From the NCBI GenBank assembly GCA_938020525.1, contig CALIHW010000150.1, positions 1-62,566 on the forward strand: a DNA stretch of 62,566 nucleotides, read 5' to 3'. Position 1 is the stretch's first letter, and the number at the start of each line of letters is the position of its first letter. Below the pieces are notes generated by a model. The model was not told the DNA's origin and did not search any database. It saw nothing but the letters and a program-made list of their open reading frames with translations. Position numbers and translations under genes: made by a program. Source of the stretch: an uncultured Granulosicoccaceae bacterium. Its GTDB lineage: Bacteria > Pseudomonadota > Gammaproteobacteria > Granulosicoccales > Granulosicoccaceae. This document shows, piece after piece, positions 1 to 62,566 of this stretch.

Positions 1-2
1 AA

Positions 3-140
3 ATTATTGCCTTGTATTGCTCTTCGTCAGCTCTTACTGAGCTTTATCAGACGCTTGTTAAGCTATTTTGTGATTATAAGGCTCAGATTCCCGTGCTCAA
101 TGAGAGCTGCGGTGAGCGGCTAATAGCTTCGGGTAATTAG
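3..140 (+). CDS. Possible 3' end of an upstream gene (partial)
   Basis: One plus-strand frame is open from the window edge to a TAG at 138-140 and would encode the last 45 residues of a protein, ending ERLIASGN. The residue mix (alternating hydrophobic and charged residues, several Leu/Tyr) looks like an ordinary helical C-terminus. A second frame is also open for about 40 codons, so the reading is not certain. Its orientation would be convergent with sbcC, with the hairpin-rich stretch 150-286 between them. No family can be named from so short a piece. Confidence 0.3.
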   Translation: MIALYCSSSALTELYQTLVKLFCDYKAQIPVLNESCGERLIASGN

Positions 141-149
141 GGTTTTTAC

Positions 150-286
150 GACACCCTCTCCGGGAGAATACAAATCGTTGTTTGCTTTGCAAGAGGGGCT
201 ATGTACAGAGTGCTATCTCTGCATCAATCAATACACTGCCCTCCCCGGCGCTTAGACGCCGACCCTCCCGCAAGCGGGAGGGTGTC
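150..286. repeat. Structured intergenic repeat, copy A (MITE/REP-like)
   Basis: The element is bounded by perfect 9-bp terminal inverted repeats, GACACCCTC at 150-158 and GAGGGTGTC at 278-286. Inside, in order, are a CTCC/GGAG hairpin, a weak CAAA/TTTG hairpin whose loop contains GTTGTTT, a GGCG/CGCC hairpin, and a 9-bp C-rich hairpin. A second, diverged copy with the same order of hairpins and the same GTTGTTT loop lies at 39871-40028. No transposase is nearby. It may be a non-autonomous mobile element or a REP/BIME-type repeat. It sits in an intergenic gap and may also end transcription. Confidence 0.55.
262..283. terminator. Hairpin downstream of sbcC
   Basis: ACCCTCCCG (262-270) pairs perfectly with CGGGAGGGT (275-283) around a CAAG loop. 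It lies about 105 bp past the sbcC stop on the minus strand and about 120 bp past the possible upstream gene on the plus strand. No T-tract follows on either strand, so it is at best a weak or bidirectional terminator. It is also the right end of repeat copy A and resembles the CCCTCCCGCAAGCGGGAGGG type palindromes scattered in many proteobacterial genomes. Confidence 0.5.
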
Positions 287-388
287 TATGTTCAGTAAGT
301 GTGTTTCACAAAAAAACACCTTGAAGCTTACAGACATTACATTGTAGGAAAATTACTAACTCAACGCTCAACCGATTGGCAGGACACA

Positions 389-3300
389 TTAAGCACCCGA
401 AACCGAGAACTGCTCATGCAGTGTAGACACCCCCATACCAGCACCCTTACTTACATGAATCTGAATGGGTATGCGTTCCTTCAGTGCTTCAACATGACTG
501 ATTACACCAATCATTTTTCCACTGGCATTAAGGTTGTCCAACGCATCCAGTGCAACATCCAGTGTTTCACTGTCAAGCGTGCCGAAGCCTTCATCTAGAA
601 ATAAAGAATCAATGCTGGTCTTCTCGCTGGCCAGCTCAGAGAGTGCCAGTGCTAGCGCCAGGCTGACCAGGAAGCTTTCACCACCAGAGAGGGTTTTAGT
701 ATCCCGCACGGTATCTGCCTGCCAGGTATCAATGATCTCTAGTTCAAGCGTATCGATGGCCTTACGCCGCAACTGATAACGACCATGCAAGCGATGTAAC
801 TGATGATTAGCCAGATAAACCAGATGTTGCAATGTCAGCCCCTGTGCGAACTTGCGATATTTATTACCATCGCTCGACCCGATCAAACTGTTTAAATGAC
901 TCCAGTCATCGCAGAGCTGAATCTTATCCTGAATCTTTGCAAGCATCTCTTTGTGCTGTTCGCGGCGCTGTGCGTCGGTATCCAGTGTAGTTTTGTAACT
1001 ACCTAGCGACTCACGCAATTCAACCAGCTTCTCCTCCTGCTTACTGATACAGTCATCCAGAGCAGGCGGTTGATCTGCGGATTCATGTAGCAGCAGTGTT
1101 TGCAATAACTCGTTCTCACGTGACGGCTGTTGACTCTCTCTCGATGCCAGTTGTTCCTGAATTTGTTTCAACCGTGCTTTGGAGTTGCTAAACTCAACTG
1201 TCAAAGATTCACGCAAATCAATCAGCTGCTTCATTGCGTGCGGTTCTAGCAAGGCAGACTGAAAAGCAATGTCTGTCGCATAGTCGCTCTTATGCAACGA
1301 TTCGTCCCAGGCAGCTTTGCATTGCTGCAGGGTGGCGGCATGCGAGATGAGTTGTTTTGATAGTGTGGCAATACTGCCGTCAAGCTTAGCAACCGAAGCT
1401 TCTTTATCTGTGCGGGCTTTTGTCAGGTGCTCTACCTTAATTCTCGTTTCTTCTCTTACTTGAAATAACCTAGTTCGCTCTGCTGTGACAGATTTATCCC
1501 CAAATAAGGCCTCGCGGCTAGCAGTTTTTTTACTCAGTTCACTACTAAGGGCTTGATTCTTCTTCTGATCGGCGTCTATTTGTTTACTCAGCGCTTGGAG
1601 CTCACTCACTACTTTTTGCCAGGTGATCTTCTTCTTGTTTAATTCATCCCGCTTTTCCAAAAGAGCACGCTGATTTGATTGCCACAACTTGCTATCTGAT
1701 TCACGTTCAGAAAACCATTGCTGACTATCATCGAGAGCCGGAATAGCAAATCCACTGCTTTGAATTGATGAGGTCAGATCACTATCCAGCGTGGTGGTGT
1801 TCGCCTGACTTACCTCAATGCGGGATTTCAACTCTTTAAGTGAAGCCTGCCAGTTCTCCATATTGCTCTGAAGAAGCTTGATATCAGTAACAATTTTATC
1901 AAGCTCTGATTGCCTCTGCTGCTGCACTTCTCTTAACCTCAGGTGCTCTTTTCTATGGCGCTCCTGCTTTTTGATGGAATATTGTAATTCCACGTATTCG
2001 GCATCGTTTCGATCAATCAATTTATCCAGAGCAGCTGTATCGTTAATATCTGCAAGTGCGTCGTCCTGAGTTTCTACCAATACCACTGCAGTCCGCCATT
2101 GGATTTCTGCGGCTCTTTGCCGTCCAAGCAAAACGTCTGTTGTCTGCACCAGATTCTCTATTGCCGTCTCATGACGAACCAGCGCTGATCTTGCGATCTG
2201 CAGTTTTTCCTGAGCTGATTCGAGTTGCTTTTTCTGATCCCGCAATCTGGCGGCGACACTGTCCGCTTCAGCAACAGTATTCGAGTCAATGAGTGGATGC
2301 TCTGTCGAGCCGCATAACGGACAGGCATCACCACACTCAAGAGTCTTACGATGCTCTTCAAGACTCTCTATTTTCCGTTGCTGCGACAGGATCAATTCGA
2401 GATCGGTAATCGTCTGTTGAATAGTATCCACACCAGCAACCAGGGATTTTAACTGCGCCTGGCTGGATTCTCTTTGCCGCGTTTCTTCATTGGCTTTTGT
2501 TCGATTTGCTTCTAATTCAGCTGACATGCTGCGATAAATCTCATGCAGCGAGAGCAACTGTTGCAGATTATTAAACTGCTCTCTATTTTTATTGGCCTTA
2601 GTGGACAGCCCGTCCAGTCCTTCCTCACCATGCTTTGCCGTCAGTTTCTTTTCAAATAAGAGACGGGCTTTGACTGCATTTTTTAAAACATCAGAGCCAA
2701 CATCTCTTTTTTGTTGTAGCTCAGCGTATTTTAACTCGCCAGCGGACAGGTTTTTAACCAGTGACGATTCAGCAGTTTTATCATCTGCAAGTACAGTGAC
2801 CAGTTGCGCACGTTGCCTGATCTTTTCACGCCAGACAGGCAAATGTGAAATCAGCTTCTCGTGCGAACCATTCGCCTCTAGATAATCGGTCAGCCCTGCA
2901 ACGGATATCTCGAGAGACTTTACCTCACTTTCAAGAGTCACCGACTGATCAGCAACGGTGTCACGCTTTGCCACTGATTTTTCGATTGACTCATTGGCAG
3001 ACTTAAGCTGTTGAGCCAGAGATTTTATCTGTTCATCAAGTGGCGCTACCTGCTCTGTAATCAGGGTTTCGGTTTTAGTGTGGAGAATTTTCTGCTTTTC
3101 TGCCGCACGCTGTTCTGCCTTTAGTGTGTCATCGAGATCTTTTACTGCATCGCCTGCTTGCAACTGTTGTGGCTGTAGCAGTAACAGTTGCTTTTGTGTT
3201 TGTTGATGAGTTACTTCTGCATTTTTGTACTGATCAAACGCCGGCCTTAACGGTTCTGCTTTCTCTGCCTGTGCGAGGCTATCAAGGCTTGCTTTTTGAG

Positions 3301-4117
3301 CATTGTAGTTTCGCTCTGCTTTTTGCAACGCCACTTTCTGCTGCTCGTAAAGCTTTTTGATTTCCCTTATATCCGCATACCATTTTTGTTCTTCCTGTAA
3401 TGCAGCCAGGTTTTTTCTATGCAACTCCTCTGCGGTGCACGCCCTGGCCATCAGCTGGTTTATTTCAGCGAGTTTTTCATCACTCAGTAACTCGACACTC
3501 TCTGATCTAGCCTGCTCGAGTTTGAGATCACCTTGTACCCGTGTTGCATGTTCAAAAACTTTTTCAGAGATTCTGCCGTAGATCTCCGCACCAGTGAGTT
3601 TCTCGAGTAACGTTGCACGGTTATTGTCATTGGCATCTAAAAATGCAGCGAACCCACCCTGCGCCAGCAACATTGAGCGCGTGAAGCGATTGAAGTCCAG
3701 GCCGGTTATTTCTGCAACACGGGCAACTTTAGCGTTGATCTGATCAGCCAGTATCTTGCCGCTACCATCAACCAGCTCAACCTTAGGATTTTGCAGTCTG
3801 CCATCAGTTTTACCGCGCGCTCTTTTTTGCGACCAGAAAGCACGATAGCGTTTATTTCGGACTTCAAATTCAACTTCTGCCAGTGAATCTGCCGTGTGAC
3901 GCGTCATGAGCTGATTGTCACTCTGCGAGACAGTCAGTCGTGGCGTTGCATGATAAAGCGCTAAGCATATCGCATCGAGAATGGTGGTTTTACCCGCGCC
4001 GGTCTGACCGGTAATCGCAAACAGAGCGTTGCCGGAAAACGGTTCACGTGTAAAGTCTATTTTCCATTCACCGCGCAGCGAGTTTATATTTTTAAACCGG
4101 AGCGTCAGTATTTTCAA
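389..4117 (-). CDS. sbcC: SbcC, ATPase subunit of SbcCD nuclease
   Basis: Large SMC/Rad50-type ATPase of the SbcCD complex, which cleaves hairpin and palindromic DNA and processes double-strand ends. The 1242-residue protein has an N-terminal Walker A (GQTGAGKTT, residues 37-45), two very long coiled-coil arms, a zinc-hook CPLC at about residue 600 that joins two complexes, and at the C-terminus the ABC signature LSGGESF (about 1146) and Walker B LFLDEGFGTLD (about 1172). Length and order match the family. The start is TTG, overlapping the sbcD stop in TTGA, so the genes are translationally coupled. Confidence is high. Confidence 0.96.
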   Translation of the reverse strand: MKILTLRFKNINSLRGEWKIDFTREPFSGNALFAITGQTGAGKTTILDAICLALYHATPRLTVSQSDNQLMTRHTADSLAEVEFEVRNKRYRAFWSQKRARGKTDGRLQNPKVELVDGSGKILADQINAKVARVAEITGLDFNRFTRSMLLAQGGFAAFLDANDNNRATLLEKLTGAEIYGRISEKVFEHATRVQGDLKLEQARSESVELLSDEKLAEINQLMARACTAEELHRKNLAALQEEQKWYADIREIKKLYEQQKVALQKAERNYNAQKASLDSLAQAEKAEPLRPAFDQYKNAEVTHQQTQKQLLLLQPQQLQAGDAVKDLDDTLKAEQRAAEKQKILHTKTETLITEQVAPLDEQIKSLAQQLKSANESIEKSVAKRDTVADQSVTLESEVKSLEISVAGLTDYLEANGSHEKLISHLPVWREKIRQRAQLVTVLADDKTAESSLVKNLSAGELKYAELQQKRDVGSDVLKNAVKARLLFEKKLTAKHGEEGLDGLSTKANKNREQFNNLQQLLSLHEIYRSMSAELEANRTKANEETRQRESSQAQLKSLVAGVDTIQQTITDLELILSQQRKIESLEEHRKTLECGDACPLCGSTEHPLIDSNTVAEADSVAARLRDQKKQLESAQEKLQIARSALVRHETAIENLVQTTDVLLGRQRAAEIQWRTAVVLVETQDDALADINDTAALDKLIDRNDAEYVELQYSIKKQERHRKEHLRLREVQQQRQSELDKIVTDIKLLQSNMENWQASLKELKSRIEVSQANTTTLDSDLTSSIQSSGFAIPALDDSQQWFSERESDSKLWQSNQRALLEKRDELNKKKITWQKVVSELQALSKQIDADQKKNQALSSELSKKTASREALFGDKSVTAERTRLFQVREETRIKVEHLTKARTDKEASVAKLDGSIATLSKQLISHAATLQQCKAAWDESLHKSDYATDIAFQSALLEPHAMKQLIDLRESLTVEFSNSKARLKQIQEQLASRESQQPSRENELLQTLLLHESADQPPALDDCISKQEEKLVELRESLGSYKTTLDTDAQRREQHKEMLAKIQDKIQLCDDWSHLNSLIGSSDGNKYRKFAQGLTLQHLVYLANHQLHRLHGRYQLRRKAIDTLELEIIDTWQADTVRDTKTLSGGESFLVSLALALALSELASEKTSIDSLFLDEGFGTLDSETLDVALDALDNLNASGKMIGVISHVEALKERIPIQIHVSKGAGMGVSTLHEQFSVSGA

Positions 4118-5418
4118 GGCGCTTCACCGCTCTGCACTTCACTGACTACTTGCGTGTGCAGGGTTTTAAGCCGGGCTTTCAGTTCAGTGTTACGGACCCT
4201 CTCTTCATCATCTACTGTGTTGATTTGTGCTGATTGAAACTCGTCCTTTAGCCGGTATTCGAAAATATCTTCGACAGTAAGCTCGTTTAACGTATGTTGT
4301 TGTTCAGACGCTAGAGCCTCGGCAATCGGTTTTCTTTGTCTTCGTAACAATAAGACCTCAGCGTTGCAGTCTTCCAGCATCGCATCAATTCGCTGTGGCA
4401 GATCATTCAGATAGCCTTGTGATTCTATCACCACTTCAAGCCATCTGGTTTGTTCTTCATTATCGGTATCTGACGATAGTCGGGTTATTTGATTTTTTAT
4501 CTCTTCCAGACTGCCACGGATGGTCTGCAACCGTCGGTGCAAAGGTATTGGAACAATCTCTGTTTCTATTGCACCACCCTCACCCACTGTAAGCAGCCCG
4601 ACAGACTTTTCACGCTTGTTGCGGGTTTCATCAAAACTCAGTGGTATCGGAGAGCCGCTATATCGAATACTGTCGCTCATTGCTACTTTCTGGGCACTAT
4701 GGATATGACCCAGTGCAATGTAATCAGCGGGTGGAAACGCATCGGCAGGGAAAGCATCCAGTGTTCCTATGTAGATATCGCGCACCGAGTCTGACGCTGT
4801 CACGCCTACTGTTGTCAGATGACCGGTTGCAATGATCGGACACGTCCAGTCATTTTCACGGCATCGCACCACTGCTGCATCGTAAACTGCCTTGTAGTGA
4901 TTCGCGATTGCGTTCTGCAGCTGCAATTGCTTGGCATCACTATCCTGACCGGCCGTACTGTGAACAATGTCTCTGGGACGAAGAAAAGGTACGGCGCATA
5001 CCAGAGCCATTGGCTGTTCCAGTGCGTCTAACAAATCACCACGAAAGGCATCATAGCGACGAAGTTCTATCACCTGATCGGCAGGATCATCCGATGGTCG
5101 GGCAATTTGGGAGATACCGATATGCTGAAACAGGTCGCTGGATTCTTCCAGCATGGCAACGGAGTCATGGTTGCCGCCGACAACAACCATCTGGCAACGG
5201 GTACCTAATATCTCGACGACAAAGCGATTGTACAGTTGCCGTGCATAACTTGGCGGGGTGCCGGTATCGTAGATATCACCCGCCACAATCAGCGCATCGA
5301 TTTTCTGCGATTTAATGAACTGCAGCAACCAATCCAGAAACGCGCGATGCTCAGGCTCCCGACTCTTGCCCATAAAGTTTTGGCCGAGATGCCAGTCTGC
5401 TGTGTGAATGATGCGCAT
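4114..5418 (-). CDS. sbcD: SbcD, nuclease subunit of SbcCD
   Basis: Mre11-type Mn-dependent exo/endonuclease that works with SbcC on hairpins and DNA ends. The phosphoesterase motifs are all present: ADWHLG (7-12), GDIYD (47-51), GNHD (82-85), GHLT near 200 and GHIHS near 237. Its 434 residues are normal for the family. It is the promoter-proximal gene of sbcDC; the next gene upstream is the ABC exporter, 77 bp away on the same strand, so co-transcription is possible but not shown. Confidence 0.96.
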   Translation of the reverse strand: MRIIHTADWHLGQNFMGKSREPEHRAFLDWLLQFIKSQKIDALIVAGDIYDTGTPPSYARQLYNRFVVEILGTRCQMVVVGGNHDSVAMLEESSDLFQHIGISQIARPSDDPADQVIELRRYDAFRGDLLDALEQPMALVCAVPFLRPRDIVHSTAGQDSDAKQLQLQNAIANHYKAVYDAAVVRCRENDWTCPIIATGHLTTVGVTASDSVRDIYIGTLDAFPADAFPPADYIALGHIHSAQKVAMSDSIRYSGSPIPLSFDETRNKREKSVGLLTVGEGGAIETEIVPIPLHRRLQTIRGSLEEIKNQITRLSSDTDNEEQTRWLEVVIESQGYLNDLPQRIDAMLEDCNAEVLLLRRQRKPIAEALASEQQHTLNELTVEDIFEYRLKDEFQSAQINTVDDEERVRNTELKARLKTLHTQVVSEVQSGEAP

Positions 5419-5495
5419 GAGAGCGCTATTTTAACCGATCGGGCCGGATCTGGCGCATTGCTTTAAGCGCATGACGAATGACTAAATAACTGCTT

Positions 5496-7364
5496 CTATT
5501 GTTCGGCCTGGCCATTGTCGGAGACTCCGATAAATCCGCCAGACTGTCGCTGCCAGAATTTGGCGTACAAGGTATCTTTCGCGAGCAGTTCCTGGTGGGC
5601 ACCCTCTTCCACAATTGCACCATCATCCATAACAATAATCCGGTCCATGCTTGCGATAGTTGATAAGCGGTGCGCAATTGCGATGACGGTTTTATTGCTC
5701 ATAACCTCTTTAAGAGCCAGCTGAATCTGAGCTTCTACTTCGCTGTCCAGCGCACTGGTTGCTTCATCGAGAATAAGTATCGGTGCGCCCTTTAGAATCA
5801 CTCGCGAAAGCGCTATTCTTTGTCTCTGTCCGCCGGATAACTTGATACCTCGCTCTCCTACATGCGCATCATAGCCACGGCGGCCCTCTGAATCCACCAG
5901 CTGTTCAATAAACTCGTGAGCTCTGGCTTCACGAGCGGCATTTTCTATTTTCAGGTCTGTGATTTCCTGCCGACCGAGTGCTATGTTTTCCCGCACTGAC
6001 CGATTTAACAGTGCAGCCTGCTGACTTACCATTCCAATCGAGGCACGCAGACTGTCTTGTTCGACATCTCGTATATTTTGCCCGTCGATAGAGATTGATC
6101 CGTGCTCTGCCTCGTGAAAACGAAGGATGAGATTCACGAGTGTCGATTTACCCGCCCCTGACCTGCCTACAATAGCTATCTTTTCGCCGGCTTTAACAGT
6201 GAGTGAAACCTGATTCAACCCGCCTGCATTCATGCCGTAGTGATGACTTACGTTATTAATTTCAATCTCACCACCGGACACTTTCAACTCAGGCGCATTG
6301 GGTGTGACTGGTATGGCCAGCGGTTGCGCTATGGTTTTCAGTGCTTCACGCAAACTACCTACGCGCAAAAATATCCACCAGAGCGCATCGAAGATCCATT
6401 CTGCCATGGTGGTAATGCGCAAAGTTAGCGCTACGGCGGCACCAATCAGACCAATGGATGCACCACCTTGACTCCAAAGCCAGACTCCGTAGCCGACAAA
6501 CCCGACCATCACGACTCCCTCCAGAATAGAGAGTATGGTTCTCAATGAGATACCGATCTGCCTGGTGCGGAACAAAGCCTGACGTGTGTTCTCCAATCCG
6601 ATCCTGTGATCATTCACCATCAGCCCACGATCTGAAAAGAGCTTCATGGTATCGATATTGGAAAAACCGTCGACCACCACACCGGTAAGTGCGGACTTGG
6701 CACTTTGGAACTTCTGCTGCGCCACAACCATTCTTGGTATAAACAGGATCATTACACCGATGTAGAGGATCAGCCATACAAGCAGCGGTATCGCCAGTCG
6801 AGCATCAGTGCCAGACATCAGGGCTACAATCCCTACCATATATACCAGTCCATAGGCTAATGTGTTTATCAGTTGGAAAAAAATATCAGACGAATGATTA
6901 CCAATATCTACCAGCCTGATCGCTGTACGCCCGGTTAGATCTTCCTGAAACCAGCCGACTGATTGCTTTGACAGATGATTGTGAGCACGCCAGCGGACAA
7001 GCGTTGCGGCGTTGCAATTTAGACCAATGTCATTGATTGCATGACGGAACAGCTGCGATAGTGGCCTTATCAAAAGCAACATAACAGCTGCAAAAATCAA
7101 CTTTGCACTGTGCTCCTTCCAAAGCTCGGTTCGCGAAGTAACGGTGAGCGTATCAATTAGTTCGCCTGCAAAGCTGATCATCCACACTTCAATGCTAGCC
7201 GCCACAAGAGTAAAAATCACGCTGAGAAAAAACACAACTTTAAGAGGCTCATAGTGTGATCGTAAGTATTGCAACGCTTGAGGTGGCGGCGGCACATCCG
7301 TGGATGAATACGGCTTTACCAGATGAAGTGCGGCGGTAGTAAATCTTTGATACAACGACGTCAC
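5496..7364 (-). CDS. ABC exporter, fused permease-ATPase (MsbA/MDR type)
   Basis: Half-transporter of 622 residues that would dimerise in the inner membrane and export a lipid, drug or peptide; the substrate cannot be read from the sequence. Residues 1-350 hold the six-helix transmembrane domain with charged cytosolic loops. The nucleotide-binding domain follows, with Walker A GRSGAGKST near residue 400, signature [13 protein letters not shown] and Walker B ILILDEATSALD. The GTG start at 7364 has a good ribosome site, GGGAG, seven bases upstream. It lies between sbcD and the uronate operon on the same strand; a link to either pathway is not evident. Confidence 0.9.
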   Translation of the reverse strand: MTSLYQRFTTAALHLVKPYSSTDVPPPPQALQYLRSHYEPLKVVFFLSVIFTLVAASIEVWMISFAGELIDTLTVTSRTELWKEHSAKLIFAAVMLLLIRPLSQLFRHAINDIGLNCNAATLVRWRAHNHLSKQSVGWFQEDLTGRTAIRLVDIGNHSSDIFFQLINTLAYGLVYMVGIVALMSGTDARLAIPLLVWLILYIGVMILFIPRMVVAQQKFQSAKSALTGVVVDGFSNIDTMKLFSDRGLMVNDHRIGLENTRQALFRTRQIGISLRTILSILEGVVMVGFVGYGVWLWSQGGASIGLIGAAVALTLRITTMAEWIFDALWWIFLRVGSLREALKTIAQPLAIPVTPNAPELKVSGGEIEINNVSHHYGMNAGGLNQVSLTVKAGEKIAIVGRSGAGKSTLVNLILRFHEAEHGSISIDGQNIRDVEQDSLRASIGMVSQQAALLNRSVRENIALGRQEITDLKIENAAREARAHEFIEQLVDSEGRRGYDAHVGERGIKLSGGQRQRIALSRVILKGAPILILDEATSALDSEVEAQIQLALKEVMSNKTVIAIAHRLSTIASMDRIIVMDDGAIVEEGAHQELLAKDTLYAKFWQRQSGGFIGVSDNGQAEQ

Positions 7365-7484
7365 TTTTAACTCCCTTTGTGACAGCTGATATTAACCAAA
7401 ATAGTCCTCGCCATGACGGCGCTTTACACCAACCTTACTTTTGTACTCCAGACACCGCACTACACTCGACTCCACTTGAGGTAG

Positions 7485-8696
7485 CTACCAAAAGAAATCA
7501 ACATGACCGACAGACCTCATCAATGCTTCCATATAGTAGTAATCACCATACGGCAGCATATTGTTAGCGCGATCAAGGCCAACAAATGCAGCACCCTCTT
7601 TTAACAAACCTTCAGAGCCTTCTACCTTAGTGATGTCATGATTCGTCACCAAACCATGAAGAATCCTGTCTGCCATTTTTGTGTACTTTTCTGAGTCAGG
7701 AAGTCCTGCAAAACACTGGGCGAGTGTGTACATACCGGCAGCCGTTGTAGCTGCAGCTGAAGTGTCTTTATACGGGTGATGATCATCCGGAATGTCATAG
7801 TCCCAAACCAATACTCCATCATCCGGAATTCTGTCACCAACATAATCCGCCATCTTTGCAGCGGTAGTGCGATAGTTGTCGTTTTGAGTTGCAAGATAGC
7901 ATTGCGCTAAGCCATGGATAGCCCAGGACTGACCTCTGGACCAACAGCTTTCATCAGAATACCCTTGATGGGTATAGCCTTTAATTGGTTCCCCGGTGCG
8001 CGGATCAAACTCATAACTATGGTAGGAACTAAAATTATCCCTAACAAGATACTTGATACATGTGTCCAGATGCATATCAGCAATCTCAGCATAGGATGCC
8101 TGACCCGACTCACGAGATGCCCAGTACAAGAGTGCCATTCCCTGCATGCTGTCGATATTAAGTGTGCCGGTTTTGCGCTGTGCAAATTCATCGACATCCC
8201 TTGATTGCGGGTTCCAGCACATCACAAACGGTAACGGTTGTCGCCAGCGTGCAGCAAGAAAATCTGCCGCTCGTAGCGCCATGTCACGACACTCTGTATC
8301 ACCGGTCAGTTTGTAGTCGGCGACAAAAGTTAACGAAAACAAAAAACCGAGATCATGGTCATGCCATGCAGGCGATTGCAGCACGCGCTTAAAATACTCA
8401 CGTCGCATTCTGGCACTGTTTTTAAATCGGTCCTCTCCTGATAACGTATAGGCAAGCCATAACTGCCCCGGCCAGAAGCTCGCCACCCATTCATCCGGAG
8501 TGCAGAATGTGTACTTATAGGTTCCAGGCACAGATATGCGCGGGTTACGTAACCCGAATACCGGAATTAGCGAGTCTACTTTCTTAACAACACCATTCAG
8601 CGCGTTAGTGAATTCTTCATGATGTGCTGTAGGTGGCTGATACAGGTCCAGCAGTGCATACGAGATCTCACCTTCTTTCTCAACACCTGTACTCAT
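7485..8696 (-). CDS. GH88 unsaturated glucuronyl hydrolase
   Basis: Cytosolic hydrolase that removes the 4,5-unsaturated uronic acid left at the non-reducing end of oligosaccharides by polysaccharide lyases. Family features are an (alpha/alpha)6-barrel length of about 400 residues, HDLGF with the presumed catalytic Asp (about residue 115), the second Asp in NIDSMQG (about 182), and the THQGYSDESCWSRGQSWA segment typical of GH88. The start is taken as ATG 8696; an in-frame TTG at 8738 lacks better support. No signal peptide is seen. It is the last gene of the alginate-type operon. Alginate exolysis itself needs no GH88, so its presence suggests a glucuronate-containing substrate, or a mixed one. 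Confidence 0.9.
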   Translation of the reverse strand: MSTGVEKEGEISYALLDLYQPPTAHHEEFTNALNGVVKKVDSLIPVFGLRNPRISVPGTYKYTFCTPDEWVASFWPGQLWLAYTLSGEDRFKNSARMRREYFKRVLQSPAWHDHDLGFLFSLTFVADYKLTGDTECRDMALRAADFLAARWRQPLPFVMCWNPQSRDVDEFAQRKTGTLNIDSMQGMALLYWASRESGQASYAEIADMHLDTCIKYLVRDNFSSYHSYEFDPRTGEPIKGYTHQGYSDESCWSRGQSWAIHGLAQCYLATQNDNYRTTAAKMADYVGDRIPDDGVLVWDYDIPDDHHPYKDTSAAATTAAGMYTLAQCFAGLPDSEKYTKMADRILHGLVTNHDITKVEGSEGLLKEGAAFVGLDRANNMLPYGDYYYMEALMRSVGHVDFFW

Positions 8697-8792
8697 ATCA
8701 TACTCAGCCTTGTTGATCCTGTGCCCTGAAAACCGCAATCGTCCACGATTTTAAGTGGCTGAAACAACGTTCAACCACCTAATGCTTACATC

Positions 8793-9539
8793 TTAAGAGA
8801 AAACCATCCCGCCGTTGATATCCATATTGGTACCTGTGACGAATGCAGCCTGATCAGAAGCGAGATAACAAATCAGATTCGCTACATCTTCTGGAGTACC
8901 TTCGCGCTTTAGTGGCGTGGCATTAGCAACATTTGTACGGACTTCCGGTTTGGTAAATGTATTGTGGAAATCCGTATCGATCATACCTGGACAAACTGAA
9001 TTCACCCGGATCCCCGGCCCGAGTTCTTTCGCCAGGCCACGGGTCATTGTCATCACTGCACCCTTGGAAGCAGCATAAGCCAACGATCCCGGACCCCCAC
9101 CATCTCTGCCCGCCTGAGAAGCAGTAACTACGATGGCATCACCATCACCCATGTGAGGTACTGCTGCTCGACATAAAAATAAAAATGATGCAGCGTTAAG
9201 GTTCATTACCGTATTCCAGTGCTCGGTAGTGAGCTCAGGCAATGGCTTGCGTGCTACAAGACCACCAGTAACATGTGCCAGCACGTTAATACCACCCAGA
9301 GTATCAACGGTCTTTTTAACCAGATCAGCTACCGCCTTCTCATCTGTCATATCACCCTGCATAGCAAATGCTTCACCGCCTCCTGCAATGATTTCTTTAA
9401 CAGCTGAGTCAGCGCCTTCAGCACTACTGTGATAGTTAATTGCAACTTTGCATCCGGCTTGCGCAAGACGTAGTGCGGTAGCTCTGCCAATGTCTCGACC
9501 ACCACCTGTTACGATTGCTACTTTGTTCTTAAGGTTCAT
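8793..9539 (-). CDS. SDR reductase, probable DEH (unsaturated uronate) reductase
   Basis: Classical short-chain dehydrogenase of 248 residues. The cofactor motif TGGGRDIG is at 11-18 (RD replaces the more usual pair before IG). The catalytic set is S141, Y155 and K159 in YAASK. In known alginate clusters the SDR next to a PL15 exolyase reduces 4-deoxy-L-erythro-5-hexoseulose uronate (DEH) to 2-keto-3-deoxygluconate; a KduD-like dehydrogenase role on GH88-derived product is the main alternative. The start ATG lies 59 bp after the lyase stop. The KDG it would make is the substrate of the kinase at 22287. Confidence 0.85.
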   Translation of the reverse strand: MNLKNKVAIVTGGGRDIGRATALRLAQAGCKVAINYHSSAEGADSAVKEIIAGGGEAFAMQGDMTDEKAVADLVKKTVDTLGGINVLAHVTGGLVARKPLPELTTEHWNTVMNLNAASFLFLCRAAVPHMGDGDAIVVTASQAGRDGGGPGSLAYAASKGAVMTMTRGLAKELGPGIRVNSVCPGMIDTDFHNTFTKPEVRTNVANATPLKREGTPEDVANLICYLASDQAAFVTGTNMDINGGMVFS

Positions 9540-9598
9540 ATTTACTGTGTCCGTAGATTAGATATTCGATTTTATTAATAAGACTCAGGCAAGCGCAA

Positions 9599-11926
9599 TC
9601 ATGCTTTTGCCAGTTTTTGTATATTGACTTTAAACGAGCGCTCTTCTGAATCAGTGAAGTACAGACCGCAGTCGTAACCCTGATCATCCACAAAGTGAAA
9701 TATACGCCGCGGCTGATCAATGGGGTATGGCACCAGCAATGATGCTATGCGGTGCCGTTTAGATGCATTGAATGTCGCCCGTAAGTGATAGTGATCTTCA
9801 CACCCTTCAAGCTCAGATTTATCAACATCCGGAAATCCTTTTATCTGAGCTATCTCAGGACTACCACTCTCAGACCAGATGAACTGACCGTAAAATCCAG
9901 CCTTCTCACCCTGATAACGAAAGGACTTACTACTCAGCTCCATGGGCTTGCTTGTGTGTAGCAACCAATCAACTGTTGCTGCCTCAGCAAGATCAACAGA
10001 ATCAACAATTACAATATATTGTTGATTGACCAGATACATCTCGCGCTGAACGAGCTCGACCTTGTCATTGATACAGGCATATGCCTCTGTCGCATCAGCA
10101 CAGACATAGAGGTGATCATCGTACTCCGCAGCATCAATAATTCTACCGGTGGCACGCGCCGCCAGTTGTTTGTCATTATCAGCATACTGACCCTCGCCAC
10201 CGATAAGCAGTGCATTTTTTGATCGGGTCTGCCGGCGCCAAAGTCGATGCATGCTGCTATTAAACGCTACGTAGTAGCCCGACTGAATGGCGAGGTCTTC
10301 ACCAAATGCCGACAACACAAAAGCATTCTGATCACCGTGACTATGACTAATGGATCCGAACGGACTCGACTTTAGTATTAGTTGAATGTGTTCATCAGGA
10401 TTATGCATATTCGTATGCATTGCTACCCAGCCCACACCCCTAAACCAACGCAGTCCGTCTGTAATGACGGGTGCTACCGCTTCGACCGTATCAAAATCAT
10501 GCTGATACATCATGTCGTCGAAGTTCAGATCCCACCATCCGTAGTTGTAAGATGCCATCTCGGTACCCGGGTCGGCATTAACAATCTGATCAAAGTACCA
10601 TTGATATTCACCCTTGCCAGTTATTGGCGCAAACTGACGTACGTTGTAGGCGACTTTCAAACACGGTAGATCGCCCATCGTAGAGTCATCCCCGAACGTG
10701 GTACGTCGGGTATTGGGCGGCTTGGTATAAAAAGGAAAGTCTGCGGTCTTTTGCAAAAACGGTCGTTGATATAGATCTATATCCATGTAATTGCGCAATA
10801 GATTAGCGGCGTCTATTAGATAGGCGATACCGGTCATCCAGTAGTGTGGCCCTTCTGCCCAGCCACCGTCGCTGTCACCCCAGGGTGAATATAGTGTTGC
10901 CAGAAACTCTATGGAGTAGTCCAGCCACTCGCGTGCTTCCGGTTCTTCATCGAGCATTGCGATACAGGCCGGAATAATTACCGCAGACACTGATCGTACT
11001 GCATGGCTGTCATACGGAAACAAGTGTATTTTTGCATTGTCAATTGCATGCTCTGCAACCTGTCGGGTGCGAGCCAAAAGTGATGTGCGAACCAGCTTGC
11101 GTTCATCTTCTGTTAACTCGTCGTAGAGCCAGTCATATCCCCACGCCAATGCAAGATTTACCCGATAAGCCCACTCATCGGTATAAGTGCGGGAAGTTGT
11201 ACCTTCAGGATCCCATTTGGCACCTGCCAACAGCCATTCTTTAGATCGATCAATTAGCGCCTGATCCTTAAGCACTGTTCCTGCAACCGCCAGATGTCTG
11301 ATTGCATAGAGTAACTCCTGACAATCAATATAAGTCTGCCGCCAGACTGGAGGGGTACGGGTATTGTTCGGATACGGCGCGGGTTCCGCCATCACCTCAC
11401 GATCCATCCAGACCATTACCGAGTCGTTGTAGAATTTTTGCCAGTTCGCGTGGTTCTTATCTTTATCAAGCGCTAACCTGAATGACTCAATATCCGATTG
11501 TTTCAACCACAGCCGCGGATGATCATTAGATACTTTTTTATAACGCTCTTCACGCGAAGGTATCGGCGTCTCTGGCAAACTCGGCTCAACAGTAAACTGC
11601 CGCACTTCACTCCATTGACTGTCTACGTCTTTCGTCGCTGGTGACCACTCGGCGTATGACCAATAGTAGGTACCGGGTGCGAACGCCGTGTTCGGGGTAT
11701 AAAAGTTATAACGAATGTCATCGTAGTAGGTGGCGTTATCGCTATTGACATCTGTGGAAACGCGGACTACGTACCGAGCATCTTCATCAACCACCGGCAA
11801 CCACGAAAATCTCGGTGGGTTTTCTGTCAGCGCAACATCGCTTACCGGATGATACTGCACAGTCATTCGACCAGCCGATGGCTGATCGAGAAATTTTTCT
11901 ACTGGTTTTTTGACGTCCAACGCCAT
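9599..11926 (-). CDS. PL15 exotype oligoalginate lyase
   Basis: Exolytic lyase that releases unsaturated monosaccharide from oligo-alginate. The 775 residues begin with a beta-sandwich-like N-domain (ENPPRFSWLP near 35), then an (alpha/alpha)-barrel with WRQTYIDCQE (about 195), and a heparinase II/III-type C-domain with SHSHGDQNAF. Against the structurally known Agrobacterium Atu3025 enzyme, as I remember it, the catalytic His and Tyr fall at H308 (YDSH) and Y362 (HYW), a constant offset of three residues. No signal peptide is visible, so it acts in the cytosol after import by the neighbouring AlgSM1M2Q-type transporter. No endolyase is present in this window. Confidence 0.92.
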   Translation of the reverse strand: MALDVKKPVEKFLDQPSAGRMTVQYHPVSDVALTENPPRFSWLPVVDEDARYVVRVSTDVNSDNATYYDDIRYNFYTPNTAFAPGTYYWSYAEWSPATKDVDSQWSEVRQFTVEPSLPETPIPSREERYKKVSNDHPRLWLKQSDIESFRLALDKDKNHANWQKFYNDSVMVWMDREVMAEPAPYPNNTRTPPVWRQTYIDCQELLYAIRHLAVAGTVLKDQALIDRSKEWLLAGAKWDPEGTTSRTYTDEWAYRVNLALAWGYDWLYDELTEDERKLVRTSLLARTRQVAEHAIDNAKIHLFPYDSHAVRSVSAVIIPACIAMLDEEPEAREWLDYSIEFLATLYSPWGDSDGGWAEGPHYWMTGIAYLIDAANLLRNYMDIDLYQRPFLQKTADFPFYTKPPNTRRTTFGDDSTMGDLPCLKVAYNVRQFAPITGKGEYQWYFDQIVNADPGTEMASYNYGWWDLNFDDMMYQHDFDTVEAVAPVITDGLRWFRGVGWVAMHTNMHNPDEHIQLILKSSPFGSISHSHGDQNAFVLSAFGEDLAIQSGYYVAFNSSMHRLWRRQTRSKNALLIGGEGQYADNDKQLAARATGRIIDAAEYDDHLYVCADATEAYACINDKVELVQREMYLVNQQYIVIVDSVDLAEAATVDWLLHTSKPMELSSKSFRYQGEKAGFYGQFIWSESGSPEIAQIKGFPDVDKSELEGCEDHYHLRATFNASKRHRIASLLVPYPIDQPRRIFHFVDDQGYDCGLYFTDSEERSFKVNIQKLAKA

Positions 11927-11968
11927 TGTGTTTAGTTCCGAGTAATTCAGTGCAAACCAAGATCAATA

Positions 11969-11991
11969 CGGACCGCGCCGGGCGCGGTCCG
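11969..11991 (-). terminator. Hairpin between binding-protein gene and lyase gene
   Basis: CGGACCGCGC (11969-11978) pairs perfectly with GCGCGGTCCG (11982-11991) around a 3-nt loop. It lies 14 bp after the algQ-type stop and 42 bp before the lyase start on the minus strand. No T-run follows, so it is more likely an mRNA-stabilising or partial-termination hairpin that raises binding-protein transcript over downstream enzymes. Confidence 0.6.
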
Positions 11992-12005
11992 CAATTGATC
12001 AGGCG

Positions 12006-13571
12006 CTACCCGCCATACTGGCGTTTGTAAGCCGAGTTCATTACCTCAAGAACTTCACCCAGCCCTTGTTTTTCCAGCTGAGCGGTGTAGTCATCCCAAT
12101 CAGCTTCGACATCACCGTTACCCAGTATCCAGGCTTGCTGACGCTCAAGCATATAATCCCGGATAGAACCCCAGTACCGGTCATAAACTTTTTGTTCTTC
12201 AGCGTTGAAAGCTACACCGAGGAACTGATCAATCAGGTAGTCACCTTCGTCATATAGTGCGATGCCTTCCAGCGCAAACTCGTTTGACCACTGTATTTCA
12301 TAGCCATAGTCCTGAAAGTATCCTCGACCCTGAAGCTGAGATCCAACCTGGTACAGAGAACGGTTAACAGGACCCGCATCAAGAAACTCTTGCTTGAAGA
12401 TTGCCTTACCGTCTTTCATGTCATAGTGCATACCTTCCACACCAAAATTTGCCAGACGACGGCCTTCTTCAGTAAACCAGAAGTCAAAGTATTTAATGGT
12501 TTCAACCGGGTGCTCATTGGTGTGACCAATGGCCCAGCCGTCCGGTTTAATCGGGATACGGCGATGCTCTTCAATGCGCTTACCACTCGGTGATGCAGGT
12601 GGTGCCATGGCTTTGAATTCAAAGCCTTCGATATCCGCAGACAGTTTGTTGTATCCGGAGGTGGAAGCAAACCAGTCGTGTGTTGAGCCACCCAGATTTT
12701 CACTTAGCAGGAAGTCACGAGCCGAACTGCCGCGAGTAAATATTTCCGCATCGATCAAACCATCTTTGTACCAGCGTGCGAGATTCTTGATGCCCTCACG
12801 GTAGCCTTCACCAGCATAGGGATGTTGAATTTTGCCGTCTTCCACCATGAAGTCGTGATAAGTGTCAGATCCTGAGGACCGACCGTCCCATAGTGTCACC
12901 AGACGTATAAGCTCTGGCCACTGACGCACAAAATATGGCACTTCATCAGCTTCACCATTGCCATTCGGATCTTGCGTTTTGAAAGCCCGCAGCACTTTTT
13001 CGTAATCTTCTACAGTTTCCGGCATATCAAGACCAAGCTTGTTCAACCAGTCGGTACGAATCCAGTAGGCTCTACCGTACTTGCCGTCCGGCAGATAAGG
13101 GATGTAGTACATCTTGCCATCTGCTGCGGAAATCGCCGCAGCAATTTCAGGCTTCTCGTCGAAGAATTTCTTTAAGTTTGGCGCATGCTCATCTATCAGA
13201 TCATTTAACGGCAGGAATGCACCTTCAGGTCCAAACTGATTGACGAAATCTTTGATACGGCTTGACCCGACGATGTCAGGGATATCACCAGAAGCAAGCA
13301 TCAGGTTCAACGCTTCGGTCTTACCAGTGTTTTCACTATCGGTTTTCATGTTTGCACCAACCGTTACATCTTTAAGATGTATGTTGGTCCATTCACGCGC
13401 TGTTTGCTCTACTGGCCAGCTCTCTTCATAAACCGGATAGGCACGGTGGTTCATCTGAATGGTCAGTTCCAGCGGATCACCTTCAACAATCTTTAGATGA
13501 CCGTCTGCAACGACCGGTGTAGTTGCTACCATTGCTGCTGCGATGGCGGTTGTCAGTAAAAGTTTTCGCAT
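12006..13571 (-). CDS. algQ: AlgQ-type alginate-oligosaccharide binding protein
   Basis: Periplasmic ABC substrate-binding protein of 521 residues. A Sec signal peptide (MRKLLLTTAIAAAMVATTPVVA) is cut after residue 22; there is no lipobox. It matches the AlgQ1/AlgQ2 proteins of Sphingomonas A1 in length and in landmarks: NLMLASGDIPD (about 89-99), the calcium loop DPNGNGEADE (201-210), RSSGSD and GGSTHDWFAST. Known homologues bind alginate oligosaccharides and deliver them to AlgM1M2S, whose genes lie directly upstream on the same strand. The hairpin after its stop suggests stronger expression than the enzymes downstream. Confidence 0.9.
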   Translation of the reverse strand: MRKLLLTTAIAAAMVATTPVVADGHLKIVEGDPLELTIQMNHRAYPVYEESWPVEQTAREWTNIHLKDVTVGANMKTDSENTGKTEALNLMLASGDIPDIVGSSRIKDFVNQFGPEGAFLPLNDLIDEHAPNLKKFFDEKPEIAAAISAADGKMYYIPYLPDGKYGRAYWIRTDWLNKLGLDMPETVEDYEKVLRAFKTQDPNGNGEADEVPYFVRQWPELIRLVTLWDGRSSGSDTYHDFMVEDGKIQHPYAGEGYREGIKNLARWYKDGLIDAEIFTRGSSARDFLLSENLGGSTHDWFASTSGYNKLSADIEGFEFKAMAPPASPSGKRIEEHRRIPIKPDGWAIGHTNEHPVETIKYFDFWFTEEGRRLANFGVEGMHYDMKDGKAIFKQEFLDAGPVNRSLYQVGSQLQGRGYFQDYGYEIQWSNEFALEGIALYDEGDYLIDQFLGVAFNAEEQKVYDRYWGSIRDYMLERQQAWILGNGDVEADWDDYTAQLEKQGLGEVLEVMNSAYKRQYGG

Positions 13572-13599
13572 AAGCTCCTCTCTTGTTTACTGTTGGTTG

Positions 13600-14481
13600 T
13601 TACTCTTTAACACCTCCGAGAAGAATGCCCTTCTCGAAGTACTTTTGAATCCACGGATACACCAGTAAGACCGGGATGATTGAACAGACAATGATGGCGG
13701 CTGTTACCGTTTCCGCACTGTAGGCGGCATCTAGTTGCGTAATCGCAAATTCGTCATCATCACTGAGTTTTGCAATGGTGTGACGCAAAAAAACCTGTAA
13801 GGGTATTTTTTCCTGACTTTGCAGCAACACCATGGCCCAAAAAAAACCGTTCCATCGCGCCACAATACAAAACAGCGTAATCGTTGCAATTGCGGGTTTA
13901 GATAACGGGATAAACACTTTCCATAACACCTGAAAATCATTAGCGCCATCCATGCGTGCTGCCTCTTCAAAACTTTGTGGAATCGCCTCAAAGAAGTTGC
14001 GCAGCAGAATAATATTAAAGGCATTGATGGCGAACGCTAAGATAATTCCGAACATGCTGTCGAGCAGATTCAAATCACGCATATTCAGATAAAACGGGAT
14101 AAGCCCGGCGTTGAACCACATCGTGAATGCAATAAAGAGATTAAAAAATCGCCGACCCATCAATTGCGGCCGCGACAACGCATAGGCCGCCGGTATAATG
14201 AACAACATGCTCACCGCCGTACCGCCAATGGTGTAGATAAAGGTATTTCTGTAAGAGATCCAGAATTCAGGGTCGACAAGAATATACTTGTACGCTTCAA
14301 CGGTCATATCGATCGGGGTCAGCACCACCTTCCCCGCCTGCGCCGCAAAACCGGAACTAAAAGACACAGCCGCGATATAGATAAACGGATACAGTGTTGC
14401 AACCGTGAACATGCCAATCAACACCGACACTACAATTGCGAAAAATTTATCCCCGCGGGAATACAGGTTCCAGTTCGTCAT
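13600..14481 (-). CDS. algM2: ABC oligosaccharide permease, AlgM2 type
   Basis: Inner-membrane permease of 293 residues with about six transmembrane helices and the cytosolic EAA loop EEAARMDGANDFQVLW, which docks to the ATPase. Its length equals that of AlgM2 of the alginate importer. It belongs to the MalG/YtcP group of binding-protein-dependent permeases. It lies 10 bp after algM1 and 28 bp before algQ, clearly in one operon, and would form the heterodimeric channel with the AlgM1-type protein. Confidence 0.9.
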   Translation of the reverse strand: MTNWNLYSRGDKFFAIVVSVLIGMFTVATLYPFIYIAAVSFSSGFAAQAGKVVLTPIDMTVEAYKYILVDPEFWISYRNTFIYTIGGTAVSMLFIIPAAYALSRPQLMGRRFFNLFIAFTMWFNAGLIPFYLNMRDLNLLDSMFGIILAFAINAFNIILLRNFFEAIPQSFEEAARMDGANDFQVLWKVFIPLSKPAIATITLFCIVARWNGFFWAMVLLQSQEKIPLQVFLRHTIAKLSDDDEFAITQLDAAYSAETVTAAIIVCSIIPVLLVYPWIQKYFEKGILLGGVKE

Positions 14482-14491
14482 TCAGGCATTC

Positions 14492-15463
14492 CTACCATAA
14501 CGATGTCCGCGAGTAGCGTCGCGATAAGGTGTTGGCGAACATCACCAGCACGAACGCGACAACCGCATTAAACAATCCAGCAGCTGCCGCAAAATCGTAT
14601 TGCCCGCTCTGTAAGCCCTGACGAAATACAAAGGTATTGACGACATCGGCTGTTTCGTAAGTCGCAGGCTGATACAAAAGAATAATCAACTCGAACGACA
14701 CTTCCATGATGTTGCCGATACGGATGATTAACATGATGATGATGGTTGGCAGAATGGACGGCAGTGTTATCTTCCACATCATCTGCCAGCGACTGGCACC
14801 ATCAACCACTGCACTTTCATACAATGATGGATTAACACCTGCGATTGCCGCCAGGAACACAATGGAACCGAAGCCTGCCTCCTGCCAGATGCCGGTACCG
14901 ACAAAGATCGGGCGAAACCATTCCGGCTTGGTCAAAAAGTACACTGAATCAAAACCGAACCAGCCCAGCACGGTATTAACAATACCCACAGACGGTGAAA
15001 ACGCTGTGATAACAATACCGGCGATAATCACCGAAGAAATAAAGTGCGGCAGGTAGACAATCGTTTGCGCCGCACGTTTGTAACCTGCATGCAGCACTTC
15101 GTTAAACATTAATGCCAAAATAATCGGTGCGGGAAACCCAAACAATAGATTTAACGCACTGATCTTGATGGTGTTTGAGACGGCACGAAGAAACTGATCA
15201 TTGGAAAACAGGGCTTGAAAATGCTCCCACCCTATCCAGGGACTTTTGGCAACGCCTTTAAAAATTGAATAGTCTTTAAACGCAATCTGCAGTCCGTACA
15301 TCGGTTTGTACAAAAAGACAATAAACCAGATGATGGTCGGCAGCAGCATCAAGTACAAACGCCACTCATTGCGTATATGATCACTCAACCAGGTCGTCCG
15401 ATCTTTCAGTGATCGTTTTGGGCGCCGGGCAGGCAGTGGTTGTTTGTCTGTCGCTGTGCTCAA
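14492..15463 (-). CDS. algM1: ABC oligosaccharide permease, AlgM1 type
   Basis: Inner-membrane permease of 323 residues from the LplB/MalF group, with a cytosolic N-terminus rich in Arg and Lys, about six transmembrane helices and an EAA-like loop [15 protein letters not shown]. Its length is almost that of AlgM1. Its start overlaps the end of the ATPase gene by 4 bp, indicating coupled translation. It pairs with the AlgM2-type subunit. Confidence 0.9.
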
Positions 15464-16566
15464 GAAGCGATCCGCCCAGTCGGATGACTGTTAATCACAG
15501 CGCCGGTATCTTTGTCGAATACTTTTATCAGGTCAGTGGGAGCGTAAAGTTCAGAGACACTGTTCAGATGCTCAATATCACCGTGCGTCTCGGCCTTTAT
15601 AATCAACGGCTGATTGTCGATAGACGCGTGTAACAGCGCCTCTGACCCTAGCGGTTCTACTAAATCAAGTGCGATAGGAATAGATGGCAAACCATCCACA
15701 GGATGTATTGAAATATGTTCTGGGCGAATTCCTACAATCACTGCCTGACCGTGCTGTACGTTATTAACCTCAGGCAGAGCAATCGAGGCATTACCGACAC
15801 TGGCAAACAATCCATCAGCATTGGCTGATACTGTCCCCTCAAACTGATTCATTGGAGGTGAGCCGATAAAACCTGCGACAAACTGGTTGGCTGGATTCGT
15901 AAACAGTTCCATCGGTGTGCCGACCTGTTCGATATTACCGTCATTCATCACCACAATACGATCAGCAAGCGTCATGGCTTCTACTTGATCATGGGTGACA
16001 TACACAGATGTCACACCAAGCCGTTTATGCAACCGTTTGATCTCTGCACGCATTTGCGTACGCAACTGTGCATCAAGGTTTGATAAAGGTTCGTCAAAAA
16101 GAAAAACTTTCGGGTGTCGGACAATCGCACGGCCCATCGCCACACGTTGCCGTTGTCCACCAGATAACTCCGCCGGGCGCCTGTCAAGATAAGGTGTTAA
16201 GCCAAGAATCTCACTGACTTCACGCACTGTTTTATCGATATGCTCTTTCGGCTCTTTTCTAATACGCAATCCGAAGGCAATGTTCTCGAACACTTTTAAA
16301 TGCGGATACAAGGCATAGTTTTGAAACACCATCGCCACATCGCGATCTTTAGGTGCAACCCGGTTCATGACCTTTTCATCAACCGCAACGGTGCCCGCAG
16401 AGATTTCTTCAAGGCCCGCAATCATCCGAAGCGTAGTTGATTTACCACAACCGGATGGCCCAACTAAAACCACAAACTCCTGAGATTCAATTTCAAGATT
16501 AATCCCGTGCACAACGCGCAGCGGACCATAATACTTTTCAACATCACTGAGCGTTACACTGGACAT
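15460..16566 (-). CDS. algS: ABC importer ATPase, AlgS/UgpC type
   Basis: Energy-coupling ATPase of 368 residues. Walker A is GPSGCGKST (36-44), followed by the Q-loop QNYALYPH, signature [13 protein letters not shown], Walker [13 protein letters not shown] and H-loop [12 protein letters not shown]-terminal TOBE/MalK-type regulatory domain spans about 240-368. It is the first transporter gene after the GntR regulator (26-bp gap) and overlaps the AlgM1 gene. MsmK/UgpC relatives sometimes serve several permeases, so sharing with other importers is possible. Confidence 0.92.
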
Positions 16567-16592
16567 ATCTTGTGAATTTATCCTTAGCAGGT

Positions 16593-17402
16593 TCAGGAAG
16601 CAGAAGCTCTGCGGGGAGAGCGTTTACGAAAATGACTGTGATCTTGCTGCTTTTCAATAAAATCGAGCAGATCAGGATTCGACATCAGTTGATCAATCTC
16701 CCTTTCAAGAGAACCTATGTGTTCAATCAGTGCTCTTTCTGAAGCATCTGAATCACCACTACTAAGTGCTTCAACTATTTTGATATGCTGCTTTAACACT
16801 GCAGGACCACGACGTATTTTATTGATGCGCTTTAGATGCCGCACCCGGTTCACATCTGACTGTGTGCGATTAAGCACCTGCCATACACCGCGCACACCTG
16901 CAATTTCAAAAAATGCATAGTGCAGCGCCTGGTCCAGTGCAAAAAAGTCTTCGTAGTTCTCTTTATCCAGTGCTGCAGACTGTTGTTCAATTATTGAATT
17001 CAGCTTGTCTTGTGCATTGGCATCACAACGTGCCGCCGCCCGTCTTACCGCACCAGTCTCGAGCTGAACTCTGGTAAAACAACCTTCTATATAAGCACTG
17101 ATACTGATCGGCGTTACATAAGTGCCGCTTTTCGGGACAATCTCTACCAGACCGCTATTCTCAAGTCGAATCAACGCTTCCCTGACCGGTGTCTTACTCG
17201 CATCCAGACTATCTGCAACTTCTTTTTCAGACACCAGTTGGCCGGGCTGAAGTTTGAGAGAGACAATCAGATCAAGCAGAACCCGGTGAATCTGGCTAAC
17301 CAGGGACTCATCGGAGGTCAACGTCACACCTGATAGCAAATGCGTCAGCTCGACCGGAGACTCGAGAGAAAGCGCAGTAGATTTGTCACGCGTTGCTGGC
17401 AT
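16593..17402 (-). CDS. GntR-family regulator, FadR/FCD subgroup
   Basis: Transcription factor with an N-terminal winged helix ([21 protein letters not shown], quoted only to mark the HTH; about residues 57-77) and a C-terminal all-helical FCD ligand domain with the usual Asp/His metal-site spacing. Members of this group sense sugar acids or organic acids. It heads the alginate-type operon on the same strand, so it probably controls it and itself. The start is uncertain: an upstream in-frame TTG (17450) exists, but the sequence between holds an inverted repeat (17413-17435) that looks like an operator, so ATG 17402 is preferred (269 residues). Confidence 0.85.
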
Positions 17403-17412
17403 GGGCTGCAAT

Positions 17413-17435
17413 ATATCAGAACTTAATTCTGATAT
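17413..17435. promoter_or_regulatory. Inverted repeat, likely operator of the uronate operon
   Basis: ATATCAGAA (17413-17421) and TTCTGATAT (17427-17435) are perfect 9-bp inverted arms separated by 5 bp. The site lies 11 bp upstream of the preferred GntR start codon. FCD regulators commonly bind such dyads near their own promoter. It would be coding if translation began at TTG 17450, which is the main doubt. Confidence 0.5.
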
Positions 17436-17656
17436 GTCAGATAATTCCAAATCAATTAAAGCGACCGAGATTTTCTTTTTCTATATGAATTTCAGTAAGT
17501 TGAAACAGGTTCAGCAAACAATTACGCATGCTTAAATAACCCGAGCCAGGTACTTCCCCTAGCTGCATTCAGAGATTTGTTACCTTGCGTAACATCTGCA
17601 GTGAAGGAAAAACACGACACCGGGTGTAACACTGAAACGAAATTGCAACGTCGCGG

Positions 17657-18337
17657 CTACTCAAAATACTCAGCGTGCTTGGACTGTATTTCTGCAACGA
17701 CGGAATCAAGGCGCCCCAGATGGGTACGAATAATATCGGTCGCTTTTGCCTCGTCGCGTTCGTTCAGCGCTGCAATTAACTGGTGATGCTCTTCAATCAC
17801 CGAATCAACCTCTTTATCACGGTTGAAACTCAGCACGCACAGTCGATCTGTTTTTTGCCGGCAGGACATTATTGTATCTATCGCGTGGTGACATCCTCCA
17901 AGCTCACAGATAAGCAGATGAAACTGAAAATCCAATGTATGAAACCGATCCAAAGTTTCAGCGTCGATAGCTGCTTTTTGTTCTTCCAGGTTTCGCATTG
18001 CACTATCCGAACATTTCTGATCCCACACGTTACATGCTTGCTTCATCACCTCAAGCTCAAGCGCTAATCGAATAAAACGCGCCTCAGCAATTTTTTCAAT
18101 AGAAAAACCTCTGACAACAGTTGCTCTCTGTGGCCGTATCTTTAAGAGTCCCAGATGCCCGAGTCGATTAAACGCATCCCGAACAGGCTGCCTTGATATA
18201 CCAAAACGCGCTGCCACTTCGGCTTCTGACATTTTCGCGCCCGGCAGCAAGGCCAGTGAGAGTATGTCGTCACGCAAGTCTTCAAACACTTGATCTGTTG
18301 TTGTGCGGCGCTCTCGATCAATTTTCAGATTTTCCAT
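17657..18337 (-). CDS. GntR-family regulator, FadR/FCD subgroup
   Basis: Winged-helix regulator of 226 residues: N-terminal HTH with ARFGISRQPVRDAFNRL (about residues 42-58) and a C-terminal FCD helical domain with conserved His residues. The start is set at ATG 18337, which has AGTAGG just upstream; an open frame extends to 18442, but a start there would place an odd 35-residue leader before the HTH and run into the divergent promoter. It is divergent from the TRAP genes at 18506 and most likely regulates them in response to a sugar acid. Confidence 0.85.
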   Translation of the reverse strand: MENLKIDRERRTTTDQVFEDLRDDILSLALLPGAKMSEAEVAARFGISRQPVRDAFNRLGHLGLLKIRPQRATVVRGFSIEKIAEARFIRLALELEVMKQACNVWDQKCSDSAMRNLEEQKAAIDAETLDRFHTLDFQFHLLICELGGCHHAIDTIMSCRQKTDRLCVLSFNRDKEVDSVIEEHHQLIAALNERDEAKATDIIRTHLGRLDSVVAEIQSKHAEYFE

Positions 18338-18435
18338 AGGACCTACTGTACTCAACCATAAGAAGTGCTGCTTTGATGGAATGACTTCATTGCATCGAAA
18401 CTGAGACATCAGAACGCTAATCCCTAACTCAGGCA

Positions 18436-18470
18436 TTGACATCGCTGCGTCAAGCGCTGTTATACTAACA
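18436..18470 (+). promoter_or_regulatory. Promoter with overlapping operator for TRAP operon
   Basis: TTGACA at 18436-18441 and TATACT at 18461-18466 form a sigma-70 type promoter with a 19-bp spacer (a -10 of TTATAC would give 18 bp). TGTTATACTAACA (18458-18470) is a dyad with arms TGTTA and TAACA around TAC, lying over the -10 box, which is where a repressor such as the divergent FCD regulator would bind. The first gene starts 36 bp downstream. Confidence 0.45.
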
Positions 18471-18505
18471 TACCAGTTTAACCAACCGATCCTTTGGAGG
18501 ATAAA

Positions 18506-19486
18506 ATGTTTAAGAAATTATCGCTCGCAACTGCCGGCGTACTCGCGTCACTCACACTCCTAAGCCCTCTGCAAGCAGCAGAAAACTGGAGAGCATGGAA
18601 CATCCACAATGACGGCCACCCGAACACGGCTGCAATGGACAAGTTCTCTGAGCTTGTCGATACTGCGACTGGTGGTGAAGTAAAGGTAGAGGTATTCCAC
18701 GGTGGTGTGCTTGGCTCACAGCCCGATGCACTTGAGCAGGTTCGCCTTGGTGCGATTGAAATCGGCAATTTCAACTTAGGCCCGATAGGCCCTATGGTTA
18801 AGGAAGCCAACCTGGTTTCACTGCCTTTCATTTTCAAAAGAGTACCTCAAATGTTCCGTGTACTTGAAGGCGAAGCTGGCGAAACTATTGCAAATGCTAT
18901 GGCAGAAGCCGGTGTGAAGCCTCTAGCATGGGTTGATGCAGGTGCACGTTCTTTCTACAGCCAAAAACCTATCAACACACCAGCAGACGTTGAAGGTCTA
19001 AAAATCCGGGTGATGAACAATAACCTGTATACCTCTATGATTTCTGCGATGGGTGGCAACCCTTCTCCAATGGCTTTTGCAGAAGTACAACAAGCGCTAA
19101 AGACAGGTGTTGTTGATGGTGCAGAGAATAACTTCCCGTCGTTCAAAAACGTTGGCCACTACGAAGTAACCTCTCACTACTCACTGAGCGAGCACCTGAT
19201 CATTCCTGAGTGCATTTGCGTTAACACTACAAAGTTTGATGCATTGTCTGAAGAGCTGCAGGCTGCAGTTCGTGGCGCTGCCGAAGAAGCTGCTTTATTC
19301 CAGCGTGAGCTCTGGGCAGTTCAGTCTGAGCAGGCTCGCAAAGATGTTGAAGCCGCTGGCATCAAGGTGAATGAGATTGCTGACAAAGGTCCATTCCAGG
19401 ACGCTATGGTTAAAGTCTATGATGACTATCTGGCTGCTAACCCTGACATGAGTGATCTTGTTAAAATGGCACAAGAAACAGAGTAG
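18506..19486 (+). CDS. TRAP transporter binding protein DctP, sugar-acid type
   Basis: Periplasmic TRAP solute receptor of 326 residues. The start is ATG 18506 with GGAGG eight bases upstream; an in-frame TTG at 18494 is not needed. The signal peptide ends near LQA (residue 24). Family landmarks are GARSFYSQKPI followed by GLKIRVM, which carries the Arg that grips the ligand carboxylate, and the TGVVDGAENN segment. Nearby KDG kinase and the alginate operon suggest a uronate or related sugar acid as ligand, but the substrate is inferred from context only. Confidence 0.9.
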   Translation: MFKKLSLATAGVLASLTLLSPLQAAENWRAWNIHNDGHPNTAAMDKFSELVDTATGGEVKVEVFHGGVLGSQPDALEQVRLGAIEIGNFNLGPIGPMVKEANLVSLPFIFKRVPQMFRVLEGEAGETIANAMAEAGVKPLAWVDAGARSFYSQKPINTPADVEGLKIRVMNNNLYTSMISAMGGNPSPMAFAEVQQALKTGVVDGAENNFPSFKNVGHYEVTSHYSLSEHLIIPECICVNTTKFDALSEELQAAVRGAAEEAALFQRELWAVQSEQARKDVEAAGIKVNEIADKGPFQDAMVKVYDDYLAANPDMSDLVKMAQETE

Positions 19487-19503
19487 TTTCTCACTGTGTT
19501 AAG

Positions 19504-19530
19504 GATTCCCCCTTGCTTTGAGGGGGAATC
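19504..19530 (+). terminator. Hairpin between dctP and dctQ
   Basis: GATTCCCCCT (19504-19513) pairs perfectly with AGGGGGAATC (19521-19530) around a 7-nt loop, followed by GTCTTTTG. It lies 18 bp after the dctP stop and 125 bp before dctQ. It would act as partial terminator or 3' stabiliser, giving excess binding protein over permease. Confidence 0.75.
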
Positions 19531-19655
19531 GTCTTTTGAAAAGCTGTACCCATACCTTCTCCTCTCACGTTGCACTTGGTCCCATAAAAACTACCACAAC
19601 CAAATTTGCGACTTGACCGCTACGAGACCTCCCAATCAAAGACCTCGATTGATTA

Positions 19656-20186
19656 ATGATGAGCAAAGCATCTGACACGCCCGCCTTCCTGAAAGGCATG
19701 GATAGGGTATTTGACGTGCTCACCCGTCTGTGTCAGATCATCGCAGGCACGGCACTTGTCGCAATGACTGTGATGTTTGCCTGGCTGGTTTACGGTCGTT
19801 ACGTACTTAACGACACACCTACCTGGGTAGAGCAGGTTTCACATTTACTATTAATGGTAATCGCGTTCCTCGGCGCTGCCGCCGGTGTGCGACAAGACAC
19901 GCATTTATCTGTGGTGTTATTCCGTTCTGCAGTACCCTCCGCCATACGCACTGTTTTCGTTTTTATCACAGACGTATTAATGGCAGCGTTTGGTGGTTTC
20001 ATGTTCTGGTATGGCCTTGAATTAACCCGATTCAAATGGAATACATTAGTCCCGTTGATTCAGGTACCGGAAGGTTTTCGATCACTACCTCTGACAATTT
20101 GCGGTGCACTGGTTTTTATATTTTCCACCGGTCATCTTATCCGTCTTTTACTCGGTCGGGACGAACGCAAAGACTCCATAGAGTAG
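19656..20186 (+). CDS. TRAP transporter small permease DctQ
   Basis: Small membrane subunit of 176 residues with four predicted helices. The conserved helix-2 region VYGRYVLNDTPTWVEQ (about 49-64) is typical of DctQ. It would assemble with the 12-helix DctM encoded 56 bp downstream. The start is the first of two adjacent ATG codons. Confidence 0.9.
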   Translation: MMSKASDTPAFLKGMDRVFDVLTRLCQIIAGTALVAMTVMFAWLVYGRYVLNDTPTWVEQVSHLLLMVIAFLGAAAGVRQDTHLSVVLFRSAVPSAIRTVFVFITDVLMAAFGGFMFWYGLELTRFKWNTLVPLIQVPEGFRSLPLTICGALVFIFSTGHLIRLLLGRDERKDSIE

Positions 20187-20242
20187 CTTCAAGCTATCCC
20201 TAAAACACGCCCATTATGAAAATAGAAGAATAGAGATCCGAC

Positions 20243-21520
20243 ATGGGACTACTGCTACTACTTGGCGTATTCGCACTTTGCGTCATCATCGGATTGCCGG
20301 TTGCATTTGCACTAGGCATCTCTGCTTTGGTCGCTTTCTGGCACGAGGGTTTACCACTACTGATTGTCTTTCAACGCATCGTGGCTGGTATAAACGTTTA
20401 TTCGCTAATGGCGATTCCATTTTTTATCTTTGCCGGTGAATTAATGTTCCATGGTGGTATCGCGATGCGGCTGGTGCGTTTCGCACAAAACGCAGTGGGT
20501 GCGGTACGCGGCGGTCTTGGTATCGTCAATGTCTTTTCTTCTATGTTGTTCGGCGGTATCTCAGGGTCCGCAATTGCTGATATATCCGCCCTCGGGTCCA
20601 TACTAGTGCCTGTTATGAAAGACAAAGGCTATGACGCCGACTACGCCGTGAATGTCACTGTTACCTCGTCAATTGCAGGCATCATTATTCCGCCTAGCCA
20701 CAACATGATTATTTTTGCGCTGGCTACCGGTGGTGCTGTTTCAATCTCTAAACTTTTTCTCGCAGGCGTAATACCAGGCATTTTGATGTGTATATGCCTG
20801 GCCGTTGCCGCATACATTATTGCGGTAAAGCGCGGATACGGCGCTGAAAAATTCCCCGGTTGGACAGTCCTGTTGCTTAGTTTTTTCAGCGCTATCCCGG
20901 GCTTGCTGACAGCAGTCATTATTGTCGGTGGTGTCTTGTCTGGCGTATTTACTGCGACTGAGTCCGGTGCATTCGGCGCACTGTATGCGTTTGTCGTGAC
21001 GCTATTGGTATATCGCGCTATTACATGGGAGAACTTTAAGCTAGCGGTTGTCGGGGCAGTAAGGACGACTTCAATGGTTATGATCCTGATAGCCTGTGCC
21101 GGGGCTTTTGCCTACATGCTGACGTTCTTCCGTGTACCCACTCTGATGATCGATCTGCTTACCGGGATCACTGACAACCCTATTCTAATATTGCTGATGA
21201 TCAATGGTGTTTTACTGATGCTCGGTATGATTATGGACATGGCAGCACTGATCTTGATTTGTACGCCGATCTTCCTGCCTATCATGAACACGCTGGGAAT
21301 TGATCCTTTGCAGTTCGGTATGATCTTGCTGGTTAATCTTGGTCTCGGTCTCTGCACACCACCGGTTGGGTCCTGTCTGTTTGTCGGTTGCGCTGTTGGT
21401 AAGCTGCCAATAGAAAAAGCCGTACGCACTATCTGGCCATTTTATCTGGCCATCTTCGTCGCACTGATGCTGATTACCTTTGTACCTGCTATCTCCCTGA
21501 CGTTGCCTAATTTGGTGTAG
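20243..21520 (+). CDS. TRAP transporter large permease DctM
   Basis: Large Na+-driven TRAP permease of 425 residues with about 12 transmembrane helices. Hallmarks include MAIPFFIFAGELM, the GGISGSAIADISALGS sodium-site segment and IIPPSHNMIIFA. The gene ends with a double stop TAGTAA. It closes the dctPQM operon, and a hairpin terminator follows at 21592. Confidence 0.93.
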   Translation: MGLLLLLGVFALCVIIGLPVAFALGISALVAFWHEGLPLLIVFQRIVAGINVYSLMAIPFFIFAGELMFHGGIAMRLVRFAQNAVGAVRGGLGIVNVFSSMLFGGISGSAIADISALGSILVPVMKDKGYDADYAVNVTVTSSIAGIIIPPSHNMIIFALATGGAVSISKLFLAGVIPGILMCICLAVAAYIIAVKRGYGAEKFPGWTVLLLSFFSAIPGLLTAVIIVGGVLSGVFTATESGAFGALYAFVVTLLVYRAITWENFKLAVVGAVRTTSMVMILIACAGAFAYMLTFFRVPTLMIDLLTGITDNPILILLMINGVLLMLGMIMDMAALILICTPIFLPIMNTLGIDPLQFGMILLVNLGLGLCTPPVGSCLFVGCAVGKLPIEKAVRTIWPFYLAIFVALMLITFVPAISLTLPNLV

Positions 21521-21591
21521 TAAATCGTTGGTTTTATAGTATCGACTAAAATTGCTACCTTAAAAAAATGACTGATGAACGGTCAGCAGTA

Positions 21592-21617
21592 AGTGCCTTA
21601 TTCCTGATTAAGGCACT
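21592..21617. terminator. Bidirectional terminator between TRAP operon and peroxiredoxin gene
   Basis: AGTGCCTTA (21592-21600) pairs with TAAGGCACT (21609-21617) around an 8-nt loop, in the gap between two convergent genes. Flanking sequence is A/T-rich on both sides without a long T-run. Confidence 0.6.
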
Positions 21618-21654
21618 CACAATTATAAAGCGCTAATCATCAGTTCAAAATATC

Positions 21655-22182
21655 TTAAGCTGCCGTACCTCTGGCAGGCTTATCATTTTCTATAGTGAAG
21701 ATCATCCCATCCAGCAGCTGCTCAAGATCTGGCCTCGCTGACGGACCATTGGAGATCGCAGCAATCTGTACACCACCACCCGGCCTTAAACAAAAGACCG
21801 CAGGCTCTGCAAAACGTCTGTCAGTTTCATCGGGAGTTAATGGATCGCTTACATAAAGCCCCAGCTCATGCATTGTGGCCTCTGAAAGATTGCAGCCTAC
21901 CGGGAAGCTCCAGCCATACTCGGCAATATCTGCGCTGGCCTTCTCTGCAATATCCGCAGAGACCGCGACCACATCAAAACCTGCAGCCTTCCAGCGGCCA
22001 AGCATTGACTCAACCTGATTTAAATAGGGCTTGCATCGACCACAGTGTTTGCCGCGATAGATCACAAGCAACTGCCATCCGTCAGTTGAACCACCGAGTT
22101 GTAGCTTCTGGCCATCCGGTGTATCTACGCTGAACTCCGGCAACACTTCACCGGCGGCGGGTTTGTGAGTTTTTGTTGTCAT
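21655..22182 (-). CDS. AhpC/TSA-type thioredoxin-fold peroxiredoxin-like protein
   Basis: Thioredoxin-fold protein of 175 residues. The active-site region YRGKHCGRC has C47 and C50, a CxxC arrangement more like a thiol-disulfide protein than a classic 1-Cys/2-Cys Prx, whose motif is PxxxTxxC. Downstream segments such as VVAVSADI are typical of the AhpC/TSA family. It probably reduces peroxides or disulfides in the cytosol; no signal peptide is seen. It is convergent with the TRAP operon and divergent from the kinase, with no functional link visible. Confidence 0.8.
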   Translation of the reverse strand: MTTKTHKPAAGEVLPEFSVDTPDGQKLQLGGSTDGWQLLVIYRGKHCGRCKPYLNQVESMLGRWKAAGFDVVAVSADIAEKASADIAEYGWSFPVGCNLSEATMHELGLYVSDPLTPDETDRRFAEPAVFCLRPGGGVQIAAISNGPSARPDLEQLLDGMIFTIENDKPARGTAA

Positions 22183-22286
22183 TTTTGGTTCGGTTAGTAG
22201 CCTGAAAGAGGGTAAACTATAACAGTCAAAACGCTAAATTTCTGCGGCTAATTAAGCCGCGCTAAACACATCGGCATCACCAGAAT

Positions 22287-23258
22287 ATGGGTATCACCAG
22301 TAAGAATAATCATCGTGTGCTTTGTATTGGTGAAGCGATGCTGGAACTCTCATTCAGCCAACCTGACAACCAAATAAACACTGAGATCGACAATCAAAAC
22401 GAGAGCGCTACTGTCAGGTATGCCGGTGACACTCTCAATACAGCAATCTATTTACAACGTCTCAGCAATAGCGACACCACTGTTTCATACTGCACAGCGG
22501 TAGGACGAGACGCACTTTCAACAAGACTGGTAGATTTTATAAAGTCAGAAAACATCGATGTCAGCGCAATACAGACTGCAGACGATCGTACCATCGGTCT
22601 CTACGCAATAAGCACTGATGCGACCGGCGAACGATCTTTCACCTACTGGCGCAATGAATCAGCGGCAAAAACCTTGTTCCAGCAAAACAACACTACAGAC
22701 TTCAGTGCACTGGAAGACTTTGACGTTATCTATCTCTCTGCAATCACTGTCGCTATTCTGCCTGCAACTATACGCAAAGCACTGTTAGACAAGCTCAGCT
22801 TTTTGAGACAAGAGAAAAACACACTGATCGCGTTTGATTCAAACTACCGACCTGCACTTTGGGAATCACAATCGATAGCCAGATCCACCATTTCATCTTT
22901 TTGGGAGATCACAGATATCGCTCTCCCATCTATCGATGATGAACAGGCTCTGTTTCAAGATTCCGATGAACAAGAGCTGCTATCTCGCTTTAAGTCTTAC
23001 GGCATAAGCCAGGGCGCATTAAAACGAGGAGATATCGGGCCACTGGGCTTGTCTGAAAAAGCCAGCTCATTAGACACTTCCAGTTTGCCTGAAGTAAACG
23101 TTGTCGATACCACTGCCGCCGGAGACAGTTTTAACGCCGGATACCTGAGCGCAATTCTGAATGGCGCTACGGAGATTGGAGCGCTAACAGCCGGGCATCA
23201 ATGTGCGGCCCGGGTGATCTCCTGCCGAGGCGCGATAATTCCAGCCTCTCAGTGGTAA
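22287..23258 (+). CDS. kdgK: 2-keto-3-deoxygluconate kinase (PfkB family)
   Basis: Sugar kinase of 323 residues that phosphorylates KDG to KDPG, the last step before aldolase cleavage in uronate breakdown. The C-terminal signature DTTAAGDSFNAGYL (274-287) carries the catalytic base D280; the DTTAAGD variant and the GAIIP end are characteristic of KdgK. The N-terminal GEAMLELS is the first PfkB motif. It sits next to the TRAP operon and within 6 kb of the alginate operon, so it links both to central metabolism. KDPG aldolase is not in the window. Confidence 0.88.
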   Translation: MGITSKNNHRVLCIGEAMLELSFSQPDNQINTEIDNQNESATVRYAGDTLNTAIYLQRLSNSDTTVSYCTAVGRDALSTRLVDFIKSENIDVSAIQTADDRTIGLYAISTDATGERSFTYWRNESAAKTLFQQNNTTDFSALEDFDVIYLSAITVAILPATIRKALLDKLSFLRQEKNTLIAFDSNYRPALWESQSIARSTISSFWEITDIALPSIDDEQALFQDSDEQELLSRFKSYGISQGALKRGDIGPLGLSEKASSLDTSSLPEVNVVDTTAAGDSFNAGYLSAILNGATEIGALTAGHQCAARVISCRGAIIPASQW

Positions 23259-23314
23259 CGGGGCGTGTTAAAGGAGTGGTTACTTATCTACAGGGAAAAG
23301 TGTAGCGAACAAAA

Positions 23315-23340
23315 AAACGGCACTTCAATGAGCGCCGTTT
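23315..23340 (-). terminator. Rho-independent terminator pointing leftward
   Basis: On the minus strand AAACGGC pairs with GCCGTTT around a 12-nt loop and runs straight into a seven-T tract (the last three T of the stem plus four more). The plus strand has only a short T3 after the stem, so the structure mainly terminates minus-strand transcription. No long gene lies upstream on that strand for several hundred bases, which implies a short transcript (see 23369). Confidence 0.75.
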
Positions 23341-23368
23341 AAAAATTTGGGTTTTTACGAAACTCTGC

Positions 23369-23440
23369 TTAAGTACTGCGACGTGCAATTACCGTCAAAG
23401 TGATCATTGAAATTGCGATACATGCGATTACTGCTGCCAT
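23369..23440 (-). CDS. Possible 23-residue membrane peptide
   Basis: A 24-codon frame on the minus strand encodes MAAVIACIAISMITLTVIAR followed by RST: one hydrophobic stretch of about 18 residues and a positively charged tail, the classic shape of a bacterial single-span small protein. Its stop is 28 bp from the terminator hairpin at 23315-23340. The ribosome site is weak (AGAG about ten bases upstream). The alternative is that the transcript is a small RNA and the frame is accidental. No homologue is recognised. Confidence 0.4.
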   Translation of the reverse strand: MAAVIACIAISMITLTVIARRST

Positions 23441-23846
23441 TGGGAAAATCTCTGTGGTTTACTGGTGCCGACATTATGGCTAGATTCGATAAGAAATACT
23501 GTGCAATTGTATACATATTGAAACAGACAATACCAAATTTATTACGTCGAGAACATTACTGCGCTAAACCGCCAAGCAAGAAGTCCGTACAGCAGTCTCC
23601 GCAGATCGGCCGCGCTAGTGTGACGCCCATCACACGCTTTTGGTCACCACTCGCGCAAGCCAACGCAAAGCAGCAGCCCTAGTTACTGCCGGCTGCTCTC
23701 TGCAGTCTCCGGCTGGCGTCACATAGACCGCCTGGGCGTCATGTTGAAAGCATTCAGGACCAGATTGTCCCTGCACTTATTCGAGTAGCAATCGATGCAC
23801 ATTCGTGTCAGGTTTAGCCACCCAAATTACCTTCACTTAATTGATT
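23441..23846. other. Intergenic stretch with no gene seen
   Basis: About 400 bp between the small peptide and the MoxR gene. A plus-strand frame at 23407-23682 has no ribosome site, overlaps the opposing small gene and has implausible composition. This stretch should hold the promoter of the minus-strand transcript ending at 23315 and that of the MoxR operon; no convincing boxes were identified. Confidence 0.4.
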
Positions 23847-24896
23847 ATGCGTCCACGCCACTTAAAAACCGTTCTGGATCAGGAATTGGCAAGCGCCATC
23901 AACGGCCATAACACTCCTGTGATGATCTGGGGACCACCAGGTGTAGGCAAATCTCAAATAGTGTCATTAGTGGCAGAGCATCGATCAGTGCCTGTTATTG
24001 ATTTGCGCTTATCACAAATGGAACCGAGTGACCTGCGCGGCATTCCATTTCGCAGTGACACGTTGGTTGAGTGGGCAGTTCCACGTATGTTGCCAGATGC
24101 AGCTCGACACGGACCCGCAGGAATTTTGTTTCTTGATGAAATTACTTCAGCACTACCCGCAGTATCTGCCGCTGCCTATCAGTTAATTCTTGATCGCTGT
24201 CTCGGTGACTATACGGTTCCAGACGGTTGGGTCATTTTTGCCGCAGGTAACAGACAAGGTGATCGCGGCGTGACATACGCTATGCCGTCACCACTTGCGA
24301 ATCGATTTACTCACTTTAGTTTTGATATCAACCTTGATGACTGGGTTACCTGGGCACATCAGAATGAGATAGATGAACGTGTCATCGCGTTTTTAAGATT
24401 CCGACCAGAGTTGTTGTTTGATTTTGACCCATCGACCGACCCGGTTGCCTTCCCTACTCCGCGCTCCTGGGAGTTTGCCCACCATGCATTACACAAGTTT
24501 GAATCCCAACCGGAAATACTTGCCGGCAGCCTGCAGGCGTGTGTTGGAAAAGCAGCGGGCATTGAACTGAGCGCATTTATAGAAAATCTGCAGCACCTGC
24601 CAGACGTCGGCTCAATCTTGTGCGGTGAAGAGGTGCCTGTTCCGGAATCTATCGATTTGCAGTACGCGCTGGCATCTTCACTTGTCGGGCATGCAGTGCA
24701 GACTGTTGGCACGCCAGAGCAAAATGCAACCCTCGGCAACATACTCGAATACGCAAACAAGTTTCCACAACGCGAGATGGGCGTCATGCTCGTGTCAGAC
24801 ATGCATCGTGCAATCGGTGAACCATTGTTTACCGTGCCACAATTTCAGGACTGGGCAAATCAGGTTGCAGATGTCATGTTATTCGACCCCGAATAA
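23847..24896 (+). CDS. MoxR-type AAA+ ATPase
   Basis: AAA+ ATPase of 349 residues with Walker A GPPGVGKS (29-36), Walker B ILFLDEITSA, sensor 1 AAGNR and arginine-finger region PSPLANRFTH. MoxR proteins act as chaperones that insert cofactors or remodel partners carrying VWA domains, and the next gene encodes such a partner. The start is ATG 23847; a TTG two codons upstream is possible. Its stop codon is the first base triplet of an 18-bp tandem repeat (24894-24960). Confidence 0.9.
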   Translation: MRPRHLKTVLDQELASAINGHNTPVMIWGPPGVGKSQIVSLVAEHRSVPVIDLRLSQMEPSDLRGIPFRSDTLVEWAVPRMLPDAARHGPAGILFLDEITSALPAVSAAAYQLILDRCLGDYTVPDGWVIFAAGNRQGDRGVTYAMPSPLANRFTHFSFDINLDDWVTWAHQNEIDERVIAFLRFRPELLFDFDPSTDPVAFPTPRSWEFAHHALHKFESQPEILAGSLQACVGKAAGIELSAFIENLQHLPDVGSILCGEEVPVPESIDLQYALASSLVGHAVQTVGTPEQNATLGNILEYANKFPQREMGVMLVSDMHRAIGEPLFTVPQFQDWANQVADVMLFDPE

Positions 24897-24960
24897 GTCT
24901 ATGTCCCATCATAAGCCTAAGTCTCGTCATAAGTCTGTGGCACATCATAACTCTATATCT
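24894..24960 (+). repeat. 18-bp tandem repeat starting at the MoxR stop codon
   Basis: Units begin at 24894, 24912, 24930 and (partial) 24948. The first reads TAAGTCTATGTCCCATCA; the next two share TAAG(T/C)CT at the start and TCA at the end. The first three bases of unit 1 are the stop codon of the ATPase gene, and because 18 is a multiple of three, TAA recurs in frame at every unit. It fills the gap before the DUF2201/VWA gene. Confidence 0.8.
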
Positions 24961-25005
24961 TAAAGCCGACTAAGCCGACACTAAACGAATAGTTGCTCAT
25001 GCCTT

Positions 25006-26331
25006 ATGGATAAACTCAGCGGTCCGAACAATATAGAGAATATTCTCACCGCAGCTCGCACGCGGCTAATACTGGACAAACCGTTTCTTGGCGCACTGGT
25101 ACTACGCCTGCCTCTGATTGATGCATCAGCCTGGTGTGAAACCACAGGCACCGACGCGAAAAGTATTTACTACAACCGCGGCTATATCGAAAGTTTAAGT
25201 CTAAGCCAGGTACAGTTCGTACTGGCACACGAAGCATTGCATTGCGGCTTGTCGCACTTTGCCAGACGTGAACACCGTCAACGCAGGCGCTGGGATGTGG
25301 CCTGTGATCACGCGGTGAACCTGTTATTGGTTGATGATGATCTCGAACTGCCAGTCGGTGCATTATTAAACGCCGAGTATAGTGGTATGTCAGCAGAAGA
25401 AATTTACCCCTGCATTGATGAAGACGATGATGAACAACCTATGGATCAGCACCTTTATGATCCAGATGTTACTGACACGGACACACGCTCTGATGATTCC
25501 GATATACAAGCATCGGTAAAGAGTGGTGACTCTGATCACAGCGAGGAACAGAGTAGCGGCAATCAACAAACAGATGAATCATCAGGGGACAACTCAAATA
25601 ACGACGGCAACGACAGCAACGACAGCAACGACAGCAACGACAGAAAAGATAACAAAACCGGCTCAGGCATCAACGCGCCTCCACCGCTAACCAACCGTGA
25701 ACGCGACCAGCTCGACACACAATGGCAGCAGAGACTGGCAGGTGCGGCGCAACAGGCAGCCCAAGCGGGAAAACTAAGCGATTCGATAGCACGTATGCTA
25801 GAACGTCTATTGCAACCTACTCTGCCGTGGCGCGCGTTGATAGCACGCTTTATGAACAGCGCGACACGAATTGACTACAACCTAACCCGCCCGTCGAGAC
25901 GCCGGGAGGGTGAAGCTATTCTGCCAAGCCTGCACACGCGGCAAATAGATGTAGTGGTTGCACTGGATACCAGCGGTTCCGTATCACAGCAGGAGCTTAA
26001 TGAGTTTCTGAACGAGCTAAACGCAATCAAGGGCTCAATGAATGCGCGGGTAACCCTGCTCGCTTGCGATGACAAGCTCAATGATAATAGCCCCTGGTTA
26101 TACGAACCATGGGATCCGATGAACCTGCCAACTCAAATAAGCGGTGGCGGACTGACAGATTTTTGTCCGGTATTTACCTGGCTATCCAGGGCCGGGCACC
26201 AACCGGACCTTGTCATTTACTTCACCGATGCAAAAGGCCGATTCCCGACCGAAAAACCGCACCTGCCTGTGCTTTGGCTGGTGAAAGGTCCCGCTCCTGT
26301 GCCCTGGGGTCAGCGAATCCAACTAAACTGA
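25006..26331 (+). CDS. DUF2201 putative metallopeptidase with VWA-like domain
   Basis: Protein of 441 residues with two conserved parts. The N-terminal domain has a zinc-peptidase motif HEALH (75-79) and WDVACDHAVN (96-105), typical of DUF2201_N. An acidic, Asn/Asp/Ser-rich linker (about 140-225) follows. The C-terminal VWA-like domain has a MIDAS motif DTSGS near residue 322. It is the standard partner of a MoxR ATPase in COG0714/COG3864 pairs; biochemical function is not established. Part of the linker is encoded by 9-bp repeats (25600-25644). Confidence 0.88.
   Translation: MDKLSGPNNIENILTAARTRLILDKPFLGALVLRLPLIDASAWCETTGTDAKSIYYNRGYIESLSLSQVQFVLAHEALHCGLSHFARREHRQRRRWDVACDHAVNLLLVDDDLELPVGALLNAEYSGMSAEEIYPCIDEDDDEQPMDQHLYDPDVTDTDTRSDDSDIQASVKSGDSDHSEEQSSGNQQTDESSGDNSNNDGNDSNDSNDSNDRKDNKTGSGINAPPPLTNRERDQLDTQWQQRLAGAAQQAAQAGKLSDSIARMLERLLQPTLPWRALIARFMNSATRIDYNLTRPSRRREGEAILPSLHTRQIDVVVALDTSGSVSQQELNEFLNELNAIKGSMNARVTLLACDDKLNDNSPWLYEPWDPMNLPTQISGGGLTDFCPVFTWLSRAGHQPDLVIYFTDAKGRFPTEKPHLPVLWLVKGPAPVPWGQRIQLN
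25600..25644 (+). repeat. 9-bp coding tandem repeat
   Basis: Five units of AACGAC(A/G)G(C/A) encode Asn-Asp-Gly, three Asn-Asp-Ser and Asn-Asp-Arg in the linker of the DUF2201/VWA protein. Near-identical units suggest recent slippage expansion; copy number may vary between strains. Confidence 0.85.
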
Positions 26332-26840
26332 AAAAGTAACGACATAAAAGTACATTCATCGGTGATGTAGATGTGGACTTGTATAGTCATCCCTGGCGCA
26401 TCAGGTTCGCTTTAATCCTAAAGAAATATGGAACAAGTTTAATTTTCGTACCATACTTTATAAGTGCCGTTTGACAGATGGCCTGCCTGGCAGGTGATCA
26501 AGGTGGTCGATGTCTGCGATTTTTCACCACGCGGTATACCGAGGCTAATGCTGGATCAGGCCATATTGCCGTCTTGGAAGTATCGACAAACGCTGGATCA
26601 GGTTAGTATATTGGTCATACTGGGAGGCGCGCATATTGCACGTCTCTTCTACCTATACGATGAACACATTTCGTTCACAATCAACACTTTATTGTTACGC
26701 TCAAGACCTCTGTAAGAGGCGCTCACCGCAGTAGGATCTACAGTTTCAGGTTTTGTTGATCAAGTTGCGCGATACGTGGATGCCGGGAACAATTCGGCCT
26801 TGTGCGAACAGCAGTTAACTTTGCCGGAGATTGCACCACA
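26332..26840. other. Intergenic stretch upstream of aprM
   Basis: About 500 bp without a convincing gene. A frame at 26464-26715 (GTG start) has no ribosome site and composition unlike neighbours. A small hairpin CCTGC/GCAGG (26482-26494) follows a TTGACA (26471-26476) that lacks a matching -10. The region must hold the aprMBA promoter; none could be fixed. Confidence 0.4.
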
Positions 26841-27692
26841 ATGTTTATCAACAATCCGTTCGCCGACATCGCAACGGCCATACCGCCATCAATGATGAAG
26901 CTCTATGTCGTCCTGATGGTTCTTTGCGTCATCGGCGGCACACTGCTGGACATGCGCCACAAGCAGAGCGCCAAATACTTCTTTGAGAATTCAAAGAAAG
27001 CGCAAAAAAACGCCAAAGTTAAAGTTGGCGGTGGTAAGAAAGCCAGCCTTGCAGTCAAAACTGTCGCGGGCGAGGTGCTTACTTCATCTGAGTTCTGTAA
27101 CTCGAAACGCCGGATGTCTCACCTAATGACGATGTACGGGTTTATCTTCTTCGTCATTTCAACTGCTGTGCTCATATTTAAGTACACAGGTGACACGAAA
27201 GCACCTGTACTCTGGCCAATCCTGTGGCACCTGGGTGCGCTCAGTCTTTGTGTCGGTGGCTACTGGTTCTGGTTCAAGATCCGTGTAGATGTTGCTGCAG
27301 AAGGTGTTAAGTGGCATCAGTTCAATGGTCGCGGAGATCTTTTCATTCTGGGTCTGCTTTTCACAGCAACTTTTGGTCTGCTGTGGTCATTCTTTTCAGG
27401 TGTTGGCGCCGGTGCGTTTGCATGGATTTTATTCGCACTCTTTATTCTCAGCGCTACCGTACTGTTTGGCTCTGTTTACTGGTCTAAATTTGCTCACATG
27501 TTCTTCAAGCCTGCCGCAGCATTTCAAAAGAAGGTCGCACAGGCGGACGGCTCCAACGAGAACCTGCCAATGGACTACGATCTGTCTGATCCTGAGGTTC
27601 AAGCCAAATTCCCTGATATCCCCGAGTACATGGGCGCGAATCCGCCAAACATGGGTCTGGGCATCAAACGTGAAGCGCCACAGCACTACTAA
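26841..27692 (+). CDS. aprM: AprM, membrane partner of APS reductase
   Basis: Integral membrane protein of 283 residues with about six hydrophobic helices, of the type encoded beside aprBA in sulfur-oxidising bacteria that lack the Qmo complex. It is thought to pass electrons from AprBA to the quinone pool. ATG 26841 is preferred over an in-frame GTG at 26802 because GGAG lies upstream and the residues added would be unlike a membrane N-terminus. A basic cytosolic loop (KKAQKNAKVKVGGGKK) lies after helix 1. It is the first gene of the apr operon. Confidence 0.88.
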   Translation: MFINNPFADIATAIPPSMMKLYVVLMVLCVIGGTLLDMRHKQSAKYFFENSKKAQKNAKVKVGGGKKASLAVKTVAGEVLTSSEFCNSKRRMSHLMTMYGFIFFVISTAVLIFKYTGDTKAPVLWPILWHLGALSLCVGGYWFWFKIRVDVAAEGVKWHQFNGRGDLFILGLLFTATFGLLWSFFSGVGAGAFAWILFALFILSATVLFGSVYWSKFAHMFFKPAAAFQKKVAQADGSNENLPMDYDLSDPEVQAKFPDIPEYMGANPPNMGLGIKREAPQHY

Positions 27693-27730
27693 ATCATATT
27701 CTTACTTATCGGACGTCTGGAGAATCTAGG

Positions 27731-28213
27731 ATGCCTACTTTTGTTTACATGACTCGTTGTGACGGATGCGGCCACTGCGTCGACATCTGTCCTTCGGACA
27801 TCATGCACATCGACACCGTTACCCGCCGCGCGTACAACATTGAGCCGAATATGTGCTGGGAGTGCTACTCCTGCGTAAAGGCGTGCCCTCATCAGGCCAT
27901 TGATGTTCGTGGTTACGCAGACTTCGCACCGCTTGGTCATTCTGTACGCGTAAAGCGTGATGAAGAAAAAGGCGTGATCGCGTGGCGTATCAAATTTCGC
28001 AATGGCGAGAAAGATATGGATCTACTTGCTCCTATCACTACCAAGCCATGGGGCAGCGGCACACCCGATCTGCGTGAAGTAGAAGCGCCGACACAAGAGC
28101 AGAAAGACAGCGAATTACTGTTCAACGAACCTAAGTACATTCGCTTTGACGAAGGCGAGCTGCACACGCTTGAGTCCAACGGACTACAGATGAAGCAGGG
28201 AGTCGACTACTAA
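27731..28213 (+). CDS. aprB: AprB, iron-sulfur subunit of APS reductase
   Basis: Electron-transfer subunit of dissimilatory adenylylsulfate reductase, 160 residues. Two [4Fe-4S] motifs are complete: C10-x2-C13-x2-C16-x3-C20 and C42-x2-C45-x2-C48-x3-C52. The C-terminal tail, which wraps around AprA in known structures, is present. Its stop overlaps the aprA start (TAATG). Confidence 0.96.
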   Translation: MPTFVYMTRCDGCGHCVDICPSDIMHIDTVTRRAYNIEPNMCWECYSCVKACPHQAIDVRGYADFAPLGHSVRVKRDEEKGVIAWRIKFRNGEKDMDLLAPITTKPWGSGTPDLREVEAPTQEQKDSELLFNEPKYIRFDEGELHTLESNGLQMKQGVDY

Positions 28214-30099
28214 TGGCTAAGTACGAAACAATTGTCGAAGATGGCATTGATGTACTGGTCTGTGGTGCGGGCCTCGGTGGTACCGGTGCTGCGTTTGAAG
28301 CCCGCTACTGGGGTCAGGACAAGAAGATCGTTATCGCTGAAAAGGCGAACATAGATCGATCCGGCGCTGTTGCTCAGGGACTGTATGCAATCAACTGCTA
28401 TATGGGCACCCGCTTCGGAGAGAACAATCCCGAAGATCATGTTCGATACGCCAGAATCGATTTAATGGGCATGGTTCGAGAAGACCTGTTATTCGATATG
28501 GCGCGTCACGTTGATTCTACCGTTCATCAGTTTGAAGAATGGGGACTGCCATTAATGAAAGACCCGAAGACTGGTAACTACCAGCGCGAAGGTCGTTGGC
28601 AGATTATGATTCACGGTGAGTCATACAAGCCTATCGTCGCAGAAGCCGCCAAGAAGTCTGCAGATAAAGTTTTTAACCGTATCTGCATCACTCACTTGTT
28701 GATGGATGATGCGCAGGACAATCGAGTCGCAGGCGCTGTTGGTTTCAACGTACGCACCGGCAACTATCATGTCTTCAAATCAAAGACAGTGATTGTCGGC
28801 GCCGGGGGTGCTTCCAATATCTTCAAACCACGTTCAGTCGGTGAAGGTGCGGGTCGTGTCTGGTATGCACCGTGGTCTTCTGGTTCTGCATATGGTTTGT
28901 TGATTGGCGCCGGTGCCAAGATGACGCAAATGGAAAATCGCATCGTACTGGCACGTTTTAAAGATGGTTATGGCCCTGTTGGCGCCTACTTCCTGCACCT
29001 TAAAACATACACTCAAAATGGTTTAGGTGAAGAGTACGAATCAAAGTGGTGGCCATCACTGCAAGAGATTGTCGGTAAAGAATATCTTGACCCTGAAGTC
29101 TCTCATGCAACTCACCGCCCTATTCCGACTTGTCTGCGTAACCACGCTTTCATTCAGGAAGTAAACGCCGGTCGCGGCCCGATTCACATGGTGACTATGG
29201 AAGCATTCCAGGATCCGCATCTGGAAGAAATTGGCTGGCACAACTTTTTGGGTATGACAGTAGGCCAGGCAGTACTTTGGGCCGCCACTGATGTTGACCC
29301 GAAATATGAAAACCCTGAACTGACTACCTCAGAACCATACGTAATGGGATCACACGCCACGGGCTGTGGTGCCTGGTGTTCAGGCCCTAAAGATCTTTCT
29401 CCGCCAGAGTACTACTGGGGCTACAACCGCATGACGACGGTTGCAGGTCTCTTCGGTGCCGGTGATGCAGTCGGTGGTACACCACACGCATTCTCTTCAG
29501 GCTCCTTTACTGAAGGACGTCTGGCTGCAAAGGCGGCTTGCAAATACATTGATGATGGCAAAGCTGAAGGCATCACTATCTCTGACGAACAGATTGAGAA
29601 GCGTCGTGAAGAAGTCTACAAACCGATGGAGACTTACAAAATCTATCGCAACGAGATCACCGCTGGTTCAGTTAACCCGAACTACATCAATCCGCGCCAG
29701 GCACTTGATCGATTGCAGAAGTTGATGGACGAGTACGCCGGTGGTGTAACTGTAAGCTACATGACTAACGAGAAGCTGCTTAACATAGGCTTGAAGAAAC
29801 TCAAGCTGTTGGAAGAAGATCTTGAGAAGGTAGCGGCAGAGAACATTCACGAGTTACTTCGCGCATGGGAAATCAAGCATCGTCACCTGACCTCAGAATC
29901 AGTGGTACAGCACACCTTGTTCCGTAAAGAAACCCGCTGGCCGGGTTACTACTACCGTGGTGATCACTTGAAGCTTGACGATGACAACTGGCATGTACTG
30001 ACAGTCTCAAGACGCGATCCTGAAACTGGTGAATACACCATGGAAAAAGCGCCTTGCTATCACCTGTCTGAAGTAGACGGTAAAGTCAGCGCTGCGTAA
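28213..30099 (+). CDS. aprA: AprA, flavin subunit of APS reductase
   Basis: Catalytic FAD subunit of 628 residues. In sulfur oxidisers the enzyme runs from AMP plus sulfite to APS; ATP sulfurylase (not in this window) would then release sulfate and ATP. The dinucleotide-binding motif CGAGLGG is at 17-23. Segments such as DRSGAVAQGLYAINCYMGTR and SHATGCGAWCSGP match known AprA proteins. With aprM upstream and no dsr or qmo genes nearby, the oxidative direction is favoured, but this rests on context. Confidence 0.96.
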   Translation: MAKYETIVEDGIDVLVCGAGLGGTGAAFEARYWGQDKKIVIAEKANIDRSGAVAQGLYAINCYMGTRFGENNPEDHVRYARIDLMGMVREDLLFDMARHVDSTVHQFEEWGLPLMKDPKTGNYQREGRWQIMIHGESYKPIVAEAAKKSADKVFNRICITHLLMDDAQDNRVAGAVGFNVRTGNYHVFKSKTVIVGAGGASNIFKPRSVGEGAGRVWYAPWSSGSAYGLLIGAGAKMTQMENRIVLARFKDGYGPVGAYFLHLKTYTQNGLGEEYESKWWPSLQEIVGKEYLDPEVSHATHRPIPTCLRNHAFIQEVNAGRGPIHMVTMEAFQDPHLEEIGWHNFLGMTVGQAVLWAATDVDPKYENPELTTSEPYVMGSHATGCGAWCSGPKDLSPPEYYWGYNRMTTVAGLFGAGDAVGGTPHAFSSGSFTEGRLAAKAACKYIDDGKAEGITISDEQIEKRREEVYKPMETYKIYRNEITAGSVNPNYINPRQALDRLQKLMDEYAGGVTVSYMTNEKLLNIGLKKLKLLEEDLEKVAAENIHELLRAWEIKHRHLTSESVVQHTLFRKETRWPGYYYRGDHLKLDDDNWHVLTVSRRDPETGEYTMEKAPCYHLSEVDGKVSAA

Positions 30100-30125
30100 C
30101 AGCGGCACTGATCCATTTGAAAGAA

Positions 30126-30150
30126 ACACTGCCGCGTTCTGCGGCAGTGT
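30126..30150 (+). terminator. Hairpin after aprA
   Basis: ACACTGCCGC (30126-30135) pairs perfectly with GCGGCAGTGT (30141-30150) around GTTCT, 26 bp past the aprA stop. Only a short T-rich stretch follows, so read-through into the downstream genes is plausible. Confidence 0.7.
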
Positions 30151-30268
30151 TGTATCGATCCTTCCCCTCGTTGTCTCGCTCAGATAACTCTGACTCGGCG
30201 ACACCAGGCCTATCATGTAATATGGCTTGTAGCACTGGAGCATGTCTCCCGAAAACCTGAGAGTCTTC

Positions 30269-30622
30269 ATGAATATTATCGAACACACCGATGATGAACT
30301 GGCCGCAATTGCGCACCCAATGTGGGATGATCTCATCCGTTATTCTAATGAAGGAGAATACGGAAAATTCATCAGAAAATTCTCTTATGAGATGTTGTTT
30401 GGCCTAAATGAAGTCGAGATCGGAAAGCAATTCGCCAAAAGTGAACTGACAAGAAGCCTTGATCCAAACTACGATTTTATAGGCTACATCCGCCGCAACG
30501 AACATGTTACCTGTCTCTATCGCATGCGTAGCAGCAAGCGTGAAGGCGAATGGCTCGGCCGTATGGTGCTCGGGTATAACAAGGAAGGTGAAGTGAATAT
30601 CTATGGCGCTTCCATTTTCTAG
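30269..30622 (+). CDS. Hypothetical protein, apr-linked
   Basis: Soluble protein of 117 residues (ATG 30269 with GAGAG upstream; an ATG at 30242 has its GGAG too close). It starts MNIIEHTDDELAAIAHPMWD and is mixed alpha/beta in look, with many aromatic and charged residues and no Cys-based metal motif. No family is recognised with confidence. It lies 170 bp after aprA on the same strand and is followed by four further genes on that strand, so a role in sulfur oxidation is possible but unproven. Confidence 0.7.
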   Translation: MNIIEHTDDELAAIAHPMWDDLIRYSNEGEYGKFIRKFSYEMLFGLNEVEIGKQFAKSELTRSLDPNYDFIGYIRRNEHVTCLYRMRSSKREGEWLGRMVLGYNKEGEVNIYGASIF

Positions 30623-30686
30623 CAGTCCTTTTTAACAGCCTCTTTTTAACAGGCAATTACCGCTAAAGATTTAAAGGCATAAAACT

Positions 30687-31229
30687 ATGAGTGAGCCTGC
30701 GATGGAAGATCCAATTGGCGACGGCATGCTGGTTGAGTTGATGTACAAGGTCATCGACGCCAAAACCAAAAGTGTACTGACAGAAGTCGAGTACCCTATT
30801 GGCTACGTTCACGGAGTTAATGCGATTCTGGCACCACCTGTGATGTCTGAACTCGAGGGCAAGCTACCGGGTGACGTTATAGAAGTACCGATTGACTGCA
30901 ATGAGCTATTCGGCCCGCGTGATGAATCACTGGTTATCACTGAACACCTTGAGAATGTTCCTGAAGAGTACCGTGAGCTAGGCACATCGATACTGATGGA
31001 AAGCGAAAGTGGCAAGAATAAAACCTTTATCGTTACGCGCGTTGATGAAAACAGCGTGACTATTGACGGTAACAACCCACTTTGCGGACGTGAAGTTATC
31101 TTTAAGTTGAACATCATGACGGTAAGAGAAGCCACCGAAGAAGAAGTCGCTTACGGTGGTCCCGTGGGAGCCGACCCTGACATCACAGATATTGTTGGTA
31201 AAGATCAAAACGTCAAGCCAGTAAACTAA
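30687..31229 (+). CDS. SlyD-like FKBP-type peptidyl-prolyl isomerase
   Basis: Protein of 180 residues with the SlyD/FKBP layout: an N-terminal FKBP half with IGYVHGVNAI, an inserted flap domain, and a returning segment IDGNNPLCGREVIFKLNI that matches the family's DGNHPLAG signature. It probably acts as a prolyl isomerase and chaperone. The His-rich metal-binding tail of enterobacterial SlyD is absent. It lies in the gene string after aprA, where it might aid folding of cofactor proteins; that is inference. Confidence 0.8.
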   Translation: MSEPAMEDPIGDGMLVELMYKVIDAKTKSVLTEVEYPIGYVHGVNAILAPPVMSELEGKLPGDVIEVPIDCNELFGPRDESLVITEHLENVPEEYRELGTSILMESESGKNKTFIVTRVDENSVTIDGNNPLCGREVIFKLNIMTVREATEEEVAYGGPVGADPDITDIVGKDQNVKPVN

Positions 31230-31243
31230 CTCAGCATCTCACA

Positions 31244-32353
31244 ATGCCTCAACATCTATTCGCAGAGACCCTGCTTGCTCCTGGTCTTGGTGTTACCTTT
31301 AACTGGCGATACCAGAACAACGGACGTGACCTGCTATCAATAATGGATAGAGAGTCCCCAGTCTATGGTGCGCTGGGTCAGGCGATTGATAGATTTGAAC
31401 ACACTGTATTCGACCTTACCCCAGACAAGCCCACCTTAATCGAATGGGCAAACTCACAGGATACTTTGCAGGATGCTGCAGACCGCAGAGAACTTCGACT
31501 GGGTGGCGCACATGTGTTTCAGCAGTCAATCGAGCTGCTACAGGGCATGCAGATGATGAAGGATCGGGAAACTGATCCGGCAGGTTTATCTGCCATTCAC
31601 CATAACATAGGTGATGTCATGGGCCTGATTGGTCAACGCAGTGGCAGCAGCCATTTCCTGGAGCAGGCCGCACTGTCTTACGAACAGGCGCTGGAAATAC
31701 GCAAAGAGGACGAAACACCACTTGAGTGGGCGCATACTACTTTCAATATGGGTATCGTCATGCACGATATTGGTCAGTTGGAAAGTGACAACCGGATGCT
31801 TAAACAAGCACACCAAACCTATACGCAGGCAGCTACCAAATTACCCAGAAATACCGTGCCTGAGGACTGGTCGGCAGCGATGAGTAGCCTTGGAACTGTA
31901 CTTTACCAACTCGGCGCACAACGACGCGGTGCACGCACACTCGAACAATCTCTGGTAGCGTATCGCAACGCACTCAGTGAACGTACCAAAGACAAAAACC
32001 GCTTTGCATGGATTATTACCCAGAACAATATTGCAGCCGCAATGCAGGGTTTGGGAGAACATGAAGAAGACATCGGTTCGCTTGAAGCATCTGTACCTGT
32101 TTATGAAGAAATACTGAAAGAAATTAAAGAAGATGAACTGCCATTGGTACGTGCGATGGTTAATGCCAACCGCGCATCGGCACTGCTTGCACTGGCAAAT
32201 GAATCTGATCATCTCGATATGGCGGAAACCGCAGTTGCAGAGTTTGAAAAAATTGAATCTCTGTTAAAACAGACCGACTACAAACATTATCAGGAAAGAG
32301 CAGCAGCGCGCATAGTTGAATCAAAGCAGTTGGTCGATTCACTACAAATATAG
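31244..32353 (+). CDS. TPR-like repeat protein, apr-linked
   Basis: Helical repeat protein of 369 residues. At least five TPR-like repeats of about 45-50 residues can be seen, for example DPAGLSAIHHNIGDVMGLIG, TPLEWAHTTFNMGIVMHDIG and NRFAWIITQNNIAAAMQGLG, each with the xxNxGxxxxxxG pattern. No signal peptide is present. It starts 14 bp after the SlyD-like gene, so it is co-transcribed. It is likely a cytosolic scaffold; no partner is known. Confidence 0.75.
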   Translation: MPQHLFAETLLAPGLGVTFNWRYQNNGRDLLSIMDRESPVYGALGQAIDRFEHTVFDLTPDKPTLIEWANSQDTLQDAADRRELRLGGAHVFQQSIELLQGMQMMKDRETDPAGLSAIHHNIGDVMGLIGQRSGSSHFLEQAALSYEQALEIRKEDETPLEWAHTTFNMGIVMHDIGQLESDNRMLKQAHQTYTQAATKLPRNTVPEDWSAAMSSLGTVLYQLGAQRRGARTLEQSLVAYRNALSERTKDKNRFAWIITQNNIAAAMQGLGEHEEDIGSLEASVPVYEEILKEIKEDELPLVRAMVNANRASALLALANESDHLDMAETAVAEFEKIESLLKQTDYKHYQERAAARIVESKQLVDSLQI

Positions 32354-32363
32354 TGCAAAGGCA

Positions 32364-33212
32364 ATGATGAAAACGTTCTCAAAAAAATTATTGCCTCCGT
32401 ATTCCGGTCAGGTACAAGTAGCAGAGTCAGACACCTATCGTGCACTCACCGTAGACGGACAGATCTGGGAAATCCAATACGTCAATCGTAGCCATGTCAG
32501 GGTTGCCACACTTAGCAGCAAAGAGATAAAAAAATACGCTGAAAACCCTGCCTTGATGGAGAAGGAGATTGTCGATGATCAGATAGTCGATCTGCTCAGC
32601 TTTCTGGCAGACATTAAGCTGCCATTCCCCGCTACAGACAAATATGAATACTGGCTGCTGGATGTGGCGGAAGAAAAGCCTCTGGCTTTGATATTCTCGT
32701 GCACCGAACCCTCTCAAATAGAGAAATTTCCAGCTCGAGCCGACTGGACAGCCCTGCCCGCTGCAGTTATGCCGGTTGCAAAAACTGAAGCAGAGGAAAA
32801 GAATCAAACTCCACCGGTAAACTACAGGCTGGAATTATTAGTGTCAGAACGTGCCGGACCTCGTCGCAAAGCAGCATGGTTCAATCGCGATGATGCCGAT
32901 TCTGCAGACTTCCCGAGCTGTATGGTTCGGGAAGACTGGCTGGAGCAGGATAATCAGGACTTATGTCGGCGATATATCGAGCGACAGGCCCCACGATTGC
33001 TGATGCTGCATGGGCTGGCTTCCAATGTACGGCAAAAACTGGAAAATCAGTGCAAGCCAAATGCTATGGAAGTAGCACGTTTCAGCAACCTATACCCGGA
33101 AATTATCGATCAGGAGTTAATCAAGTCACTGCGGGTAGAAGCCAGGCTGCGCTCAGCCACTGAAGGTGCTCCCGCCATTAACAATCGACGAGATGGAATT
33201 TTGTATATTTAA
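32364..33212 (+). CDS. Hypothetical protein, apr-linked
   Basis: Soluble protein of 282 residues, not recognised. ATG 32364 (another ATG follows at once) lies 10 bp after the TPR gene with AAAGG upstream. The sequence is Glu/Lys/Trp-rich with no clear catalytic motif; it ends NNRRDGILYI. Tight spacing with the TPR gene indicates one transcript. Confidence 0.7.
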   Translation: MMKTFSKKLLPPYSGQVQVAESDTYRALTVDGQIWEIQYVNRSHVRVATLSSKEIKKYAENPALMEKEIVDDQIVDLLSFLADIKLPFPATDKYEYWLLDVAEEKPLALIFSCTEPSQIEKFPARADWTALPAAVMPVAKTEAEEKNQTPPVNYRLELLVSERAGPRRKAAWFNRDDADSADFPSCMVREDWLEQDNQDLCRRYIERQAPRLLMLHGLASNVRQKLENQCKPNAMEVARFSNLYPEIIDQELIKSLRVEARLRSATEGAPAINNRRDGILYI

Positions 33213-33365
33213 TGCAAGAACGATAAGAGATCCCGGAATTTAGCCAATCACCTGATAGGCAGGCAAGCCAAACAATGCGAGAATACGCGCCGGAAACGGT
33301 GCACAAGCCTGCCCCGGTAATTAAACCAGACACCGTAAATAAGACAATTAGACAGAGAGTAAATT

Positions 33366-33527
33366 ATGAGTGAGCCAAAAAAAGAACGACCTGTAGTCCC
33401 GGAGGGTCAGTCTCAATACGTAAAAACACGCCAGATGCAGGCAAATGAGAAAGGGTTTGTTGGTTACGAAACAGAGTGGGAATCTTTCCAAAAAGAAAAG
33501 CCTTACGAGCCACCAAAAGCACCATAG
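33366..33527 (+). CDS. Small hypothetical protein, 53 residues
   Basis: A 54-codon frame starts ATG 33366 with GAGAG eight bases upstream and begins MSEPKKERPVVPEGQSQYVK. It is highly charged, has no hydrophobic span and ends in a Pro/Lys-rich tail (YEPPKAP). Codon use looks like the neighbours, and its MSEP start echoes that of the SlyD-like gene. It closes the string of genes after aprA. No family is recognised. Confidence 0.6.
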   Translation: MSEPKKERPVVPEGQSQYVKTRQMQANEKGFVGYETEWESFQKEKPYEPPKAP

Positions 33528-33564
33528 TCCCGCTGTATTGGTCTTCCCGCTTTAATTTTTTGTA

Positions 33565-33587
33565 GTGGCGCAGCTTTAATGCGCCAC
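33565..33587. terminator. Hairpin between convergent genes
   Basis: GTGGCGCA (33565-33572) pairs with TGCGCCAC (33580-33587) around GCTTTAA. It separates the apr-linked string (plus) from the MerC-like gene (minus). A T-run precedes the stem on the plus strand rather than following it, so strength is uncertain. Confidence 0.45.
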
Positions 33588-33672
33588 CTGCACCGTCGTC
33601 ACGAGGTTATTCAATTCATCATATTGACCGGCAAATCTATCGATAGGGCCATGGTTGCAGCCTAGTTCACCC

Positions 33673-34080
33673 TCATGTTTGACTGCTAATACAGTCACAA
33701 TCCCTGTGATCACGACACAGCAGGTAATTTCTAACGTGAGCAACTGCGATAATACACGCTCCAAAGACAGTGACTATTTTCTCACCAGTTTCACCAAACA
33801 AGTCGTGCCCGAAGGCAGCACAGACTAGCAACACTCCCACACCTGTCAAGCCCAAGCATAACAACTGAGTCCGTTTATGGTGTTTGCATCCCAGATAAAG
33901 CGCAAAAACGCTAAACGGTATTACAACGATCGCTAACCATTGATGAAATGCTTCTTCCGCTAAAAACAAACCGGTGCTCATTGGTAGTAGGACAGTTATC
34001 AGAGGCAGCGCCAGACAATGTATTGCACACAAGAGCGAAAGCGATATCGCGCTTTTGTCAGCTAGTGCTTGAAAATTCAT
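33673..34080 (-). CDS. MerC-domain membrane protein
   Basis: Small inner-membrane protein of 135 residues with four predicted helices. The N-terminal SLLCAIHCLALPLI contains the Cys-x2-His-Cys element typical of MerC, and the C-terminal RDHRDCDC is Cys-rich. MerC proteins move mercury in mer operons, but many homologues outside mer operons sit beside Zur/Fur regulators and probably handle zinc or another metal. ATG 34080 has AGGGA upstream; a TTG seven codons earlier is less likely. It is divergent from the Fur-type regulator across a strong palindrome. Confidence 0.82.
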   Translation of the reverse strand: MNFQALADKSAISLSLLCAIHCLALPLITVLLPMSTGLFLAEEAFHQWLAIVVIPFSVFALYLGCKHHKRTQLLCLGLTGVGVLLVCAAFGHDLFGETGEKIVTVFGACIIAVAHVRNYLLCRDHRDCDCISSQT

Positions 34081-34138
34081 TGTTGTATCCCTTTTGAACA
34101 AATAGATCGCACGGAGACTGATCAGCCGTAGTAAATTT

Positions 34139-34162
34139 AATGATTTGATATATCATATCATT
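34139..34162. promoter_or_regulatory. 24-bp Fur/Zur-type operator
   Basis: The A/T-rich 24-mer starting AATGATTTGATA is a dyad in which 22 of 24 positions are symmetric; the outer arms are AATGAT and ATCATT and the core is TGATATATCA. It sits between the divergent MerC-like and Fur/Zur-like genes, 58 and 85 bp from their starts. Size and A/T-richness suit a Fur-family protein, and binding would co-regulate both genes. Confidence 0.65.
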
Positions 34163-34247
34163 TATATGTGCCACACTTACACAATGGTTTTTTCAGTAAG
34201 AACTCAAAGAGCGGTACTATACAACCAGAGCAATAACGACACTTTTG

Positions 34248-34703
34248 ATGAGCAGCTACGACAAAGCGATTGCACACGCCGAAGCACAATGTGCTGACAG
34301 TGGGACCAAACTCACCCTGAAGAGAAAGGTGGTGCTGCGCGGCCTGTTGCAAGCAAAGCAAGCGATGACTGCGTACGAGCTGGCAGACTTCTGCAAAGAA
34401 GAACTCGGTGAGGCGATGCCAGCCATGTCGGTTTACAGAATTCTGGAGTTCCTCGAGAGCGAACAACTGGTACACAAACTTAAACTCGCGAACCGCTTCG
34501 TGGCCTGTATTCATATCACCTGCGATCATCAACATGCCGTGCCACAGTTTCTAATCTGCGAGCAATGCCACAAGGTATCAGAGGTTAGCATCAAGGAACC
34601 AACGCTACGCGCACTTCGCAATAGCGTTGAAGAAGCAGGTTTTAAGCTCGCTAGTCCACAACTGGAAATGAATTGCGTGTGCAAAGAGTGCTCTACTGCC
34701 TGA
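34248..34703 (+). CDS. Fur-family metalloregulator, Zur-like
   Basis: Fur-superfamily repressor of 151 residues: N-terminal winged helix (MPAMSVYRILEFLES in the recognition helix) and C-terminal dimer domain with HQH, ICEQC and CVCKEC. The two CxxC pairs (about C104/C107 and C145/C148) form the structural zinc site seen in Zur and other Fur-family proteins. It is divergent from the MerC-like gene with a shared operator. Zinc is the likely metal, by family and context. Confidence 0.85.
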   Translation: MSSYDKAIAHAEAQCADSGTKLTLKRKVVLRGLLQAKQAMTAYELADFCKEELGEAMPAMSVYRILEFLESEQLVHKLKLANRFVACIHITCDHQHAVPQFLICEQCHKVSEVSIKEPTLRALRNSVEEAGFKLASPQLEMNCVCKECSTA

Positions 34704-34738
34704 ACTTCTACATCTGAACCCTTCAGCTAAAATTTACA

Positions 34739-35677
34739 ATGACTCCCAACGATTCTTCTGTGCTTAAAGGTGCAGGCGCTGCACTAATTGCATTTGCGCT
34801 TTTCTCCACACATGATGCACTGGTAAAAAGCCTGACAGGCATTCATGCTTTTCAGATCGCATTCTTTGCTATTTTATTTAGCTTTCTACCATTCTCGGCT
34901 TTGCTGGCGGTGGATCCAATTGAAAGATCACTTCGTCCAAACAGCCCATTGCTTATTGGTCTACGCTGCATTTTTAACGCAGGTTCAATCATCTGCGCAT
35001 TCTATGCTTTCAGCGTGCTGCCAATGGCACAGGTATATGCCATGCTATTCGCCACCCCCATATTGATTACATTGCTATCAATACCGATACTCGGAGAACG
35101 GGTAAGATTCGTTCGATGGGTTGCTATATTACTGGGATTGAGTGGCGTGATGATCGTATTGAACCCCTCAGCAAGCAGTTTTTCAACAGGCCATCTTGCA
35201 GCACTGCTCTCGGCTGTCTTTGGTGCATGCAACTCTATCAACACCCGAAAAATTGGCGACACCGAGCACAGCTCAACTTTATTAATTTATCCGATGCTTG
35301 GCAATGTCCTGGTGAGCGCTGCACTTATGTATTTTGTCTATACGCCAATGCCTGGCACAGCGCTAATGACTTGCGCTTTGATCGGCCTGCTATCTGTCGC
35401 GGGACATAGAATTTTGATCTCTGCTTTTAGAAGTACCGAAGCGCAATTCATAGCCCCGACACAATACAGCCAGATCATTTGGGCGAGTATTTTTGGTACG
35501 CTATTCTTCAATGAGCCGATGAAAGCGACGACAATTGTCGGCTCACTTGTAATTATTTTGTCCGGGGTACTGTTTATATGGCGAGAGCTGGTTGCATCCA
35601 CTATTATGCCGGTTCTAAAAACACGTAATGTCCGCTCTGGCGGACCTTCTTTGCCGTCAGTAGAAGCAGACAAATAG
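34739..35677 (+). CDS. EamA/DMT-family transporter
   Basis: Inner-membrane protein of 312 residues with ten hydrophobic helices in two EamA halves, each ending with the typical LGERVRFVRWVAILLGLSGV or NEPMKATTIVGSLVIILSGV segment. DMT proteins export metabolites or amino acids; the substrate is unknown. It starts 35 bp after the Fur/Zur gene, so it may share that promoter. A strong hairpin follows at 35727. Confidence 0.85.
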   Translation: MTPNDSSVLKGAGAALIAFALFSTHDALVKSLTGIHAFQIAFFAILFSFLPFSALLAVDPIERSLRPNSPLLIGLRCIFNAGSIICAFYAFSVLPMAQVYAMLFATPILITLLSIPILGERVRFVRWVAILLGLSGVMIVLNPSASSFSTGHLAALLSAVFGACNSINTRKIGDTEHSSTLLIYPMLGNVLVSAALMYFVYTPMPGTALMTCALIGLLSVAGHRILISAFRSTEAQFIAPTQYSQIIWASIFGTLFFNEPMKATTIVGSLVIILSGVLFIWRELVASTIMPVLKTRNVRSGGPSLPSVEADK

Positions 35678-35726
35678 AGCTATTCAAGACCCGTTAAGCT
35701 CAGTGGTTCGCAGTATGAAATACTGG

Positions 35727-35754
35727 CTGGAGTACCCACGCATGGGTACTCCAG
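35727..35754. terminator. Bidirectional terminator between EamA and Kelch genes
   Basis: CTGGAGTACCCA (35727-35738) and TGGGTACTCCAG (35743-35754) form a perfect 12-bp stem around CGCA, between convergent genes. No long T-tract flanks it, but stem strength is high. Confidence 0.7.
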
Positions 35755-35763
35755 ATTCGATTA

Positions 35764-35810
35764 AGATCTTACAACCATTTTAGATCTTACAAGTGTTCTA
35801 GATCCTACAA
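35764..35810 (-). repeat. 18-bp tandem repeat spanning the Kelch stop codon
   Basis: AGATCTTACAA recurs at 35764, 35782 and (as AGATCCTACAA) 35800, an exact 18-bp period on the plus strand. Read on the coding (minus) strand each unit gives Cys-Lys/Arg-Ile, followed by a stop in the first two. The true stop TAG is at 35798-35800, inside the array, and TAA follows in frame one unit later. Confidence 0.8.
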
Positions 35811-37681
35811 CTGCGGCCTTCATACCCAGATGGTTGTTGCCAGCCCCAACCATCGCCATCACTATCTATACAAGCAATACCATCATAGACAGACCCCTGT
35901 GGTAGTACATTAGTAGTCGGGGTACTTACGGGCATCTTACAACTTCTGCCCGGTACACCTTCTGCTTCTTGCCAACCCCAACCATCACCATCTGTGTCAA
36001 TGCAGGGAATACTATCGTAGGCTCCATCGTCTGAATTTGCCCCATTATAGTGAACCGGACCAGTGCCACCAGGCTGATAAGCAGGGTCATTTGTGAGTAT
36101 TATTTTGTCTACCGCGAGTCCATCTTCCCGCATCCACAGATTAACACTGTGGATACCCGCAGAAGGTATAGCCAATGTCGCTCTGCTTCCATCGCGAGTA
36201 GCATTTGACCAATTCCATGAAGCCGGAAATCTGTGTATTTTGTCTGCAGTAGAAGACAAAGAACCATTGAGGCCAGCGTGCACACTGTCACTCTTACCTT
36301 CACCCGAGACAGTGTCACCCCAACCGCGAATCCAAACATACCAGATTCCGGGGTTCTCAAAGTAGGCATAATATCCAACAGACGGGCTAGATGTTGTTCC
36401 GTTGAGATTATCGCCAGAGTCAGGCGTTGATATTATTGAAGCATTATTACTTGATCCACTCAGATTGTTAGTAATCCAAGAGTGAGTATTGGTATTGTGT
36501 ATTGTGTCAAAATATTCAGCTTCCAGAGATATAACATGCCTTTGCGACGGCAACGGTGTTACGGGTGCTTCCACCACCACTACTGGCTCGTCCATCACTA
36601 CTACAGGTGGTTCAATGACAACCTCGGGCTCCTCTATCACCACATCAGGCTCTTCGATGACTACATCGGGCTCGTTGTTACCACCAAGGACGAGTGGCTG
36701 CATCGGTGTGGTTAACGTCAGCTTTGTAGGGAAACGAAAATTTGGTGAACCGCCCGAAGACACAACCAGCTGGTTGTCTATTACTCTCGCCACCGGAGCC
36801 ACCAGTAAACTCGGCAATTGCAAAACGGTATCCCACTTGTTTTTCCTGGGGTCGAAGCGAAAGATTTTATTTCCATTTACCTCTCCACCAACAACATAGA
36901 TCGCGTTCTTATAAACAAATGTAGATGCTTCTGTGTGAGACTGGGCTGTCGGAATACGAGCTTTCGCGGTCCACTTGTTGTTAGCCGGGTTAAAGGCATG
37001 AACCAGATTGACATCCGCCGCCCTTTTGCCGGGGCAGTTATCATGTCCGTACTGGCCGCCGATAGCGTAGATAATTCCATTGTGGACTGCCGTTGAAAAG
37101 TGGTTTCTGGCGTTAGGCATACCAGCCACATTGGTGATGTTTTTCCAACCTGCAGATCTTTGATTCAAATCGAAGACAAAGTGATTGGCAACATCGCATC
37201 TGGCGTTGGCGTCTGTTCCACCAAACCAGTGAATTTTATTATTGACCAGAGCCGCCCCACCCGCAGCCCCCGGTACAGGGAGTTTTGGTCCGCGTGTCCA
37301 CTTTTTTGAATTGAGATTAAATATCCAGACATCAGAAGACACTCTACCGGGATGATTGCCCACTCTGCCACCAATAAACCATGCTTCATTGCCAGTACGA
37401 ACCAGTCCGTTGTGAGTGACCGCATTACCTTGAGATACGGAAGTGCTACCAACCTTTGACCATTTTTTAGAACCTGCATCAAACACCTCTACCGACGGTT
37501 CTATCTTGATGCCCTGCTTGAAGCCGTTAAAGACGAATATGTCGTCGTTGTATTGCACAGCACTCGCCTCGAAACGAACACTGTTCATGCTCGGCAGACT
37601 CTTCCATGTCTGTGAAAATGCACTGATCGGAGCAGAAAGGAGAAATGCTGATGCTAATAGCAGCTTGGGAAATCTGGTCAT
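35798..37681 (-). CDS. Secreted Kelch-repeat protein with C-terminal DGDGWGW modules
   Basis: Exported protein of 627 residues with a signal peptide ending near AFSQ (about residue 24). A beta-propeller of Kelch repeats (about 25-325) follows, with recurring VYGG/FGG and W motifs. Then comes an acidic repeat linker of (E)EPDVVI units (about 335-385), a carbohydrate-binding-like beta domain starting SLEAEYFD (about 395-545), and two 30-residue Cys-bounded modules with the motif CIDxDGDGWGWQ and SC at the end. It probably binds cell-wall or algal glycan outside the cell. Enzyme activity cannot be assigned. The stop codon lies in an 18-bp tandem repeat. Confidence 0.8.
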   Translation of the reverse strand: MTRFPKLLLASAFLLSAPISAFSQTWKSLPSMNSVRFEASAVQYNDDIFVFNGFKQGIKIEPSVEVFDAGSKKWSKVGSTSVSQGNAVTHNGLVRTGNEAWFIGGRVGNHPGRVSSDVWIFNLNSKKWTRGPKLPVPGAAGGAALVNNKIHWFGGTDANARCDVANHFVFDLNQRSAGWKNITNVAGMPNARNHFSTAVHNGIIYAIGGQYGHDNCPGKRAADVNLVHAFNPANNKWTAKARIPTAQSHTEASTFVYKNAIYVVGGEVNGNKIFRFDPRKNKWDTVLQLPSLLVAPVARVIDNQLVVSSGGSPNFRFPTKLTLTTPMQPLVLGGNNEPDVVIEEPDVVIEEPEVVIEPPVVVMDEPVVVVEAPVTPLPSQRHVISLEAEYFDTIHNTNTHSWITNNLSGSSNNASIISTPDSGDNLNGTTSSPSVGYYAYFENPGIWYVWIRGWGDTVSGEGKSDSVHAGLNGSLSSTADKIHRFPASWNWSNATRDGSRATLAIPSAGIHSVNLWMREDGLAVDKIILTNDPAYQPGGTGPVHYNGANSDDGAYDSIPCIDTDGDGWGWQEAEGVPGRSCKMPVSTPTTNVLPQGSVYDGIACIDSDGDGWGWQQPSGYEGRSCRI

Positions 37682-37979
37682 TGGTGTCCTACCTAAGATT
37701 TACAAGCAGGCCATTATTGACAAAATTTCCAAATATGACTCAATGATGTTTCACATTTGCAACAAACGGCATAATAAAGTTTTGGATCGTCTGGTCACTG
37801 CATCACAGAAGCAATGAACTTTGTGATGCATTCATCAAAAGGGTCAAAGTGATATCTCCGTTGTATCGGACGTAACGCACAAGCCAAACACTGTGATGCG
37901 ATAGATCTATTCTCGAATGCAAAAGCATCACAACCAAAAGTAAAAGGAGATAACAACGAAGATCGTCAACGCTTGCGAC

Positions 37980-38924
37980 TTAACCACCAGCAACGCCCTG
38001 TGTATTTACATACAGAGAGTACACAGAAGTACTGGCTGCCATAAACAACCGGTTTCTGTGCAAGCCACCAAAGCAGACATTCGAACAACGCTCCGGCAAA
38101 TCTATACGGCCGATTAGTGTTCCATTCGGATCAAAAACATGAACCCCGTCAAGTCCGTCTTCTCCCATACCCCAGCCGCACCACAGATTGCCGTCGACAT
38201 CGACTCTGAAGCCATCCGGTGTACCTGGCCCTGCATCGATAAGAATTCTTTTATTGGCTAAACCAGATCCGTTTGTCTGAACGTCCAGCGCCAGTATATG
38301 TCTCGGCTCACCTCTGGACTCAACGACATACAAAATTGATTCATCTGGTGAGAAAGCCAACCCGTTGGGTTGATTGATACCTTCTGCAACTACAGAGATA
38401 GTTCCGCTGATATCCACACGATAGACGTTTGACTCAAGCTGTGGTTCTGCTTTGTCACCTTCATAGTGCCCGAGGATGCCAAAGACCGGATCAGTAAACC
38501 AGATTGAACCATCCGACTTACAAACAATATCATTCGGTGAATTAAGCGGTTTACCGCTAAAACTATCGGCTATCACGGTGCAGGTACCATCAATCTCGGT
38601 TCGGACTACGCGCCGGGTAAGATGCTCGCAAGTAAGTAGACGCCCCTGACGGTCGCGCGTGTTTCCGTTGCTGTTATTAGACGGCGTTCTGAAAATACTG
38701 GTTTCACCACTTTGTTCATCCCAACGATATTGAACATTGCCCGGCACATCACTCCAAACCAGCACACGCTGGTCTCCGAACCAGACCGGTCCTTCACACC
38801 ATCTAAAGCCGCTTGCCAATCGCTCAACCTTGGCAAGCTTCAATATATATTGATCGAACTCAGATCTGACTGCGACTACACATGGATCAGGGTAACGCTG
38901 ACTGGGAGCCCACTCGCCATTCAT
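37980..38924 (-). CDS. SMP-30/gluconolactonase-family lactonase
   Basis: Six-bladed beta-propeller hydrolase of 314 residues that opens sugar lactones using a bound divalent metal. Family features are RWCEGPVWF with the metal-binding Glu, NSPNDIVCKSDGSIWFTDP, QPNGLAFSPDESILYVVES and TPDGFRVDVDGNLWCGWG. ATG 38924 is chosen; a GTG five codons earlier is equally open, and neither has a strong ribosome site. It stands alone between two intergenic gaps. It may act on an aldonolactone from sugar oxidation. Confidence 0.85.
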   Translation of the reverse strand: MNGEWAPSQRYPDPCVVAVRSEFDQYILKLAKVERLASGFRWCEGPVWFGDQRVLVWSDVPGNVQYRWDEQSGETSIFRTPSNNSNGNTRDRQGRLLTCEHLTRRVVRTEIDGTCTVIADSFSGKPLNSPNDIVCKSDGSIWFTDPVFGILGHYEGDKAEPQLESNVYRVDISGTISVVAEGINQPNGLAFSPDESILYVVESRGEPRHILALDVQTNGSGLANKRILIDAGPGTPDGFRVDVDGNLWCGWGMGEDGLDGVHVFDPNGTLIGRIDLPERCSNVCFGGLHRNRLFMAASTSVYSLYVNTQGVAGG

Positions 38925-39073
38925 AATATTGAACCACACTACTAAAAGATTAAAGCAATTTTAGCGCGGCTAGAGCTACGATGGTGATCAATTTATAGCT
39001 CCTGACATCAACCGGCAGGCTCAAGGCAGATGAGGCATAATCTCACCACCACCGCCCAAACAAGCACCACTCT

Positions 39074-39844
39074 ATGCCAACCTTAGAAGTACTACAGAGC
39101 GAGCCTCTACTGGCAGGCCTGCTGGTGCTGGCAGCGTTTCTGGTCGGCTTATCCAAAGGCGGACTGCCTATGGTTGCAATGCTCAGCGTGCCACTTCTCT
39201 CTATGCGGATGTCACCATTGGTCGCAGCAGTACTGTTACTTCCAATCTACATTCTCTCAGATGTTGTGGGAGTATACCTGTACCGCCGCGAATACAGTCT
39301 CAAGAATATAAAAGTACTCATGCCTGCCGGGGTGCTCGGTGTCATCATTGGCTGGGCAACGGCATCAATTGTGTCAGATAAAATGGTGACACTATTGATC
39401 GGCATTATGGGTATAACATTTTGCCTCTACACCTGGTCGAAAAGGAAAAATGACAATCCGCCGACGCAACCCACCATTAAAAAAGGCATCTTCTGGGGAA
39501 CATTATCCGGTTTTACCAGCTTTGTAGCCCATGCCGGAGGCCCGCCATTTCAAATTTATATCCTGCCTCAGAAACTACCCAAGATGGTTTTTGCTGGAAC
39601 CACTACCATTGTGTTTGCTGTCGTTAATCTGGCAAAGATAATCCCTTACTCAAATCTTCACCCTTATACAGCCAACACACTTAAAGTCTCTTTGCTGCTT
39701 CTACCCATTGCCGCTATTGGCACCTTCTTAGGGAAGAACCTGATTCAACGTTTACCCGAAAAGTGGTTCTATCTTGCTGTACAAATAGCGCTCTTTAGTT
39801 TATCGATTAAGCTAACGATCGACGCACTGATAGGTGGATTCTAA
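39074..39844 (+). CDS. TauE/SafE-family permease
   Basis: Inner-membrane protein of 256 residues with about eight helices and the family segment GLSKGGLPMVAMLSVPLLS near the N-terminus plus FVAHAGGPPFQIYILP in the second half. Homologues export sulfite, sulfoacetate or other organosulfur anions. With APS reductase and sulfatases in the same window, sulfite or sulfate-linked export is plausible, but it is not in an operon with them. Confidence 0.85.
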   Translation: MPTLEVLQSEPLLAGLLVLAAFLVGLSKGGLPMVAMLSVPLLSMRMSPLVAAVLLLPIYILSDVVGVYLYRREYSLKNIKVLMPAGVLGVIIGWATASIVSDKMVTLLIGIMGITFCLYTWSKRKNDNPPTQPTIKKGIFWGTLSGFTSFVAHAGGPPFQIYILPQKLPKMVFAGTTTIVFAVVNLAKIIPYSNLHPYTANTLKVSLLLLPIAAIGTFLGKNLIQRLPEKWFYLAVQIALFSLSIKLTIDALIGGF

Positions 39845-39870
39845 ATAAATGCTAAAAATCATCCACACCA

Positions 39871-40028
39871 GTTACTCTCCCTATGGGAGAGTCCAATGCG
39901 TTGTTTGCATTGGGAGAGGGATACTTTTGGCAATAAATTCAAAGTTTAAGCTCGAAGTCTTATTGAGCATCTGATACACCCCTCTTCCGGCGCAAACCAC
40001 GCACCGGATTCTCCCCGGGGAGAATGAC
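39871..40028. repeat. Structured intergenic repeat, copy B (MITE/REP-like)
   Basis: This diverged copy of the element at 150-286 has imperfect terminal inverted repeats GTTACTCTCCC (39871-39881) and GGGAGAATGAC (40018-40028), matching at 9 of 11 positions. Hairpins in order: ACTCTCCC/GGGAGAGT with loop TAT; CCAATGC/GCATTGG with loop GTTGTTT (39893-39913); CCGG/CCGG; and an 18-bp perfect palindrome starting ATTCTCCCC. About 30 of 38 bases match copy A around the GTTGTTTGC core. It separates the TauE and HMGL genes. Confidence 0.6.
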
Positions 40029-40074
40029 AAAAGCGAGGCTGGCACGACACCAGTCAGCCACCAACACTATCGCA

Positions 40075-41292
40075 CTAAGCCGCAGCGCTCCTGACTTCAC
40101 TCACAATGGACTTGAACTCGTCATCATCCAGGAAATCGCGCTTTTCAATTCCCTTCTGCTTTACACGCGTAAGCATCTCAGAGATAAGATCATCTTCGGC
40201 TTCACCAAGGCCCAGTTCACCAAGCTTGTAGACGATAGACGCCTTACCACTTTTCTTACCGAGTACAACCTCACCACTACGCCCGGTTAACTCAGGGTGA
40301 GTGCCAAACATAACAAGTGGATCTTCCATCACGTACTGAATACCAATACCAGACTCACGGATAAAGTTACCATGGCCAAGCACTGGCTTATTGCGTGCAA
40401 TTGGAATATTCGACAAAGACGACAACAGATCACCAAGCTCAGGCAGCTTGTCGAACCGGTAGCCAGTCTCGTATCCGTAAAGCAAATCGAGACCCAGCAT
40501 TAGTTCTTCAAGTGCTGCATTACCTGTGCGTTCTCCCAGACCATTACCACAGCTGTGTACGCATTCTGCACCCGCAGTAACCGCTGCGAGTTCTGTGGCT
40601 ACACCCATACCGAAATCGTTGTGGGTATGAATCTCAATTGGCAAGCCAGTCATGTCTTTGACCCAGCGCACCATATACTTGATTGCTTCAGGAGTGGCAC
40701 AGCCCATAGTATCCACAATACCGATTGAATCAGGCATAGACTCGTTGGTGATACCTTTACACAGATTGGTCAGATCCTCTTCTCTGGCTCTGGTAGTGTC
40801 ATACGGAAAGAAAACCGTGTACAACCCCTGCTCTTTCGCATAGTTGATGACTTCTTTACTTTTATTAAAGACATCTTCCCAGGTCCAGCCAAACTGAGTA
40901 ACGAGCTTCGGGTAACCAATAGGCACTTCGATGATGACACCATCTGCTCCGCACTCCAGCGCCATATCGATGTCCTGCTTCATCGCACGTGCAAAAGTAA
41001 AGATCTTTGAATTTAAACCAAGCTTTGAAATCTCTTTGATTGCCTCGGCATCCTGAGGCGATACAGCAGGCATTCCCGCTTCAATTCTCTCTACACCAAC
41101 CTCACTCAGCTTACTGGCAATTTTAATTTTGTCGTCAATTGAAAACACAACACCGGGTGTCTGCTCCCCGTCGCGCAGAGTGGCGTCGTGAATCTCAACC
41201 TTCGGAGGCAGCTCCAGTTCCCGTCTAACTTCTGCTTTGAAGTTGTAGGGGCTAACCCACCATTTACCGTCAACTGAATGTGTTTCGCGCAC
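40075..41292 (-). CDS. HMGL-family enzyme (homocitrate/isopropylmalate synthase-like)
   Basis: TIM-barrel acyltransferase or lyase of 405 residues. Landmarks are HDATLRDGEQTPGV (35-48), with the catalytic Arg and metal Asp, and ETHTHND-like IEIHTHNDFGMG with the metal His pair, plus HSCGNGLGERTGNA. The family joins acetyl-CoA to 2-oxoacids (homocitrate, citramalate, isopropylmalate synthases) or cleaves HMG-CoA. The leucine regulatory domain is absent, so it is not LeuA. The GTG start has GGGAGG eight bases upstream. It is divergent from the FCD regulator and probably part of the same catabolic set. Confidence 0.82.
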   Translation of the reverse strand: MRETHSVDGKWWVSPYNFKAEVRRELELPPKVEIHDATLRDGEQTPGVVFSIDDKIKIASKLSEVGVERIEAGMPAVSPQDAEAIKEISKLGLNSKIFTFARAMKQDIDMALECGADGVIIEVPIGYPKLVTQFGWTWEDVFNKSKEVINYAKEQGLYTVFFPYDTTRAREEDLTNLCKGITNESMPDSIGIVDTMGCATPEAIKYMVRWVKDMTGLPIEIHTHNDFGMGVATELAAVTAGAECVHSCGNGLGERTGNAALEELMLGLDLLYGYETGYRFDKLPELGDLLSSLSNIPIARNKPVLGHGNFIRESGIGIQYVMEDPLVMFGTHPELTGRSGEVVLGKKSGKASIVYKLGELGLGEAEDDLISEMLTRVKQKGIEKRDFLDDDEFKSIVSEVRSAAA

Positions 41293-41363
41293 TGTGAGTG
41301 CCTCCCGTGTTGTTAAACAAGAACCAAGTGGTTTTTATCATAGATTTTTCCACTTCTCAATAA

Positions 41364-41375
41364 AATAACGATATT
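41364..41375. promoter_or_regulatory. Palindrome shared with 47252, likely operator
   Basis: AATAACGATATT lies between the divergent HMGL-family and GntR genes, 31 bp before the GntR start. It differs at one base from the perfect palindrome AATATCGATATT at 47252-47263 in another divergent promoter region of the same cluster. This suggests one regulator, most simply the adjacent FCD protein. Confidence 0.45.
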
Positions 41376-41406
41376 ATAGTCATGCGTTTTTGTATCATGG
41401 ATAACG

Positions 41407-42078
41407 ATGACCAACAAAAAAGACAACGATACTTCTGTAGCTCAATCAACCACGCAGCGAGCCTACCTGGCCCTGCGCGATGCAATACTTTCCGGTGAGA
41501 TTGCACCCGGTGAAAAACTTAAAGTCGAAACCCTTAAAAACACTTACTCAACCGGTGCATCACCCGTTCGAGAAGCGTTAAGCCTGCTCACCTCTGACCA
41601 ACTTGTCGAGAGACGAGACCAGCGTGGCTTTCGTGTTGCACAAGCAAGCAAAGATCAATTCGAAGAGATCCTTAATCTGCGTTGCAAACTGGAAGACCTA
41701 GCACTACGCACCAGCTTTGTAAAAGGTTCGAAGCAGTGGGAAGACGAACTCGTTCTCTCACACCACCACATGTGTCGCGTCTACAATGAACCTGCCAAGG
41801 TCTTTGAAGAACATCATAAGTCTTTTCACATGGCGTTAATCTCTGCTTGCGATTCTCCTATTTTGTTGCGTTTCTGTGACCAGCTGTACTCATTAAACGT
41901 ACGCTACCGAAATCTTGCGGGCAAATCCAAAGGCTATGCCAAGCGTGATGTTGCTGAAGAACATAAAGACATCTTTGACGCTGCAATTGATCGCGATGCA
42001 GATCGTGCCTCTGAACTTCTTGCTTCGCACTACCGCACCACAGGCAATTACCTGGTCGACTTACTGGCTATCTCTTAG
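41407..42078 (+). CDS. GntR-family regulator, FadR/FCD subgroup
   Basis: Regulator of 223 residues with an N-terminal winged helix (about 20-80; KNTYSTGASPVREALSLL) and an FCD ligand domain with the characteristic HHMCRV and HKSFH metal-site His residues. Its end overlaps the convergent dioxygenase gene by 18 bp. It probably controls the divergent HMGL gene and the dioxygenase-TRAP genes in response to an organic acid. Confidence 0.9.
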   Translation: MTNKKDNDTSVAQSTTQRAYLALRDAILSGEIAPGEKLKVETLKNTYSTGASPVREALSLLTSDQLVERRDQRGFRVAQASKDQFEEILNLRCKLEDLALRTSFVKGSKQWEDELVLSHHHMCRVYNEPAKVFEEHHKSFHMALISACDSPILLRFCDQLYSLNVRYRNLAGKSKGYAKRDVAEEHKDIFDAAIDRDADRASELLASHYRTTGNYLVDLLAIS

Positions 42079-42933
42079 CAACTTAAAATCAAAATCCACT
42101 CGCAGGTACTCACCTGGTACTTTGCCTGACAATTCAAATCCATCCGGGAAAGAACCGGCAGCCTGTTTTTCATAACGCATAACAAGATCATCCCGCACAC
42201 CGAATACCGTATCTTGATCAAGATACGGATCATCATCCGGGAAGACTTCAGTCACCACAGACTTACAGCCTTTTGCATGAGCAATAAAGTGCAAGTGCGA
42301 AGGCCGCCACGGGTGACGGCCCGCTGCATCCAGAATCTTACCCACCGGGCCGTCACTAGGCACCGTGTAGCTCACCGGCTTAACCGTTGTGAATGCATAA
42401 CGACCCGCTTTATCCGTAGTCATGAGTGCATGAAACGAATGAATATCCTGCTCATCATCCTGGCTCGAATACAAGCCGTTCGGAGCCGTCTGCCATATAT
42501 CCAATGTTGCACCTTCGAGAGGCTTGCCGTCAGTATCGTATACGTAGCCCTCTACCAACAATACATCACCTTCGTAATCCCCTTTCATGTCGGCACCAAT
42601 CGCCAGCGGCGGAGGATTGGAAACATGGAAGGGCCCAAGCACAGAAGAGCTTGTGGCCTCAGGCACCGAGTGGATCATATCCACGAGTGAAGACAATCCC
42701 ATGACATCAGATAACAATACAAACTCATTGCGCTCTGGCGTGGTGATCTTGCCTGCCCATTCTATAAGCTCCAGGCCTTTTCGCCACTCATCGTGTGTCA
42801 GCTGGGTTTCCTTAGCAAATTCATGCAGATGTCGAGCAAGACTGGTAAGGATTTCCCTAACCCGCGGATCGGTGTCTTCGCCAAGATAGCCTGCGAAAAC
42901 ATCGGTTATATTGTCTTTGGTTACATTACGCAC
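42061..42933 (-). CDS. Intradiol ring-cleavage dioxygenase
   Basis: Non-haem Fe(III) enzyme of 290 residues that opens a catechol-type ring between the two hydroxyls. The iron ligands are visible: Y155 (NGLYSS), Y189 (VSYTVPSDGP), H213 and H215 (RPSHLHF). The N-terminal helical dimerisation domain (about 1-100) places it with catechol or hydroxyquinol 1,2-dioxygenases rather than protocatechuate dioxygenase. It lies 9 bp before the TRAP dctM gene on the same strand, so the importer may bring in the aromatic substrate or its precursor. Confidence 0.9.
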   Translation of the reverse strand: MRNVTKDNITDVFAGYLGEDTDPRVREILTSLARHLHEFAKETQLTHDEWRKGLELIEWAGKITTPERNEFVLLSDVMGLSSLVDMIHSVPEATSSSVLGPFHVSNPPPLAIGADMKGDYEGDVLLVEGYVYDTDGKPLEGATLDIWQTAPNGLYSSQDDEQDIHSFHALMTTDKAGRYAFTTVKPVSYTVPSDGPVGKILDAAGRHPWRPSHLHFIAHAKGCKSVVTEVFPDDDPYLDQDTVFGVRDDLVMRYEKQAAGSFPDGFELSGKVPGEYLRVDFDFKLLRDSQ

Positions 42934-42942
42934 GGTTAAGTC

Positions 42943-44250
42943 CTACCTTAGAATACCGGTGCTTAAAGATGGAAACTTAATTAAAAGTATCAGTACCAGC
43001 AGCATCACGAAAGCAAACGGTAGCGCCCCTAAAAATACATCTTTAAGTTTTATTCGATCATCATTGAGTGTTGATTTAATAACAAAACAACTAATGCCAA
43101 GCGGCGGAGTTAACAGGCCGATCTCAGCACCTACCACGGTCACGATGCCGAACCACACCGGACTCAATCCCATGGATTCGATGATTGGTAAAAATAACGG
43201 CACCACTATCAGAATAATCGATGCAGTATCCAATAAGGTTCCGAGAAACAGCATCAGACAAACGTAGATAACCATGATCATCACAAAACTGAACTGGTTA
43301 CTGGCAATAATATCGCCGAGTTCATTCGGCAAAGCAGCAAGACCCAGCATTCGGCTGTAGATTGAAGCCGCAGTAATCAAAAACAAAATCGCAGCTGTTA
43401 TATGCCCGGTTTCAATTAATGCCTCCCAAAAAGTCCTAAGCGTCATTCGACCACGCAAAAAGGCAATGAGTAAACCCACAGTAGCACCAGCGGCACCTGC
43501 TTCTACCGGTGACAGCCAGCCGGTGTAGATACCACCTAGCACCACAAGAATCAGGAACACTAAAGGCAATGTCTTTATAGCAACCGTACCGGCACTCATC
43601 GGTTCGTAGTCTTCAGCCGGTTTGCCGCCAACAAAATTTGGAAAGAACTTTCCTGCAAACGCAATCGCGCCAATATAGGCGACGGCCAACATTAAGCCTG
43701 GAACAATACCGGCTAAAAACATATCGCCAACTGATTGTTCGGCAACAAAGGAATAGATGATCAACATCGCAGATGGAGGTATGATCATACCGAGCACAGA
43801 TGAACCAGCAACAACTCCAACCGCAAAACGCGGGTTGTACTCATAGCGTTGCATCTGCGGCACTGCAACCGTTGCGAAAACCGAAGCTGACGCAATAGAA
43901 GATCCGGTCACTGCTGCAAAGACAGCATTGGCACCAACCGTCGCCATACCAATACCGCCTTTAATCTTGCGAAAGCCGGCATTCATCACGTCGTAGACGT
44001 CACTTCCCAGCCCGGCTTTGGATACAACAATGCCCATAAAGGTAAACAGAGGCACGGTTGCAAAGGTATATTCCATCACGCTGTCACTTAGCGCGATTTT
44101 CAACAGGTTCATGGCAAGATCGAAGTTATCCCGCATCAACCAGATAGAAACAAAAGACACAACGCCAAGTGCTATCGGAATATAAACACCGAGATAGATC
44201 AATGTGACGATGGCAGCTACCGACAGTAACCCGATTTCAATCGGCGTCAT
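42943..44250 (-). CDS. TRAP transporter large permease DctM
   Basis: Large TRAP permease of 435 residues with about 12 helices; landmarks are ATVPLFTFMGIVVSKAG, ITSSIASASVFATVAVP-like VTGSSIASASVF, and MIIPPSAMLIIYS. Its start overlaps the dctQ stop (ATGA). The dioxygenase follows after 9 bp, making a single unit dctP-dctQ-dctM-dioxygenase. Confidence 0.92.
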   Translation of the reverse strand: MTPIEIGLLSVAAIVTLIYLGVYIPIALGVVSFVSIWLMRDNFDLAMNLLKIALSDSVMEYTFATVPLFTFMGIVVSKAGLGSDVYDVMNAGFRKIKGGIGMATVGANAVFAAVTGSSIASASVFATVAVPQMQRYEYNPRFAVGVVAGSSVLGMIIPPSAMLIIYSFVAEQSVGDMFLAGIVPGLMLAVAYIGAIAFAGKFFPNFVGGKPAEDYEPMSAGTVAIKTLPLVFLILVVLGGIYTGWLSPVEAGAAGATVGLLIAFLRGRMTLRTFWEALIETGHITAAILFLITAASIYSRMLGLAALPNELGDIIASNQFSFVMIMVIYVCLMLFLGTLLDTASIILIVVPLFLPIIESMGLSPVWFGIVTVVGAEIGLLTPPLGISCFVIKSTLNDDRIKLKDVFLGALPFAFVMLLVLILLIKFPSLSTGILR

Positions 44251-44804
44251 GTTACTTCACCACTTCTGCTTACAACGGTAGACGAGGAACCGGATACCAT
44301 TTCAGGCTCTGGTAATAGAACTTTCAAAGCAAACAGCAAGCTGCACATCACGGCACTGACAAATATAACCAGCTTGATTGGCCACCACGGTGCAGTAAAA
44401 ACACCAGGTACGCCGAAGTAATCCCTGGTTTCAAACATCTCGACAAATTCAGGCCAGATGGCTATCGAGATCAGAACCATAAAAACACATGCAACCAGAT
44501 TGATCAGTTTATTCAGGTACTTTTTCACGGTGGGCCAGCGGTTACCAGCCATAGACAAAAAACCGTCAGAGCGGGTCAGTCGATTTACCCTAACCACATC
44601 CGGCAGTTGCAAAAAAACAATCAACACCATCGAAAACTGCACTAACTCGACAGCCCCATGAAACGGCTTATTAAAAAAGCCGCGCGCCACAACGTCATAG
44701 TTAACGACCATGACAAGCGCCAATACCACCAGTGTGCCGATGGCATTGGCTAGCATCGCAACTCGACTAACAGCGCTATCGATGTGTCTGAGTAGACCGA
44801 TCAT
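44247..44804 (-). CDS. TRAP transporter small permease DctQ
   Basis: Small TRAP membrane subunit of 185 residues with four helices; VNYDVVARGFFNKPFHGAVE is the typical DctQ motif. The start is set at ATG 44804. A GTG at 44861 is in frame but lies inside the hairpin 44845-44867 and would add an atypical leader. It overlaps dctM by 4 bp. Confidence 0.82.
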   Translation of the reverse strand: MIGLLRHIDSAVSRVAMLANAIGTLVVLALVMVVNYDVVARGFFNKPFHGAVELVQFSMVLIVFLQLPDVVRVNRLTRSDGFLSMAGNRWPTVKKYLNKLINLVACVFMVLISIAIWPEFVEMFETRDYFGVPGVFTAPWWPIKLVIFVSAVMCSLLFALKVLLPEPEMVSGSSSTVVSRSGEVT

Positions 44805-44844
44805 TTTTTTAAGGGATTTTGAAGAGGCCGAAATAAGGGGAATC

Positions 44845-44867
44845 AGGGCGGTGTTGATCACCGCCCT
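44845..44867 (-). terminator. Hairpin between dctP and dctQ
   Basis: AGGGCGGTG and CACCGCCCT form a perfect 9-bp stem around a 5-nt loop, 29 bp after the dctP stop on the minus strand. No T-run follows. It has the same position as the hairpins after the other binding-protein genes in the window. Confidence 0.65.
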
Positions 44868-44895
44868 GCCGATAACTACTTAGAAAGTCAGCTTG

Positions 44896-45984
44896 TTAAA
44901 GTTCTGAAGCCCAGTCACGAGTCGGGGCATGGCCCGCAGCAGCGAGTTTGGCCATATAGGCTTTAAGCATATCTGAACCCGGCTCACCTTTCTCGTCAAG
45001 CCCTTTGGCCCACTCGGCAGCGATATTAGGCATGGCTGCAGCCCAGGCCGCGCGCTCTTCTGCAGAAACATCAACTACTGTACCACCGGCCTCAACGTAT
45101 GCGTCGCGACTTGCAGCAGCACGATCCATTGCAACAGATGCCACGTGGTCGCGATACGCTACCGCAACTTCCTGAAGCACACCCTGCACTTCTTCTGGTA
45201 GTTTCTTCCAGTAGTCAGCGTTAACCGTAACCGTTTTAGAATTCACCGCGCCGAGATCCGCTTTAAGCATGTGAGGAGCAACTTCAGCAATCTTAAATGT
45301 CTTGGCAGCTTCCGGCCACAGCATTGCGTGCTCTACCATGCCGGTTTGCAGCATGTTATAGAAATCGGTCAGACCACCGCGTACACCTGCTGCACCTTCA
45401 ATACCTTCAAGGTAGCGCATGTTCATACCCGCGCCTGCAACCTTGCCACCTTCCAGATCCTTTAACGATGTCACAGGCTGCGTGCTGAAAACCTGATAAG
45501 TATCCAGTACAACACCGGTTGCCAGATATACCTGGTTTTGCTTTTCGAATTCCTTCTGCATGGTCGGGAATTCTTTGGCAATCTCATCGACGGCTTTTGC
45601 AACAGCGCGGGCATCAGCAGCGACAAACGGTGTAACAGCGGATAATGCCTGGCTAGGTAGTTTTGAGTTATGAAAGATCGTGGTAACAATACCAATATCA
45701 CCAAGGCCGAGCTTGATACCTTCAAGCACACCCTTTGGTTTAACAATAGAACCGCCATAACTTTCCTGCCAGTCCATTTCATAGTTACCGGCTTCAGCAA
45801 GACGCTTATCTACTTCAGGTATAAAGAATTCCGTAAACTCTTTAACCCACATTGCCTTTGCAGGATAACCATCGATCACAACGGCTTTGATTTTTTCAGC
45901 CGAGTACACCGGGGCTGAAACAGTCGCGATGGTACCTGCCACCAAAGTTGCCGCTATACATTTAACTATTCGATTTAACCTCAT
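44896..45984 (-). CDS. TRAP transporter binding protein DctP
   Basis: Periplasmic receptor of 362 residues, longer than usual for DctP. The signal peptide ends near VYSA (residue 29), and GGAGAG lies before the ATG. The segment TSLKDLEGGKVAGAG stands where most DctP proteins have GLKIR. The ligand-binding Arg is therefore not obvious, and the substrate may not be a simple dicarboxylate; the aromatic enzyme next to it suggests an aromatic acid. Confidence 0.87.
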   Translation of the reverse strand: MRLNRIVKCIAATLVAGTIATVSAPVYSAEKIKAVVIDGYPAKAMWVKEFTEFFIPEVDKRLAEAGNYEMDWQESYGGSIVKPKGVLEGIKLGLGDIGIVTTIFHNSKLPSQALSAVTPFVAADARAVAKAVDEIAKEFPTMQKEFEKQNQVYLATGVVLDTYQVFSTQPVTSLKDLEGGKVAGAGMNMRYLEGIEGAAGVRGGLTDFYNMLQTGMVEHAMLWPEAAKTFKIAEVAPHMLKADLGAVNSKTVTVNADYWKKLPEEVQGVLQEVAVAYRDHVASVAMDRAAASRDAYVEAGGTVVDVSAEERAAWAAAMPNIAAEWAKGLDEKGEPGSDMLKAYMAKLAAAGHAPTRDWASEL

Positions 45985-46038
45985 GCATTCTCTCCAATTG
46001 TTGTTGCTTGACTTTTTTTACCTGTGAACGGATGTGAA

Positions 46039-46488
46039 TCACGCCAACTGCCAGGATTGCTCTATTTTGGTGCCAGAATTTAAAAACAACTTTGCCAGTG
46101 GGCAATATTTACCCGTTTCAGTGGCAACCTGATCCAGTTGCTCCTGTGTCGCCTGTCCACCCGCTGAAGTGACTGTCAATATGATTGTTTCAAACGGCAC
46201 CTCGACTTCCTCTGCCAGTGTTACACCACCACGATGAAAATAGCACTTCGCGTCAATAGATAAGTGACCTATATCGATACCCAGGGAATTTGCGCATTTA
46301 TGCCCGATAACATTTGTGCACCCGATCAAAGCTGACAGCACCGTATCGGTAGGAGTCGGCCCTGTATTGGTGCCACCTCGCTCTTCAGGCTCGTCAATAC
46401 TGAAAGTAAGATCCCTGACAGAGATATTGGCAACCGAGTGAGACGGGCATTCTGCCGATGCCTTAAGAATTGCTTTGGGTGAGCTCAC
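46039..46488 (-). CDS. OsmC-family protein
   Basis: OsmC/Ohr-fold protein of 149 residues. The two conserved thiols are C57 (SALIGCTN) and the Cys in GKYCPL near 128; an extra C65 is present. OsmC proteins reduce organic peroxides or act as thiol-based hydrolases. The GTG start has GGAGG four bases upstream. It sits between TRAP and nitroreductase genes on the same strand, perhaps guarding against reactive aromatic intermediates. Confidence 0.85.
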   Translation of the reverse strand: MSSPKAILKASAECPSHSVANISVRDLTFSIDEPEERGGTNTGPTPTDTVLSALIGCTNVIGHKCANSLGIDIGHLSIDAKCYFHRGGVTLAEEVEVPFETIILTVTSAGGQATQEQLDQVATETGKYCPLAKLFLNSGTKIEQSWQLA

Positions 46489-46524
46489 AATACCTCCGGT
46501 ATTTTGTGTTAAATGGTAAGGCAG

Positions 46525-47187
46525 TTACAGAAAACTACAGACATCTTCAAACGCGAATCTCGGCAGCTTTTGAAAAAGCGCTGTTTCATCTGCATATCCA
46601 AGGTTACATAAAAAGTTGGACTTCCAGTTTTTATCAGCAAAAAACTCTTCATCAACAATCTGGTTAGAAAACCCTGACATTGCACCAACATCAAGACCCA
46701 AAGCACGCGCTGCAATCATAAAGTAACCACCCTGCAGAGTTGAGTTGCGAAACGCTGTGTCTTCTATGTAGTCTGCCTTGCCTTCAAAAAACGGGCGTCG
46801 ATCTTCATGTGGGAACAAAAACGGCAGCTGCGTCCAGAATTCCAGATCGTAGGCAATGATGGCAGTCACAGGTGCCGACATCATCTTGTCTATGTTTTTA
46901 TCTTTTAAAGATTTAGCCAGACGCTCTTTACCTTCTTTTGAAGTCACAAAGATATACCGCGCAGGACAGGTGTTCATACTGGTAGGACCAGACGCGGTGA
47001 TTTCGTAAAGGGCTTTTAAAGTGTCTTCAGAAACCGAGTCTGAACGCCAGGCATAATGCGAACGCGCACCACGAAGAATTACATCAATTGAGTCATTGTC
47101 CAGATTCGGTTTCCTGGCTCTCAACTCGCGATAGTGAGTCTGTGCTTCATTCCGAGCCTTTTCCAGCGCTTCACCTGTCAATGCCAT
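46525..47187 (-). CDS. Nitroreductase-family protein, RutE/HadB-like
   Basis: FMN-dependent oxidoreductase of 220 residues. The motifs SGPTSMNTCPARYIFV, AFRNSTLQGGYFMIAARALGL and LPRFAFEDVCSFL match malonic semialdehyde reductase RutE and its relatives. It may reduce an aldehyde or quinone formed in the pathway served by the dioxygenase and HMGL-type enzyme. It is the first minus-strand gene after the shared divergent promoter with the YciI-like gene. Confidence 0.85.
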   Translation of the reverse strand: MALTGEALEKARNEAQTHYRELRARKPNLDNDSIDVILRGARSHYAWRSDSVSEDTLKALYEITASGPTSMNTCPARYIFVTSKEGKERLAKSLKDKNIDKMMSAPVTAIIAYDLEFWTQLPFLFPHEDRRPFFEGKADYIEDTAFRNSTLQGGYFMIAARALGLDVGAMSGFSNQIVDEEFFADKNWKSNFLCNLGYADETALFQKLPRFAFEDVCSFL

Positions 47188-47251
47188 TTAACCTTTGCCT
47201 TTAGTCAGCAGATCTGGCAATTTATGACGATTATATGAGTGTTTGTCAAGT

Positions 47252-47263
47252 AATATCGATATT
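47252..47263. promoter_or_regulatory. Perfect 12-bp palindrome, likely operator
   Basis: AATATCGATATT lies in the divergent region between the nitroreductase and YciI-like genes and nearly matches the site at 41364-41375. The two sites bracket the catabolic cluster. Confidence 0.45.
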
Positions 47264-47375
47264 TCTGGATACGGCATTTTCATGAAATAATGCGGTACCC
47301 AATTACTAAAAACGCTGTTTTGTAAGCTGGGTCGACCAGAGACATCGACCCTTCACCAAACCACAGGAATTCCGA

Positions 47376-47756
47376 ATGCCAACCTGGTCCGAGTATAAAA
47401 GTGCAGCACAGGAGCGCGGGTCACTGGCCTGCGAGATGTACGCCGTTGTCACCTCTCCGGTTAAACCCGAAAACCTGCAAGCAAACCTGCCGGCGCATCT
47501 CGAGTATCAGAGGCACATGGAGCAGCAAGGAAAGCTGGTCATGGCAGGCCCGCTTTCGGATCTCTCTGGCGATAACATGGAAGGCGTCGGCATGATCATC
47601 TACCGCACCGAATCACTCGAAGCAGCACGAGCGCTCGCAGATGCAGACCCGATGCACAAATCCGGCACACGCGAATACACCATTCGACGCTGGCTGGTGA
47701 ATGAAGGTAGTTTTCAGCTGGATATAAAGCTCTCGGCCCAATCCATCAGTTTTTAA
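47376..47756 (+). CDS. YciI-like protein
   Basis: Small protein of 126 residues with a ferredoxin-like fold as in YciI and muconolactone-isomerase relatives: HLEYQRHMEQQGKLVMAGPL, then AARALADADPMHKSG, which carries the conserved Asp and His. Such proteins are often found beside ring-cleavage genes, sometimes as lactone isomerases or dehalogenase-like enzymes. It is divergent from the nitroreductase gene and shares its palindrome. Confidence 0.75.
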   Translation: MPTWSEYKSAAQERGSLACEMYAVVTSPVKPENLQANLPAHLEYQRHMEQQGKLVMAGPLSDLSGDNMEGVGMIIYRTESLEAARALADADPMHKSGTREYTIRRWLVNEGSFQLDIKLSAQSISF

Positions 47757-47996
47757 TGACTGTCAGTTTGGGAGGCCGTCAAGCATATAAGGCTGTTCGA
47801 TTTAAGGATTTCATGTAAAGACCTAATTTATAAGGATAACCCCGATATCGACGCTTTCAGAACAATAAGTTGGATCTAATTCAGACAGTTAGTTAACATA
47901 TGAAGTATAGTTTAGCCCTGCAGACCACACATTTGCGCACCCGGTTCACCAATCGTGCAGAGCCGATGCGCTACTGTAAAAATGACATAACATGGA

Positions 47997-48010
47997 TAAA
48001 AGTACTTTTA
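47997..48010. promoter_or_regulatory. 14-bp palindrome upstream of TAXI gene
   Basis: TAAAAGTACTTTTA is a perfect palindrome 42 bp before the TAXI start codon, in a 295-bp gap with no gene. It could be an operator; no regulator gene is adjacent except the AraC protein at 53339. Confidence 0.35.
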
Positions 48011-48051
48011 CTTAATCATGTGTACAAAACCCATTCGTACCGGAGGAATTG

Positions 48052-49113
48052 ATGAAGAACTTTCGCACCCTTAGCCGATCACTAGTCACCCTAGGTGTTG
48101 CAGCTGTGTTGTCATACACAACTGCACACGCGGTTGAAAACCTGACTGCAGAAACCGCATCACCAGGTGGGTCCATACATCTTTCCATGGCCCATCTCGC
48201 TGAAGTTGCAGCGCAAGCCGATGTAGCCAACATCCAGGTAGCTGACGGCCAAACGCTAACCAACTCAATACAAAACGTTGCTGAAGGTAAAACTGATATA
48301 GCGGGCACCCCTTACATCCTGCCTTTTCTACTCTCTAAAGGACGCGGTCCATACTCAAAACTGGGAGAAGAAAAAGGTGCTGAGCTGGCTGCCAATTTAC
48401 GTGCACTGTATCCGGTAACACTGGGCATCTTTGCATTGTATGCATACGACTCAAAAGGCTTGAATGGCTGGGATGATCTCGAAGGTAAGAATATCTATAA
48501 CGGTCCGCCACGTGGCGCTGCTTTAACCAACGCAAGATCCATCATTCAACTGGCTGCCGGCCTTAAGGAAGGCGAAGGCTATAAAGGTGTACAGGTTAAC
48601 TGGGGACAAGCTGTGAAAACAATCACGGATGGTTCATCAGATGCTGTTGTGCTACCGATATTGTTTCCAGACAGCCGAATCACTCAGGCAGTTGCTTCAG
48701 GCAACATGACAGTCTGGTCTGTGCCTAAAGACAAATGGGACTCTGAACCATTTCAGAAGTACCTGCGTGCGCCGGGAAGCGCGCCATTCACACTACCCGC
48801 ATCAGACGCTAATTTGGGTGAGGGCGTAACACTGGTCACAGAGGACGACACCTTCCGTGGCTTAGCCACTATTGGTGGAGACATCGTTAACAAAGACATG
48901 CCATTTGAATTGGCTAAAGCGCTGACCAAAGCACACATCGACACACTTGATCAACTGAAAGCAAAAGCACCATTCGCACGCTATGCCGGTTACGGTGTTG
49001 TTGACTCGGTAAAGTCAGGCATGTGCGGCCCTAACCCGCTTAAATACCACGAGGGCGCAGTAGCCGCGTGGGAAGAAGCTGGTTACACGATCGACGACTG
49101 TGCCAAGCCCTAA
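48052..49113 (+). CDS. TAXI-type TRAP solute receptor
   Basis: Periplasmic binding protein of 353 residues from the TAXI branch of TRAP systems. The signal peptide ends TTAHA (residue 27). ATG 48052 has GGAGG six bases upstream; a TTG one codon earlier is not needed. Landmarks include LNGWDDLEGKNIYNGPPRGA and VNWGQAVKTITDGSSDAVV. It is followed by a hairpin and the fused permease. The ligand is unknown; the coupled sulfatase suggests a sulfate ester. Confidence 0.87.
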   Translation: MKNFRTLSRSLVTLGVAAVLSYTTAHAVENLTAETASPGGSIHLSMAHLAEVAAQADVANIQVADGQTLTNSIQNVAEGKTDIAGTPYILPFLLSKGRGPYSKLGEEKGAELAANLRALYPVTLGIFALYAYDSKGLNGWDDLEGKNIYNGPPRGAALTNARSIIQLAAGLKEGEGYKGVQVNWGQAVKTITDGSSDAVVLPILFPDSRITQAVASGNMTVWSVPKDKWDSEPFQKYLRAPGSAPFTLPASDANLGEGVTLVTEDDTFRGLATIGGDIVNKDMPFELAKALTKAHIDTLDQLKAKAPFARYAGYGVVDSVKSGMCGPNPLKYHEGAVAAWEEAGYTIDDCAKP

Positions 49114-49155
49114 TACAGGCAATATATAGCCTTACAGACCAACGGCACGAACAAG

Positions 49156-49181
49156 CGGTCGTCCCCTAACAAGGACGGCCG
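49156..49181 (+). terminator. Hairpin after TAXI gene
   Basis: CGGTCGTCC (49156-49164) pairs with GGACGGCCG (49173-49181), with one G-T pair, and is followed by TTTTCGTTT. It is a good rho-independent structure, yet the permease gene begins 55 bp later, so it acts as an attenuator. Confidence 0.75.
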
Positions 49182-49235
49182 TTTTCGTTTCCACAATACT
49201 ATTACGTACTTCTAACGGACTCTGGCCACTCGATT

Positions 49236-51623
49236 ATGGCGAATGAATCTAACAGCCCTGTGTTAGGTGCAACACCAAAAAACGCTGTCGGCAAAGACGC
49301 CGGACAACGACTAGTCTACTGGCTGGCATTATTGTTTGTTATTGTCGGGTTGCTAAATGCAATGCCGGGCATACCGGGGATCGATGAGGCTTTTACAAAT
49401 TTCCTCGGTTTTGAAAATTTTGTTATACGCAAATACCCCTACGAGTATTTCTATCCAATAGCCTTTGCGCTAATGATGATTATCGTCGCGTTGAAGCACT
49501 CACTGTGGCGCGGCTTCACCGATAGATCAACAATAATCCGACGCATGGGCCTCGGTCTCGACATCGCCCTGGTAGTAGCCGCCGTCGCGATATCTTTAAC
49601 CTACATGATTGAAATTGAAGCCGTCTGCCTGGTCGATCAGCTTACCGGCAAACGTGCGGACCTGATTGCAAAGAGTCTGGCAGAGGAAATTCAGTTTGCC
49701 GAAGATTTCGGTTTACCTGTTCCCGACTCTGTCGATGATCCGCAATGTATTGACACTACCGGTGCATGGCTTGCCGCGATTATGTTTTTAAGCGTTGTGG
49801 TATTTCTGGCTTACAACGTTAAAGTCTGGGGATTGCCACTGGTACTGGTGGCAATTGCGGTAGCAGCTTATACAGTGGCTACAGTAATGGTCTGGTACTT
49901 CCACGGCCCTGACGATATTAATAAGTACCTCATGACCAAGCTCGGTGGTGAACCAAGATTGCTATCAGATGGCAGGCCACGCTTACACGATGCACTGGTA
50001 AACAACTCTTCCGGCCTGCTCGGCAGGTTTATGGATATCATTCTTAATACAGTCTTCCCGTATATTGTTTTGGGTGGACTATTCGGTGCATCTGCCGGTG
50101 GCCGTTCATTAATCAAACTTGCATTCCTGTGGACCAGAAAGCTTCGCGGTGGCCCGGCTCACGCAGCCATTGTTTCTTCTGCTTTGTTTGGAACCATTTC
50201 CGGCGGTCCGGTAGTTAATGTATTGTCTACCGGTGTGTTAACCATACCAATGATGATAAAACGCGGCTTCTCCAAGGTGTTCGCAGGAGGAATGGAAGCG
50301 GCAGCGTCATCCGGCGGTTCGATCATGCCCCCGGTAATGGGAGTCGCTGCATTTGTACTTGCTGCATTGACAGCAGTTCCTTATCGCGAGGTTATTATCG
50401 CCGCCGCCATACCAGCAGTCGCCTATTTCTTTTGTATGTTTTTATCCGCCATTTTTCAATCCCGTAAGCAAGGCATTGAAGCGATCGGTGAAGTCACTGA
50501 AGACATGATCTTATCGAGAGCAGACAAGCTCAATCTGGTGATGATCTTCGGCCCGATACTCCTGATTCTATTTTTATTACTGACACCCAAAGAAGCCATA
50601 GGCTGCGGTTTTTTTGCCTCGCTTTTTGGCGTGCAGTCAACCGTTACCAATGGAAGTTGCCTGGCAACGGATCTACCGTGGTTTTTCGAGCTCATACAAA
50701 ACTCCGCTGGTGATGCTGGTAGTGCCGGGTGGTGGGCCGTGATTCTCTTATGTTTTTTGTTGTTTCTTGATTGCGATATGCGGCGTCAGCCAAAGAGATT
50801 ACTCGATGCATTGTCCGGTGCCGGCATACTAATCTCAACGCTATATCTTATGTTTCTAGCAGTGTCTATTATCGACTTTTGTCTTAACTTTACCGGTCTG
50901 TCAGATTTTATTGCACTCGATGTTCTGGGTTGGTTGCGCTCCCTGGACCTTGCAAACAGCGGTTCCGGTTTGTTCCAGTTTATAGCGCTGTTTACGACTA
51001 TGGCGTTAGCCGTTCTACTAGGCATGGGTATGCCAGCAGTGCCTGCGTATATTAATGTCGCGCTACTAATGGGTCCGGTACTGGCGGGTCTTGGGTTGGC
51101 CACATTTACCGCACACATGTTTATATTCTATTTTGCCGTCGCCTCCGCGATTACACCGCCGGTGGCAATAGCAGCATTTACAGCCGCCACAATCACCAAA
51201 GCTGAACCCATGTCTACCGCATTCTCAGCAGTACGATCAGGCATCGTGATGTTTGTCATTCCATTTGTATTCGCAATCTATCCCGAATTACTGCTTATTG
51301 AAGCTGCGGTGCTCGATCCCACCTCACTCGCCTCTGCAGCTCAGTATCTGCCGGGCTATGACGGGCAACTGCATCTTGGATTACTACTATGGTTATTGGT
51401 AAGACTTGCAGTGGCGTTGTATTTACTTGCAAGTGCGCTTGCAGCCTTCGACCGCAAATCCCTGTCTGCTTTGGAAATAGCCCTTCGGCTAGGTATTGCA
51501 CTATTGATAATGTTCAAACCAATGGAAATTCATGCACCAGCACTGATAGCAGCAGTAATATTGCTCACCATTCACACCATGCGTAACAAGAATGTCAGCA
51601 CTGCAACTGAAGATGCTGTGTAG
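49236..51623 (+). CDS. TRAP permease, 4TM/12TM fusion
   Basis: Membrane protein of 795 residues joining the DctQ-like and DctM-like parts, as is usual in TAXI-TRAP systems. The DctM part begins near residue 260 with NTVFPYIVLGGLFGASAGG, then GTISGGPVVNVLSTG and SGGSIMPPVMGVAAFVLA. The N-terminal part has about five helices. Its TAG stop shares its last base with the GTG start of the sulfatase, so the two are translationally coupled. Confidence 0.92.
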   Translation: MANESNSPVLGATPKNAVGKDAGQRLVYWLALLFVIVGLLNAMPGIPGIDEAFTNFLGFENFVIRKYPYEYFYPIAFALMMIIVALKHSLWRGFTDRSTIIRRMGLGLDIALVVAAVAISLTYMIEIEAVCLVDQLTGKRADLIAKSLAEEIQFAEDFGLPVPDSVDDPQCIDTTGAWLAAIMFLSVVVFLAYNVKVWGLPLVLVAIAVAAYTVATVMVWYFHGPDDINKYLMTKLGGEPRLLSDGRPRLHDALVNNSSGLLGRFMDIILNTVFPYIVLGGLFGASAGGRSLIKLAFLWTRKLRGGPAHAAIVSSALFGTISGGPVVNVLSTGVLTIPMMIKRGFSKVFAGGMEAAASSGGSIMPPVMGVAAFVLAALTAVPYREVIIAAAIPAVAYFFCMFLSAIFQSRKQGIEAIGEVTEDMILSRADKLNLVMIFGPILLILFLLLTPKEAIGCGFFASLFGVQSTVTNGSCLATDLPWFFELIQNSAGDAGSAGWWAVILLCFLLFLDCDMRRQPKRLLDALSGAGILISTLYLMFLAVSIIDFCLNFTGLSDFIALDVLGWLRSLDLANSGSGLFQFIALFTTMALAVLLGMGMPAVPAYINVALLMGPVLAGLGLATFTAHMFIFYFAVASAITPPVAIAAFTAATITKAEPMSTAFSAVRSGIVMFVIPFVFAIYPELLLIEAAVLDPTSLASAAQYLPGYDGQLHLGLLLWLLVRLAVALYLLASALAAFDRKSLSALEIALRLGIALLIMFKPMEIHAPALIAAVILLTIHTMRNKNVSTATEDAV

Positions 51624-53251
51624 TGAATATACTCTGGATTATGGCGGATCAATTGCGTTACGACTATCTCAGTTGTTACGGTGCAAAACACATAGATACA
51701 CCAAACATCGATCGGCTCGCTTCACTGGGCGTGCAGTTTAACCGCGCCTATGTTCAATCCCCTATTTGTGGACCGAGCAGAATGAGCTTCTATACCGGAC
51801 GCTACGTACGTAGTCATGGTTCAACCTGGAACGGATTTCCGCTAAGAGTCGGCGAACCGACTTTAGGTGATCACCTGCGAGAAATAGACGTCAAGTGCTC
51901 GCTTGTCGGTAAAACACACATGACACCCGACAAGGAAGGCATGAAACGCTTAGGCATCGAACCAGAGAGCACCATCGGTGCACTGGTGAGTGAATGCGGG
52001 TTTGATGTTTTTGTTCGAGATGATGGCACCAACCCTACCAACTACCCAAACCGCCACGGTGAAGACTACGATCAATACCTGCGCGAACACGGCATGGATG
52101 GAGACAACCCCTGGGAGGAATGGGCCAACACCGCGATAGGCCCTGATGGAGACTTACGATCTGGCTGGCTGTTAGAGAATGCACCCTACGCTGCACGTGT
52201 ACCAAAGGAGCATTCAGAAACCACATGGCTCACAACACGCGGCATGCAATACATTGAAGCTCAAGACGAAGACAAACCCTGGCTATGTCACTTGAGCTAT
52301 ATCAAACCGCACTGGCCTTATCTGGTACCTGCACCTTATAACGACATGTACAGTGCTGCTGACCTGCCCCCGGTTAATCGTACAGATATCGAGCTTCAAA
52401 CAGATCATCCACTGCTGCAGGCGTGGATGAACATGCGGGTTAGCAAGACATTTTCACGTGATGAAGTACGAGATATAGTTGCACCGGTTTACATGGGCCT
52501 AATCAAGGAACTTGATGATCAGATAGGCAGGCTGCTAATTTTTTTAGAAGACAGCGGCAGGATGCAAGACACCATGATTGTTTTTTGCTCTGACCATGGT
52601 GATAACATGGGTGATCATTGGATGGGTGAAAAAGATCTCTTTTACGATTCATCTGCACGCGTACCAATGATTATCTACGACCCGAGACCAATGGCAGATG
52701 CAACACGCGGAACCACCACTGAAGAATTGATCGAGGGCATAGATCTCGCGCCGACGTTTATGGAGTTCTTTGGTGGTGATACCAAGCCACACATAATGGA
52801 GGGACAATCGCTGCAGCCTCTGCTGCACAATCTGAAAAAAGATTTCCGCCGCTACTGTGTTTCTGAATACGACTACTCCACACGTGACGCAAGAATTGAA
52901 GTAGGCGTGGATCAGGCCGACGCACGGCTTGTCATGGTATTCGATGGCAGGTACAAATACATACATGTAGAAACCATGCGACCAATGCTGTTTGATCTAC
53001 AAACAGACCCTCACGAAGTACATGATCTGGCATTGGATCCTGCGTACGCGCAGGAACTTGATCGCATGAGTCAACACTATTTCGAATGGACGCGCAAGCA
53101 CCATAATCGCATCACCAAAAGTGCCGATGACGTTGAGCGCATGACCAAAGACAAAGAACCACCAGGAATACTAATTGGTTTTTATGACGAGCAAGAATTG
53201 ATTAAGGAGAATAGAACACTACCAGATCATTTGCAGGCAGATCATTTGTAG
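51623..53251 (+). CDS. Sulfatase family hydrolase (cytosolic)
   Basis: Alkaline-phosphatase-superfamily hydrolase of 542 residues. The formylglycine site is C49-G-P-S-R53; metal ligands include D9 and, late in the chain, CSDHGDNMGDH. Enzymes of this group hydrolyse sulfate esters or phosphonate monoesters; the exact substrate cannot be told. No signal peptide is present, and its GTG start overlaps the TRAP permease stop, so the sulfated compound is probably imported intact and cut inside. The maturase for formylglycine is not in the window. The stop lies in a 15-bp tandem repeat. Confidence 0.9.
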   Translation: MNILWIMADQLRYDYLSCYGAKHIDTPNIDRLASLGVQFNRAYVQSPICGPSRMSFYTGRYVRSHGSTWNGFPLRVGEPTLGDHLREIDVKCSLVGKTHMTPDKEGMKRLGIEPESTIGALVSECGFDVFVRDDGTNPTNYPNRHGEDYDQYLREHGMDGDNPWEEWANTAIGPDGDLRSGWLLENAPYAARVPKEHSETTWLTTRGMQYIEAQDEDKPWLCHLSYIKPHWPYLVPAPYNDMYSAADLPPVNRTDIELQTDHPLLQAWMNMRVSKTFSRDEVRDIVAPVYMGLIKELDDQIGRLLIFLEDSGRMQDTMIVFCSDHGDNMGDHWMGEKDLFYDSSARVPMIIYDPRPMADATRGTTTEELIEGIDLAPTFMEFFGGDTKPHIMEGQSLQPLLHNLKKDFRRYCVSEYDYSTRDARIEVGVDQADARLVMVFDGRYKYIHVETMRPMLFDLQTDPHEVHDLALDPAYAQELDRMSQHYFEWTRKHHNRITKSADDVERMTKDKEPPGILIGFYDEQELIKENRTLPDHLQADHL

Positions 53252-53267
53252 CCGTATCATTTATAGA
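53223..53267 (+). repeat. 15-bp tandem repeat spanning the sulfatase stop codon
   Basis: Three units at 53223, 53238 and 53253: CAGATCATTTGCAGG, CAGATCATTTGTAGC and CGTATCATTTATAGA. In frame they encode DHLQ-A, DHL-stop, YHL-stop. The gene's TAG (53249-53251) is in unit 2 and another TAG follows five codons later in unit 3. Confidence 0.8.
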
Positions 53268-53338
53268 ATGTACCGCAGCTTTATAGACTAGATGTGCACC
53301 GTTAGTGGCCGCTAATGGGCTGTGACACTCAAGGTACA

Positions 53339-54184
53339 CTAATCTACCAGTGACGCTACCTGTCGATACGATGTCGGCGAAATGCCGACATTTGCCCTGA
53401 AGAATCTACTGAAACTCGGCTGCGACGCAAACCCCAGATCCAGTGCAATCGATGTCACGGAATGATCCGTATTGGTGATTTTGTCCAGAGCACGCTCAAT
53501 TAGTAACGCGTTCATATATACTTTGGGTGTTACGCCTGTATTACTGCGAAATAATTTAAAAAAATGTGGGCGCGACAGCCCGGCCTCACGCGCTATATTA
53601 GTTAAAACAAAGTCATCTGCGCTGCACTCATGTACACGCTCCTGCATCATCGTAATTGCAGTGTTTATACGTCGGTCACTGAATATCATGCGTGGTCCTT
53701 CGCTGCGTGCTATATCCGTCGGCGCAAGTGTCCGGCTTTGCTCGTGACAGGCACTGATCAGTTCAAACACCAGCATATCGAACTGACCCGAACGCTCCCC
53801 CTGAATAAGCAGCCTTACGATCCTGTCTATCGACTTTTTGATCTTATAGTTCAGAGGTAGAGAATTACTTCCAAATTCAAGTGTGCGAGCAGATTCGGGG
53901 CTAATGGCGTTGAACCATTCGGGCTTAATGTAAAGAACCAGACTAATCATATGCTGCCCGGGATCAGCGCTCAGGGAACCATGCGGCTGGAGTGGATTTA
54001 TAACAATGGCATTTTCATCATCTGCCCGCAGACGTCGCCCGGAAACCATCAGTCTGTGCGTCGATCCACCGATATGAAAAATAAGATGAACCTCTCTGTG
54101 GGCATGTACCGCTACTGCACGATCCTTCTCGTACAAACATACACGACCAAAACCACCATGCAGGGCAGCCAGGACCCGACTCAT
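53339..54184 (-). CDS. AraC-family regulator
   Basis: Regulator of 281 residues with an N-terminal cupin ligand domain (HAHREVHLIFHIGGSTHRL near 27-45) and a C-terminal double HTH (about 185-280; NIAREAGLSRPHFFKLF and ALDLGFASQPSFSRFFR). It lies upstream of nothing on its own strand but next to pobA, and AraC-type activators (PobR/PobC) commonly control pobA. Its target is inferred from this placement. Confidence 0.88.
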   Translation of the reverse strand: MSRVLAALHGGFGRVCLYEKDRAVAVHAHREVHLIFHIGGSTHRLMVSGRRLRADDENAIVINPLQPHGSLSADPGQHMISLVLYIKPEWFNAISPESARTLEFGSNSLPLNYKIKKSIDRIVRLLIQGERSGQFDMLVFELISACHEQSRTLAPTDIARSEGPRMIFSDRRINTAITMMQERVHECSADDFVLTNIAREAGLSRPHFFKLFRSNTGVTPKVYMNALLIERALDKITNTDHSVTSIALDLGFASQPSFSRFFRANVGISPTSYRQVASLVD

Positions 54185-54260
54185 TGTAGATTTCTCTCAT
54201 TCATGCCAGGTATAACAATTTCGAAGTGAAAATATTCCATCCATTCTAATTAATTTTACA

Positions 54261-54272
54261 TTAGTATACTAA
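54261..54272. promoter_or_regulatory. Perfect 12-bp palindrome before AraC gene
   Basis: TTAGTATACTAA sits 76 bp upstream of the AraC start, between it and pobA. The half TATACTAACA is also found in the operator-like site before the TRAP operon at 18461. It may be an operator for the AraC gene. Confidence 0.35.
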
Positions 54273-54326
54273 CAAATTGTCAACAAGATGCATGCGACTG
54301 GCAGCGAATATTGCAGGCTTTGTAAT

Positions 54327-54369
54327 TGCCTTCCAGTACCAGTACGGCCTTTCAGTAAAGCCTTCAGTA
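54327..54369 (-). repeat. 12-bp tandem repeat spanning the pobA stop codon
   Basis: On the coding strand two adjacent 12-bp units, TACTGAAGGCTT (54358-54369) and TACTGAAAGGCC (54346-54357), are followed by TACTGG and TACTGGAAGGCA (54327-54338). The pobA stop TGA is in the first unit and recurs in frame in the second, each time after a Tyr codon. Confidence 0.7.
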
Positions 54370-55545
54370 CGGCAGCCCTACATAATTTTCCGCAAGTTCT
54401 CGGCGCGCTGTTTCTGAGTGCGCAAGATGGCTAAGAGTCGCCCGACGCATCTGTCCTGCAAAATTATCCTCATCATCGAATCTGTGCAACATGGTTGTCA
54501 TTTGCCAACTGAAGCGCATGCTCTTCCAGATTCTGGCGAGTGCTCTGTCACTATATCCATCAATCCCCGTTCTAGATTGAGTCTTGATCGCATCAATCAA
54601 AGCACTGTGCAGATAAAAAACATCGGACACGGCCAGATTCAGACCTTTAGCACCGGTTGGCGGCACTATATGCGCCGCATCACCCACCAGAAACAGGTTC
54701 CCCCAGCGCAGCGGTTCAGATGCAAACGACCTCAAAGGTGCAATAGACTTTTCAATCGACGACCCGGTTATCATTGATTGTGCAGTTTCAGTTGGCAACC
54801 TTTGCTTCAGAACCTCCCAGAAACGTTCATCACTCCAGTCTCCTACTTTATCAGTCATTGGCACCTGAACGTAGTAACGACTGAGATTCTCATTACGCAT
54901 TGATGCCAATGCAAATCCATGTGGTGAATTCGCATAGATAAGCTCATGATTTGCGGGTGGCGTCTGCGATAACACCCCCAACCATCCGAATGGATAGACG
55001 CGCTCGTACTCTTGTCTCACCGTGGCCGGAATAGTATTTCGGCTGACACCATGGAAACCATCACAGCCCGCAACATACATACACTCGATGCTAGTCCGAG
55101 TTGCGTTAACTGTGTAATCTATTTTAGACCGAGTCTGACCAAGATCATTGATTTTCACATCTTCCACACCGTGAATAATCTCCGTGCCCATCCGGTCTTG
55201 CGCTGCGTATAAATCTGCAGTGACCTCAGTCTGCCCGAACACTAAAACCTGCTTTCCAGTCAACTCCCTGAAGTTGATGTGTACCATTAAATCGCTGTCT
55301 GTCAGGTAGCAGCCATTATGTGGAATCCCTTGCTTTTCCATGCGTTCGAATACACCGGCCTGTCGCAGCATATCAACGGTACCGGACTCAAGCACTCCAG
55401 CCCTGATACGGGACAGCACATGTTCACGGCTGGATCGCTCAAGAATTACGGTATCAACACCAGACAGGTTTAATAGCTGCGACAACAGCAGACCAGAAGG
55501 CCCACCGCCAATGATCGCTATTTGTGTTTTTTTGCTGATGATCAC
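54364..55545 (-). CDS. pobA: 4-hydroxybenzoate 3-monooxygenase
   Basis: FAD-dependent monooxygenase of 393 residues that converts 4-hydroxybenzoate to protocatechuate with NADPH and O2. Seen motifs are GGGPSG (FAD, 14-19), a central DG-type motif, SRYYVQVP (substrate Ser-Arg and Tyr), and GDAAHIVPPTGAKGLNLA. The C-terminal AENYVGLPY is the known end of PobA, which here is followed directly by the stop. GTG start with GAG nearby. It lies between an AraC regulator and a sulfatase on the same strand; protocatechuate ring-cleavage genes are not in the window. Confidence 0.93.
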   Translation of the reverse strand: MIISKKTQIAIIGGGPSGLLLSQLLNLSGVDTVILERSSREHVLSRIRAGVLESGTVDMLRQAGVFERMEKQGIPHNGCYLTDSDLMVHINFRELTGKQVLVFGQTEVTADLYAAQDRMGTEIIHGVEDVKINDLGQTRSKIDYTVNATRTSIECMYVAGCDGFHGVSRNTIPATVRQEYERVYPFGWLGVLSQTPPANHELIYANSPHGFALASMRNENLSRYYVQVPMTDKVGDWSDERFWEVLKQRLPTETAQSMITGSSIEKSIAPLRSFASEPLRWGNLFLVGDAAHIVPPTGAKGLNLAVSDVFYLHSALIDAIKTQSRTGIDGYSDRALARIWKSMRFSWQMTTMLHRFDDEDNFAGQMRRATLSHLAHSETARRELAENYVGLPY

Positions 55546-55672
55546 TTACTCTGTGCGTCAACACGGATTTCTGAAAGAATCTCTGCAAGTATTTCCATAC
55601 ACCCGACCCCTTGGAAAGCTCGGCTCATATGTGCAGTTTCTTCGATACTGTACACTAACAGAAGACTCCCAC

Positions 55673-57277
55673 TTAACGCTCATCCGACCTGTTCTGAAAG
55701 CACTCTTGTTGTACCTTTAACTGGTACAAATGCAGCGTCTCATCACGAGGCCATTCGGGTGACGAATACACGATGCCTTTCTCCCAAAACTCCTGCGGGT
55801 GCCAATTCTCGCGCTCTTCGCGTCGCTGTTCATAGTGCTGAATAATGACAGCGCGCATCTGATGCTGTCGGTCAAATGTGACTTCATCATCTATCAGATT
55901 GGTCAATTCGTAGGGATCTTCCTTAAGATTATATAACTCATCACCGGCACTGTAGGCGGATACATACTTCCATCCATTATCGTAGAGTATCTTCTGAAAG
56001 CAGACATCCCCCGAGTGTCCAAAGTGATCACAGATCATTTGCTTACGCGATTCAGCTCCACTGATAAACGGTAGCAGATTTTCACCGTCGGGGCTTAAGG
56101 GATGATCTGCTTCAGCACCAGCGACAGCAAGCATGGTGGCTGTCACATCAAGAAGATTTACAGGATCTGTCACTTTCTGTTTTGCCGGTATTTTATCAGG
56201 CCACCGCATCACCAGTGGTATTCGCCCTACCTCTTCTGTGAAAGATGAATACTTGTCCCACCCTGCTCCATGAGCAGCAATTCCATCACCGTGATCTGAA
56301 GTCACAATCAGTAAGGTATTGTCATCCAGACCCAGTTCTTTTATCTGCGTTACTATTCGCCCAATTGCCGCATCGGTTTGTAACCCAGATGCATAACACC
56401 TTGCCAGTACAGTTTGCCAGATTTCAGGTGCTAACCAACGCTCTCCTGCACGATGCTGACAACGCAGATCACGTTGTACCCTATATCTTAAAGGCTTGTC
56501 TTTAAGCGACTCCGCAAAGCTCGGGTATTGCGGAATTTCCGCAGGATTAACAAGATCCGCATACTCCTGACTTGGATAATACGGGTGATGCGGCCCCCAC
56601 AGACTCACTACCATAGAGAAAGGACTTTGCGAGTTCTCTGCGACTACGCTCTTCAGTTTTTCTTTAGCCATATTGGCGACAAAAAACTGCTCATGTACCT
56701 CCTTAGAACCACTCAGTACTCCTGCACCATCCATAAAATCCCATGGCTCATCAGGCTGCATCGATACAACCGTACCATCGAGCTCGGGTTTTAAAAGGTG
56801 GTGTTCAATATGGCAGCTTGGATGTGGTTCACCAATATTTTTTAAATATTGCCGGTACTCATCACAGGAGTACACGTTTCCATACTCTGGCAGACTCCAG
56901 CCATCCAACCCATAGTCTGTCGGGCCGCGCTCAGTGCCACAGTGCCACTTACCTACATAGTGATTGCGATAACCCGTTTGCGCCAGTAACTGGCAATACA
57001 GAACTTCGTCATTCCGAAACTCGGTTCGGTTGTATGGAATCGGGTATTCACAGTTCCACCGCAAGCCGTGTTTGTCCGGTCGCTTGCCGGTTAACAGGCT
57101 CGCCCTCGATGGCGTACAAACCGGTGTTATTGCATAAGCATTGTCAAACCAGGCGCCATCCGATGCGAGTGACTCGAGTACTGGCCAACGATAATCAAAA
57201 CGCTCAGTTCCGTAGTGGCCAGCAAAAGCGACATGATCTGCGATAACCAGAATAATATTCGGACGATCAGACTTCAA
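55673..57277 (-). CDS. Sulfatase family hydrolase (cytosolic)
   Basis: Second sulfatase, 534 residues, with formylglycine site C54-T-P-S-R58, metal residues in ADH (13-15) and TSDHGDGIAAHG near 330. The start is set at TTG 57277, which has GGAG six bases upstream and begins MKSDRPNIILVIAD as sulfatases do; longer in-frame starts up to 57385 would add an unlikely leader. No signal peptide is seen. It lies 127 bp upstream of pobA on the same strand, which suggests removal of sulfate from a phenolic compound before hydroxylation. Confidence 0.87.
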   Translation of the reverse strand: MKSDRPNIILVIADHVAFAGHYGTERFDYRWPVLESLASDGAWFDNAYAITPVCTPSRASLLTGKRPDKHGLRWNCEYPIPYNRTEFRNDEVLYCQLLAQTGYRNHYVGKWHCGTERGPTDYGLDGWSLPEYGNVYSCDEYRQYLKNIGEPHPSCHIEHHLLKPELDGTVVSMQPDEPWDFMDGAGVLSGSKEVHEQFFVANMAKEKLKSVVAENSQSPFSMVVSLWGPHHPYYPSQEYADLVNPAEIPQYPSFAESLKDKPLRYRVQRDLRCQHRAGERWLAPEIWQTVLARCYASGLQTDAAIGRIVTQIKELGLDDNTLLIVTSDHGDGIAAHGAGWDKYSSFTEEVGRIPLVMRWPDKIPAKQKVTDPVNLLDVTATMLAVAGAEADHPLSPDGENLLPFISGAESRKQMICDHFGHSGDVCFQKILYDNGWKYVSAYSAGDELYNLKEDPYELTNLIDDEVTFDRQHQMRAVIIQHYEQRREERENWHPQEFWEKGIVYSSPEWPRDETLHLYQLKVQQECFQNRSDER

Positions 57278-57553
57278 TGCAGACTCCAAAACACTTTGGC
57301 CTATTCTTGAACGGAGATTGAACGTGCATATACAGACGACGACTGGCACTGGACTGTGCACCGTAGCCAGTATACCAACTGACATCAATCAAAACATCAC
57401 AGGTGCTTTTATCACCTGACTAAGTGCTTTCACTAGCTGGCAGTAGTGTGTAAAAGCCGGTAAGGTTTGAGACTATCCTGCAACAGCCGTGGTGCTCTTT
57501 ATGCTGCCACAACCGGACAATTTACAATGCTATGCCAAAGGCCATGACAATCA

Positions 57554-59299
57554 ATGATTGAAGGCAGCGTGCTGGTGAATGGCTCAGCAACCGGACCATT
57601 AATCACGTCAGATACCGGCCTGAGCTTCTGGGGTGGCGTCGAACCCACCACAGGGGATGTGATTGATCAGCACCATCCCCTTTACGGCACCAATATCTCA
57701 GGGTCTGTATTGGCAATCCCCAATGGTCGGGGTTCATGCTCCGGTAGCGGTGCGTTACTTGAACTTATCCTCAACGATTGTGCGCCTGCGGCATTAATAT
57801 TTTCGGAGGCTGAAGATATCTTAACGTTGGGTGTGCTCGTGGCTGAGGCAATGTTCCAGCGTAGCCTGCCAATTTTGCGTCTATCACGATCAGAATTTGC
57901 AAGCCTGAATCAATATTCCACCGCGATGGTCCACTGCGGTCAGATGTATGTTGGAAACACAAGCGATGAGCTGCCTACGGAAATACCCTTATCTCCGGCA
58001 CCTGAAGACGCAAGAGCATCGGTAGATTCAAGCATCGCTTTGACATCACTTGATCTAGAAATCCTGCAGGGTAAGCAAGGCAAAGCCGCTGGCATGGCAA
58101 TGGAGATTCTGCTCAAGATAGCTAATATTCAAGGTGCAAAAGCATTAATTGATGTAACCCAAGCACATATTGACGCATGCATCTATCATGGCCCTTCAAG
58201 TTTAAGATTCGCAACCGAGCTACAGCACCTGGAAGCCAGGTTCAAAATACCAACAACACTGAACGCCATTTCAGTTGATCAACGTAACTGGCGACAACAG
58301 GGCATCAGTGATGCAGTAGGCCAGCCTGCGAGTGACCTTGGTAGTGTCTACATGCAAATGGGTGCGCAACTCAGTTATACGTGCGCCCCTTATCTTCTCG
58401 ATACCGCTCCGTCTTTTGGTGAGCAGATCGTATGGGCTGAATCAAATGCTGTGATGTATGCCAATAGCGTCATCGGCGCCAGAACGCAAAAGTATCCGGA
58501 TTTTCTCGATGTGTTTATCGCACTCACCGGACGAGCACCCGCAAGCGGCAGTCATCTGAATAGCGGTAGAAACCCGACTGTGTGTATTAACGTTGAAGCC
58601 ATCAACAAACCGGATGAGTCTTTTTGGCCGCTACTTGGTTACTACATCGGCTTACATGCCGGAAATGATATTCCGATGATAACCGGGTTAAAAGGTTCAG
58701 CTCCTGATGCGGATGATTTAAAAGCATTCAGCGCAGCCTACGCCACTACCGGTTCTTCCAGTATGTTTCATATGGACGGAATCACACCGGAGGCAGTAAC
58801 CGCATTAAAGTATTGCAAACAAAATGGACTATTCGACAATGCAATCACCGTAACCAGAAATAATTTACTGACAAGCTTCCAGGAACTCAATAGCGCAGAC
58901 ACCTCAACCGTAGACGCCATATGCCTGGGCAACCCGCATTTCTCACAGATTGAATGCATTAAGCTTGCAACTCTATGCAAAGGTCGTAACAAACACCCGG
59001 ATGTAAAATTTATGGTAACCCTTGCAAGAGCTGTTTACGCTAATGCGAAGGCCCAGGGAAGTATTGAGACGCTCGAAACCTTCGGCGTACAGTTTATAAC
59101 GGATACTTGCTGGTGCATGATCACCGACCCGGTAATACCACCCACTGCGAGAACCCTAATGACAAATTCAGGCAAGTATGCCCACTACGGGCCAGCATTG
59201 GTAAAGCGTGGCATACATTTCGGCACGCTGGCTGAGTGCGTTGATGCTGCTTGTACCGGTAAACATACAGGCAGCAGGCCATTATGGCTGAGAGACTAG
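57554..59299 (+). CDS. Aconitase X (cis-3-hydroxy-L-proline dehydratase type)
   Basis: Single-chain AcnX of 581 residues: N-terminal swivelling DUF126 domain (1-130) with the active-site Ser region GRGSCSGSGALLE (58-70), and C-terminal DUF521 aconitase-like domain (about 150-581) with Cys residues for the iron-sulfur cluster (for example in TDTCWCM). Known fused bacterial forms dehydrate cis-3-hydroxy-L-proline to pyrroline-2-carboxylate; other AcnX proteins act on mevalonate phosphate. Neighbouring 2OG oxygenase and FAD amine oxidase genes favour an amino-acid substrate. Confidence 0.88.
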   Translation: MIEGSVLVNGSATGPLITSDTGLSFWGGVEPTTGDVIDQHHPLYGTNISGSVLAIPNGRGSCSGSGALLELILNDCAPAALIFSEAEDILTLGVLVAEAMFQRSLPILRLSRSEFASLNQYSTAMVHCGQMYVGNTSDELPTEIPLSPAPEDARASVDSSIALTSLDLEILQGKQGKAAGMAMEILLKIANIQGAKALIDVTQAHIDACIYHGPSSLRFATELQHLEARFKIPTTLNAISVDQRNWRQQGISDAVGQPASDLGSVYMQMGAQLSYTCAPYLLDTAPSFGEQIVWAESNAVMYANSVIGARTQKYPDFLDVFIALTGRAPASGSHLNSGRNPTVCINVEAINKPDESFWPLLGYYIGLHAGNDIPMITGLKGSAPDADDLKAFSAAYATTGSSSMFHMDGITPEAVTALKYCKQNGLFDNAITVTRNNLLTSFQELNSADTSTVDAICLGNPHFSQIECIKLATLCKGRNKHPDVKFMVTLARAVYANAKAQGSIETLETFGVQFITDTCWCMITDPVIPPTARTLMTNSGKYAHYGPALVKRGIHFGTLAECVDAACTGKHTGSRPLWLRD

Positions 59300-59329
59300 A
59301 ATGGGATCCATGCAAGAGACACTATGTGT

Positions 59330-59354
59330 AATCAACTTTGGGTTATCAACTTTG
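59330..59354 (+). repeat. 15-bp tandem duplication after the aconitase X gene
   Basis: ATCAACTTTG occurs at 59331-59340 and 59345-59354, a near-tandem copy (14-bp spacing) 31 bp downstream of the stop. It is like the stop-codon duplications elsewhere in size but is not part of the coding frame. Confidence 0.5.
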
Positions 59355-59444
59355 TGGGCTGTGTGCGCAGTCGGCGTACAGGCCAGTTGGCGACGGTGTG
59401 TAAAAGCGGTAGAGTCATACCTCGCCTGATACCAACTCTGACCT

Positions 59445-60461
59445 ATGTTGCCTGAACTGGATATTTCAAATTATCTGGCTGATCCTTCGAGTGAGAAATC
59501 GCTGCAATTTATCGATCAGCTGCTCAAAACCTGCCACGGACCCGGATTCTTTTATTTAAAGGGCCATGGCGTCGCTAAAGACATCAACAACAATGCTATT
59601 GCAACAGCCAATAAATTCTTCGCACTGCCTCTGGCTGAGCGAGAGGCTATTGCCATCGGCAGTTCAGCGGCATTCCGTGGCTACACGCTACTTAAAAATG
59701 AACGTACTAACGGTCGCGTAGACTGGCGCGATCAATTGGATGTTGGCCCGGAAGAGCCCGCACCCAATCTATGTGCTGAAGATCCACCGTGGCTACAACT
59801 ACGCGGCCCGAATCAATGGCCTGCGAGCCTGCCTGATATGTCTGTATCCATAAACGCCTGGGTAGCACAAATGCAGCCAGTTGGTTTAGCACTAATGCGA
59901 GCACTGGCTGTAGCGCTGGGACAGGATGCAAACTTCTTTGATAGCAGAATGACCCCCGATCCATACACACGCGTGAAAATTATACGCTACCCATCACAAC
60001 CGGATGAAGTTGGTAGTGGCCAGGGTCTTGGATTGCACAACGACACAGGCCTGATCACCATGATCCTTCAGGACTCTATACCCGGCTTGCAGGTAATGAG
60101 TAATGAAAAGCTTGTCGATGTAGAGTCTCGAGCCGGAACATTTGTTGTGAATCTCGGAGAGATGATGCAAGCAGCCACCAATGGTTACCTTCGAGCAACT
60201 GCGCACCAGGTTGTCAGCCCGCCACCAGGGCAACAACGTATCTCTATAGCCTACTTTGTTAATCCGCGACTGGATGCTCGCTTTGAGCCAATCGCGTTAC
60301 CAAAAGCCTTGGCTGCAGAGGCTACAGGCGGACAGAACGAAGACTCTGAAAATCCAGTTTACTCAACATTCGGTACGAATACACTTAAGACCAGAATGCG
60401 GTCACACCCAGAGGTAGCAGATAAATTTTATGCAAATGTATCGCTTGATGAACTGGAATAG
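59445..60461 (+). CDS. 2OG-Fe(II) oxygenase, isopenicillin N synthase-like
   Basis: Non-haem iron oxygenase of 338 residues. The iron triad is H198-x-D200 (LHNDTG) and H254 (TAHQVV), and 2-oxoglutarate would be held by R265-x-S267 (RISIAYF). The N-terminal DIOX_N region spans 1-120. Members hydroxylate or desaturate amino acids, peptides and small metabolites, or make ethylene. Its place after AcnX suggests hydroxylation or breakdown of a proline-like compound; this is inference. Confidence 0.87.
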   Translation: MLPELDISNYLADPSSEKSLQFIDQLLKTCHGPGFFYLKGHGVAKDINNNAIATANKFFALPLAEREAIAIGSSAAFRGYTLLKNERTNGRVDWRDQLDVGPEEPAPNLCAEDPPWLQLRGPNQWPASLPDMSVSINAWVAQMQPVGLALMRALAVALGQDANFFDSRMTPDPYTRVKIIRYPSQPDEVGSGQGLGLHNDTGLITMILQDSIPGLQVMSNEKLVDVESRAGTFVVNLGEMMQAATNGYLRATAHQVVSPPPGQQRISIAYFVNPRLDARFEPIALPKALAAEATGGQNEDSENPVYSTFGTNTLKTRMRSHPEVADKFYANVSLDELE

Positions 60462-61014
60462 ACATACTGCTGAAAGATAATCTTTATGTGTTTGGCTCCA
60501 GGCTGGTGCCGCACGCTCTGTGATACTACGCATCCACCTAGCCAGAATGTCTGCTCCTGAGCCAGCACATGCAGAAACAGATTGTCGGGTGAGTTACGTA
60601 ACATCCGATCATACTGCGTTGCAGCTTCCACTCCACAACCTTTGCTGCTTAGCCTTACTGCTTCTACCAGACCTGACTCAAACCCGTTGTCCATAGGCAA
60701 CATATTTTCTGACTTATGCAGAACCTGCCAAATCTCTTCGCAAAAGCGCGCATCGTTTGCTCCCGCTAACATAATGGCTTTCACAATTAACGGCAGGCAA
60801 TAGTTTTCATCCGCCTCAATGGAGGCGTTAATATATTGCAATGCATCCGCTTGAAAGCGCCCCATTTGATCCATGCCTGTGGTGCATAAATCAAATGCTG
60901 AAGTATTGTTTTGATCATTTCATAGCTGACCAACCGGAATGGCGAGGTCATATAAGAAATTACAATTCCCTTTGCCAAAGTAGTCTGCTGTTCAAGCTGA
61001 TCACACCGAATCAT
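60428..61014 (-). pseudogene. Decayed TTC38-like (TPR protein 38) gene
   Basis: Two minus-strand frames join into one degraded protein. The first, from ATG 61014, which abuts the stop of the SDR gene (TAGATG), gives about 45 residues ending near PQAWIK. The second, open until 60428, gives about 110 residues that follow the TTC38 pattern (DNGFESGLVEAVRLSSKG, YDRMLRNSPDNLFLHVLAQ, FWLGG) and then an unrelated tail. A frameshift near 60875 separates them, and the C-terminal two-thirds of the family (about 450 residues) is missing. It also runs 34 bp into the convergent oxygenase gene. Confidence 0.6.
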
Positions 61015-61767
61015 CTAGCAAGTGTAGTTCATACCTAAACGACCACCGTCAACATAGATGGTCTCTCCAGTGACATAACTGGCTTTTTCACTGGCCAGAA
61101 ACGCCACCACATTACCAATCTCACTCGCATCTCCAAGGCGTTGTAACGGAGTACGGGACATCACCATTTTCATCGCATCGGGGTTCGCATTGACCCCAGC
61201 AAGCATCTCGGTATCTATTGAGCCAGGCCCGACGGCGTTAACACGAATATTATAAGGCGCGAGCGCCAAGGACGCTGACTTGGTTAACTGTGCGACACCA
61301 CCTTTTGACGCACAGTAAGCAGCAATGGATGGGATAGCGACCACCGCATTAATCGATGACATATTAATAATCGAGCCTTCAACTTTATTGGCTACCATAC
61401 TTTTCGCAGCACGTTGCAGGGCTACATAGGTGCCGACCAAATTGATATCTATGACTTTCCTGAACTGCTCAAGTGATGTTTCCAGAAAATCTCCAGGCAT
61501 CGCAACACCTGCGTTATTAACAAGGATCTCGACGGTACCGTGATCTGATTCTATTTGATCGAACATGGCTGATATCTGATCCGCATCTCCCATGTCGCAA
61601 GTAATCGCTACAGTATTATTTCCTAGTTTTTCTGCCGCAGCTTTAACCCCTTTTTCATTGATGTCGCAAAGTATTAGTCGCGCACCATCATTTGCCAATG
61701 CTTCCGCACATGCATAACCGATACCCTGAGCACCACCTGTAATTAAAGCCAATGGACTTTCAGACAT
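61015..61767 (-). CDS. SDR-family dehydrogenase
   Basis: Classical short-chain dehydrogenase of 250 residues with TGGAQGIG (10-17), NNAG (84-87), S138, Y151 and K155 in YCASK. Asp at position 35 (CDINEKG) favours NAD(H). It resembles bacterial polyol, sugar or 3-ketoacyl dehydrogenases; the substrate is unknown. It lies 37 bp after the FAD oxidoreductase on the same strand, so the two probably share a pathway. Confidence 0.88.
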   Translation of the reverse strand: MSESPLALITGGAQGIGYACAEALANDGARLILCDINEKGVKAAAEKLGNNTVAITCDMGDADQISAMFDQIESDHGTVEILVNNAGVAMPGDFLETSLEQFRKVIDINLVGTYVALQRAAKSMVANKVEGSIINMSSINAVVAIPSIAAYCASKGGVAQLTKSASLALAPYNIRVNAVGPGSIDTEMLAGVNANPDAMKMVMSRTPLQRLGDASEIGNVVAFLASEKASYVTGETIYVDGGRLGMNYTC

Positions 61768-61804
61768 TTGTATTAACCTTGTGTAGTTTATTCAGTAGAA
61801 CCGT

Positions 61805-62566
61805 TCAGACACTTCTAATAAGTTGATTTGCCGTAAACGCCGTTTGGTATAACCGCTTGTAAAACGGTGCACTGGGGACAGTAGTCAGTGGAGTGATAGG
61901 CAGTGGCAGGTCTGCTTTGTCCGCGCCTGTTAGTAATTCTGCCATCGCTTTACCGAACACCGTACCAGTGGTAATCCCGCGCCCGTTGTAACCTATAGGC
62001 GTATAGAGATTTTCAGCAAGTTCATATATCCGTGGCAGGTGATCAGGCGTCATCGCGATTTGACCGTACCAGGCTTCTTCAAAATCAACTTCACCGAGAT
62101 CTGGAAAAATTCTTTTAATCTGTTTTCTGGCCCAGCGCTGTGACAAGCCTTTATCCTTACCGCCAACAATGGTTCCCATGCTGCCGATTAACAATCGATC
62201 AAATGCATCACGGCGATAGTTAAACATGATCTGCGCGGTATCCCACAGCCCCTGCTTGCCCGGCAGAATGTGTGACGCGTCTTTACCTAGTGGCGTGGTT
62301 GCCAACTGGAAGTAGTGAATCATGGTGAAGACTTTTTTAAGGTCTGGCCATAAGTCATCTGTGTAGGCGTTGGTACCAAGAATTACCGCGTTTGCACGAA
62401 GTTCCCCCTGATCAGTTTCTACCAACCATTCATCATTGTTTCTGGTGAGTTTGGTTGCTCTGGCCCCAGTGCTTATAGAAGCACCAGCACCCATAGCAGC
62501 GCGTGCTAATCCACGGCAATAGCCCATCGGGTTAATAGTGCCTGCACGGTGATCAAGCAAGCCTCC
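61805..62566 (-). CDS. FAD-dependent amine oxidase, DadA/GlyOx type (5'-truncated)
   Basis: The C-terminal 253 or so residues of a DAO-family flavoprotein; the frame runs off the window end, where GGLLDHRAGTINPMGYCRGL is internal to the family. It contains ANAVILGTNAYTDDLW and the C-terminal FAD-binding segment YTPIGYNGRGITTGTVFGKA. Relatives oxidise glycine betaine-derived amines, D-amino acids or gamma-glutamylputrescine. It is the first known gene of the minus-strand unit with the SDR and the decayed TTC38-like gene. Confidence 0.85.
   Translation of the reverse strand, partial: GGLLDHRAGTINPMGYCRGLARAAMGAGASISTGARATKLTRNNDEWLVETDQGELRANAVILGTNAYTDDLWPDLKKVFTMIHYFQLATTPLGKDASHILPGKQGLWDTAQIMFNYRRDAFDRLLIGSMGTIVGGKDKGLSQRWARKQIKRIFPDLGEVDFEEAWYGQIAMTPDHLPRIYELAENLYTPIGYNGRGITTGTVFGKAMAELLTGADKADLPLPITPLTTVPSAPFYKRLYQTAFTANQLIRSV

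Follow-up and report, generated by a model that had tools for sequence, protein, structure and literature searches.

Degenerate minisatellites at gene 3' ends and the stop codons that they carry in an uncultured Granulosicoccaceae bacterium

Whether stop codons that lie within short tandem repeats at the ends of unrelated genes reflect a system acting on stops, or the incidental reach of repeats that arise for other reasons, is the question raised by the window, the whole 62,566-nucleotide stretch of DNA analysed here. Four genes in it had been predicted to end in such repeats, with stops recurring in frame, and the Fur-family gene as a weaker case (Table 1). Three of the five arrays, at the MoxR-like, Kelch and sulfatase genes, are beyond chance, their scores being matched by 0/500 local shuffles each. 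The repeat claimed at the Fur-family gene is a chance occurrence (290/500 shuffles), and that at pobA lies within chance, since its best local score was equalled by 47/500 shuffles; it was detected neither by Tandem Repeats Finder at score 30 nor by our ungapped detector. In-frame recurrence was confirmed behind the MoxR-like gene, with further TAA codons at +18, +36 and +54. At the Kelch gene a TAA recurs in frame at +18 but the codon at +36 is TTA, which is not a stop, and at pobA the TGA does return at +12 although the repeat itself did not hold up. The sulfatase array has the predicted 15-bp unit, with CAG at −15 (copy 1), the present stop TAG at 0 (copy 2) and TAG again at +15 (copy 3).

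Table 1. Genes of the window and the repeats at their ends or inside them (positions in the window)
Feature	Gene	Strand	Stop codon	Repeat	Unit (bp)	Description
MoxR-like AAA ATPase gene	23841-24896	+	TAA 24894-24896	24893..24954	18	degenerate tandem array from stop onward
DUF2201/VWA-like gene		+		25600..25649	9	internal array, coding counterpart
Fur-family gene	34245-34703	+		34692..34712		claimed TCTAC repeat, chance
Kelch-domain gene	35798-37681	-	TAG 35798-35800	35761..35813	18	array spanning stop
Kelch gene, internal		-		36560..36673	21/42	internal array, coding counterpart
Sulfatase gene	51623-53251	+	TAG 53249-53251	53223..53266	15	array across gene end
pobA (name from TIGR02360)	54364-55545	-	TGA 54364-54366	54327..54369	12	weak TACTGA repetition

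Three stop arrays in the 53 called genes of the window are nothing unusual for this genome, in which the sample including the window has 22 in 1067 genes (P(≥3) = 0.096). The source genome (G000) is a metagenome-assembled genome of 4.53 Mb in 224 contigs, and the census covered a sample of 1.30 Mb, with loci L001-L006 and six named loci standing outside it. The sample holds 87 degenerate tandem arrays in noncoding DNA (210 kb) or over gene ends, a density of 0.41 per kb of noncoding DNA, and 69 arrays in coding sequence. Genes were called with our own hexamer-score caller, which misses genes cut by the ends of stretches, so that some arrays counted as intergenic are coding; arrays interrupted by indels escape our ungapped detector. 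The corresponding noncoding density was 0.027 per kb in E. coli K-12 (1 in 37 kb; 250 kb sampled), 0.17 per kb in three other genera of the Granulosicoccaceae (8 in 48 kb) and 0.05 per kb in five stretches from four other genomes of the same genus (1 in 19 kb). Arrays with about four or more copies number some 28 per Mb in G000 (36 in 1.30 Mb), against 4 per Mb in E. coli and 18 per Mb in two class-level genomes (3 in 165 kb). The restriction of high array density to this lineage is rough because the relatives are thinly sampled. Dinucleotide-block shuffling of noncoding DNA, once per set for 12 genome sets with G000 represented by its first 0.99 Mb and E. coli excluded, produced no array.

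The arrays are biased in their location. They are commonest within the first ~100 bp downstream of stops and rare at starts, with 22 lying over stops and 3 over starts only, the latter class being arrays that touch a gene but not its stop (p = 0.00016). Array coverage reaches its maximum of 4.3% at +30 to +60 past stops, compared with 0.8-2.5% in the 100 bp before starts, and inside genes it increases toward the C-terminus. These positions fit the suggestion, made in the original prediction, of slippage that is tolerated at gene ends, if slippage is indeed their source. The stop codon is, however, not the target of the arrays. A peak of array starts at the stop was tested for and none was found; the rates per 1000 stops are about even from −15 to +60 bp (11.2, 9.2, 12.6, 12.6 and 9.3 in successive 15-bp bins), followed by 6.8 and 18.4 to +90 and by 2.2-9.5 in the further occupied bins. 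These flat rates reject an array birth specific to stops. The additional stops appear to be incidental results of duplication. The original prediction had made its stop-specific claim depend on a higher frequency at stop codons than in other intergenic DNA, and by that rule the claim fails.

The mode of unit length among noncoding and gene-end arrays is 15 bp, and 70/87 units fall within 11-19 bp. A detection floor was considered as the source of this mode and rejected, since arrays with 2.8 or more copies, for which shorter units are detectable, still peak at 15 bp (15/55). Units in coding arrays are divisible by three in 66/69 cases and measure 15 bp in 29/69. At stops, a unit that is always a multiple of three, as had been proposed, is not the rule genome-wide: 9/22 stop arrays have units of 13, 14, 16, 17 or 34 bp. 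An excess does weakly survive, with 13/22 divisible by three (p = 0.012). Among noncoding arrays the figures are 25/53 (p = 0.025) at a coding filter cutoff of 12, which removed 12/65 arrays, and 19/45 (p = 0.135) at the stricter cutoff of 6, which removed 20/65; when noncoding and stop arrays of G000, G003 and G005 are pooled, 49/93 are divisible by three (p = 0.00009). The excess in G000 is thus weak and fades as possible coding DNA is filtered harder. The unit sequences are unrelated, with 3 cross-array matches among 70 arrays, and the best common 5-mer occurs in 7/70 (p = 0.0002, uncorrected for the testing of all 5-mers). A dispersed repeat family or a shared motif was accordingly rejected.

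The predicted backup stops, in which selection would multiply in-frame stops at the ends of genes to guard against read-through, are very improbable on these data. The divisibility by three at stops, which rises to 11/17 when the stop lies in the first copy, would favour them, as would the fact that the sulfatase at present uses a downstream stop copy. Against this stand the even array starts around the stop and the frequency of extra stops within 60 bp, which per triplet in frames 0, 1 and 2 was 0.0536, 0.0537 and 0.0535 in G000 and 0.0498, 0.0574 and 0.0514 in G003, so that there is no in-frame excess in either. Nor are in-frame copies of the stop better kept: across 26 stop arrays from G000, G003 and G005, 18/38 in-frame copies were retained as against 10/17 out of frame, and leaving aside the six cells of two arrays whose first base falls within the stop codon (L053, and L100 of G005), the in-frame count by hand is 18/32. 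Frame neutrality and equal retention led us to reject selection for backup stops. A survey of eubacteria likewise found no compelling evidence that additional stops are selected for (Ho and Hurst 2019, PMC6764699). The fail-safe stops treated there resemble the present ones in lying in frame beyond the principal stop, but G000 differs in showing no in-frame excess of these.

It had also been suggested that the repeats make 3' structures, and an origin as transcription terminators is hardly more probable. Arrays do sit just after genes, and the unit of locus L037 resembles, by eye, the left arm of a terminator-like hairpin downstream. Inverted-repeat partners within 70 bp were, however, found for 9/75 arrays and for 453/3961 control segments, and arrays occur inside coding sequence as well and between divergent genes (11/66 of those in gene gaps). 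The negative inverted-repeat test decides against a hairpin or terminator origin despite the appearance of L037.

Comparison with relatives reveals two displaced stops and arrays that differ between genomes. Two window arrays are absent from relatives; an array was looked for behind the MoxR-like orthologues of G003, G005 and G014 and none was found. In G003 and G005 the sulfatase ends in ...HL-stop, one 15-bp unit earlier than in G000, which has CAG at the relatives' stop position and ends five codons later at the copy-2 TAG. For the gene at L037, 4/4 fetched relatives with a full-length match stop at a TGA in the identical place; the G000 protein is 12 codons longer and its stop lies inside the third copy of a 16-bp array. 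Of 84 orthologue pairs, three with long overhangs were set aside; in six of the remaining 81 the G000 C-terminus is longer by at least 3 codons, and 3/6 of these have an array there that is absent in the relative. Such tails recall the C-terminal extension by stop loss described in The Recent De Novo Origin of Protein C-Termini (PMC4494051), in that noncoding 3' sequence becomes protein; the cases there are from yeast or fly, whereas here a bacterium gains a tail of tandem units and takes its stop from a later copy.

At recA the stop is shared by G000 and G003, and recognisably the same 15-bp unit lies behind it in both, in 9.9 copies in G000 and in 4-5 by eye (2.6 by detector) in G003, a difference seen at one locus in two species. 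This occurrence of a recA array at the same place in two genomes bears on a possible assembly artefact. Tandem repeats are readily misassembled and the genome is in many contigs, but successive copies in stop arrays are mostly 75-95% alike rather than identical, and arrays of like kind are present in other genomes, G003 and G005. An artefact is therefore extremely unlikely.

The most probable reading, held with fair confidence, is that these are local degenerate minisatellites, born singly by microduplication of unrelated sequence, tolerated at gene ends and enriched in the lineage. Their preferred unit is ~15 bp, mostly 11-19, and their birth would be unusually frequent in this lineage of the Granulosicoccaceae. 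The arrays sometimes move stop codons, and the stops are passengers. We infer the mechanism, the neutrality of the arrays and the succession of changes at individual stops. The likely route is slipped-strand misalignment as DNA is replicated or repaired, in which ~15 nt would first be duplicated and then re-amplified and eroded by point mutation. Selection would clear arrays from promoters and gene starts and inside genes keep only those in frame; just after stop codons they would be tolerated, and therefore some would include a stop. Where the unit carries one, loss of the first stop would be caught within one or a few units and a short C-terminal tail gained. Some arrays may have a functional role.

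Ordinary slippage does not account for the 15-bp preference, and one may speculate that a dedicated or unusual mutational activity makes the duplications, for example one in which a polymerase or nuclease footprint sets the unit length. Such a distinct activity would duplicate ~15-nt tracts everywhere and seed minisatellites at more than 10 times the E. coli density, with stops stepping by the unit at gene ends and repeat tails being gained. We regard this as a tentative, rather unlikely alternative. The mode of 15, seen in noncoding arrays and also in coding ones once these are filtered by frame, speaks for it, as do the density above that of the sampled relatives and the unrelated unit sequences, but unit length varies from 11 to 19, copies diverge as in ordinary minisatellites and no candidate gene was identified. 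A Ku gene was sought in G000 and in 13 same-genus relatives (77-98% complete) and was not found, which argues against end-joining fill-in, and this origin was rejected. Loss of MutS is not the cause, as MutS is present.

Minisatellite birth, the reading that we prefer, agrees with what defines minisatellites or VNTRs, namely units of roughly 10-60 bp repeated head to tail, a copy number that differs between relatives, as at recA, and the lack of a dispersed element family. A survey of bacterial satellites (at least 4 repeats of 10-200 nt) reports medians for its groups of 0-3 satellites per Mb and terms its short-repeat satellites often microsatellite-derived (PMC6749651). The G000 arrays resemble the satellites of that survey in being short and tandem, units of 10-30 bp included, in the divisibility of coding units by three and in copy-number difference between relatives. 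They differ in the peak of unit length near 15 bp and in their concentration at the 3' ends of genes, and the ~28 per Mb with about four or more copies exceeds the survey medians, a comparison that is only rough given the different detectors. Among the matches listed in open-licence PMC text, titles and the openings of abstracts describe no ~15-bp 3'-end arrays in Granulosicoccaceae.

As a stop-codon system, the arrays are ordinary. Should the preference for 15 nt prove to be a real mutational signature, the lineage would be a natural setting for the birth of bacterial minisatellites, in which stop codons could be watched moving and C-termini growing by whole repeat units.

At five gene ends in the window, the stop codon had been predicted to lie inside an in-frame tandem microduplication, and this reading is correct at three of them. 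The five were tested by direct reading, Tandem Repeats Finder, an ungapped detector and, for the 140 bp around each, 500 shuffles that preserve dinucleotides. The scores of the arrays at the MoxR-like and Kelch genes (18 bp each) and at the sulfatase gene (15 bp) were matched by 0/500 shuffles in every case, whereas the 12-bp repeat at pobA was matched by 47/500 and the repeat at the Fur gene by 290/500, and both of the latter were absent from the Tandem Repeats Finder output at score 30. Gene names derive from the Pfam domains Sulfatase, Kelch, FUR and AAA, and for pobA from TIGR02360, above cut-off; since PF07726 was absent among the Pfam matches of the MoxR-like gene, it is not called MoxR here.

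Coordinates of the gene ends and arrays discussed (L-numbers are sampled genome stretches, C-numbers contigs; G000 is the source genome, G003 a same-genus relative)
Feature	Location	Coordinates	Strand	Remark
MoxR-like gene, stop	window	24894-24896	+	
Fur gene	window	34245-34703	+	
Kelch gene, stop	window	35798-35800	-	
Sulfatase gene, stop	window	53249-53251	+	
pobA, stop	window	54364-54366	-	
recA, ~10-copy 15-bp array	G000 C165	L047:5574-5721		directly behind recA
recA, shorter array	G003 C7	L165		directly behind recA
16-bp array of the read-through gene	G000	L037:1972-2030		
In-frame 18-bp array, C-terminal tail	G000	L042:4670-5548		

The array phenomenon is genuine and genome-wide within our sample. 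The source genome is a 4.53-Mb MAG of 224 contigs, one of which, C150, is the window; together with 80 further stretches the window gave 1,298,383 bp (29% of the genome) with 1067 called genes. Counting ungapped tandems with units of 6-80 bp and a score of at least 13, we found 69 coding and 62 intergenic arrays; a further 22 overlap a stop codon and 3 overlap a start alone. As a control, the noncoding DNA of 12 genome sets (the first 0.99 Mb of the source genome included, E. coli excluded) was block-shuffled once per set, which left zero arrays. Noncoding density was 0.41 arrays per kb in the source genome (210,188 bp noncoding), 0.23 and 0.32 in the same-genus relatives G003 (447 kb sampled) and G005 (80 kb only), 0.05 in four other genomes of the genus (94 kb), 0.17 in three other genera of the family (340 kb), 0.05 in two class-level genomes (165 kb) and 0.027 in E. 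coli K-12 (a single array in 250 kb). For long arrays (roughly four copies upwards, units no shorter than 10 bp, coding DNA included) the source genome has 28 per Mb, and G003 and G005 have 11-13. The family set yields 9 and the class set 18, the latter from 3 arrays; E. coli has 4, from a single array, and the remaining same-genus genomes have 0. The source genome is thus denser in arrays than the relatives examined, in a comparison that is rough, the relatives' samples being small.

The units bear no sequence relation to one another. In noncoding and stop arrays a unit is most often 15 bp long, and 70 of the 87 arrays have units of 11-19 bp; the mode persists in arrays of at least 2.8 copies (15/55), where shorter units are also detectable. 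Coding arrays are frame-filtered, the unit being divisible by three in 66 of 69 (12 bp, n = 13; 15 bp, n = 29; 18 bp, n = 13). The predicted preference for multiples of three survives as a weak excess at stops (13/22, p = 0.012) but fades in strictly filtered noncoding DNA. Unfiltered intergenic arrays gave 33/62, some of these sitting in genes overlooked by the gene caller or cut at stretch ends; with a coding filter, intergenic and start-side arrays gave 25/53 (p = 0.025), and with a stricter one 19/45 (p = 0.135). Pooling the source genome with G003 and G005 under the looser filter, stop arrays included, gave 49/93 (p = 0.00009). Any residual excess is most plainly read as coding DNA that escaped detection and as a unit-length mode intrinsically at 15 and 18 bp.

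The stop codon itself is not borne out as a target, since neither edge rates nor coverage peak there. Gene-proximal array edges per 1000 stops, in 15-bp bins from -15 to +60, were 11.2, 9.2, 12.6, 12.6 and 9.3, followed by 6.8 and 18.4 to +90 and lower values farther out; coverage was 2.7% at the stop (0 to +15) and greatest, at 4.3%, from +30 to +60. It is the two ends of the gene that differ. Arrays overlapping stops far outnumber those overlapping only starts (p = 0.00016), and arrays per kb of gap number 0.77 in convergent, 0.47 in tandem and 0.29 in divergent gaps (0.41, 0.42 and 0.06 in G003 and G005 together). Coding coverage likewise climbs toward the C-terminus, from 0.62% through 1.29% to 1.64% over the final three bins of 30 bp. 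This is the location pattern expected if duplications survive where they are least harmful.

Nor is there any sign of selection for backup stops, as had been proposed; extra stops are frame-neutral and in-frame copies no better kept. Within 60 bp downstream of genes, stop triplets show no excess in frame, their rates for frames 0, 1 and 2 being 0.0536, 0.0537, 0.0535 in the source genome and 0.0498, 0.0574, 0.0514 in G003, and stop copies in downstream units were still stops in 18/38 in-frame and 10/17 out-of-frame cases. Ho and Hurst's survey of eubacteria (PMC6764699) is in line with this absence. A dedicated stop-codon system is not supported. In five stretches of E. coli K-12 (L179, L186-L189), post-gene stop triplets were fewer in frame (0.040 vs 0.059 and 0.048), a deficit that the source genome does not share. 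TAG is normally the least common stop in bacteria; among 821 called genes of the source genome it is on a par with TAA (293 TAG, 291 TAA, 237 TGA).

Arrays do alter gene ends. The sulfatases of G003 (88% identical) and G005 (84%) end in ...NHL-stop and ...EHL-stop, while that of the source genome ends in ...DHL-CAG-GCA-GAT-CAT-TTG-TAG; the relatives' stop position is now sense, the TAG of the second copy, 15 bp on, serves as stop, and the protein is five residues longer. The first repeat copy would formerly have carried a stop. A gene in L037, weakly matching apolipoprotein N-acyltransferase below cut-off, stops at a TGA in a common position in all four relatives compared over a full-length match; the source genome reads through it for 12 codons into a 16-bp array, a unit that is not a multiple of three, and stops in copy three. 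By eye, this unit looks like the left arm of a terminator-like hairpin lying downstream, and the array may consist of copies of that arm; a general inverted-repeat test of the arrays was negative. Among 81 orthologue pairs (84 minus 3 with long overhangs), the C-terminus of the source genome was at least three codons longer in six and shorter in two; in these length-differing pairs, an array missing from the relative was present at three of the six (12, 15 and 18 bp), and neither of the two had any array. The in-frame array in L042 encodes a tail of HRED-like repeats extending 14 residues beyond the G003 orthologue. No array was found 3' of the MoxR-like orthologues in G003, G005 and G014, a further relative, nor in the six relatives compared for a gene in L149 that has a 16-bp stop array; their ends of this gene are not closely alignable with that of the source genome but lie about 10 codons or less away. 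Behind recA (TIGR02012) the stop is identical in the source genome and G003, and both carry an array of recognisably common unit, with 9.9 copies in the former and 4-5 by eye (2.6 by detector) in the latter.

The arrays may originate in slipped-strand misalignment that forms ~15-nt loops. Such loops exceed the size handled by mismatch repair, and the intact MutS of the source genome is therefore no obstacle. Fill-in during end joining is an unlikely origin, since no Ku gene was found in the source genome or in 13 same-genus relatives. The genome holds an unusually dense minisatellite population whose best place of survival is just behind genes, and its arrays shift protein ends, with effects that are small but documented. 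The recA array offers a ready locus for studying copy number.
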